Origin: Frankia tisae
Lineage (GTDB): Bacteria; Actinomycetota; Actinomycetes; Frankiales; Frankiaceae
Assembly: GCF_025403405.1 (NCBI RefSeq)
Contig: NZ_JANEZT010000018.1
Span: 1 to 35,213 of the forward strand
Direction of reading: 5' to 3'
Length of the DNA stretch: 35,213 nt
Position 1 is the stretch's first letter. Each line of letters opens with the position of its first letter. Below are positions 1 to 35,213 of the stretch, piece by piece. The notes beneath the pieces were generated by a model. It saw only the letters and a program-made list of their open reading frames with translations, did no database searches and was not told the DNA's origin. A program made the position numbers and the translations under genes.

Positions 1-221
1 GATCAGCAGGGTCGACAGCAGGCGGAGGCGAGGATCCCGAAATCGACGAATCGCCGGCGGGTCAGTATCCGCGCCGGGGCGGTCGCGCGCGCCGGGCGGC
101 GGCCGCGCGCTGGAACCAGCCCGCCGACGGTCCCACCCAGATTCCCTGACATGTTTGTCAGGATGATGGGAAATTGTTGGGCTGTCCAACGCCTATCCGC
201 GATCGCACCGATCAGGATTCG

Positions 222-395
222 TCATCGATCGGGTCGGGTGGCGCCGGCGATCACCGAGGTCACGACCTCGTGGACGGCGTCAGTGGCGAGGTAGGCGGCG
301 ACCATCACGGTGGCCCCCGCCAGGACGGCGACTCCGACCGTCCCGGTCCGACGCAGGTCGGCCCGCAGCTCGCCGCGACCGCGCCGAGCAGTGTG
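222..395 (-). pseudogene. Truncated TetR-family C-terminal fragment (degenerate copy of the 1323-1919 gene)
   Basis: Read on the minus strand, this stretch encodes ELRADLRRTGTVGVAVLAGA, then VAAYLATDAVHEVV, ending in TRPDR and a stop at 222. It closely matches the C-terminus of the intact TetR at 1323-1919 (ELRATLRRTGTTGVPVLAEA, then HKVV, then TRFDR). About 38 residues present in the intact copy between the YLA and the HEVV/HKVV segments are missing here in frame. The DNA-binding N-terminus is absent and homology stops at about 380-395, where an IstB fragment on the other strand begins shortly after. It is a relic of a duplicated regulator and is very unlikely to be functional. Confidence 0.75.
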
Positions 396-427
396 ATCAT
401 GGCGTTCCGCGCAACCGGGGCCCGCGT

Positions 428-625
428 CCCGGCTCCGGCCGGTCTTCCAGATACGCTTTCGGAACCTGATCGTCGTTGATGACATCGGGATGCTGCCCGC
501 CGGCCACGATGCCGCCGAGGAGTTCGACCGGCTGACCGACGCCGTCTGCGAACACCGCAGCGCCGTGGTCACGTCCGACATTCCCATCGCCCGGCCGCTG
601 CCCTGGGCGGCAAAGGCGCCATCGC
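428..625 (+). pseudogene. IstB-like (IS21-family helper ATPase) fragment
   Basis: The plus frame reads RFRNLIVVDDIGMLPAG, then a stretch ending in RLTDAVCEHRSAVVTSDI. This is the Walker B (hhhhDD) and sensor region of IstB-type ATPases, in which NLIVVDDIGMLP and the ERRS-VTSNI motif are standard. No Walker A is present upstream, and the sequence loses similarity after the VTSDI motif, with only a weak trace near SLLRRIPM. It is therefore an internal fragment of the transposition helper of an IS21-like element, left by insertion and decay. Recognition rests on motifs read by eye. Confidence 0.65.
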
Positions 626-727
626 GCCGACCTGGCCAGATCCATTCTCTGCTGCGGCGGATCCCCATGCATCACATCCGGGGATCCGCCGTCTTCGTAT
701 GCACCCGCGAAAGGAGATCCGAACACC

Positions 728-1285
728 GTGAGCACACCCGACGAGTTCGTCGTCATCACCGGCGGCCCCGGAGCCGGCAAGACCACCCTCATCGACGAGC
801 TCCAGCGCCGAGGGTTCCCCTGCGTACCCGAGGCCGGCAGGCACATTCTCCGCGATCAGATCGCCATCGGTGGCAACGCCCGCCACCAGGCGGACTCCCT
901 GCTGTTCGCGGAGATCATCCTTTCATGGGACATGAACTCACACCACCAGGCCACCTGGCAGGCAGGGCCGGTCTTCTTCGACCGGGGCATACCCGACGTG
1001 GTCGGCTACCATCTGCTGCTAGGCCGGCCGATTCCGGCACACGTGACCGCCGCCGCGGAGAAGTTCCGCTATCACCATCGAGTCTTCCTGGCGCCGCCCT
1101 GGCCCGAGATCTTCACCCATGACCGCGAACGCACCCAGGACTTCGACGAGGCCGTCCGCACCCACGACGCCATGGCCGAGGCTTACACCCGCCATGGCTA
1201 CCAACTGATCAGCCTGCCCAGGACCGACCTCGACTCCCGCGCCGCGTTTATCCTCCAGTGCCTGTCCCCCCATCCGCAGAACTGA
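728..1285 (+). CDS. AAA family ATPase / P-loop kinase-like protein (AAA_28 type)
   Basis: A 185-residue soluble protein. Residues 12-20 are a Walker A loop, GGPGAGKTT, after a short beta strand (FVVIT). A conserved acidic stretch FFDRGIPD near residue 82 fits the Walker B/lid region of small nucleotide-kinase-like AAA_28 proteins. These bind ATP and are thought to phosphorylate an unknown substrate. The GTG start is preceded by AAAGGAG at 709-715. Length is normal for the family and the frame is intact. It stands alone: the flanking elements are relics and a convergent TetR, so context gives no clue to the substrate. Confidence 0.8.
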   Translation: MSTPDEFVVITGGPGAGKTTLIDELQRRGFPCVPEAGRHILRDQIAIGGNARHQADSLLFAEIILSWDMNSHHQATWQAGPVFFDRGIPDVVGYHLLLGRPIPAHVTAAAEKFRYHHRVFLAPPWPEIFTHDRERTQDFDEAVRTHDAMAEAYTRHGYQLISLPRTDLDSRAAFILQCLSPHPQN

Positions 1286-1322
1286 CACCAACGTCCATCG
1301 GCAATCGCACCGACCGTCCTCG

Positions 1323-1919
1323 TCATCGATCGAATCGGGTGACGTCGGCGATGGCCGTGCTCACAACCTTGTGGATGGTGTCAGCGCCCGGGGCAGTGCC
1401 GTCCCGGCCGGCGAAGAGCAGATGGCCGCCGCCGATCAGCATGAGCGCGAGCGTGTCGGTGTCGGCCTCCGGTGCGATGCGGTGGAGATCGCGTTCGGCG
1501 GCGAGGTAGGCGGAGACCATCGCGGTGGCCTCCGCCAGGACGGGGACGCCGGTCGTTCCGGTCCGGCGCAGGGTGGCGCGCAGCTCGTCGCGTGCGGTGA
1601 TGAGGCCGACGATCGCGAGCGAGACCGAGCCGAACAGGTCCGTCAGCGCGCCCGTGAGGTTGCCGGCGACGGTGCCGGTCCCGGCGCGTTCGCGCAGGTC
1701 GGCGGCCTGGCCGTCGAGCCGGGCGACGTGGTTGCGCACGAGCTCGGCGAGGAAGGCGTCGAAATCGGCGAAGTGTCGGTGCAGGACGCCCTTGGCGCAG
1801 CCTGCCTCGGTGGTGACCGCCCGACTGGTCAGCGCGTTCGGACCGTCGCGCAGCAGGATGCGTTCGGCGGCATCGAGAAGCTGCTCGCGCACGTCGCGTA
1901 GGGCGACCCCGGTCGGCAT
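1323..1919 (-). CDS. TetR/AcrR family transcriptional regulator
   Basis: A 198-residue TetR-type repressor. Residues 12-50 form the three-helix DNA-binding domain, with a helix-turn-helix around 30-50 (SRAVTTEAGCAKGVLHRHF). The rest is the all-helical ligand-binding domain. The ATG at 1917-1919 is chosen because GAGGAAG lies just upstream; a longer frame runs to 1979 but lacks a ribosome site. Two tandem palindromes at 1963-2000 lie directly upstream, so autoregulation is likely. The divergent neighbour is a broken methyltransferase, probably its former target. A truncated copy of this gene lies at 222-395. The ligand is unknown. Confidence 0.88.
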   Translation of the reverse strand: MPTGVALRDVREQLLDAAERILLRDGPNALTSRAVTTEAGCAKGVLHRHFADFDAFLAELVRNHVARLDGQAADLRERAGTGTVAGNLTGALTDLFGSVSLAIVGLITARDELRATLRRTGTTGVPVLAEATAMVSAYLAAERDLHRIAPEADTDTLALMLIGGGHLLFAGRDGTAPGADTIHKVVSTAIADVTRFDR

Positions 1920-1962
1920 CGTGCCTTCCTCCTGCCTCCGGCCGGGCGGGCCGCATTGCCAT

Positions 1963-2000
1963 AGTGGGCGTACGCCCACTATGGTGGGCGCGTGCCCACT
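1963..2000. promoter_or_regulatory. Tandem palindromic operator upstream of TetR
   Basis: Two 18-bp palindromes stand side by side: AGTGGGCGTACGCCCACT at 1963-1980 (perfect; symmetry extends over 1960-1983) and GGTGGGCGCGTGCCCACT at 1983-2000 (6-bp arms GTGGGC/GCCCAC perfect). They are offset by 20 bp, about two helical turns, so two repressor dimers could bind the same DNA face. The position between the TetR start and the divergent methyltransferase relic suggests this is the TetR's own operator. Confidence 0.8.
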
Positions 2001-2034
2001 CTACCGCCGGAGCCAGTGCATCCTTCCGCGCCGC

Positions 2035-2610
2035 CGGCTGCCGGATGCTCGGGGTCGACGTGGATGCGCGGATGGCAGCGTGAGCGCGGCGGACCGGGAT
2101 CGAGGCCGAGGCGGCGGCGTTCGAAGCCTGGGATCCCGCCGGCCGCACCTTCGACGCGGTCATCGCGGGACAGACGTGGCACTGGGTGGATCCGGTCGGG
2201 GGAGTGAGCAAGGCGGCGCAGGTGCTGCGGCCCGGCGGCCGGCTGGCTGTGTTCTGGAACGTGGGCCAGCCGCCGCCTGGCCTGGCGGAGGCCTTCCGCG
2301 CGGTCTACCGTCGGGTGCTGCCCGACGCCTCGCTCTACCACCGGGCGATGCCCGGCCTGGACGGGTACTCGACGTTGTTCACCAGGGCCGCCGACGGGAT
2401 CCGCCGGTCGGGCGCGTTCGGCGCCCCGGAGCAGTGGCGGTTCGACCGGGAGCAGTCCTACACCCGGAGCGAGTGGCTGGACCAGGTTCCCACCTTCGGC
2501 GGCCACAGCCGCTTCCCGCCGGCCACCCTCGCGCGGCTGCGGGTGGCCGCGGTGCGCATCCGGGACGAGCAGATCACCGCAATGCGAGCAGGATCACGCC
2601 TGGTGTTTTC
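2035..2610 (+). pseudogene. Broken class I SAM-dependent methyltransferase
   Basis: The frame reads GVDVDARMAA, then an in-frame TGA near 2080, then ARRTGIEAEAAAFEAWD and FDAVIAGQTWHWVDP, followed by LRPGGRLAVFWN. The latter two are motifs II and III of class I methyltransferases that resemble the Ubi/menaquinone group. The N-terminus with the glycine-rich SAM loop (motif I) is missing, the TGA interrupts the frame, and the usual C-terminal beta strand is not recognisable after about 2590. An ATG at 2186 could restart a 3' fragment without the SAM site. It diverges from the TetR at 1323-1919 across the tandem operator, so it was probably that repressor's target. Confidence 0.75.
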
Positions 2611-2772
2611 GGCGGAAACCGAGCCGCTCGGACGTCCACCTCCCGGTCGCGGGCGACATGGCGAGAGCGGTAGAGTCGTCCTGACTGCCCAGAATCAGTG
2701 TATCGGCTCGTTTTCTCCGGCTTTTGTACGACCAGTCGGAAAGAGCGACCGGAATACATCAGGGAGAAGTAC

Positions 2773-3828
2773 ATGCGCGCAATACAGTTTGCCGGGGTGC
2801 GGGACGTCCGCCAGGTGGAGGTCCCGAAACCCACCATCGGTGCTGGTCAGGCGCTCGTCAAGGTCACGGCCGCCGGGGTGTGTCAGACCGACATCCACAT
2901 CCGCGGCTCAGCTGAGCAGATGATTCCTGCCGGGACGATCCTGGGCCACGAGATCGCCGGTGAGATCGTCGACATCGCCGACGGCCACCCGCATTTCTCC
3001 CCGGGCTCCCAGGTAATCGTGCACCCGGTCTGGTCCTGCGGCGTGTGCCGGCTGTGTGTCGCCGGCCAGGAGAACGCCTGCCGCAACACCGGAAACCGGC
3101 TTTATCCCGCCCCGACGCCGGGGGTCTCCGTGAACGGCGGAATGGCCGACTACGTCGCCGTGAATGCTTCCGCCCTGGTCTCGGCCGACGGTCTCGATCC
3201 CGCCTTCGCCGCCGTGCTCGCCGACGCGGGCCTCGTGCCCTACCACTCCATCCGCGCCACCCTCGACCTGCTCCGCCCCGGTTCCACGGCGGTGGTCATC
3301 GGAATCGGCGGCCTCGGGCAGTTCGCGGTCGAGCTCCTGCGGGAACTCACCGCGGCGCAGATCATCGCCCTGGACATCAGGGATGCCTCGCTCGCCGCCG
3401 TCCGGGGGAAGGTCGACCACACGCTGCGCTCCGACGATCCCGAGGCTGCCGCGAAGGTCCTGGCGGTCACCGGTGGTTACGGCGCCGACGTCGTCCTGGA
3501 TCTGGTCGGCAACAACCAGACCCTCGCGCTGTCGGGCGCCGTCGTCGCGCCCTACGGCGCCGTCCGGGTGCCGGGGCTCAGCGACGGGGTCTTCGCGTTC
3601 GAGACCTCGCAGACGTCGGTCTCCCTGCCGTGGGGCGCGTCGCTCACCCGCCCCTACAGCGGGAACCACCAGGATCTCCACGACCTGGTGGCGCTCGCCC
3701 GCACCGGCCGGATCACCGCCGACCTCAGCCGTTACAGCTTCGACGACGGCCTGCAGGCGTTCGACGATCTCGAAGCCGGCAAGATCTTCGGCCGCGCCGT
3801 CATCGTCATGGCGGACGCGACGTCCTGA
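2773..3828 (+). CDS. Zinc-dependent NAD(P)-dependent alcohol dehydrogenase
   Basis: A 351-residue medium-chain dehydrogenase oxidising an alcohol to a carbonyl (or the reverse) with a nicotinamide cofactor. Catalytic zinc ligands are visible: C37 (GVCQTD), H59-E60 (GHE) and D151. The structural zinc site has C89, C92, C95 and C103. The Rossmann loop GIGGLG is at 177-182. The ATG at 2773 follows AGGGAGAA (2761-2768); an upstream in-frame ATG at 2698 has no such site. Length is standard and the protein looks intact. Spacing to the HD-domain gene downstream is 142 bp, so co-transcription is possible. Secondary-alcohol dehydrogenases of actinomycetes are the closest type recalled; the substrate is not determinable. 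Confidence 0.9.
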   Translation: MRAIQFAGVRDVRQVEVPKPTIGAGQALVKVTAAGVCQTDIHIRGSAEQMIPAGTILGHEIAGEIVDIADGHPHFSPGSQVIVHPVWSCGVCRLCVAGQENACRNTGNRLYPAPTPGVSVNGGMADYVAVNASALVSADGLDPAFAAVLADAGLVPYHSIRATLDLLRPGSTAVVIGIGGLGQFAVELLRELTAAQIIALDIRDASLAAVRGKVDHTLRSDDPEAAAKVLAVTGGYGADVVLDLVGNNQTLALSGAVVAPYGAVRVPGLSDGVFAFETSQTSVSLPWGASLTRPYSGNHQDLHDLVALARTGRITADLSRYSFDDGLQAFDDLEAGKIFGRAVIVMADATS

Positions 3829-3970
3829 CCCGGCAACGCGGGGAGAGGCCGACGCCGCTCATGCCCCGGCGGTCGTCGGCCGCGTCCCTGGCCGTTCCCG
3901 CGGCCGTAGCCCCGGGTACCTCCACGATGGTCGACCGACGACGGTTGCGCCATCGATGGGGGGAGACACG

Positions 3971-4618
3971 ATGACCAGCAGCACGATGCCGCTCGCCGGC
4001 GTCCCGGTACCCGACACGAGTCTGGCCGCGCAGGCCACCGAGTTGGTGTGCGACGCGACTGACGACCTGATCTACCATCACTCGCGGCGGGTCTACTGCT
4101 TCGCCGGCCTGCAGGGACGCCGGCGCGGGCTGAGCTTCGACCCCGAGCTGCTCTACGTCGCAGCGATGTTCCACGATCTCGGCCTCGATGAGCGGTTCCG
4201 CCGCAGCGGTCGGCGCTTCGAGGTGGACAGCGCCGACGAGGCACGCCGCTTCCTGCACGGGCACGGGATGCCCGAGGACAGCGTCCGGCGGGTGTGGACG
4301 GCCATCGCCCTGCACACCACCCCCGGCATCCCGGAGTTCATGGAGCCCGAGGTCGCCCTGCTCACCGCCGGGGTGGAGTACGACGTGCTCGGGATCGGCT
4401 ACCACGACATCAGCGACGCCGACCGGGACGCGATCACCAGGCTGCACCCCCGCCCGGACTTCAAACGCCGTATCCTGCAGGCCTTCACCGACGGCATCGC
4501 GCCCCGGCCGGACACCACCTTCGGCAACGTCAAGGCGGACGTTCTCGCCCACTACCTGCCCGGCTTCCACCGCCGCGACTTCGTCGACACCATCCTCGAC
4601 TCCCCGTGGCCCGAATAA
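3971..4618 (+). CDS. HD-domain metal-dependent hydrolase (cyanamide-hydratase-like)
   Basis: A 215-residue HD-superfamily protein. The metal-binding pattern is present: H38/H39 in YHHSRRVY, the paired HD in AAMFHDLGL near residue 65, and a further His in ALHTTPG near 115. The arrangement HSRRVY...FHDLG resembles cyanamide hydratase/DDI2-like members of the HD superfamily, which hydrate small nitriles, but related proteins have unknown substrates. The ATG follows GGGGGGAGA. It lies downstream of the alcohol dehydrogenase on the same strand. The metal and the reaction are inferred from the family only. Confidence 0.8.
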   Translation: MTSSTMPLAGVPVPDTSLAAQATELVCDATDDLIYHHSRRVYCFAGLQGRRRGLSFDPELLYVAAMFHDLGLDERFRRSGRRFEVDSADEARRFLHGHGMPEDSVRRVWTAIALHTTPGIPEFMEPEVALLTAGVEYDVLGIGYHDISDADRDAITRLHPRPDFKRRILQAFTDGIAPRPDTTFGNVKADVLAHYLPGFHRRDFVDTILDSPWPE

Positions 4619-4852
4619 CGCCGGTGATGGCACCCCGCGGCTCGATGCCGGCGCCGCGGACCGGGCAATCTTCAGCCGCCGCACGCCGCGTTTCGCTGCA
4701 TGTGCGGAGACGTTAACCCGTAATTCCGTGGACGTTCCGGCTGGCTCGATAGCTTGCCGAGGCTCGGAAGAAGGGAAGCGGGGCGATCGCCTCGAGATGA
4801 CCCGACCCCGAAGCGTGAACCGCGCCGCCCTTTTTGCGAAGGAGCCCAACCG

Positions 4853-5890
4853 TTGCGTTACCGCAGGATTGCTTTAACCATTGTTGCAGCGGGTGCCCTC
4901 ACCGTGACGACGTCGATGTCGGCCAGCGCGACGCCCCCGACCAGCGCCGGCGCCGCCCCGTCGACGATCGCCGTCATCGGTGACATCCCTTATGGTGCGG
5001 AGAAGATCGCCGCCTTCCCGGCGGACATCGCCAAGATCAACGCTGATCCTGACGTGTCTCTCGTCACGCATCTCGGCGACATCAAGAACGGTAGCAGCCT
5101 CTGCTCGGACTCCTACTTCGCGACGATCAAGGCAGATTTCGATCAGTTTCAGGATCCGCTCGTCTACACGCCGGGCGACAACGAATGGACTGACTGCCAC
5201 CGTGCGAACAACGGCGGTTACGTTCCCACGGAACGTCTCGCCGCGCTACGTCGGCTCTTCTTCCCGGTGCCCGGCCGGACACTCGGGGTGAACGCGAAGT
5301 CGGTGATCACCCAGGCTTCGAACCCGGCGTACGCCGCCTTCGTCGAGAACACCATGTGGACTCAGTCCGGCGTGGTGTTCTCGACCCTGAACATCCCTGG
5401 CAGCAACAATGACCTCGGTCCCTGGTTCGGCGTGACCCCGCTGTCGGCGGACCAGCAGAACGAGTACTCGACCCGGCTCGATGCCACGCTGTCGTGGATC
5501 AACACGGCGTTCAACACCGCCCGGCAGACCGGCGCGCCCGGCGTCGCGCTGCTCCTGCAAGCGGACATGTGGGACACCAGTGCGCTGGCCGCGGGCGGGG
5601 ACGGCCTGACCGGCTACGACGCCATCGTGAAGCGGATCGGCACCCTCGCCGGCCACTTCGGCAAGCCGGTGCTCCTCCTCGAGGGCGACTCGCACGTCTT
5701 CCGGGTCGACCATCCGTTCACCCGCACGGATCCGCTCTACGGCATCCATCCGCTGGCACCGAAGGACCTTGAGGCCCCGAACGTGACGCGGATCGTCGTC
5801 GACGGCAGCGGCCAGGCGAACGACTATCTCAAGCTCGGCATCGACCCGTCGGCCCCGGCTGTCTTCAGCTGGTCACGCGTCAACTTCTGA
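4853..5890 (+). CDS. Exported calcineurin-like metallophosphoesterase-type protein
   Basis: A 345-residue protein with a Sec signal peptide: RYRR, a hydrophobic core (IALTIVAAGALTV) and a likely cleavage after SASA near residue 27. The TTG start at 4853 is chosen because GAAGGAG ends 8 bases upstream and this gives a clean signal peptide; the longer frame from 4754 does not. The mature part carries degenerate metallophosphoesterase motifs: GDIPYG (43-48), GDIKNG (75-80), PGDNEWTD (107-114) and, near the end, EGDSHVF. In the usual family these are DxH, GDxxD and GNHD, so several metal ligands are changed. It is probably a secreted or surface hydrolase; the substrate is unknown. Confidence 0.78.
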   Translation: MRYRRIALTIVAAGALTVTTSMSASATPPTSAGAAPSTIAVIGDIPYGAEKIAAFPADIAKINADPDVSLVTHLGDIKNGSSLCSDSYFATIKADFDQFQDPLVYTPGDNEWTDCHRANNGGYVPTERLAALRRLFFPVPGRTLGVNAKSVITQASNPAYAAFVENTMWTQSGVVFSTLNIPGSNNDLGPWFGVTPLSADQQNEYSTRLDATLSWINTAFNTARQTGAPGVALLLQADMWDTSALAAGGDGLTGYDAIVKRIGTLAGHFGKPVLLLEGDSHVFRVDHPFTRTDPLYGIHPLAPKDLEAPNVTRIVVDGSGQANDYLKLGIDPSAPAVFSWSRVNF

Positions 5891-5904
5891 CGCGCGTTCG
5901 CCGC

Positions 5905-5926
5905 CACCGGGGTCCGCATCCCGGTG
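5905..5926. terminator. Hairpin between convergent genes
   Basis: CACCGGG (5905-5911) pairs with CCCGGTG (5920-5926) around an 8-base loop. It sits in the 38-bp gap between the stop of the exported phosphoesterase and the convergent GGDEF relic, the usual place for a bidirectional terminator. No T tract follows. Confidence 0.5.
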
Positions 5927-5928
5927 TC

Positions 5929-7091
5929 CTAGGCCAGGCGCTGGCCGGGACCGTTGCGCTTCGCCGTGTACATGGCGATGTCGGCGGTGCCGTCGACGTC
6001 CTCGCACAGGACGGCGAACTCGTCGCCGGTGAGGCGTCCCGCCACGTCACCACCGCCGCACGGCGTGTGACAGCCGGGCGGCGGTGGTGCGGAGCAGGTC
6101 GTCGCCGGCCTGGTGGCCGAGGGTGTCGTTGACCGCCTTGAAGCCGTCGAGGTCGACGAAGAGCACCCCGACCCGCCGTCCGTCGTGGCCGGCTCGGCGA
6201 AGTGCCCGGTCGAGGCGGTCGAGCAGCGCGGTGCGGTTCGGCAGGCCGGTGAGCCCGTCATGCAGCGACCGGTGGGGACCTCCGGTTCGCGCCGGTCCTT
6301 GCGGGCGAGCAGGCGGACCCGCTTCCCGTCCGCGTCGAGACCGTGGGCCCGCACCAGGTCGGCGCCGAGATGGTCCGCCAGCGCCGTGACCGCTCGCTCC
6401 CACAGCCCGGCCGGGTCGCGTGCCTCCAGGGCGCGGCGGCCCAGGTCTGCGACGACCGCCTGCTCGGCGGACCGGGCCCGCAGGCTCGCCAGCGCGAGGT
6501 GCAGGTCGGTGACGTCGCTGGCCACCGAGGCAACGGAGGCCATCCGGCCGCCGGGGCCGGGGATGGGCACGAGATGCACGTCGAGGCGGCGGCCGAACGC
6601 CTCGATGACCTGGTGGACGCGCTGCCGGTCAAGTGCCCGCCGCATGATCGACGCCGCCTGGGGCGCGTGGGTGAACGCCGTGAAGATCGACGACGCTCGG
6701 GCCTCCCGCAGCCCGGCGGCGGCCTCCGGGCTGACGGTCCCCTCGCTGACGAGGACCCGCCCGTTGCGGTCGACCAGGAACATCGACACCGGCGTGTTCT
6801 CCACGATGAGCCGCAGCCGGTCCTGGGCGGCGATCTCCTCGGACACGTCCTCGAGATGGACGACAAAGTACTCCTCGCCGCCCGGATCGGTGCGTAGCAC
6901 GATGGTGGCCAGGGCGTGCCGCAGGTTGCCGTCCGGCTGCAGCAGGCGGACCATCATCCGTTCTCGGCGCCGTCCGCTCGTCATGCGCAGGCGGCCGTGT
7001 TGGCCCGGCGGATGCGGTGATCCCGCACGGTCGCCTCGATCACCGCGATGTTCAGGATCTCGATGAGATCGGGCCGCGCACCCTCGGGCAT
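5929..7091 (-). pseudogene. Frameshifted PAS / GGDEF diguanylate-cyclase-type gene
   Basis: Remains of a c-di-GMP signalling protein. The 36-codon start (ATG at 7091) encodes PAS-like RRANTAACA and stops at 6981. An overlapping frame from 6984 gives the end of the PAS domain (YFVVHLEDVSEE), a second PAS-like domain (NTPVSMFLVDRNGRVL) and a linker. Near 6270 the reading switches to another frame carrying the GGDEF start ([32 protein letters not shown]), and near 6055 it switches back to GRLTGDEFAVLCEDVDG. The signature is TGDEF rather than GGDEF. About 65 residues are missing before ADIAMYTAKR. Two compensating shifts, an early stop and an internal deletion make activity unlikely. Confidence 0.75.
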
Positions 7092-7219
7092 GGCTGCTCA
7101 CCCACCTACCGGCAACTGCTGTCAGGCCTCGTCGCACCCGAAGCATCTGAACGTAAGCGGTTGCGTGCAATCGGTGATAATCCTGTGGAGGTCCGGAGAT
7201 GATCGACCGGCGATCCGGG

Positions 7220-9406
7220 TCAGCTGGACGGATCCTGGCGGGTGTGCAGGTAGCGGCCGAGCGCCATGACGGGCCACAACAGCCGGTAGCCGTGGTAGTT
7301 GAGGTAGAAGTAGCCCGGGAAGCCGGTGCCGGTGAACAGCTCCTCGTCCCAGCCGCCGTCGGGGCGCTGCTGCTCGGTGAGCCAGCGGGCCGCGCCAGCC
7401 AGGGCGTCGGCGTGGTCGGTGGCGTGGTCGGTGGCGAGCAGGCCGAGCATCGCCCACGCCGTCTGCGAGGGCGTGGAGGTTCCGCGGCCGGACCAGGCCG
7501 GGTCGGAGTAGGAACGGATGTCCTCGCCCCAGCCGCCGTCGGGGTTCTGCTTCGACAACAGCCACTGCGCGCCCGCCCGCATGGCCGGATGGGTCGGCGG
7601 GAGCCCCGCGGCCTGCAGCGCGGGCAGCACCGAGCCGGTGCCGTAGACGTAGTTGACGCCCCACCGGCCGTACCAGGATCCGTCGGTCTCCTGGTTGCGC
7701 AGCAGCCAGTCGACGCCGCGCAGGGTGCGCGGGTCGCGGATCCGTCCTGCCTCGCAGAGCAGTTCGACGACATGCGCGGTGACGTCGGCGGACGACGGGT
7801 CGGTGAGGGCGCCGAAGTCCGCGAACGGAATCTGGTAGACGAGGGTGCTGGCGTTGTCGGAGTCGTACGCTCCCCAGCCGCCGTCGCGGGACTGCAGGGC
7901 GAACAGCCAGGTCGTCGACCGCTCGACGGCGGCCCTGACCGCCTCGTCCGCCGCGGGGCTCAGCCGCTTGAGGCGGTGCAGCCGGTGCAGCGCCAGGACG
8001 ACTTCGGCGGTGTCGTCGGTGTCGGGGTAGGTGTCGTTTTCGAACTCGAAAGCCCATCCGCTCGGCGCGACCGTCGGGTGGATGACGGCCCAGTCGCCCC
8101 CGCGGTGGGTGACCTCCTGGCCGAGCAGCCAGTCGGCGGCGAGTCCCAGCGCCGTCGGAACCGGCGCGGGCTGCGCCGGGGCGGCGTCGGTGGCGCGCCG
8201 CTGGGTGGGCAGCGGGGACGGCATGTCGAGTTCGGCGTCGAGCCCGGCGTCGGCCAGGGCGAGGACGGCCAGCGCCGTGTCCCAGATCGGTGACTGGCAG
8301 GCCTCGACCATGCGGGAGCCGTCGTCGCGGTGCAGGGTGTAGGCGTCGAGCGAGCGCAGCGCGGCGGCGAGGACCGGATGATCGAGGTCGTAGCCGAGCA
8401 GGCGCAGCGCGATGATCGAGTAGACGGCGGGCGGTTGGATCCCGCCGAAGCAGCCATCCGCCTCCTGCCGGGCGATGATCCAGCGTTCCGCGGTGCGCAG
8501 GGCGTGGCGGCGCAGCGGCCCGATCGGGTGTCGGTGGTAGCGGTGCAGCGCCGTGTCGAGCCCGCGGAAGAACGACTTCGCCCCGCTCGGCCGGTCGCCT
8601 CCCAGGAGCCGCAGCGCGCCGCGCAGCCCCCGCCGTCCGCCGCCGGGGGCGTCGGGAACCTCGTTGGCGCGCAGCTCGTTGGCGCGCAGCTCGTCGAGGT
8701 CGCACGGGGCCGGCCGCTGGGGGCGCATCGCCGAGACGACCGTCAGGGGGACGATGGTCTGGCGGGCCCAGGAGGCGAACGAGTAGATGTTCAGCGGTAC
8801 CCGGGGCGGCAGGAACATGATCTCGGGCGGCAGGACCGGCAGCTCCTCCCAGCGCCACCAGCCGAACAGCGCCAGCCAGATCCGGGTGAACACCCTGGTC
8901 GCCGGGATGCCGCCGCGCTCGCGGATCCACGCGGCGCTGCGCCGCATCTGGGCGTCGTCGGGGGAGTCGCCGGCGAGCCGCAGGGCGATATAGCACTCGA
9001 CCGTGGTGGACAGCTCCCCGGGACCGCCGAAGAAAGTCGGCCAGGAACCGTCGTCGAGGCGCCGGGAGCGAATGTGCTTCGCGGTGGCCTCGGTCTGCTC
9101 GACGGTGCGGATGCCGAGGAACTCCCGCAGCAGGAGGTCCTCGGCATCCATCGTCGGGTTGGTCTCCAGGTCGAACTTCCACCATCCGTGGGAGTCCTGC
9201 AGGGAGAGCAGACGCTCGGCGGCCCGCCGGACCGTCTCCCGCAGCCCGGCGTCGGGCTCGTCGGCGGTCGACGTGGCCGTGCTCGTGCTCGTGGCCGTGG
9301 TCGCATGGGCGGGCGCTTGCTGGGGCAGGGTGGCAGTGCGCCCGGAGTCCGGGGCGTGCTGGGTGCCATCCGCGAGGTCGACATCGCAAAGCTCGAGGTC
9401 AGGCAC
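7220..9406 (-). CDS. shc: Squalene-hopene cyclase
   Basis: A 728-residue class II triterpene cyclase that converts squalene to hopene/hopanol, membrane lipids of many actinomycetes. The catalytic acid motif DTDD is at 462-465 (TYPDTDDTAEV). Repeated QW motifs are plain: DGSWPTFFGG near 120, DGCFGG near 318, DGGWGAYDS, DGSWYGRWG, DGGWGED and DGGWDEE toward the C-terminus. It exceeds the usual 630-680 residues through a Thr/Ser-rich N-terminal tail (35-48), an ELRAN duplication (239-248) and a Pro/Ala-rich insert near 397-418. The GTG start overlaps the stop of the upstream TetR gene by 8 bp, so the two are probably co-translated. No phytoene/squalene synthase genes are nearby. Confidence 0.95.
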   Translation of the reverse strand: MPDLELCDVDLADGTQHAPDSGRTATLPQQAPAHATTATSTSTATSTADEPDAGLRETVRRAAERLLSLQDSHGWWKFDLETNPTMDAEDLLLREFLGIRTVEQTEATAKHIRSRRLDDGSWPTFFGGPGELSTTVECYIALRLAGDSPDDAQMRRSAAWIRERGGIPATRVFTRIWLALFGWWRWEELPVLPPEIMFLPPRVPLNIYSFASWARQTIVPLTVVSAMRPQRPAPCDLDELRANELRANEVPDAPGGGRRGLRGALRLLGGDRPSGAKSFFRGLDTALHRYHRHPIGPLRRHALRTAERWIIARQEADGCFGGIQPPAVYSIIALRLLGYDLDHPVLAAALRSLDAYTLHRDDGSRMVEACQSPIWDTALAVLALADAGLDAELDMPSPLPTQRRATDAAPAQPAPVPTALGLAADWLLGQEVTHRGGDWAVIHPTVAPSGWAFEFENDTYPDTDDTAEVVLALHRLHRLKRLSPAADEAVRAAVERSTTWLFALQSRDGGWGAYDSDNASTLVYQIPFADFGALTDPSSADVTAHVVELLCEAGRIRDPRTLRGVDWLLRNQETDGSWYGRWGVNYVYGTGSVLPALQAAGLPPTHPAMRAGAQWLLSKQNPDGGWGEDIRSYSDPAWSGRGTSTPSQTAWAMLGLLATDHATDHADALAGAARWLTEQQRPDGGWDEELFTGTGFPGYFYLNYHGYRLLWPVMALGRYLHTRQDPSS
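8660..8689. repeat. 15-bp perfect tandem duplication inside shc
   Basis: CTCGTTGGCGCGCAG occurs twice head to tail (8660-8674, 8675-8689), followed by a 6-base partial third copy. It is in frame and duplicates five residues (ELRAN) in a non-conserved region of the cyclase. Confidence 0.9.
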
Positions 9407-10037
9407 GGTGTGCGGAGTTCCTTTCGACGACGAGGCTGTCCAGGCAGGTCAGGGCGGTGGCGACGAGGTCCGCCGGATCGTTGCTGTCCGAGGCGCACCA
9501 GGCGCGGACGGCAACCTGTACGGCGGCGAGGAACGCGAACGCGGCCAGCGAGGCGTGGAGGTCCGTGCGCGGCTGCGGGCCGCCGGCGTCGTCGCCCTCG
9601 ACGAACTCCAGCGCGAACCGGTCGCCCAGGGCGACGACCCGGTTCTGCACCGCCCCGGCGAGCGCGGAGGCCTTGCCGATCGGCAACAGATGATCGGTGT
9701 AGTGGCGCAGCGACTCCCCGTCCGGGGACATGATCGTCCAGGCGTCGAGGACCGCGGCGCGCAGGGCGGTGAGCGGCGGCTCGTCGGCGGGACGCCGGCG
9801 CAGGGCCGCCAGGGTGAGCTCACCCATCTCGTCCAGCGGCGCGAGGGCCACCTCTTCCTTGTTCGCGAAGTAGCGGAAGAAGGTGCGGACGGACACCTCG
9901 GCGCCGGCCGCGATCGCTTCGACGGTGGTCGTGTCGTAGTCGTTGTCGTGGAAGAGGGCATGAGCCACGTCGATGATCGACTGCCGCGTTCGGCGCTTCT
10001 TGCGTTCCCGCAAGCTCTCGGCCTGCTGCTCCGACAC
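9399..10037 (-). CDS. TetR/AcrR family transcriptional regulator upstream of shc
   Basis: A 212-residue TetR-type regulator. The DNA-binding region has a helix-turn-helix at about 37-57 (TTVEAIAAGAEVSVRTFFRYF), a signature typical of the group. The ligand domain follows, with a variable acidic stretch FVEGDDAGGP. The GTG start at 10037 has only a weak ribosome site. Its TGA overlaps the shc start, so regulator and cyclase form an operon. A promoter with an embedded palindrome lies at 10084-10112. By position it probably represses its own operon in response to a hydrophobic ligand; that is inference. Confidence 0.88.
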   Translation of the reverse strand: MSEQQAESLRERKKRRTRQSIIDVAHALFHDNDYDTTTVEAIAAGAEVSVRTFFRYFANKEEVALAPLDEMGELTLAALRRRPADEPPLTALRAAVLDAWTIMSPDGESLRHYTDHLLPIGKASALAGAVQNRVVALGDRFALEFVEGDDAGGPQPRTDLHASLAAFAFLAAVQVAVRAWCASDSNDPADLVATALTCLDSLVVERNSAHRA

Positions 10038-10083
10038 CCCGCGACCGCCCGCTGACTCCTACTGCACCAAACCGACATCTCGG

Positions 10084-10120
10084 AATATATGGCACGAACT
10101 GCCACATGGCAAAGCGTGCC
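10084..10120 (-). promoter_or_regulatory. Promoter of the TetR-shc operon with operator in the spacer
   Basis: On the minus strand, TTGCCA (10107-10112) and TATATT (10084-10089) are separated by exactly 17 bp, a good housekeeping-type promoter. The spacer contains TGGCACGAACTGCCA (10090-10104), with 5-bp arms, and GGCACG/CGTGCC (10091-10096 and 10115-10120) forms a second, wider inverted repeat. A repressor bound here would block RNA polymerase directly. Confidence 0.65.
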
Positions 10121-10195
10121 TACTGCGCCCGTGTGACACCAACCACGCAGTGGCAGGCCGGTGGCGCGGCTCTGCGAAACACCATGATCATCAGT

Positions 10196-10251
10196 GCTGG
10201 AGGCTGGAGGCTGGAGGCTGGAGGCGGGAGGCTGGAGGCGGGAGGCTGGAG
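10196..10251. repeat. Eight-copy 7-bp minisatellite (GCTGGAG/GCGGGAG)
   Basis: Eight consecutive 7-base units; units 5 and 7 read GCGGGAG and the other six GCTGGAG. It lies between the shc regulator promoter and the 3' end of ctaD and encodes nothing recognisable. One strand is a purine/G-rich run with regularly spaced GG pairs. Confidence 0.92.
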
Positions 10252-10323
10252 GCGGCGCGGCGCGGTTCCATGCTCGCCACGCTGGCATCGCCGCCCGCGT
10301 CGCCGAGCCGGCGGAGAACGCCA

Positions 10324-10358
10324 GAACCGCCCCGGGTTCCAGGAACCCGGGGCGGTTC
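10324..10358 (-). terminator. Strong hairpin terminator after ctaD
   Basis: GAACCGCCCCGGGTT (10324-10338) pairs perfectly with AACCCGGGGCGGTTC (10344-10358) around a 5-base loop, giving a 15-bp GC-rich stem. It lies 23 bp beyond the ctaD stop. There is no clear T tract, which is usual for high-GC actinomycete terminators. Confidence 0.8.
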
Positions 10359-10381
10359 ACGTGCCCACGTGAGTCGCGTTC

Positions 10382-12100
10382 TTATTCCTTGAGCTTTGCG
10401 GGGTGCGTGTGCGCATCGCCGAGCTCCGGCGTCGCGTGGTAGTCGACGAGGCCGCTGATCTCCGGGTAGTGCAGGTCGAAGGCGGGTCGCTCGGAACGGA
10501 TCCGCGGCAGCGTCCGGAAGTTGTGCCGCGGCGGTGGGCAGGACGTCGCCCATTCCAGCGAGTTGCCATAGCCCCACGGGTCGTCCACCGTGACGAGCGG
10601 ACCCTTCCGGTACGACACCCACAGGTTGTACAGGAATGGCAGGGTCGACAGCGCGAGTATGAAGCTGCCAACAGAGGCGATGGTGTTCAGCGTGGTGAAG
10701 CCGTCTGCCGGGCTGTAGTCAGCGTATCGGCGCGGCATGCCCCTGACCCCGAGCCAGTGATCCACCAGGAAGGTCGCGTGGAAGCCGACGAACATCGTCC
10801 AGAAGTGAATCTTCGCGAGCCGCTCGTTCATCATCCGGCCGGTGACCTTCGGGAACCAGAAGTACACCCCGCCGAAGCCGGCGAACAGCAGGCCGGCGAC
10901 GACGTAGTGGAAGTGGCCGACGACGAAGTAGCTGTCCGAGACGTGGAAGTCGATCGGCGGGCTGGCCAGCAGGACACCGGTCAGACCACCGAACAGGAAC
11001 GTCACCAGGAAGCCGACGGCAAACAGCATCGGTGCCTCGAAGCTGATCTGCCCATGCCACATCGTGCCGATCCAGTTGAAGAACTTGACCCCGGTGGGAA
11101 TCGCGATGAGAAACGTCAGGAAGGCGAAGAACGGCAGCAGCGCCGCGCCGGTGACGTACATGTGATGCGCCCACACGGCGATCGCCAGCGCCCCGATGCC
11201 GATGGTCGCGTAGACCAGTCCCTTGTAGCCGAACAACGGCTTGCGGGAGAACACCGGGATGATCTCCGTGATCATCCCGAAGAAGGGCAGGGCGATGATG
11301 TACACCTCGGGATGCCCGAAGAACCAGAACAGGTGTTGCCAGAGGATGGCGCCGCCGTTGCTCGCGTCGAAGATGTGCGCGCCGAATCGGCGATCGTACT
11401 CCAGGGCGAGCAGCGCGGCCGCGAGCACCGGGAAGGCGATCAGCACCAGGATCGAGGTCACCAACAGGTTCCAGCAGAAGATCGGCAGCCGGAACATCGT
11501 CATGCCGGGCGCCCGCAGGCAAAGGATCGTCGTGATGAAGTTGACCGCGCCCAGAATGGTACCCAGACCGGAGACGGTCAGGCCCACCACCCACAGGTCA
11601 CTACCGACGCCCGGTGAGTAGGCGGCGTTCGACAGCGGCGCATAGGCGAACCAGCCGAAGGAGGCGGCACCGTTCGGCGTAAGGAAGCCCGCGGTGACCG
11701 TCAGGCTGCCGAACAGCCAGAACCAGAACGACAACGCGTTCAGCCGTGGAAAGGCCACGTCAGGCGCGCCGATCTGCAGCGGTACCAGGTAGTTCGCGAA
11801 CGCGAACGCGATCGGCGTCGCGAACATGAGCAGCATCAGCGTGCCGTGCATCGTGAAAAGTTGGTTGTACTGCTCGTTGGAGACGTACTGTAGGCCCGGC
11901 CGGGTGAGCTCGGCCCGCATGATCATCGCCAGGACTCCGGCGAACGCGTAGAACAGCAGCGAGACGATGAAGTACATCAGCGCGATGTCCTTGTGCGACG
12001 TCGTCCGCAGGTACTGCAACAGGGATTTCAAAACCCTGGGCGGGGCCTCGTCCACCGGCGGGTCCGTGCGCCCGGCCGGCGTATCGTGCACAAGTGTCAC
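10382..12100 (-). CDS. ctaD: Cytochrome c oxidase subunit I (aa3-type)
   Basis: The 572-residue catalytic subunit of the terminal oxidase, reducing O2 to water and pumping protons; a polytopic membrane protein of about 12 helices. Ligands are visible: H85 for heme a (TMHGTLM), H263 for CuB with the cross-linked Y267 (GHPEVY), H312-H313 for CuB (AHHMY), H396 for heme a3 and H398 for heme a (GHFHYV). The GTG start at 12100 follows GGGAG and gives the normal N-terminus; a longer frame to 12289 adds a low-complexity Arg/Ala stretch. ctaC, ctaE and qcr genes are absent from the neighbourhood, so this is a stand-alone copy and may be a paralogue. Confidence 0.95.
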
Positions 12101-12789
12101 ATTCCGCTCCCGATGGTGTTGCCGCTGCCGGGCGGTGGTGCGCGTGGTCCCGGCGTCGGGTGTCACGACCGCCGCCAGGCAGCCCACAATGAATGTGTCG
12201 TCGCCGTCGGCGGGGACGGGCCCGGCGAATAGACGGCCCCGCGCTCCGCGCCGCGCGGCTCGCGTACCGGCCGAGGTACCTGCCGACACTGGTCAAGGTA
12301 TCCGCGCACCGGTTGTCGCGGCCCGGCCTGACGTCCCGAATTCGGGGGCACTCTGGCACCCGGAACAAGCGCAGAACGTCCTGCTCCAAGCAGCCCACCA
12401 TTGGGTGAATCGCCTTCTCGACCGGGGGCGCCGCCACAGCGAAAGTTGTCCTGGCCATCAGGCTGAGCGGCAGGGGAATCACGCCCGGTCTCCCGGTGGG
12501 CCTTCCCGAGCTCCGTGCATTACTCGTCGAGGTGGCTGAGACCTCCGGGCAAAGCCACAGCTGGAAGCCGGTGGAGGTGAATTCCCGCCAGATTACGCGA
12601 GCTGCCGGCGGACACACACGGATTGCGGTCGCCGCGGTGACGGGGCAGTCGATGGTGGCGCGGCCGTGCCCCAGGGAGTGATGTGGATCTGTTTGCGTCG
12701 AACCCTGCGTTTCCAACATATCATGCGACGGGGAGTTTGGCTGGGTCCAGAAAGGCGTGCGCCCGCGAGAACGATGTTTTCTCGGAAGG
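12101..12789. other. Gene-poor interval upstream of ctaD
   Basis: About 690 bases between the ctaD start and the end of the lipase gene. Open frames here have no recognisable motif, no convincing ribosome site and are mostly extensions or shadows. It should contain the ctaD promoter, but no clear -35/-10 pair was found. Confidence 0.5.
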
Positions 12790-12808
12790 GCTGACCGCTG
12801 GGGTCAGC
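12790..12808 (-). terminator. Hairpin overlapping the lipase stop codon
   Basis: GCTGACC (12790-12796) and GGTCAGC (12802-12808) form a 7-bp stem around a 5-base loop. The TGA of the lipase gene (12804-12806) lies inside the right arm. It is a possible but weak terminator. Confidence 0.4.
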
Positions 12809-14132
12809 AGGTGGACGTGGCGGGCCGGCCGGAGAAACGGTCGGCGAGATAAGCCGTCGCATCCCCGACCCGGTACGACGCCGCGTCGTGGTCGTCGTCG
12901 TTGTAGGGGCGCCAGGTCACGTTCACGCCGGCGGCACAGTAGGTGTGGGCGAGCGTCTCGGCCTGATTGAAGGCGACGACGGTGTCCTTGCGGCCATGGT
13001 AAAGGAAGACGGGCACGGTCAGCGGCGTCCGGCCCAGGGAGTTCTCGGTCAGCCGGGCCCGCCACTGGGGTACGTGCAGCAGGTCGACGGTCAGGATGTC
13101 GCGGATGTGCTTTCCAGCGAAGGCGGGGAGGGCCTCCTTCAGGCAGAGTGTCCGCAGCCGGTCGAGGTCGGCCCGGGCCGACGGGACAACATGGTCGTTC
13201 AGTCGCAGCTCCGGATAGGCCGCATCGAGCCCGAGGGCTGTCATGAAGACCACACCCGCCCAGGCGGCTCCGTCCACCGTCTCGCTGACCCTGATCAGAT
13301 CCGCGGGCACCCCGCCGGCGACCACCGCCACTGTCCGCAGTTCCGGTGCGTAGGTCCGGGTGAGCTCGCCGGCCCAGGCCGCGCCGCCGCCGCCCTGGGA
13401 GTAGCCCCAGTAGGCGACCTCGGGATCGTGGGCGAGACCGGCATCGGGGAGTCTCTGCGCGGCGCGGACCGCGTCGATGACGGCGTGGCCCTCGGAACGC
13501 CCGACGCTGTACGTCGGTGTCCCGGGGGTGCCCGATCCCTCGTAGTCGGTCGCCGCCATGACCCAGCCCTTGCCCGCGGCCAGCGCGAAGTCGTCGATCC
13601 AGGCGTCGGTGCCGGCGGCGAGCAGTTTCGACGGGGCGCATGCGTCGCCGAGGCCATGCGTTCCGGTGGCGTATCCGATCACCGGCGCGTGGGCCCGGGC
13701 GGCCCGCGCCGGCAACATGATCATCCCGGATACCGCGTCCGGCCGACCTGAGGCGTCGGTGGACAGGTAGAGCACCTGGTGTAGTTCGATGTCGAGGCCC
13801 GCGAGCGGCCCGGCGGGCGGGACTCGGCGTGACCACAGGATGTCGCCGGGATGCCCGGCCGGTAGCACCCGTGGGGGGAGGTAGAACGCGTCCCCCGCCG
13901 GCGCGGCCACGGGCCCGTTGTAGCGGACGGCCGCCTCCGCTACCCGTCCGCCGCCGGGAACGCCGACGGTGGATCCACCACATGCCGCGACCGTCAGTCC
14001 CAGGACCACGGCGATGGCGATGATCACCGACCGGGCGGCGGGCATACCCCCCGGGTACGCCCCCCGTCCGGGGCGAGTGCCGCCCGGCCCGCTCATCGGG
14101 CACCGATCAGGTCGTCGGTCGCCAGCGGACAT
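12804..14132 (-). CDS. Secretory-lipase-family (LIP) lipoprotein
   Basis: A 442-residue alpha/beta hydrolase. It has a lipoprotein signal: a hydrophobic stretch (SVIIAIAVVLGLTV) and lipobox VAAC with the lipidated Cys at 51. The nucleophile elbow GYSQGG places the serine at 245; D383 (HGRKDTVV) and H415 (DDDHDAA) complete the triad. Two cysteine-containing segments (DACAP, TYCAAG) match secretory lipases, which cleave triacylglycerols or other esters outside the cell. The ATG at 14132 has AGGAGA four bases upstream; an internal ATG at 14045 would give a more typical 22-residue signal peptide and is a real alternative. It appears monocistronic. Confidence 0.88.
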   Translation of the reverse strand: MSAGDRRPDRCPMSGPGGTRPGRGAYPGGMPAARSVIIAIAVVLGLTVAACGGSTVGVPGGGRVAEAAVRYNGPVAAPAGDAFYLPPRVLPAGHPGDILWSRRVPPAGPLAGLDIELHQVLYLSTDASGRPDAVSGMIMLPARAARAHAPVIGYATGTHGLGDACAPSKLLAAGTDAWIDDFALAAGKGWVMAATDYEGSGTPGTPTYSVGRSEGHAVIDAVRAAQRLPDAGLAHDPEVAYWGYSQGGGGAAWAGELTRTYAPELRTVAVVAGGVPADLIRVSETVDGAAWAGVVFMTALGLDAAYPELRLNDHVVPSARADLDRLRTLCLKEALPAFAGKHIRDILTVDLLHVPQWRARLTENSLGRTPLTVPVFLYHGRKDTVVAFNQAETLAHTYCAAGVNVTWRPYNDDDHDAASYRVGDATAYLADRFSGRPATSTC

Positions 14133-14385
14133 CTCTTCTCCTGAGCTCGGGCGAACACAGAAAACGTCCCGACCGGCCGTCGAAACGCGAGGGAAGGACT
14201 CCACCCCGTCCCGGGACAGGGATTTCCCAGGCGCGGAACGGGACGTCCACCCTTCACCTGAATGGAGACCGGTCTACCGTAGAAGCCATGGGGGCGGTGC
14301 ACATCCCCGGTTGTCATGGTTCGTCTCATGGAAAGTAGTGATCCGGCCCGATGCCCCCTCCCGGCCCTGGGGACGTGGGACTGCT

Positions 14386-15033
14386 TTAGCGGTGCTGAAG
14401 ATACGCGAGTACTGCCAGGACCCGGCGGTTGTCGACCGCGCCGGAGGGCAGGCCGAGCTTCTGGAATATGCCGCGAATATGGGTGCCGACGGTGTTCACC
14501 GAGAGGTAGAGGCGTTCGGCGATGCCCCGGTCGGAAAGCCCTTCGGCCATGAGCTGGAGGACGTCGCGTTCGCGGCCGGTGAGGCGGTCGAGGGGATCGG
14601 CGCGCTGGGTGGCCGCGAGCAGCTCGCCCACCACATCCGGATCGATCACGGTGCCGCCGTCGGCCAGCCGGTGCAGGGCCTGGCTGAGCTGCTGCGGATG
14701 CAGGATGCGTTCCTTGAGGAGGTAGCCGGTTCCTCGGGCGCCGCCTTCGAGGAGACGGGTGGCGTATTCGGGCACCGCATACTGCGACAGGAGCAGGATG
14801 GCGAGGTCCGGTCGGGTCCGGCGCAGTGATATCGCGGTCACCAGACCCTCGTCGGTGTAGGTGGGCGGCATGCGGATGTCGAGGATGACGGCGTCGGGTG
14901 CCTCGGCCGTGACCGCGGCGGCCAGGTCGCCGGGGCGGGGGAGAAGGGATGAGACGACGTGGCCGTCGAGGTCGAGCAGCCGGCGCAGCCCCTCCCGGAT
15001 GATCACGGAGTCGTCGACGACGATGACGCGCAT
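14386..15033 (-). CDS. NarL/FixJ-family response regulator
   Basis: A 215-residue two-component regulator. The receiver domain has D7-D8, the phosphorylated D52 (ILDIRMPP), S83 and K107. The C-terminal LuxR-type helix-turn-helix spans about 150-210 (LTGRERDVLQLMAEGLSDRG, then NTVGTHIRGIF). Its ATG lies inside the 3' end of the kinase gene with a 31-bp overlap, so translation is probably coupled and the two form a cognate pair. Targets are not visible; the lipase gene downstream on the same strand, 253 bp away, is a candidate. Confidence 0.93.
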   Translation of the reverse strand: MRVIVVDDSVIIREGLRRLLDLDGHVVSSLLPRPGDLAAAVTAEAPDAVILDIRMPPTYTDEGLVTAISLRRTRPDLAILLLSQYAVPEYATRLLEGGARGTGYLLKERILHPQQLSQALHRLADGGTVIDPDVVGELLAATQRADPLDRLTGRERDVLQLMAEGLSDRGIAERLYLSVNTVGTHIRGIFQKLGLPSGAVDNRRVLAVLAYLQHR

Positions 15034-16790
15034 GGCAGCTCCGCTCGCAGCTGGGTGCCCGCGCCGGCGGGCGATGTGATCGTGAGGGTTCCGCCGACGG
15101 TGTCGACGCGGTCGACCAGGCCCCGTAACCCGGTTCCGGCTTCCGGGCTCGCCCCGCCGGGCCCGTCGTCGCGGACGTCGACGATGAGCCGGCCCGACTG
15201 GTGGACGGCGGACACCCAGGTGTCGGCGTGGCCGGCGTGTTTGGCGACGTTCTGCAACGCCTCGCTGACGATGTAGTAGGCGGTTGCCTCGACGACGGGG
15301 TCGAGGCGTTCGGGGATGTGGATGTCGGTCGTGACGCCCATGCTCGCCCGTCGGGCGAGCATGGCGAGTGCGGGGACGAGGCCCTGGTCGGTGAGGATGG
15401 CCGGGCGGATCCCCTGCGCCAGGTCGCGCAGTTCGCGGATGGCGGCGTGTAGCTCCTGGTCGAGCTCGTCCATCAGCTCGTGTCCGGTGGTGGATGACAG
15501 CTGGCCGCGCAGTGCCCCGAGCGCCAGCCCGATGCCGAGCAGGCGTTGCTGGGCGCCGTCGTGCAGGTCTCGTTCGAGGCGCCGCCGTTCGGCGTCCGTG
15601 GCTGCCGCGATGCGCTGGCGGGAGGCCCGGACCTCGGTGAGCTGGCCGCCTATCTCCGCTTGCAGGTGGGCGTTCTCCAGGGCGAGTCGGGCGGCGCTGG
15701 CCGCGGCGTCGAACAGTTCCTGGTGCTCGGTCAGGGCCGGATCGTGGATCACGACGGCCAGCGGTGGGCTACCCAGCTCGGTCACCGCTCGTGTCCTGTC
15801 CGGCGCGGGTGTGTAGGGCGCGCCGGAGATGTCGACGAGCCCGTCGGCGGTCGGGAACACCATGCGCAGGCCGGGATCTCGCAGGGCGCGGGCAAGTGCG
15901 GCTTCCAGGCCGCTGGCGGGCACCTGCTCGAGCTGGCCGAGGAGAGTTCCGACCGCGGCGAAGGCAAGCCTCTCCTCGAGCAGTCCGACGCAGAAAGGAA
16001 CCACCAGTGCAAAGGCTGCCGCCCAGGTACTGCCGTAGTAGAAGAACCCCTCCGGGCCGGATCCCGCCCCTGTCACCGCAGTGGCGATCTCGAACCCGGC
16101 GAACAGGAGGATGGTCACACCGAACGCCACGAACGCGAACGCCAGGATTCGCTGCTGGCGTGGTGTCGAGCGGGCGGCCCGTCGCACCAGCAGGAACAGC
16201 GCGGCGACCGCGAGCAGCGTCCAGCACGCCAGCGTCGCCGTCTTGAGGCCGAGATAGAGCTGGCGGTCGGCCACGACCTGGATGGGGCTGTCATAGCACC
16301 GGTAGGTGCACGTGGAATGGTCAATGGTGCGGGTGAGCAGCAGCAGCGGACCACCTACCGAAGCGAGGACGAAACAGCCGGCGACAACTACCCGTTCCGC
16401 CCGACCGGTGACCCGACCGGTCGGGTACCCGAGCAGGATGTGTGCGGGAACCGCATACGCGAACATCACCGTCCCCGCGCCGACCACCGTGAAGAAGGCG
16501 TGACCGGGAAGTGCTGTCGTCGGGGCGAAATCGTGCGGATTTCCGATGAAGATCAGATAGCCGAGGGCCAGCGTCCAGGCGCCGGTCCGGCTACGCGGGC
16601 GGAGTCGCCAGATCGCCAGGCCGGCGCAGGCGAACCACACACCCACGCCAATCTCGGAGGCGGCGTCAGGCAGGCCCGACGTCCCGTATCTCGTCGCCAG
16701 ACAGATGTTCCCGGCGAGTAATCCGGCGAGAAGAACACCATGCGTAGCGACCGCGGGAAGAGATGGTGCTGTCCCGCCGGGCGACGCCAT
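15003..16790 (-). CDS. Membrane sensor histidine kinase (HisKA_3, NarL-type partner)
   Basis: A 595-residue kinase. The N-terminal 280 residues hold about seven or eight hydrophobic segments with little between them (for example HGVLLAGLLAGNICLA, TVMFAYAVPAHILLG, TILLFAGFEIATAV), suggesting it senses something in or at the membrane. A GAF-like linker follows, then a coiled stretch. The phospho-acceptor is H410 in ERDLHDGAQQRLL. The ATPase has an N-box at N514 (ALQNVAKHAG), DDGPGG and GTGLRGL. The ATG at 16790 has a poor ribosome site. It is co-transcribed with the overlapping response regulator. Confidence 0.92.
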   Translation of the reverse strand: MASPGGTAPSLPAVATHGVLLAGLLAGNICLATRYGTSGLPDAASEIGVGVWFACAGLAIWRLRPRSRTGAWTLALGYLIFIGNPHDFAPTTALPGHAFFTVVGAGTVMFAYAVPAHILLGYPTGRVTGRAERVVVAGCFVLASVGGPLLLLTRTIDHSTCTYRCYDSPIQVVADRQLYLGLKTATLACWTLLAVAALFLLVRRAARSTPRQQRILAFAFVAFGVTILLFAGFEIATAVTGAGSGPEGFFYYGSTWAAAFALVVPFCVGLLEERLAFAAVGTLLGQLEQVPASGLEAALARALRDPGLRMVFPTADGLVDISGAPYTPAPDRTRAVTELGSPPLAVVIHDPALTEHQELFDAAASAARLALENAHLQAEIGGQLTEVRASRQRIAAATDAERRRLERDLHDGAQQRLLGIGLALGALRGQLSSTTGHELMDELDQELHAAIRELRDLAQGIRPAILTDQGLVPALAMLARRASMGVTTDIHIPERLDPVVEATAYYIVSEALQNVAKHAGHADTWVSAVHQSGRLIVDVRDDGPGGASPEAGTGLRGLVDRVDTVGGTLTITSPAGAGTQLRAELPCASSSSTTP

Positions 16791-16841
16791 GCCAGGAACG
16801 GTAACAGGTCAACCGATCCGTACGGACGGCCCTCAATCCGC

Positions 16842-17753
16842 TTAGCCTTGCCCGAAGTAGTGCCCGTGCTTCAGGTCCTCGATGAGGCCCGGATGCGCCG
16901 GTTCCCACCCGAGCACCTTCCGCGTCACCTCACTGGAGGTCGGATTGTCCACCCCCACGAACGCGCCGAGGAAGGCGAAGCGCTCACCTGCGTCGGAGGC
17001 GGCGATGCTGGCCGTAGGCACGCCAGCCCCGCGCCCGATGGCGGTCGCGATGTCACGGAAGGGGATGCCCTCGTCCGCGACCGCGTGCAGCCGGCTCCCG
17101 GCCGGGGCGCCCTCCAGGGCCAGCCGGTACACCCACGCCGCGTCGAGCGTGTGCACCGAGGGCCACCGGTTGGCCCCGTCCCCCACGTATCCCGACACGC
17201 CGGCCTGCCGGGCGACGCCGATCAGGACGTGCGCGAAGCCGTGGTGATCGAGCGAGCTGTGCACGATCGGAGGTAGCCGGACGATCGACGACCGCACGCC
17301 GTGTTCGGCGAGCCCGATCACGAGGTTCTCCGCGTCGACCCGCGGACCGCCGGGAGCGAAATCGGCCTCGGTGCCCGGCCGTCCGGTGATGCCCGCGAGG
17401 GTGAGCATGAGCGTGCCGGAGGTGGTGACGAGCGGCCTGCCCGTCCCCTCGAGCGCCGAGGCGAGCGCCGTGATGGCGGCGAAGTCGGCGGCGATCGCGG
17501 CAGGGAAGTTGCCGGCCCCCATCAGGTCGTGCTTGAAGGCGAGGTGGATGACGCCGTCGGCCGCCCCGGCGCCCTCGCGCAGCCCGTCGAGATCGTCCAG
17601 GTCGCCGCGCCGGACCTCGGCGCCGGCGGCCGCGAGCGCCTCGGCCGAGCTGTCCGAACGCGCCAGCCCCACGACCTGATGCCCGGCCTGCAGCAGCTCG
17701 GGCACGACCGCCGAGCCGATGTGCCCGGACGCGCCAGTCACGAAAACACGCAT
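16842..17753 (-). CDS. Atypical SDR-family NAD(P)-dependent oxidoreductase
   Basis: A 303-residue extended-type SDR/NAD-dependent epimerase-like protein. The nucleotide loop GASGHIG is at 7-13 and the acidic GDLDDLDGL segment near 54 reads the cofactor's adenine side. No clear YxxxK catalytic pair is present where expected, as in atypical SDRs. The ATG at 17753 follows GGGAGGG and gives the usual MRVFVTGASG start; the longer frame does not. It diverges from a TetR gene across a 53-bp inverted-repeat control region and is its likely target. The substrate is unknown. Confidence 0.87.
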   Translation of the reverse strand: MRVFVTGASGHIGSAVVPELLQAGHQVVGLARSDSSAEALAAAGAEVRRGDLDDLDGLREGAGAADGVIHLAFKHDLMGAGNFPAAIAADFAAITALASALEGTGRPLVTTSGTLMLTLAGITGRPGTEADFAPGGPRVDAENLVIGLAEHGVRSSIVRLPPIVHSSLDHHGFAHVLIGVARQAGVSGYVGDGANRWPSVHTLDAAWVYRLALEGAPAGSRLHAVADEGIPFRDIATAIGRGAGVPTASIAASDAGERFAFLGAFVGVDNPTSSEVTRKVLGWEPAHPGLIEDLKHGHYFGQG

Positions 17754-17774
17754 GGGAAACCCTCCCGGAACAAG

Positions 17775-17827
17775 TGATGTCACCTGGTGCCATCACCATA
17801 GCACGGTCATGACACCAGGTGACATCA
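17775..17827. promoter_or_regulatory. Bidirectional operator between SDR and TetR genes
   Basis: TGATGTCACCTGGTG (17775-17789) and CACCAGGTGACATCA (17813-17827) are perfect 15-bp inverted repeats separated by 23 bp. Each arm is itself nearly palindromic (for example GTCACCTGGTG), so each may bind a TetR dimer. The arms sit next to the two divergent starts (17753 minus, 17842 plus). Confidence 0.85.
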
Positions 17828-17841
17828 GCTAGTCTTGTCGC

Positions 17842-18408
17842 ATGGGCAGATGGCAGCCGGACGCGCGAGCGCGGCTGCAGGAGGCGGCCCTGGCCCTCTA
17901 CGGCGAGCGCGGGTACGAGGCGACAACCGTCGCGGAGATCGCGGAACGCGCGGGGCTCACGAAGCGAACGTTCTTCCGGTATTTCACGGACAAGCGCGAG
18001 GTTCTGTTCTGGGGCTCGGAGCTACTCGAGCAGCAGATGGTGGCCGCCATCGAGGCCGCCCCCGCGTCCGCCTCGGCTCTCGGCATGATCGGCGCGGCGC
18101 TGGACGCCGCCGCCGTCCGGTTCGAAGAAGTCCGCGAATTCGCCGGCCCGCGGCACCGGATCATCACCTCCAGTCCCGAGCTGCAGGAACGCGAGTTAAT
18201 CAAGGCCGCGTCCTTGGCCGCTGCCATGGCACGAGCCCTGCGCGCACGGAGATTCGGGGACACCGCCGCCGTCCTCGCCGCCCACACGGGCACGACCGTC
18301 ATGCACGTCGCCTTCGAACAATGGGTCGAGGACCCGAACCAGACAGCGTTCCAGCAGATCGCCAGGGATGCCCTGGCGCAGCTCCGGGAGATCGCCTCTA
18401 CCGGATAA
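17842..18408 (+). CDS. TetR/AcrR family transcriptional regulator
   Basis: A 188-residue TetR-type regulator. The helix-turn-helix lies around 28-48 (TTVAEIAERAGLTKRTFFRYF), followed by an Ala-rich helical ligand domain. The ATG sits 15 bp after the right arm of the 17775-17827 operator. It is divergent to the SDR gene 16842-17753, a common arrangement for a repressor controlling itself and a detoxifying reductase. It is intact; the inducer is unknown. Confidence 0.9.
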   Translation: MGRWQPDARARLQEAALALYGERGYEATTVAEIAERAGLTKRTFFRYFTDKREVLFWGSELLEQQMVAAIEAAPASASALGMIGAALDAAAVRFEEVREFAGPRHRIITSSPELQERELIKAASLAAAMARALRARRFGDTAAVLAAHTGTTVMHVAFEQWVEDPNQTAFQQIARDALAQLREIASTG

Positions 18409-18694
18409 ACGAGATCCCGCTGCGCCGCGGATACTACGACGACGGCTACATCGGTGGGCTCGGCGAGAAAGGTTTCGGCAAAGCCAAGATCGAGGACAGG
18501 CATGAGGGTGAACTGACCTGGACGCGGATCGCGGAGGGTCCTTGGATATCCATCGAGGGGTGCTCCCGCCCCTTGTTCCCTCACTCGGAGGAGGAATTGC
18601 CTCCCTGTGGGGGAGGCTTCGCTCCCGTGACGCCGCCTAACCTCCAGAGTGACGGTCGTCATATTTGCGATGACTTCGGCCAAGGAGGCTCTCG
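18409..18694. other. Intergenic region with hairpin and short inverted repeat
   Basis: The interval after the TetR stop has no assignable gene, although one plus frame reads RRGYYDDGYIGGLGEKGFGK and may be a relic. GCCTCCC (18599-18605) pairs with GGGAGGC (18611-18617) over a 5-base loop, a probable terminator. GTCAT/ATGAC (18658-18662, 18670-18674) flanks a 7-base centre just upstream of the membrane-protein gene and could be an operator. Confidence 0.45.
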
Positions 18695-19540
18695 TTGGGA
18701 CGCATGCCGCATGACGTGATGTCGCACGAGCTTGATCTGCTCTGGCAGTCGATCTTCACCTGGGTGAGCTGGGCCATCGCGTTCGCGATGATCGCGATCG
18801 CGATCTACTTATGGCGCAAGGAGCGGACGCCGTTCTATCTCTGCGCGGTGCTCGCGGCGGGCGTCGCGGCGTTCGCCGAGCCGCTGTACGATGTCGCCTT
18901 CGATCTGTGGTTCTTCGACGCGGACAGGGCCGGCGCCCCTGGTGCGATGTGGTCGCACTTCAGCGCCTTCGGTGTTGTGCAGCCCAACTGGACGCACAGT
19001 GGCTACATCATCCTGTATGCCGCCGTCGCACTCTATGCGGGGCGGAAGATGTACGAGGGCCGTCTGACCCGCAAGGGACTGTTCGCAATCTGGGGCCTGG
19101 AGATTCTCACCTCGTGCGTCTTCGAGGCGATCGGCACCGGCGTCGGCGTCTACACCTACTACGGCCCCTACGAGCTGCGGATCTGGAACTACCCAGCCGT
19201 GATCGGCGTGCTCGAGGGCACTCAGACAGTCCTGTTCACGGTCCTGGCCGTGCAGATCCGGCGGCGCGTCTCCCGTCCTTGGGGCCTGACCTCGCTGTTC
19301 GCTGCCTTCCCCATCACGATGTTCGGAGCGAACTTCGGCATCGGCAGTCCCATCATCATCGCGCTGCACCTGGACGGCGAGGACTTCTCCCGTGGGCTCG
19401 TGTGGGCCGCGACCTTTCTCACGATGGCCCTCTGCGTCCTGGCCATCCACGGCGCATCGAAGTTCCTTCCTCGGCCCCGCGCGGTTGTCGAGCCTGACAG
19501 CCTGCCCGTCCCGTCGAGCGACGGCGCACTACTGGTGTGA
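18695..19540 (+). CDS. Seven-helix integral membrane protein of unknown function
   Basis: A 281-residue polytopic membrane protein with about seven hydrophobic segments (for example IFTWVSWAIAFAMIAIAIYL, FYLCAVLAAGVAAFAEP, SGYIILYAAVALYAG, TVLFTVLAVQI, LVWAATFLTMALCVLAIHG). Conserved-looking polar positions are the EPLYDVAFDLWF motif between helices and WTHSGYI. The TTG at 18695 is six bases after AGGAGG (18683-18688); an ATG at 18704 is the alternative. The general pattern recalls spirocyclase AveC-like proteins of actinomycetes, but that link is weak and no function is assigned. It stands alone. Confidence 0.75.
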   Translation: MGRMPHDVMSHELDLLWQSIFTWVSWAIAFAMIAIAIYLWRKERTPFYLCAVLAAGVAAFAEPLYDVAFDLWFFDADRAGAPGAMWSHFSAFGVVQPNWTHSGYIILYAAVALYAGRKMYEGRLTRKGLFAIWGLEILTSCVFEAIGTGVGVYTYYGPYELRIWNYPAVIGVLEGTQTVLFTVLAVQIRRRVSRPWGLTSLFAAFPITMFGANFGIGSPIIIALHLDGEDFSRGLVWAATFLTMALCVLAIHGASKFLPRPRAVVEPDSLPVPSSDGALLV

Positions 19541-20590
19541 CTGCGCCCACCACCCGGATGTGCTCGGGCCGAGGCCAGAGCGGTAGTTGTCAGATCAAGT
19601 GAGACAGCGGGTTGCTACAGTAATCGCCGTGCTCGCCGTGCTCGCCGTGATGTCGGACGTGTAGGGCTGCCAGCAGCGCAGCCGGTTTCTTCGACCAGCG
19701 ACGATCCGCACCCGCAGATCGGCGAGTGGAAGTCCATTCAAAATGCTGGGCTCCGCCGTCGCGGCTTCGGTGGACCCGATGGATGCTATGCGGGCTGCCG
19801 CCGGGCGGATGACTGCCGACTGGGTTCCAATGGCGCACCGTCCGTCTGGGTCTTGACCAGCCTCGGGGTCCTCCCGCCTCCACTCGCCGTCCCAACTGAG
19901 CCTTTCCGCGTAACGGTTGGCCGCCGTGTGTAACCGTCACCAGAAGTAGTTGGGGGCGCTGAGTGCCGAGGGGGGTGGACGAGGAAACGCGAGGCCCCGG
20001 TAAGAAGTCTGGTCCGACCAAAGATCAGCTTCGAGGGGCCCCGCGTCCCCGTGAGTGGGGCATACACCGCCGAACTGCCCTGCCGCGACCAGACCGTCGC
20101 CTATTACGAAGGCGAAAGCGACACCGTCACCGTTCCGGTCAGGAAACCCCAGCGCGGCCAGCTCACCGCCGAACAGACCGAGCTTCTCGGTGTGGTCGCT
20201 GATGCGCGCGATGCCGAGTCAAGCGATGCCGGCTGGACGCACGGCTGGCGTGGGCTGGGGCTCATTCCGCATGACTTTTTCGTAGCCGTCGCAGAAGAAC
20301 AGATTCAAGGCAAGCACGTAGTACACGATCATGTGCGCCGGCGGCAACCGTTAGCATCTCTCTCGTTTCCCGCACTCATTCAGGACATCGTCGATGAGAT
20401 CTCGACGGAGAATCCGGGTGAGTATGCCGATACCAATCCGTTCCGTCGGTCACTCTCCCGAGATCTCGACCCTTTCGATGTCGCTTACCACAGGTAACTG
20501 CTAGAAGCCCGAAATGATATCTTTCAAAACTCGACGGCGACACGCGGACAAATCCCCGACCTGGCCCGCGCCACGCCAACTAAGCAGAAT
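19541..20590. other. Gene-poor, probably relic interval
   Basis: About 1 kb without a supported gene. A plus-strand frame from 20051 (GTG) to 20497 encodes 148 residues with no motif I recognise and a weak start; it may be noise or a mobile-element relic. A 9-bp repeat, CGCCGTGCT, occurs 2.8 times at 19625-19649. Inverted arms ACGCGAGGCCCC (19987-19998) and GGGGCCCCGCGT (20035-20046), 11 of 12 paired, could form a large hairpin. Confidence 0.4.
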
Positions 20591-20593
20591 TGC

Positions 20594-20853
20594 GATGTGC
20601 GATCCCCCGTCGGCGTCATCGGTGTGTGTTGGGGCGATGCCGCCACGAGTTCTTGTTCGGCACATTCAAAAATGAATTCGTCCACCGGGAGACCTAACCC
20701 GCCGCGTTGCCCGCAGTGCGACCGCCGAGCACGCCGAAGTCTTCTACAACCGGCAGCGACTCCACTCCACCCTCGACTACCACACCCCGGAACATATCGA
20801 GAACCTCTATCAGGCGGGCAAGGCGCCAATGTCAGAGGTGACATGGAGCTGAT
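20594..20853 (+). pseudogene. IS3-family transposase (OrfB) C-terminal relic
   Basis: Three frames together give the integrase-core end of an IS3-type transposase: VGVIGVCWGDAATS, then EFLFGTFKNEFVHRET followed by a stop, then EVFYNRQRLHSTLDYHTPE and LYQAG. In intact IS3 elements these read C-W-D-N-A...F-x-T-L-K-x-E and F-Y-N-x-x-R-x-H-x-x-L-x-x-x-x-P. The catalytic glutamate (FKNE) survives but the gene is split by two frameshifts and a stop, and the upstream two thirds are gone. It marks past insertion at the left border of the catabolic cluster. Confidence 0.85.
20829..20844. promoter_or_regulatory. Short perfect palindrome upstream of TetR
   Basis: ATGTCA (20829-20834) and TGACAT (20839-20844) flank GAGG, at the 3' edge of the IS3 relic and 135 bp before the TetR gene at 20979. 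It shares the 9-mer AGGTGACAT with the operator arm at 17813-17827. It could be a regulator site or chance. Confidence 0.35.
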
Positions 20854-20978
20854 ATAGTCCACTGAAGTCGTGTCCGTGAAACAGGCAGCAGCTCACGTTC
20901 ACATCACAGTCCCGGGTGCCCTGGGCAAGATGTCGGGGTGTAGCATTATCAGGCTGTGGCACGGTAGTGAGGAGAAGT

Positions 20979-21575
20979 GTGAGAGTCGCTGGTTCCAACA
21001 AGGCCGATACTTGGAGCCGCCTCAAGGCGGCGGGGATCGATCTTCTGTTCAAGCACGGGTACGAGGCCATGAACACCCGTCAGCTCGCGGAGGCGGCCGG
21101 CCTCAAGCCCGGCTCGATCTACTACTACTTCAAGAGCAAGGAAGAGTTCCTCCATCGGCTGTTGATCGATCTGCTCCAGGAGGTTGTCGCCGACCTGGAG
21201 GGCGGGCTGGAAGACGTGGACGACGTCGAACAGCGTCTGGAGACGTACGTACGCATCCTCGTCAGGTGGCACGTCGATCGCCGTGAGGAGACGTTCATCG
21301 CCTCGATTGAGATTCGCTCGCTTTCTGGGCAACGCCACGAAAGATACATGCTGCTCAGGCGCCGTTTCGACACCCTTCTCGCCGAGATCCTGCAGCAGGG
21401 AATCGACGAAGAACGCTTTGTCGTGCCCAACGAGCCGGTTCTGAGGAATGCCATCCTGTCAATGATCACTGGGATCTGCGGGTGGTACGACCCGTCCGGC
21501 CCGCTTGGGCTTTCCTCCATTTCCGATGAGTTCGTGAGACTGACGCGCAACATGGTCGGACTGCCGAGCAGATGA
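20979..21575 (+). CDS. TetR/AcrR family transcriptional regulator of the catabolic cluster
   Basis: A 198-residue TetR-type regulator. The helix-turn-helix is at about 32-52 (NTRQLAEAAGLKPGSIYYYF) with the SIYYYFKSKEEF signature common in regulators of fatty-acid and acyl-CoA genes. The GTG at 20979 follows AGGAGAA; an ATG at 20916 has no such site. It converges with the crotonase gene, with a 10-bp gap. It is the only regulator gene in the 21-35 kb cluster, so it is the best candidate for binding the TCAATCG/CGCTTGA sites there, probably released by an acyl-CoA. That is inference. Confidence 0.88.
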   Translation: MRVAGSNKADTWSRLKAAGIDLLFKHGYEAMNTRQLAEAAGLKPGSIYYYFKSKEEFLHRLLIDLLQEVVADLEGGLEDVDDVEQRLETYVRILVRWHVDRREETFIASIEIRSLSGQRHERYMLLRRRFDTLLAEILQQGIDEERFVVPNEPVLRNAILSMITGICGWYDPSGPLGLSSISDEFVRLTRNMVGLPSR

Positions 21576-21585
21576 CCTGCTTGAT

Positions 21586-22356
21586 TCACTCGATATAACG
21601 AGCCGCACGCTGTTCGAGCGTGGCGTGACGGGCTTCGAGCGAGTCGGGGTGCCCGGACAGCTCTCGTGTCAGACCTTGCTCGAAGATGTATCCCTCCTGC
21701 AGGTCCATGGTCTCGATGCCGTTCAACGAGCGCTTCGCCATGCGGATCGAGGCGTTGCTGTGGCGTACGATGCGACGTGCCTGCTCATGGGCCCTCTTGA
21801 TCAGTTCCGTCGGTGGGGCCACGGCGACGATGCCACCGAGTTCCGCCAGGCGACCGGCTTCGATCGGGTCGCCGGTGAGGTACATCCAGCGAACGATCGG
21901 CTCAGGCACCAGGCGGGCGAGATGGCGTGCTCCTCCCATGATTCCAACGCCTACCTCCGGCGTCCCGAATCTGGCGTTCTCCGCGGCGATGACGAAGTCA
22001 CATGACGCGGCTATTGCCAGCCCGGTCCCCAGCGCTACACCGTGGACCGCGCCGATCACCGGAACGGGACACTCCTGGATCGCGAAGAACGCCGCGCGCA
22101 CCTCTGCCATCCGTGCGTCCGAGTTCTCCGGCGTGAGAGTGCCGAACTCGTGCAGATCGTTTCCCGCGCAGAAGTGCTTCCCCTCGCCGGTCAGCACGAT
22201 GGCCTTCACCCCCGGAAGATACTGGTCCGGTCGTGAGAAGAGGGCCTCGAGTTCGCGGTACATCGCCTGGGAGACGGAATTGACCGGTGGGCGGGCTAGC
22301 CACACCGTGCTGAGTGGGCCTTCGGAATCGATACGAAGAAACTCGAATAGGCTCAT
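21586..22356 (-). CDS. Enoyl-CoA hydratase/isomerase family protein (crotonase)
   Basis: A 256-residue crotonase-fold enzyme acting on an acyl-CoA. The oxyanion-hole segment HFCAGNDL (61-68) and GVALGTGLA (106-114) are present. The second catalytic glutamate is kept at 134 (GTPEVGVG), but the first (in GGGxE of true hydratases) is replaced by L113. This suggests an isomerase, hydrolase or lyase reaction rather than simple hydration. The ATG at 22356 follows AGGAG; a TTG at 22374 is an alternative. It is last in an operon after the SnoaL-like gene, with a 148-bp gap. Confidence 0.88.
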   Translation of the reverse strand: MSLFEFLRIDSEGPLSTVWLARPPVNSVSQAMYRELEALFSRPDQYLPGVKAIVLTGEGKHFCAGNDLHEFGTLTPENSDARMAEVRAAFFAIQECPVPVIGAVHGVALGTGLAIAASCDFVIAAENARFGTPEVGVGIMGGARHLARLVPEPIVRWMYLTGDPIEAGRLAELGGIVAVAPPTELIKRAHEQARRIVRHSNASIRMAKRSLNGIETMDLQEGYIFEQGLTRELSGHPDSLEARHATLEQRAARYIE

Positions 22357-22504
22357 GCAAAACTGCTCCTTCAAGCCGTCCAGGGCCGTCCTGAACTCGG
22401 TGGGTCCTGCTGCTGTTCCGGTGGTTCTGCTGCCGGACCTCCAGGTTGTCGAGATGACGCGGCGGTGACGGCGCCTCCCGGCACGTGGCTGTGGGGTGGC
22501 CGAC

Positions 22505-22984
22505 CTATTCCTCCCGAATCCGGGCGGGCCTGAGGAGTGCGAGATTCATCGGTTCGGAGACGAACCAACGCCTGACGATGCGCGTGCGGATCCGCCACTC
22601 GCCGTCGAGACGCAGGTACTGATCCTCGTACGAGGCCGAGACCAGGCTCGGAAGGCCGTCGTGCCCCACGCATATGGCGAATGAATCACTGGAACCCTCG
22701 GCCCGCTCCCCGTCCAGCAGCCGGACGATGTGGTTCGTCGTCCAGTGGTGGGTACTCTGGTAGCTCTGCTGGACGAACGTGATTGCCTGGGACAGCTCCG
22801 AGAGACCGCAGAACCGGCCTCTCCTACTTCCGATGATGTACTCACCTTCAGGGTGCCAGATCGACAGGAACGTCGTCTGGTCCCCTCGATCGATGCCGAC
22901 GCAGTACTTCGCGCCGAGCTCGATGATCTGAGCCCTGCTCAGCAGTTCCTTGACACCGACGGCCCCGTCCCTGCCCGCGCTCAT
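22505..22984 (-). CDS. SnoaL-like / nuclear transport factor 2 fold protein
   Basis: A 159-residue alpha+beta-barrel protein. The N-terminal helices (LLSRAQIIELGAKYCVGIDR) and DxxxFLSIWHPEGEY segment, followed by THHWTTNHIVRL and YEDQYLRLDGEWRI, are typical of the SnoaL_4 / ring-hydroxylating-dioxygenase-beta-like group. Members act as hydratases, isomerases or dehydratases on cyclic substrates. The ATG overlaps the stop of the Old Yellow Enzyme gene as ATGA, so they are translated together. The pairing with an ene-reductase suggests a ring or unsaturated acid substrate; the reaction is unknown. Confidence 0.82.
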   Translation of the reverse strand: MSAGRDGAVGVKELLSRAQIIELGAKYCVGIDRGDQTTFLSIWHPEGEYIIGSRRGRFCGLSELSQAITFVQQSYQSTHHWTTNHIVRLLDGERAEGSSDSFAICVGHDGLPSLVSASYEDQYLRLDGEWRIRTRIVRRWFVSEPMNLALLRPARIREE

Positions 22985-24132
22985 GCTCGTCGTTCCCGCG
23001 GTGTGGTCATGCTGTCCAGTTGCCGCCTTCGTTTCGCGATCCACGACCGGCTCTGCACAGGCAGTAGGGTGAAACGGTCCCGGTCGCTGTACTGGCCCAG
23101 GTCTTCCCGCGCCCGGATCGGCCACGCGGGGTCCACAAGCGCCTCACGGCCGATCGCGACGAGGTCGGCCGCGCCGGTCCGAACGATCTTGTCGGCCTGT
23201 CCGGCGTCAACGATGTGGCCCACGGCCATCGTGCGGATCTCGGCGCGGCGACGGACCTCGGCCGCCCAGTCGACCTGGTAGCCCGGACCGAGGCCGTGGA
23301 CGTAGGCGCCGCCGATTCCGCCGGACGAACAGTCGATCACGTCGACGCCGACGGCCTTCAGCCGACCCGCGAACTCGACGGTCTGCTCCAGGTCGATACC
23401 GTCGTGACCGTTGTCGACGACGGACAGCCGGACGAACAGCGGCCGGTCTTCTGGCCACTGCCCCCGGACCGCCTCGGCGACCAACAGCGGGAATCGCATG
23501 CGGGCGTCGCGGTCGCCGCCGAACTCGTCGTCGCGCGTGTTGCTGATCGGGGACAGGAAGCCGTGCAACAGGTATCCGTGCGCCATGTGCAGCTCCAGGA
23601 CGTCCGCCCCCGCCTCGGCCGCCCGGCACGCCGCCGCGCGCCAGTCCCGCAACTGCTCCTCCAGCTCCGCGGCGGTCAGCGCCCTGGGGCGTTGCCAGCC
23701 CGGCGCGTAGGGCTGATCGGTGACCGAACGGATTTCCCACCGCCCGTCCGTGGGCCGATCGGCCTCAGTCACCCACGGCGGCAACGTGGCGGCCTTGGAG
23801 CCGGCGTGCCCGAGTTGAACACCGAATCGCGCGCCATGAGCATGCGTGAAGTCGGCGATGCGCCGTAGCGCGTCACGCTGGTCATCCCGCCACAGGCCGA
23901 CGTCGCCGTAGGTGAGCCGACCTTCGGGAGAGATCGACGTCGCCTCCGTCATGACCAGCCCGAAACCACCCATCGCGAATCGGCCGAGATGCACCAGGTG
24001 ATAGTCGCTCGCGAGGCCGTCGACTGCGGAGTACTGACACATGGGAGAGACTGCGACGCGATTACGGAAAGTTATTCCTCCCACCGTCAGCTCCTCGAAG
24101 AGCCCACGGGGTGGCTGCTGGGTGTTCACCAC
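22981..24132 (-). CDS. Old Yellow Enzyme family NADH:flavin oxidoreductase (YqjM-like)
   Basis: A 383-residue FMN ene-reductase or dienoyl-type oxidoreductase. YqjM-type marks are visible: C32 and Y34 (SPMCQYSA), H182 and H185 for substrate binding with the proton donor Y187 (LELHMAHGYLLHGF), then SPISNTRDDEFGG and, near the C-terminus, the FMN-phosphate motif AIGREAL. It would reduce an activated C=C using NAD(P)H. It is first in a minus-strand operon with the SnoaL-like and crotonase genes. The GTG start lies after AAGGA. Length exceeds YqjM (338) mainly at the C-terminus (about 40 Arg-rich residues). Confidence 0.92.
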   Translation of the reverse strand: MVNTQQPPRGLFEELTVGGITFRNRVAVSPMCQYSAVDGLASDYHLVHLGRFAMGGFGLVMTEATSISPEGRLTYGDVGLWRDDQRDALRRIADFTHAHGARFGVQLGHAGSKAATLPPWVTEADRPTDGRWEIRSVTDQPYAPGWQRPRALTAAELEEQLRDWRAAACRAAEAGADVLELHMAHGYLLHGFLSPISNTRDDEFGGDRDARMRFPLLVAEAVRGQWPEDRPLFVRLSVVDNGHDGIDLEQTVEFAGRLKAVGVDVIDCSSGGIGGAYVHGLGPGYQVDWAAEVRRRAEIRTMAVGHIVDAGQADKIVRTGAADLVAIGREALVDPAWPIRAREDLGQYSDRDRFTLLPVQSRSWIAKRRRQLDSMTTPRERRA

Positions 24133-24253
24133 GATACCGTCCTTGCCGGTGTGCTCGCCGGGATATCGGCCGTGATACGGGCCGGGCGTCTGTCAAATAA
24201 TTCGGGTCATGCGCGTGGACACGGCTCTTCTCGCCGGAGATGGCCACTGCCGG

Positions 24254-24268
24254 GCGTACGTTTGATAC
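24254..24268. promoter_or_regulatory. Candidate operator (GCGTACGTTTGATAC) in divergent promoter region
   Basis: This 15-mer differs by one base from GCGTACGATTGATAC at 28167-28181, inside the perfect palindrome upstream of the racemase-family gene. It lies in the 169-bp divergent region between the Old Yellow Enzyme and thioesterase genes. Only one half-site is well conserved; the left arm is degenerate. Confidence 0.55.
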
Positions 24269-24301
24269 GATTCTCTTCTCTCGCGAAGGAAGGACTTCGA
24301 G

Positions 24302-24925
24302 GTGATCCCTGACGACCCGGGCGAATCCGGCCGGCAAAGCTACACGGCCCTCGCCGCGGAGATCATCCGCCTGCTCGATGCTCTCTCGATGACGCGGCCG
24401 GATCCGACCGTTCTCGACGGCGGCCTCAGGGTCGTGCGCGATCTGGCCACCCGTATCGAGGCTCTCCCCATTACCCCCGAGAATCCCCAGGTTCCCGCGC
24501 ACTCGCCCAAGAGCCCGCGGTTCCAGCCGGCCGAGCGGGGCCTGGTGCCGCCGGTTTCCATCGATCTCGAGGATGACAAACAGCTCGTCGGTCGCGTGCG
24601 CTTCAGCCCCCATTTTGCGGGGACGGCCGCCGTACACGGGGGCTCCCTTGGACTGCTCTTCGATGACCTCCTGGGTAGGCTCGCCAATTCGGGACTGGTC
24701 GGGAGGGTCGCCCGCACGGCCTATCTTCACATCGACTACCGCCGGTTGGTCCCGGTGGCGACCGAGCTTTCCTGCCGAGCATGGATCGCGGCCGTCGACG
24801 GTCGGAAGCGGACCGTCCGGGGCGTGCTCTCCTACGCCGGAGAGGTCGTCACGGAGGCCGAAGGGCTGTGGATCGAACCGCGGCCGGGCAACGATGGTGA
24901 TCGTCGGCTTCATGATTCCGCCTGA
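24302..24925 (+). CDS. Hotdog-fold acyl-CoA thioesterase (PaaI-like)
   Basis: A 207-residue protein. The C-terminal 120 residues are a hotdog domain: a strand with LVGRVRFSPHFAG, then VHGGSLGLLFDDLLGRLAN, which is the helix and active-site turn of PaaI/YbgC-type thioesterases, then AYLHIDYRRLVPV. It would release CoA from an acyl-CoA to prevent CoA sequestration or finish a pathway. The first 80 residues are helical and of unknown role. The GTG start follows GAAGGAAGGA. It ends 6 bp from the convergent acyl-CoA dehydrogenase and diverges from the Old Yellow Enzyme operon. Confidence 0.85.
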   Translation: MIPDDPGESGRQSYTALAAEIIRLLDALSMTRPDPTVLDGGLRVVRDLATRIEALPITPENPQVPAHSPKSPRFQPAERGLVPPVSIDLEDDKQLVGRVRFSPHFAGTAAVHGGSLGLLFDDLLGRLANSGLVGRVARTAYLHIDYRRLVPVATELSCRAWIAAVDGRKRTVRGVLSYAGEVVTEAEGLWIEPRPGNDGDRRLHDSA

Positions 24926-24931
24926 CTTGCG

Positions 24932-26122
24932 CTAGCGTGGCCGTGACCATTTGTGAATGTTGTTTCGCTGAATCGCAGAGGATCCGCCGATGATCGGCAT
25001 CAACAGCACGTCGCGCACATATCTCTCCATATCGAAGTCCTTGACGTAGCCATAGGCACCCAGGACCGTCTGCGCGTCGAGCACGATCTGCTTGCACGTC
25101 TCCGTCACGAACAACTTGGCCATGGACGTTTCGACGCCACAGCGGGCGCCGCGGTTCGCCAGCTCCGCGGCATCGTCCAGTACGAGGCGGGACGCGTACA
25201 GCTTGACTCGCATGTCCGCGAGTGAGTGCGCTATGGACTGGTGCCTGACGATCGGGACGCCGAACTGTCGGCGTTCCTGAGCATAGGCATGCGCATCCGC
25301 GCAGGCGGCCGCGCCGAGGCCCAAAGCCATGGCGGCCACCTCGAGTTTCTCGATGTCGAGGCCGGCGCCGGTGATGAGCGACCAGCCACGGTTCCAGGCT
25401 TCCTCCCCTCCCATCAGGTTCGCGAGGGGCACCCGGACGTCATCGAAGACGACATCGGTCGTCCCGCTGCCCTTGAGGCCCATCGCGTCAATCGTCGTGA
25501 TCGTCACGCCCTCGGCCCGGCTGGGCACGAGAACCGTGCTGAGGTTGTGGTAATGCGGAGCGTCGGGATCGGAGTTGGCCAGCGTGTAGATGTAGTCACT
25601 GATCTCCGCCCCGGTGCAGAACCGCTTGGACCCGTTGACGACCAGCTCGTCCCCGTCCCGACGTACGGTGGTCCGCACATCCGCCAGGTCGGCGCCCACG
25701 TCCGGTTCGGTCCAGCCGTAGGCGAACAGCAGGCGGCCCTGGGCGATCTCGGGAAGCCAGCGCTTCTTCTGCTCCTCGCTGGCGCATTCCACCACGGTCA
25801 TTCCCGCGTAACAGCTCGCCATGATGTACGGGATCGCGACCGCCGAGCTGCGTCTGGAAAGCTCCTCGATCACCATGAGCGTGGCGTGGATGTCGCGACC
25901 CATTCCGCCGTACTCCTCGGGGATGGCCAGCCCGGCCACTCCGATCCCCACGAGCTTGTCGAAGACGTCGCGAGGGAACTCGTTCGCCTTGTCCCACTCG
26001 GCGGCGGCGGTGCGCGGCATCTGCTCCTCGATGAAACGGCGCAGAACCGTACGGAGCTCGAGCGCGTCATCGGACAGGTACCGGTTGGTGGTTTCCAGCG
26101 ACATGGTTCCCGACAACGTCAT
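24932..26122 (-). CDS. Acyl-CoA dehydrogenase (second of a pair)
   Basis: A 396-residue FAD-dependent acyl-CoA dehydrogenase that introduces an alpha-beta double bond. The three-domain fold is seen: N-terminal helices, FAYGWTEPDVGAD beta domain near 133-145, then C-terminal helices with ERRQFGVPIVRHQSIA. The common catalytic glutamate in the YEGTSxIQ motif is replaced (PIIGGSSAIQRNN), but GLDIEKLEVAA places E258 where isovaleryl-CoA dehydrogenase has its base. The ATG overlaps the stop of the preceding acyl-CoA dehydrogenase as ATGA, so the two are co-translated and may form a heteromer. Confidence 0.93.
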   Translation of the reverse strand: MTLSGTMSLETTNRYLSDDALELRTVLRRFIEEQMPRTAAAEWDKANEFPRDVFDKLVGIGVAGLAIPEEYGGMGRDIHATLMVIEELSRRSSAVAIPYIMASCYAGMTVVECASEEQKKRWLPEIAQGRLLFAYGWTEPDVGADLADVRTTVRRDGDELVVNGSKRFCTGAEISDYIYTLANSDPDAPHYHNLSTVLVPSRAEGVTITTIDAMGLKGSGTTDVVFDDVRVPLANLMGGEEAWNRGWSLITGAGLDIEKLEVAAMALGLGAAACADAHAYAQERRQFGVPIVRHQSIAHSLADMRVKLYASRLVLDDAAELANRGARCGVETSMAKLFVTETCKQIVLDAQTVLGAYGYVKDFDMERYVRDVLLMPIIGGSSAIQRNNIHKWSRPR

Positions 26123-27300
26123 ACCCTGCCCTTGCCCGCGGCCTTGTAGGTCTCCCGCGCGATGATCAGCTTCTGGATCTCGCTGGTCCCGGCACCGATC
26201 TCGTGGTGCTTCGCGTCGCGGTAGAGCCGTGCCGCGGGGTATTCCTCCATCAGGCCGTAGCCCCCCAGGATCTGGACGACCTCGCGCGAGGCCTCGACCG
26301 CCACCTCCGAGCTGTAGAGCTTGAGGACCGCCGCCGCCCGCGTCACTTCTTCGCCGCGTTCGATGGCACGGATGAGGTGGTAGAACATCACCCGCGACAT
26401 CTCCACACCAGTTGCCATCCGAGCAATCTTGTCCTGCGTCAGCTGGAAGGTCGACAGCGGCTGGCCGAAGACCTCCCGCTCGCTGGAGTACTCGACGGCG
26501 AGGTCAAGACAGGCCTGGGTGATACCCGTGTTGGACGCACCCTCGAAGACCCTTTCCAGGTCCAGCCCCTCGAGCATGTAGTAGAAACCGTTGTCGACTT
26601 CCCCGAGGACCTGGTCCGCCGAGACCCTGACGGAGTCGAAGAACACCTCCGCGGTCGGTGAGCTCCGCAGGGACAGCTTGTCGAAAGGCTTGCCGACGGT
26701 GAGGCCCGGCGTATCCCGATCGACGAGAAAGCAGGTACCGCCGCGGGCCCGCCGGTCCTCGCCGCTGGTCCTGGCGAAGACCATGAACATCGTCGCGATG
26801 GGCGCGTTCGTGATGAAGGTCTTCGAGCCGTCGATGACCCAGTCGTCGCCCACCCTGCGCGCGGTCGTCCGGGGGCTCAGGGCGTTGGAGCCGCCATGTG
26901 ACTCGGTCAGGCAGATCGACATGGACGCCTCGCCGGCGATCAGCGGGACGAGGTACTTCTTCTTCTGTTCCTCGGTGCCACGCTTGATGAGGTGACGGGC
27001 GATCAGACTGAGATTCACGAACAAGGTCGCGTCGAGGCCGGCGTCGACGCGGGCGGTCTCCTCGGCCACGATCGCGCGAGTCATGAGACTGCCCCCGCCG
27101 CCTCCGTACTCCTCCGGGGCGAAGCAGCCGAGAATTCCCTGCTCACCCATGAGCCTGAGCAGCTCCTGCGGTGGCCGACCCGCACGCTCCATCTCCGCGA
27201 CGATGGGATGCACGTGCTTGTTCATGAACTGCTGTACGACCTGTTGAAACTCGCGCTCCTCCTCGGTGAGGATGGACAGCGCCACGGAGCTGATGGACAT
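26119..27300 (-). CDS. Acyl-CoA dehydrogenase (first of a pair)
   Basis: A 393-residue acyl-CoA dehydrogenase. Domain marks: ICLTESHGGSNA at 129-140, SKTFITNAPIA near 159, and the C-terminal GGYGLMEEYPAARLYRDAK followed by EIGAGTSEIQ. As in isovaleryl-CoA dehydrogenase, the latter lacks the usual catalytic Glu, and GLDLER (245-250) supplies it at E249. The ATG at 27300 follows GAAGGGA. It lies 64 bp after the racemase-family gene and is fused by an ATGA overlap with the second dehydrogenase, fitting a heteromeric complex acting on one branched or cyclic acyl-CoA. Confidence 0.93.
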   Translation of the reverse strand: MSISSVALSILTEEEREFQQVVQQFMNKHVHPIVAEMERAGRPPQELLRLMGEQGILGCFAPEEYGGGGGSLMTRAIVAEETARVDAGLDATLFVNLSLIARHLIKRGTEEQKKKYLVPLIAGEASMSICLTESHGGSNALSPRTTARRVGDDWVIDGSKTFITNAPIATMFMVFARTSGEDRRARGGTCFLVDRDTPGLTVGKPFDKLSLRSSPTAEVFFDSVRVSADQVLGEVDNGFYYMLEGLDLERVFEGASNTGITQACLDLAVEYSSEREVFGQPLSTFQLTQDKIARMATGVEMSRVMFYHLIRAIERGEEVTRAAAVLKLYSSEVAVEASREVVQILGGYGLMEEYPAARLYRDAKHHEIGAGTSEIQKLIIARETYKAAGKGRV

Positions 27301-27364
27301 GTGGGATCCCTTCAACGCTGGTGACCGCGGGCTCATGACCGGACGGACCCGGAAACCGGCGGAC

Positions 27365-28144
27365 TCAGAGCCCGAACAGTCCTCGGACCCGGTCGGTGTC
27401 CGCGTCGGCAAGACGCTGGGTGTAGCCGGCACGGCTGGTGGGCGGCAGGCCGCCCTTGGTGGTGAGGTCGACGCGCATCTCGAGGGTCTTGAGCCCCACG
27501 CTCAAGGTTTCGAACACCGGGATGTCACCCTTGAGCCTGGTCAGTCCCGCCGCGGCAGTCATGGTGCTGAGCCCGGCGCTGCCGATCACGATCGCGCCGG
27601 CGCCGCGGTCGACAAGCCTGTTCGCCTGACGCTCGACGTCGGCGACGACGAAGTCGGGATTCGCGAAACCTTCGGTGAAGGCCTGCGCGGATGGGGTCTC
27701 AATACGCTCGACTCCCACGCAGCGATCGAGAAGCCCGTTCTTGGCGATCAGACTGTGGCACGTCTCGGCCCAGGCGACGTCCTCGACCGTCACGACACCG
27801 AAGCGGTAGGCGTAGGAGCTGGCGAGGTGCAGCGTGGCCTCCCAGGGCCCGACGACCGGGATGTCGACCAGGGTCCGGGCCTCGGTGATACCGGGATCAC
27901 CGCTGCACGCGACCATCGCGCCGTCCGCCCCCTGCCGGCCCGCGTCCACGATGTTGTGGATCACGTCCACCGAGTTCAGCAGGTACGGGTATCCGAACAC
28001 CGTGTCCGACGCGCGCTTCAGTTTCGCCCAGCGGTGTGTGATCTTCGTGTCCTCACGCTTCACCTTGTTGAACACCTTGGTGATCATCTCCGTGTAGGGC
28101 TCGGATCCACGCTGGGCGTTGATGTGCACGACGGCCAGTTCCAC
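27365..28144 (-). CDS. Asp/Glu/hydantoin racemase superfamily protein
   Basis: A 259-residue protein of the two-domain aspartate/glutamate racemase fold, which includes hydantoin racemases, maleate isomerases and arylmalonate decarboxylases. The first catalytic Cys is kept at 80 (MVACSGDPG). The second, expected in a GCTG-like turn, is a serine here (S189, VIGSAGLS). A one-cysteine protein cannot do ordinary two-base racemisation and could be an isomerase or a decarboxylase, as arylmalonate decarboxylase also has a single Cys. The GTG start follows GGGGAG. It is first in the operon with the two acyl-CoA dehydrogenases, controlled by the promoter at 28178-28206. Confidence 0.85.
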   Translation of the reverse strand: MELAVVHINAQRGSEPYTEMITKVFNKVKREDTKITHRWAKLKRASDTVFGYPYLLNSVDVIHNIVDAGRQGADGAMVACSGDPGITEARTLVDIPVVGPWEATLHLASSYAYRFGVVTVEDVAWAETCHSLIAKNGLLDRCVGVERIETPSAQAFTEGFANPDFVVADVERQANRLVDRGAGAIVIGSAGLSTMTAAAGLTRLKGDIPVFETLSVGLKTLEMRVDLTTKGGLPPTSRAGYTQRLADADTDRVRGLFGL

Positions 28145-28161
28145 TGTGTCTCCCCATTTTA

Positions 28162-28206
28162 ATCAAGCGTACGATTGATACTAGGACTCCGTTTACCCAC
28201 CGTCAA
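28162..28206 (-). promoter_or_regulatory. Promoter and operator of the racemase-acyl-CoA dehydrogenase operon
   Basis: On the minus strand TTGACG (28201-28206) and TAGTAT (28178-28183) are 17 bp apart. Immediately downstream and overlapping the -10 box by two bases lies an 18-bp inverted repeat (28162-28179) with half-sites TCAATCG and CGCTTGA around TA. A repressor there would block the start of transcription. Confidence 0.78.
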
Positions 28207-28219
28207 CGGATCTGTCGGA

Positions 28220-28969
28220 TTATCTGAGCGCGCCGACGGACAGGCCGCCGCACACAGTCAGAGTCTGGCCAGTCACATAGCTGGCGTCGCGTGACGCCAG
28301 AAAGGCGATGCAGGCCGCGATCTCCTCCGGTCTGCCCGGCCGCCTGGCCGGTATCTGAGCGATCTGGTTGCGCTGAAACTCACCTGGCGTGCTCAGGAAC
28401 ATGCCGGTGGCGACCACGCCCGGCTCGACGCAGTTCACCGTGACTCCGTGCTTCGCGAGCTCGATCGCGGCCGATCGTGTCAGTGCCTCGATACCTCCCT
28501 TGGCAGCGCCGTAACTGACCCCGGCGACCACGCCCCTGGCGGCGACGGAGCTGGTGTTGATGATCCGTCCGTACCCGCGCTCCTTCATCGCGGGGGCGAA
28601 CGCGCGCACCGTGTGCAGCGTCGCCACCAGGTGCGTGCCGAGAACCAGCTCGAAGTCCGCGTCGGTGATCTTTGCCAGCACCGCGTTGCGGACCGCGCCC
28701 GCGAGGTTGACCAGGACACTCGGTGCCCCGAACCGCTCGGCCACACCTGCGGCCAGGAGGTCGACGGCGGAGGAGGAGGTCACGTCGCACACATGGCTCG
28801 ACGCGCTGAGCCCGTCCGCCACCAGGCCGGCCGCCACCCGCTCCGCGGGATCCGTGGCGATGTCCACGACGCACACGTGGGCGCCTCCCCGCGCGAGCCG
28901 GAGCGACGTGGCGGCGCCCAGGCCGCCGCCGCCCCCGGTGACGACCGCTACCTCGCGTTGCTCCTCCAC
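28220..28969 (-). CDS. SDR-family oxidoreductase (FabG-like)
   Basis: A 249-residue classical short-chain dehydrogenase/reductase, probably oxidising a 3-hydroxyacyl-CoA to a ketone with NAD+. The cofactor loop TGGGGGLG is at 11-18, D36 follows the second strand (NAD preference), NLAG is at 88-91, and the catalytic S140, Y153 and K157 (SYGAAK) are present. The GTG at 28969 follows GAGGGGAG and gives the normal length; earlier GTG/ATG starts (29008, 28999) overlap the upstream tandem repeat and stop. It ends the operon that begins at 34884. Confidence 0.9.
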   Translation of the reverse strand: MEEQREVAVVTGGGGGLGAATSLRLARGGAHVCVVDIATDPAERVAAGLVADGLSASSHVCDVTSSSAVDLLAAGVAERFGAPSVLVNLAGAVRNAVLAKITDADFELVLGTHLVATLHTVRAFAPAMKERGYGRIINTSSVAARGVVAGVSYGAAKGGIEALTRSAAIELAKHGVTVNCVEPGVVATGMFLSTPGEFQRNQIAQIPARRPGRPEEIAACIAFLASRDASYVTGQTLTVCGGLSVGALR

Positions 28970-28998
28970 GGTTCTCCCCTCGCCGTCACTGGTCACCA

Positions 28999-29030
28999 TC
29001 GCCGGCACTCAACGTCGCCGGCACTCAACG
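28999..29030. repeat. 16-bp tandem duplication at a gene junction
   Basis: TCGCCGGCACTCAACG occurs twice head to tail (28999-29014, 29015-29030), spanning the stop codon (29025-29027) of the enoyl-CoA hydratase gene and the beginning of the next gene's upstream region. Confidence 0.9.
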
Positions 29031-29801
29031 TCGCTGGTAGTGCGGCGCGCGACCCTCCAGGAAGGCCGTGATGCCCTCACGGTGGTCCTCGGTGTCGAAC
29101 AGCGCGGCGAAGATCTCCACCTCGCGCCGGTGCCCTTCGTCGAGCGAATGCCGCAGTCGGTAGTTGGCCGAGCGCTTCGCGGCCTCCACCGCGAGCGGTC
29201 CAGCCCTGTTGATCCGCTCGGCGACGGCCAGGGCAGCCTCCAACGAGCCCCCCGTGGGGCAGACCTGATCCACAAGACCGATCGCGTGCGCCTCCCCGGC
29301 CGGCAGCCGGTCGCCGGTGAACAGCAGCCGTTTGGCGGTGCCGACGGGAAGCGCGGAGAACAGCATCTGCGTCCCACCGGCCCCGGGAATCAGACCGAGC
29401 TGCACCTCGGTGACGCCGATCTTCGCCTGTTCTTCGGCGATCGCGATGTCGCAGGAGAGCAGCAGCTCAAGACCACCGCCGAGCGCATGTCCGTTGATCG
29501 CCGCTATGACCGGAACCCGAAGGTCGAACAGCACCTGCTGCATCCCCTGGACCCGCAACGCCATCGCGGCGGCGCCCTCGCGGTCGATCTCGGTGAAGTA
29601 CCGGATGTCACCACCGGCGACGAAGCACCGGCCGGTACCGGTCAGGATCATGCTCCGCAGGTCGAGGTCCTGCTCGATCGCCCGAGCCGCGTGTTCGATC
29701 TCGGCCGCCACATCGGGATGCAGGGCGTTCACCGGAGGGTTGTCGATGGACACGACACCCGTCGCGCCGATGTGTTTGATCGTCACGAAGTCATAGGACA
29801 T
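29025..29801 (-). CDS. Enoyl-CoA hydratase
   Basis: A 258-residue crotonase. Unlike the crotonase at 21586-22356, it has both glutamates of a genuine hydratase: E112 (GGGLELLL) and E132 (GVTEVQLG), and the oxyanion segment CFVAGGDIRY (59-68). It should add water to the alpha-beta double bond formed by the acyl-CoA dehydrogenases to give a 3-hydroxyacyl-CoA. It lies between two SDR genes; gaps are 108 bp upstream and 55 bp downstream, each containing a short tandem duplication. Confidence 0.93.
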   Translation of the reverse strand: MSYDFVTIKHIGATGVVSIDNPPVNALHPDVAAEIEHAARAIEQDLDLRSMILTGTGRCFVAGGDIRYFTEIDREGAAAMALRVQGMQQVLFDLRVPVIAAINGHALGGGLELLLSCDIAIAEEQAKIGVTEVQLGLIPGAGGTQMLFSALPVGTAKRLLFTGDRLPAGEAHAIGLVDQVCPTGGSLEAALAVAERINRAGPLAVEAAKRSANYRLRHSLDEGHRREVEIFAALFDTEDHREGITAFLEGRAPHYQRR

Positions 29802-29840
29802 ACCGCGGCAGATCCCCTTCCTTGTTCTCGACCGGCCCTT

Positions 29841-29876
29841 GTTCTCGATGCGGCGTCGGTTCTCGATGCGGCGTCG
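29841..29876. repeat. 18-bp perfect tandem duplication between genes
   Basis: GTTCTCGATGCGGCGTCG occurs twice head to tail (29841-29858, 29859-29876) in the 108-bp gap between the SDR and enoyl-CoA hydratase genes. A degenerate third unit, TTGTTCTCGACCGG, precedes it. Confidence 0.9.
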
Positions 29877-29909
29877 CCGCGCGTGGCCTGGTGTCAGACG
29901 GCATGGCGG

Positions 29910-30665
29910 TCAGACGATCCGGCGGGTGACGGCCAGGGGCAGGTGGCGCAGGCCCCAGGCGAACGCGGTCCACGGCCACCGCGGCACATACAGGTTCCTG
30001 CCTCCGCGCTCGATGGCATCGACCAACGCGCGGTGGCCCACCTCGGCGTCGACCAGGAGCCGATGACGGCGGCCGGTGCGGGCGTGCATGTCCGAGTCGA
30101 TGTAGCCCGGCCGGATGGTGGTGACGGAGATGGGCACACCCCTTGCCTCGACATCGCTACGGATGCCCTCGGCCAGATGCGCCAGGGCGACTTTGGACGC
30201 GGCGTACACGTTCATCGGGCCGGGCATGCCGCGGGCGGCGACCACCGAGGAGACGACGACGAGGTGGCCGTGTCCCTGCGCGTAGAACACGCGCATGGCC
30301 GCCTCACACTGCGCGATTCCACCGACGAAGTTCGTCAGGGCGGTGTCCCGGTTTCCGCTGAATCGGCCCGCCCCGACTCGTGATCCCTTGCCCAGCCCCG
30401 CGTTCACGACAACCCGGTCCAGGCGTCCGGTCGCCGCGACCGCCTGCTCGAACGCCTCGAAGACGCGGTCGTGGTCCGTGACGTCCATACGCAGCGGGAC
30501 CACCCGGCGACCGGGATGGCGGGCCTCGATCTCGGCCTGGAGCGCCTCGAGACGCTCCAGGCGGCGGGCGGTGACCACCAGATCCGCGCCGCGTGAGGCG
30601 AAGACCCGCGCCATACCCTCGCCTATGCCCGCACTCGCACCGGTGATCATCACCGTCTCGTTCAT
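29910..30665 (-). CDS. SDR-family oxidoreductase
   Basis: A 251-residue classical SDR. The cofactor loop TGASAGIG is at 8-15, with R34-R35 after the second strand, which favours NADP. NAG is at 88-90 and the catalytic S140, Y154 and K158 (YAASK) are present. The C-terminal RWPWTAFAWGLRHLP stretch is hydrophobic and could touch a membrane or a lipid. The ATG at 30665 shares one base with the stop of the DUF35 gene (TGATG), so translation is coupled. It probably interconverts a hydroxyl and a ketone on a bulky substrate. Confidence 0.9.
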   Translation of the reverse strand: MNETVMITGASAGIGEGMARVFASRGADLVVTARRLERLEALQAEIEARHPGRRVVPLRMDVTDHDRVFEAFEQAVAATGRLDRVVVNAGLGKGSRVGAGRFSGNRDTALTNFVGGIAQCEAAMRVFYAQGHGHLVVVSSVVAARGMPGPMNVYAASKVALAHLAEGIRSDVEARGVPISVTTIRPGYIDSDMHARTGRRHRLLVDAEVGHRALVDAIERGGRNLYVPRWPWTAFAWGLRHLPLAVTRRIV

Positions 30666-31078
30666 CACCGGCCCCGTACCCGGAACACGGGGAGCACGCG
30701 ATCACCACGGCGCGCGAAGTCGAGCTGGACCTCAAGGCCGATCTCGACCCTGTCAGGATCGACGTCGACGATGTTCGTCATCATCGTCGGCCCTTCGGCG
30801 AGCCTGACGAGAGCCACCGTGTACGGCGTCAGATCGGCGAAGGCGCCGCTGCCACGGTGGACGACGCTGAAGGTCTCGACGACGGCCAGACCGGACGGTC
30901 GCCTCCACGTGAGCTTCCGGGACCAGCAATGTGAACAGAGATGACGCGGGTAGTACTGCCACTTCTCGCAGTCGCCGCAGTGCTGTAACCAGAAGGCGCT
31001 GCGACCGCACTCGCGCCAGAAGAACGCGGCCGGGTCCTCCAGCGGATCGACGTCCACTTCCACGGGGGTTGTTGTCAT
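30665..31078 (-). CDS. Zn-ribbon / OB-fold (DUF35) protein, partner of the thiolase-like protein
   Basis: A 137-residue protein. The N-terminal rubredoxin-like zinc ribbon has C34, C37, C48 and C51 (HCGDC, LCSHC), and an OB-fold follows (RPSGLAVVETFSVVHRG, then YTVALVRL). Such DUF35 proteins pair with thiolase-like enzymes: ChsH2-DUF35 with the Ltp2 aldolase, and the OB protein with acyl-CoA acetyltransferases. The ATG overlaps the stop of the thiolase-like gene as ATGA, strongly indicating a complex. Together they probably perform retro-aldol or thiolytic C-C cleavage. Confidence 0.92.
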   Translation of the reverse strand: MTTTPVEVDVDPLEDPAAFFWRECGRSAFWLQHCGDCEKWQYYPRHLCSHCWSRKLTWRRPSGLAVVETFSVVHRGSGAFADLTPYTVALVRLAEGPTMMTNIVDVDPDRVEIGLEVQLDFARRGDRVLPVFRVRGR

Positions 31079-32244
31079 CGGACTCTTCCCAGGACCAGGA
31101 AACCGTTGTTGGCCAACCAGCTGCCTTGACCGTGCACGAGGCCGAGCTCGGCGTCCTGGACCTGCCTGGCGCCGGCCTCCCCACGCAGCTGGACGACCGC
31201 CTCGACGACGGAGTCCAGAGCCGCGCCCATGCCGGGATGCCGGAATGCCAGCGTGCCGCCGTGCGTGTTCACCGGGAGTCGCCCGCCAAGGTCGACCGCC
31301 CCGCTCTCGACGAACGCGCCGCCCTCGCCCTTCTCGCAGAAACCGATCTCCTCGAGGAGGATCAGGGGGACGATGGTGGCCGGATCGTAGAGCTCGACGA
31401 AGTCGAGGTCGTCGAGTGTGATCCCGGCCTGGGTGACAGCCTGGTCCGCGGCGACCCGGATGTGGGCGAACCGCGCCAGGCTTGGCGCCTGCGTCAGGCT
31501 CATGAAACCGCATGATTCGCCGTAGCCCCTGACGGCGACGGCGCGGTTACCCGTGGGCCTCCTGGTGACGACGAAGCCCTGTGCCCCGCCGGTCGATATC
31601 AGGGCCACCATCGACCGGGTCAGCGGGCTGCTGATGACGACATCGTCCAGAACCGACCGGACGGTCAGCTCGCCGGAGACCTCCGTGTCGGGATTCAGCA
31701 GGCCGTGTCGGCGGATGGTGACCGCGAGCGAGGCCAGCTGTTCCAGCGTGGTGCCGTAGTCGTGGATGTGCCGTGCGGCCATCAGGGCGAACGCGGTGGG
31801 GATGAGGGGACCGAACGGCCGCTCATAGGTCTGATCGAAACTCTTCATGTAGAGCTCGATCGCCCCCTCGAGCCCGAGGGTCGTCGCGAAGTTGTCGGCT
31901 GACAGCACCAGCACGTTGCTGGCCAGGCCGGCGTTCACGGCCGATCGGGCCATGCCGATCACGTCCGTCGCGGGGCGACCGCCGTAGGGCGCCATCGCAG
32001 CGTAGGCCGGTCCGATGCCGAGGTACTCGGCAAGCTCGGCGGGGTTGCACGCGAACGGCTGGGGGATGGACGACGACAGGACCAGCCCGTCGATGGCGTG
32101 CGGCTCCAGTCCCGCGTCGGTCACGGCGTCCGCGGCGGCGTCCGCCAGAAGCTTCAGGTAGGGCGGAGCAGGCTTTCCGCGGCCCACGATCCGCTGGGAG
32201 ACTCCGGAGATGTAGACGGGGTTCATCGTTGGCTCAGCCGACAC
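31075..32244 (-). CDS. Thiolase-like lipid-transfer protein (Ltp2-type aldolase candidate)
   Basis: A 389-residue thiolase-superfamily protein of the SCP-x/Ltp group. The conserved nucleophile Cys in the first half is missing (YGGRPATDVIGMA), and the second Cys near the C-terminus is absent too (HGQGSWLANNG). The GGxxAxxHPxGxG-type histidine motif is kept as GGTLAFRHPGMGA with H336, and ELYDPATIVPLILLEE is the EVHDCF-like segment. This is how Ltp2, a retro-aldolase, differs from true thiolases. GTG at 32244 overlaps the LLM gene by 11 bp; ATG at 32226 is an alternative. Confidence 0.88.
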   Translation of the reverse strand: MSAEPTMNPVYISGVSQRIVGRGKPAPPYLKLLADAAADAVTDAGLEPHAIDGLVLSSSIPQPFACNPAELAEYLGIGPAYAAMAPYGGRPATDVIGMARSAVNAGLASNVLVLSADNFATTLGLEGAIELYMKSFDQTYERPFGPLIPTAFALMAARHIHDYGTTLEQLASLAVTIRRHGLLNPDTEVSGELTVRSVLDDVVISSPLTRSMVALISTGGAQGFVVTRRPTGNRAVAVRGYGESCGFMSLTQAPSLARFAHIRVAADQAVTQAGITLDDLDFVELYDPATIVPLILLEEIGFCEKGEGGAFVESGAVDLGGRLPVNTHGGTLAFRHPGMGAALDSVVEAVVQLRGEAGARQVQDAELGLVHGQGSWLANNGFLVLGRVR

Positions 32245-33169
32245 GAGCTGGCCTTTCGTCTATGTGCAACCAGTCGCTCAGGACGGTGGTCAAAGATCGC
32301 CATCCCTCGAGCGGTGGGTGATCGCGGTCCGCGGCGATCACATTGAGCGCCACATGGTCGGCGCCGCGGGCCAGATGCGCCCGGACACGCTCGTAGATCG
32401 CGTCCGCACGCCACACGAACAGCTCGTCAATCAACCGGTCACTGCCGCGGCCCGAGAAGTCGTCGGCGGTGAACCCCAGCCGCTCGAAGTGCCGCATGTA
32501 GTTGGGCAGTCTCAGGTAGAAATCAAGGTAACGACGGCCGATTTCGCGTGCCTCGGCGTCGTGGTCAGCCCAGATCACCACCTGCGTCACCCCCAGGAAG
32601 GCGTCCGGGCCCACATCGCGGCGGGCCGCCTCGGTGTGCGCGAGTGTCGCGTTGTAGGTGAGTGCGCCGCCGGTGCGGCAGCCGGCCAGCTGGAGCATCT
32701 TCGGACCAAGTGCGCCGATGAGGGTGAGTGCGGAATCAGGCGTCTGCTGACGAGCGGATGCGTCGCGCATGTGCTGCAGGTACTCGGTCATCGCGGTGAG
32801 CGGGGCACGGAACTCGTGCCCCCGCCTGTCGGCGAAGGACGCATGGCTGACGCCCAGGCCCAACGCGTAGCGGTCACCGTGGACCTCCCAGAGCACTCGC
32901 CGCCCGCTCACCAGCGCGTGGGCGTCGCGGGCATACATGCTCGCGACGCCTGTGCCGATACGAAGTCGTGTGGTGCCGGCGAGGTACTGGGCGGCTGCGG
33001 TCAGGGCCTCGCGTCCCGCGTCACCCGGCGTCCACAAGGTACCGAACCCCAGGCCCTCCACCTCGCGGGCCAGCTCGACGGCCCGGGGCATGGGCAGCGG
33101 ATCCAGCGTGGCGGTCCAGATCCCGACGGGACCGGCGTCGAAGCCGTGACCGCGGCTGCGTGTCCTCAT
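32234..33169 (-). CDS. LLM-class F420-dependent oxidoreductase
   Basis: A 311-residue luciferase-like alpha/beta-barrel flavin or F420-dependent oxidoreductase. N-terminal GIWTATLDPLP and FGTLWTPGDAGREAL, then LRIGTGVASMYARDAHAL, and YALGLGVSHASF match the mycobacterial/actinomycete LLM group. These enzymes oxidise alcohols or add oxygen to carbonyl substrates. The ATG lies 5 bp after the ligase stop and its end overlaps the thiolase-like gene. In this operon it could handle an alcohol or ketone on the substrate; the cofactor is inferred. Confidence 0.88.
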   Translation of the reverse strand: MRTRSRGHGFDAGPVGIWTATLDPLPMPRAVELAREVEGLGFGTLWTPGDAGREALTAAAQYLAGTTRLRIGTGVASMYARDAHALVSGRRVLWEVHGDRYALGLGVSHASFADRRGHEFRAPLTAMTEYLQHMRDASARQQTPDSALTLIGALGPKMLQLAGCRTGGALTYNATLAHTEAARRDVGPDAFLGVTQVVIWADHDAEAREIGRRYLDFYLRLPNYMRHFERLGFTADDFSGRGSDRLIDELFVWRADAIYERVRAHLARGADHVALNVIAADRDHPPLEGWRSLTTVLSDWLHIDERPARVG

Positions 33170-33174
33170 CCTGA

Positions 33175-34884
33175 CTACTCGGATCCGACGGTGCCGGACT
33201 CGGCAAGAGACTCGCGCAGCACGAACTTCTGCACCTTTCCGGAGGGGGTACGCGGCAGGGACTTCACAACGGCCACCTTCTGCGGCCAGAACGGCTTCGC
33301 CATGCCGCCCTTTTCGAGGTAGGTCACCACATCCGCCAGCGTGGGCTCCCTGCCGTCGGCCACGATGACCGCGCAGACCCGTTCACCAAGCCGCTCGTCG
33401 GGATAGGAGACCACCGCGACGTCGTGAATGTTCGGATGCGTGTACAGGACGTTCTCGATCTCGACGGCGGAGATGTTCTGACCGCCACGAATAATGATGT
33501 CCTTGCTACGCCCCTCGATACGGATGGCGCCGTCGTCGGTCACCCGGCCAAGATCTCCCGTGTCGTACCAGCCGTCCGAGGTGAAGGCATCGGCGGTCAG
33601 GTCGTTGTGGCCGAAGTATCCCGCGAAGATGCCCGGGCCACGGACCTGTAAATTCCCGATCACGCCCGGTGGAACGAAATTCTGGTCGGCGTCGACCACC
33701 CGGGTCGTCTGCCACGGAACCGGGAACCCGTCGCTGGAGTTGAGGGTTTCGACGCTCGCGCCGAGCTTGTGGATGCTGGCGATCCCCGTCTCCGAACAGC
33801 CCCACAGCGGAACGAGGCTGGTCGAGAACTCCTCGTGCATGGCAACGGCCACGCCGGGAGGAATCGAGGCGCCGCCGCAGGCGAAGGCGCGCATCGTGTC
33901 GCCCGGGACCTGCGCTCGGTTCTTCCGGGCCTCGAGCATGTCGAGCGCGAAGGCCGTGGCGGACAGCGTCCAGGTGATGCCTTCGGTCCCCATCATGTCG
34001 AGCAGTCCGTCGACGTCCCATCGATCCTGGTAGACCACCTTCTGGCCCATGGACAGCGGAACCAGCATGCCATGAATGAACCCGGTCAGATGGCCCAGTG
34101 TCGACGCCATGAACGCCACGTCGTCCGCTGTGAGGGACAGCGCGTCGGTGATGACGTTCCGGTATCCCGACCACGCGGTGTTGTAGGTGTGCAACGCGCC
34201 CTTCGGAGTACCCGTGGTACCGGAGGTGTACACCAGCATCGCGATGTCATCGGCACCGGGACGCAACGGTTCGAGCGTCTCCGCGAGGCCGGGAGCGAGC
34301 TCTCGCCTGACGTCGACCAGCGAGCGCACGAAATCCATCTCAGGATCGATCGTGTCGTCCGCGTCGAAGAAGTAGAGTTGCTGGAGGGTGTCGATCTCGG
34401 ACTGGAGCCGCTGCGCCGCCGCCGCGAAGTCATAGCCGCGGAACCGCTGCGGCGCGAGGTACACCTTGCTCCCGGAATCTTCCAGCATGAACCGCAGTTC
34501 ACGCTCGCGGTAGATGATCGGAATCGGATTCGGTACGGCCCCTATGCGCATGGTTGCCAGGGCGATGGCCGGACCTTCCCAACCGTTGGCGGCCTGGATC
34601 GACACCACGTCTGCGGGCTTGACGCCGATGGCGAGAAGACCACCGGCGAGCCGATCGACAAGAGCGCCGAGCTGACCATAGGTCACCGTTTCGGGTAAGG
34701 AAACCCCCCTGCGGTACGAGACGACGGCCGCCTTCTGCGACAACCGCCGAACGTTGTCCAGGAAGTCGTCCAGGAACGTACGGTCACGCCACTGTCCGCT
34801 ATCGCGGAATCGCTCCACGTCGGCCGGATCGAACGCGCGGATCCAGGACGCCAGCCGTGTCCCTTTATGCTCGCGTAAGTTCAT
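33175..34884 (-). CDS. Acyl-CoA synthetase (AMP-forming)
   Basis: A 569-residue ANL-superfamily ligase that activates a carboxylic acid to its CoA ester using ATP. The phosphate loop YTSGTTGTPKG is at 219-229, YDTGDLG at 440-446, RSKDIIIRGGQNIS just after, and the catalytic lysine K550 in PSGKVQK. The N-terminal style (WRDRTFLDDFLDNVRRLSQK) recalls cyclohexanecarboxylate- or dihydroxybenzoate-type ligases more than long-chain FadD, but the substrate is not certain. The ATG at 34884 follows AAGGAG; a frame beginning at 34911 is an extension. It is first in the minus operon and sets the entry step of the pathway. Confidence 0.93.
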   Translation of the reverse strand: MNLREHKGTRLASWIRAFDPADVERFRDSGQWRDRTFLDDFLDNVRRLSQKAAVVSYRRGVSLPETVTYGQLGALVDRLAGGLLAIGVKPADVVSIQAANGWEGPAIALATMRIGAVPNPIPIIYRERELRFMLEDSGSKVYLAPQRFRGYDFAAAAQRLQSEIDTLQQLYFFDADDTIDPEMDFVRSLVDVRRELAPGLAETLEPLRPGADDIAMLVYTSGTTGTPKGALHTYNTAWSGYRNVITDALSLTADDVAFMASTLGHLTGFIHGMLVPLSMGQKVVYQDRWDVDGLLDMMGTEGITWTLSATAFALDMLEARKNRAQVPGDTMRAFACGGASIPPGVAVAMHEEFSTSLVPLWGCSETGIASIHKLGASVETLNSSDGFPVPWQTTRVVDADQNFVPPGVIGNLQVRGPGIFAGYFGHNDLTADAFTSDGWYDTGDLGRVTDDGAIRIEGRSKDIIIRGGQNISAVEIENVLYTHPNIHDVAVVSYPDERLGERVCAVIVADGREPTLADVVTYLEKGGMAKPFWPQKVAVVKSLPRTPSGKVQKFVLRESLAESGTVGSE

Positions 34885-35213
34885 CTCGCTGACTCCTTGT
34901 TCGCACGTCACGGCCCCACGGCGCGCTCTTCGTCGTTGCCAGGGTGCTGGTCATCGAAATGACGCACAAGCCGGCTGGTGCGCGTGGCCGGCCTCGTCGG
35001 TGGGTGCGTAGCGACCCCGGGTGAGGTCGTGGGTCCACCGCCACCGCCACCGCGGGCTTCCTGCTCCCGGGTGGCATGGGTCAAGATTCGAGCAAGCGAC
35101 CGGTTCTTGTCAATCGTTCGATCGCTTGATTCTTTGGAAGCGGCACGACCCGCCCGACCAGCGCCCGCCGAGGAGCGAGCGCCGCCGCCGGGGCTGGGCG
35201 GCCCGCGGGGTGG
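34885..35213. promoter_or_regulatory. Control region upstream of the acyl-CoA synthetase operon, with a 20-bp inverted repeat
   Basis: No gene is supported in this 329-bp end of the window. At 35110-35129, TCAATCG and CGCTTGA flank a 6-base centre, the same half-sites as in the 28162-28179 operator but with a wider spacer. On the minus strand TTGACA (35108-35113) overlaps the left half-site and is a plausible -35; no good -10 follows. The remainder is Gly/Arg-type GC-rich DNA with no feature seen. Confidence 0.6.

Follow-up and report, generated by a model that had tools for sequence, protein, structure and literature searches.

The window analyzed here, a 35,213-nucleotide stretch of Frankia tisae DNA (contig NZ_JANEZT010000018.1, hereafter C99), had been described in an earlier note made from the sequence alone, and each gene family named there was located by profile matches, including two short-chain dehydrogenases, two crotonases and two acyl-CoA dehydrogenases. 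The main transcription unit is opened on the reverse strand by an AMP-dependent acyl-CoA ligase (LIG, 33175..34911; PF00501/PF13193). It is followed on the same strand by an F420-type LLM oxidoreductase (32234..33169; TIGR03620, 260.8 bits, above the cut-off of 219.8), a Cys-less thiolase-like protein and putative retro-aldolase (THI, 31075..32244; PF22691), its DUF35/ChsH2-type OB-fold partner (30665..31078; PF01796 and PF12172), a short-chain dehydrogenase (SDR1, 29910..30668; NF006099, 335 bits, above the cut-off of 253), an enoyl-CoA hydratase (ECH1, 29025..29801; PF00378, aligned with 3moy), and a FabG-like short-chain dehydrogenase (SDR2, 28220..29008; PF13561, NCBIfam FabG models below cut-off). 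The exact operator-like palindrome ATCRANCGNNCGNTYGAT (28162..28179) lies 5′ of the next reverse-strand gene, which encodes an Asp/Glu-racemase-family protein (RAC, 27365..28144; PF01177, PDB 3qvj with 2.5e-18).

Two acyl-CoA dehydrogenases follow on the reverse strand, ACAD1 (ORF 26119..27432, likely start at about 27306; PF00441/02771/02770; best PDB match, isovaleryl-CoA dehydrogenase 4kto) and ACAD2 (24932..26122; PF00441 and related domains; top PDB match, FadE3 4iv6). A PaaI/4HBT-type thioesterase (24302..24925; PF03061, 21.6 bits, cut-off 20.6) is encoded on the forward strand, opposite to its neighbors; an antisense ORF of 283 aa (24062-24913, reverse strand) was dropped, as it matches no Pfam family and the thioesterase is encoded on the strand opposite to it. 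The remaining reverse-strand genes encode an OYE-family ene-reductase (22981..24132; PF00724, 7o0t with 4e-100), whose HxAH pair was kept in 9/9 clusters of the comparison described below, a LinA-like SnoaL_4 protein (ORF 22505..23125, likely start at about 22984; PF13577, LinA 3s5c with 3.4e-8) and a second crotonase (ECH2, 21586..22374; PF00378). ECH2 reads Gly-Thr-Gly-Leu-Ala at the position of Gly-Gly-Gly-Leu-Glu in ECH1, and does so in all five ECH2 copies found. A TetR-family regulator (20916..21575; PF17932 and PF00440) lies on the forward strand.

The core block was found in nine clusters, from six Frankia genomes, Sciscionella marina and two Rhodococcus, and thus spans Frankiales, Pseudonocardiales and Mycobacteriales. 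Gene order in the relatives, which the earlier note had proposed to compare, was conserved in the core rather than scattered; since such recurrence across genera is not expected by chance, the acyl-CoA catabolic cluster proposed there is taken to be real. The F420-type LLM oxidoreductase is accessory (three clusters: G000, F. torreyi and Rhodococcus sp. ZPP), and a relative of the TetR regulator (59-96%) accompanies all eight other clusters. The cluster proteins agree at 75.4% with Sciscionella vs 73.3% with G006, whereas the corresponding values for COX1 are 68% vs 94%; the best reading of these sequence comparisons is that the gene set was spread horizontally across actinobacteria. A relative of the canonical thiolase (68-72%) was found in 12 of the 13 Frankia genomes and at 46% in the remaining one. 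In Rhodococcus, Sciscionella and Frankia G009 the canonical thiolase gene lies within the cluster or next to it (next to RAC in the last of these), and in the genome of the window it lies elsewhere.

The cluster had also been called complete, which does not hold: C99 stops at 35213, and a LuxR/MalT-type regulator, an NDMA-type alcohol dehydrogenase, an aldehyde dehydrogenase and a P450 continue on the abutting contig C37 (mapped onto F. torreyi, C99 ends at position 38530 and C37 at 38537). The alcohol dehydrogenase is present near the cluster in 9/9, and the P450 and aldehyde dehydrogenase in 8/9, the exception being Frankia G009, whose cluster runs into a contig edge. The alcohol dehydrogenase of F. 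torreyi, to which the copy in the genome of the window is 99% identical, passes TIGR03989 (NDMA-dependent alcohol dehydrogenase; 489.7 bits, cut-off 440). The nearest model of the P450 is a cyclodipeptide-associated P450, under cut-off, the PDB neighbors of two P450 copies are headed by CypX, and P450 neighborhoods in two Streptomyces plasmids gave no substrate hint. As these oxidation genes lie on C37 and accompany the clusters of relatives, the pathway probably starts from a hydrocarbon or an alcohol, which is first oxidized to an acid, and this acid is more likely a pathway intermediate than the growth substrate. Of the two substrate classes suggested earlier, a cyclic carboxylic acid thus becomes less likely as growth substrate, and a terpenoid stays a guess, nothing among the evidence gathered tying the P450 to terpenoids.

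Operator-like sites precede the RAC, LIG and OYE/thioesterase units across genera. The exact ATCRANCGNNCGNTYGAT stands 5′ of RAC in 9/9 clusters, and a site with at most two mismatches stands 5′ of LIG in 9/9. In palindrome scans of the window, a site with one mismatch was located about 200 bp 5′ of the ligase ORF (35113..35130) and a weaker one with three mismatches between the thioesterase and ene-reductase genes (24249..24266). With up to three mismatches allowed, no site was found 5′ of THI, DUF35, SDR1, ECH1, SDR2, ACAD1 or ACAD2, and the palindrome scans gave none 5′ of the P450 unit on C37, ECH2 or TetR; on C37 a site precedes the LuxR gene. The motif was first spotted by eye in the genome of the window and generalized with the relatives, leaving out plasmid pLP337 (see below), so that the counts on these genomes are partly circular. 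The genome-wide count did not serve to prove specificity: Frankia genomes lacking the cluster also carry 6-10 sites each with at most one mismatch (reversed control pattern, 0-2), so that the motif is not specific by itself. Judged from this arrangement, the cluster is probably switched as one unit, and TetR would probably act as a repressor through the ATCRANCGNNCGNTYGAT sites. The single candidate regulator of the earlier note is not borne out, since the LuxR/MalT-type regulator follows on C37, even though one operator-like motif links several units.

The thiolase-like/DUF35 pair had been described as a cleavage pair of the Ltp2 type. Its aldolase kind is supported by its relation to Sal and Ltp2, and in the PDB search the closest characterized structure of THI was Sal (9myr, 2.1e-41), with Ltp2 (6ok1, 2.9e-29) weaker. 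At the aligned nucleophile stretch THI reads YGGRP, without Cys, in 9/9 clusters, so that the nucleophilic Cys of canonical thiolases is absent, and it carries YDPA at residue 286 and His336 within RHPG (both 9/9). The actinobacterial steroid aldolase Ltp2-ChsH2 shares the missing Cys, the Cys4 DUF35 partner (Cys-x2-Cys-x10-Cys-x2-Cys, 9/9 here), the Tyr of YDxx and the NTHGG stretch. However, Ltp2 has YDHF (Tyr294 and His; this motif and the DUF35 zinc motif are used as defined in the available text of PMC12329534) in place of YDPA, and its second catalytic residue, Tyr344, aligns with His336 of THI in the pairwise alignment to 6ok1 only. The DUF35 domain of ChsH2 is fused to a MaoC hydratase, whereas the partner here (about 138 aa) consists of zinc ribbon and OB fold only and stands alone. 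The bile-acid aldolase Sal-Shy of Comamonas testosteroni is likewise a thiolase-like retro-aldolase with a DUF35 partner, and the motif Tyr is kept in THI; Sal, however, requires Cys304 of YDCY, where THI has Pro in 9/9, and the zinc finger of Shy is Cys3His1. On these residue patterns THI is assigned to neither type, its YDPA matching neither YDHF of Ltp2 nor YDCY of Sal; the absent Cys and the DUF35 zinc motif speak for the Ltp2 label, and YDPA, the unfused partner and the nearer Sal structure speak against it.

Twelve distant homologs among the broad PF22691/PRK06158-like proteins (33-39% identity) were also aligned; the motif Tyr and a His aligned with His336 are kept in all twelve, but they read YD[AS]F (11) or YDCF (1), and YDPA occurs only in the cluster proteins. 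Since YDPA offers neither His nor Cys, and in 11/12 of these homologs from outside the cluster Ala or Ser occupies the position where Ltp2 and Sal use His or Cys, the whole group may have another activity. The structure of THI predicted from a four-row alignment had a mean pLDDT of 38.4.

This kinship raises the question of steroid or sterol side-chain degradation, in which the ligase, paired dehydrogenases, hydratase and Sal/Ltp2-like aldolase would clip the side chain and the ring genes would lie elsewhere. The best model for ECH1 is EchA19, though at 220.5 bits under a cut-off of 400, and in the available text of PMC9956245 FRAAL3502 of F. alni is putatively a 3-ketosteroid 9alpha-monooxygenase. 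Against this, and unlike the Ltp2-ChsH2 system, no HsaA-type ring gene is present above cut-off, HsaA scoring above it in 0/13 Frankia genomes with controls that include no known steroid degrader; for HsaA, searched with no positive control, this agrees with the lack of ring-degradation genes stated in the earlier note. As YDPA, the unfused DUF35 and the absence of a recognized MaoC hydratase in the cluster also stand against steroid breakdown, and the ligase and acyl-CoA dehydrogenases are closest to other families, it is regarded as quite improbable.

Those other families point in part to an aerobic cyclohexanecarboxylate-type (Ali/Bad-like) route, in which a cyclic acid is activated, unsaturated, hydrated and oxidized before a hydrolase or thiolase opens its ring. 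The best NCBIfam model of LIG is TIGR03208 (cyclohexanecarboxylate-CoA ligase; 489.1 bits, cut-off 792.3), SDR2 matches the BadH model and both acyl-CoA dehydrogenases match cyclohexane-carbonyl-CoA models, but none of these matches reaches its equivalog cut-off. The Ali/Bad-like route is not known to include a P450, alcohol and aldehyde dehydrogenases, an ene-reductase, a SnoaL_4 protein or a THI-DUF35 pair, and it is considered unlikely here.

A thiolase-like protein paired with a DUF35 protein is also part of the ibuprofen route, and the top model for the ene-reductase, under cut-off, is a bifunctional salicylyl-CoA 5-hydroxylase/oxidoreductase, of which it matches a part. That the cluster degrades an ibuprofen- or phenylpropanoid-like aryl-alkanoic acid, THI-DUF35 freeing acetyl- or propionyl-CoA from a ring that is aromatic or has been dearomatized, is nevertheless given a low probability: neither the scanned cluster proteins, in which no ring-cleavage gene was recognized, nor the annotations of the ZPP stretch include a ring-hydroxylating or ring-cleaving dioxygenase, and the ring oxygenase near RAC on pLP337 belongs to a cluster without THI.

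That cluster, on plasmid pLP337 of Rhodococcus qingshengii, has RAC (56% identity), ECH1 (66%), SDR2 (57%), ACAD1 (73%), a canonical thiolase (55%), the NDMA-type alcohol dehydrogenase (48%) and operator-like sites; THI, DUF35 and the P450 were not found, and a branched-chain-type ABC transporter is present instead. RAC with its companion genes and the retro-aldolase may therefore act in steps that can be separated. RAC shares its family (PF01177) and the first catalytic Cys with hydantoin/allantoin racemases (Cys80, AC[ST]GDPG, 9/9), but Ser189 replaces their second Cys (GSAGLS, 9/9), and its setting is acyl-CoA catabolism; these counts hold for nine alignment rows including pLP337 without G009 and, separately, for the nine clusters. 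The RAC structure predicted from a four-row alignment had a mean pLDDT of 45.6, and a fold search with this low-confidence model, headed by allantoin racemases, was given no weight. Matches to RAC in three phage records were all below 60% identity.

On balance, we lean towards a horizontally spread regulon that oxidizes a methyl group to a carboxylic acid and dismantles this acid as its CoA thioester; the starting compound would be branched or alicyclic and probably isoprenoid. The gene content, conserved block, shared motif and residue patterns were computed, and from them we infer which reactions take place and in what order, to which class the substrate belongs and that TetR acts on the operator-like sites. 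Hydroxylation of the methyl group by the P450 would be followed by oxidation to the acid through the NDMA-type alcohol dehydrogenase and the aldehyde dehydrogenase, and LIG would form the CoA thioester. ACAD1 and ACAD2 would desaturate the acyl-CoA, ECH1 would hydrate it, and SDR2 with the canonical thiolase would take off one unit, RAC probably inverting a stereocenter that otherwise blocks the dehydrogenases. THI-DUF35 would split a beta-hydroxyacyl-CoA by retro-aldol cleavage, giving a ketone or an aldehyde besides acetyl- or propionyl-CoA, the SnoaL_4 protein and the ene-reductase would dehydrate and reduce a carbonyl intermediate, and the thioesterase would liberate CoA.

P450, SnoaL, OYE and DUF35-partnered thiolase proteins are also used in biosynthesis, and PhlC is among the PDB matches of THI, so the same enzymes might instead tailor a natural product. 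This is held to be very unlikely: no PKS, NRPS or terpene-synthase domain was found in the scanned cluster and flank proteins, apart from a squalene-hopene cyclase 12 kb off, and the Rhodococcus cluster contains a beta-oxidation set with a canonical thiolase and an MFS gene.

If the catabolic regulon is correct, the locus encodes a pathway that can be transferred, and induction tests could reveal its substrate, because the predicted regulator and its sites form a direct reporter. The thiolase-fold aldolases would then gain a new active-site type and a one-Cys racemase-family protein would gain a role; the soil and root-nodule setting of Frankia also prompts one to ask whether nodule symbionts use host terpenoids as food or detoxify them. 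A bolder version, proposed only tentatively, is a novel catabolic pathway by which nodule-forming Frankia would break down a plant isoprenoid, the whole set moving together from one actinobacterial order to another. It would rely on a further kind of retro-aldolase with the thiolase fold, in which the motif Tyr serves as base and His336 as acid (a pair common to a wide uncharacterized family), and on a one-Cys racemase-family protein that epimerizes branched acyl intermediates, taking the role that CaiB-type AMACR has elsewhere.

No description of the cluster was found in the open-licence PMC literature, searched by title and beginning of abstract, and the available text of PMC8951365 holds nothing concerning it. 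Rhodococcus sp. ZPP is described in the available part of PMC11283641 as a propane oxidizer, which leaves the cluster unexplained; its stretch also carries a PDR/VanB-type oxidoreductase. According to the available part of PMC10520049, the alder peptide AgLTP24 lowers the aldehyde dehydrogenase FRAAL0200 (log2 -1.87) and the ‘cytochrome P450 reductase’ FRAAL0201 (log2 -1.67), which, by order and annotation, may be the aldehyde dehydrogenase and P450 of the F. alni cluster.

Each of the gene families named in the earlier note was borne out by ORFs and family scans. The genes for an AMP ligase (LIG), an F420-type oxidoreductase (LLM), a Cys-less thiolase-like protein (THI), its partner DUF35, a short-chain dehydrogenase (SDR1), a crotonase (ECH1), a second short-chain dehydrogenase (SDR2), an Asp/Glu-racemase-family protein (RAC), and two acyl-CoA dehydrogenases (ACAD1 and ACAD2) are arranged in this order from 34911 down to 24932 on the minus strand, with overlaps or gaps of at most about 110 bases. 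Below ACAD2, an ene-reductase (OYE), SnoaL_4, and a second crotonase (ECH2) were located by family scans, and the thioesterase (24302-24925) and TetR (20916-21575) genes lie on the plus strand. A short and weak integrase-like remnant (20733-20849, plus strand; rve_3, 16.8 bits, below cut-off) adjoins the TetR end. Elsewhere in the window, a squalene-hopene cyclase gene (PF13243/PF13249; 7220-9406, minus strand) lies about 12 kb from the cluster with no sign of a link to it, and a histidine kinase gene (PF07730/PF02518; 14386-16790, minus strand) is followed by what reads as a response-regulator-like ORF.

The cluster had been described as complete; contig C99 stops at 35213, and genes for an alcohol dehydrogenase (ADH), an aldehyde dehydrogenase (ALDH), and a P450 sit on contig C37, so that the cluster is larger than reported. 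By blastn to Frankia torreyi contig C79, window end 35210 was placed at 38530 and the start of C37 at 38537, and C99 and C37 therefore very probably abut in the F. tisae assembly (G000; 882 contigs, 7.07 Mb). Besides ADH and ALDH, C37 carries a LuxR/MalT-type regulator (C37:309-2627) and the P450 ortholog (C37:5552-6883, 96%). ADH was found near the cluster in 9/9 and P450 and ALDH in 8/9 of the clusters compared, at a distance of up to about 10 kb in Rhodococcus, and these genes are accompanied by ferredoxin and ferredoxin-reductase genes in Sciscionella and Rhodococcus. The F. torreyi ADH scored over the cut-off of the NDMA-dependent model (489.7 vs 440 bits). In F. alni, FRAAL0200 and FRAAL0201 are, judged by order and annotation, perhaps the ALDH and P450 of the cluster; both are listed in a section of PMC10520049 as decreased in response to the alder peptide AgLTP24.

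THI orthologs of 76-100% identity were obtained from 6 of 146 relatives including the own genome, all of the same genus, and the remaining matches reached at most 39% identity. RAC was present in six of the 13 genomes of the genus set (94% in the close relative F. torreyi CpI1), in 1/18 genomes of the Rhodococcus SMB37 genus group, and in 1/396 genomes sampled across the phylum, namely the own genome. A species-wide pattern scan returned three loci (F. torreyi, Sciscionella marina, and Rhodococcus sp. SMB37), a lower bound, as more divergent Frankia were missed; the gene set is also on plasmid pRZP2 of Rhodococcus sp. ZPP. Nine clusters (six Frankia, Sciscionella, and two Rhodococcus) were compared, with presence taken as at least 45% identity. 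LIG, THI, DUF35, SDR1, ECH1, SDR2, RAC, ACAD1, OYE, SnoaL_4, and TetR were present in all nine and ACAD2 in eight, the ninth copy being on contig C117 of Frankia genome G009; LLM (3/9), ECH2 (5/9), and thioesterase (6/9) were less frequent, some of these misses being outside the fetched stretches. Gene order in relatives, proposed earlier as a check, was conserved in the core: SDR1-ECH1-SDR2-RAC-ACAD1-ACAD2 kept the same order in 8/9, with an additional crotonase between ACAD1 and ACAD2 in Rhodococcus and the block spread over two contigs in G009. THI-DUF35 comes after the ligase in 7/9, and both Rhodococcus have it at the far end. The OYE-SnoaL_4-TetR block is on the ligase side in 7/9, with inverted orientation in G009; in G000 and F. 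torreyi it is next to the ACAD2 end instead. Thus gene content is fixed and blocks move. The cluster is real and conserved. A related RAC/ECH1/SDR2/ACAD1/thiolase cluster (L080) on the Rhodococcus qingshengii plasmid pLP337 is accompanied by an NDMA-ADH, an ALDH, a branched-chain-type ABC transporter, and operator-like sites; THI-DUF35 was not found in it. A second thiolase-like/DUF35/acyl-CoA dehydrogenase/crotonase set with 30-39% identity to the cluster was detected in F. tisae (G000:C244:8000-27900, L048), and a similar set in genome G003 (L054).

The cluster is carried by members of Frankiales, Pseudonocardiales, and Mycobacteriales. In a concatenation of cluster proteins from 7 genomes (11 genes, 3127 columns), G000 was 73.3% identical to genome G006 and 75.4% to Sciscionella; COX1 of G000, used as a single-gene control, was 94% identical to that of G006 and 64-68% to Sciscionella. 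In the midpoint-rooted tree, Sciscionella grouped with G006/G009 with a support of 91/96, under the program's mark for strong support. Horizontal transfer of the cluster is the simplest reading of these comparisons.

The top structure match of THI was 4u4e, followed by 9myr (2.1e-41), a Sal-Shy(DUF35) complex, and 6ok1 (2.9e-29), which was taken as Ltp2 because residues 294 and 344 fit. In a portion of PMC12329534, Ltp2 is described with Tyr294 (in YDHF) and Tyr344, and Sal with Tyr302 and Cys304 (both in YDCY). THI, in contrast, has YDPA in 9/9, with the Tyr kept as in both enzymes, no counterpart of the Sal Cys304 in the motif, and His336 at the place of Tyr344. Among 12 distant homologs outside the cluster, the motif was YD[AS]F in 11 and YDCF in one, and His was found at the His336 position in 21/21 rows (cluster THI and distant homologs); the loss of His/Cys is therefore shared across a wide family, Pro-Ala alone being special to the cluster. 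The zinc motif of DUF35 has the C4 form in 9/9. THI was placed outside Ltp2 by the membership test; it may nevertheless work like Ltp2. The putative YDPA aldolase-like pair is a new point of the cluster. In all 12 distant homologs (L016-L021, L024, L025, L027, L031, L037, L038), the motif Tyr and this His are retained and the nucleophilic Cys is absent; they form a wide group of putative aldolases annotated as thiolases. The thiolase C-terminal domain PF22691 had 12 matches in the whole G000 genome, which thus holds many SCP2-thiolase-like proteins.

RAC resembles hydantoin and allantoin racemases, but Ser replaces the second Cys, and this one-Cys racemase-like protein is another new point. 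Most cluster enzymes are ordinary. ACAD1 aligned with isovaleryl-CoA dehydrogenase at GLDLER vs GLDYER; LDLER is kept in 9/9, and its Glu is presumably the base. SnoaL_4 is LinA-like and would have an eliminating role beside the ene-reductase. Both Rhodococcus, Sciscionella, and G009 carry a canonical thiolase within the cluster or next to it; a relative of 68-72% was found in 12 of the 13 Frankia genomes and one of 46% in the remaining genome.

As to the function that we infer for the cluster, the evidence fits an isoprenoid that ends in an isopropyl or isoprenyl group, carried on a ring or beside a tertiary centre, because of the methyl-oxidising front end, the ligase LIG (nearest to an alicyclic-acid ligase), the branched-type dehydrogenases, and the aldolase-like pair. 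A steroid substrate fits less well: although a 3-ketosteroid hydroxylase gene is suggested for F. alni in part of PMC9956245, HsaA was over cut-off in 0/13 Frankia in a scan without positive control.

A palindrome is common to upstream regions in G000; its first form had one site in the window, read on both strands, against 0.03 matches expected. The form ATCRANCGNNCGNTYGAT occurs without a mismatch 15-23 bp upstream of RAC and with at most two mismatches upstream of LIG, each in 9/9 clusters. In a 250-bp test, the best match upstream of OYE had at most three mismatches in 7/7 loci examined, and this level was never reached upstream of THI, DUF35, SDR1, and ECH1 (nine each), SDR2, ACAD1, ACAD2, and TetR (eight each), or ECH2 (two); 9.6% of 3000 random 260-bp windows from the same loci, true sites included, reached it. 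For OYE of the window, the top match (24362, two mismatches) is inside the thioesterase gene, and the intergenic site (24249) has three mismatches. Operator-like sites were also located upstream of LuxR (C37:82) and, on pLP337, upstream of the ligase/thiolase and ADH genes. This candidate cross-genus operator-like motif is one of the new points of the cluster. At up to one mismatch, seven sites were counted in G000 and 6-14 over the 13 Frankia genomes, with 0-2 per genome for the reversed control pattern; the seven Frankia without the cluster still have 6-10, which counts against the motif alone being specific to the cluster.
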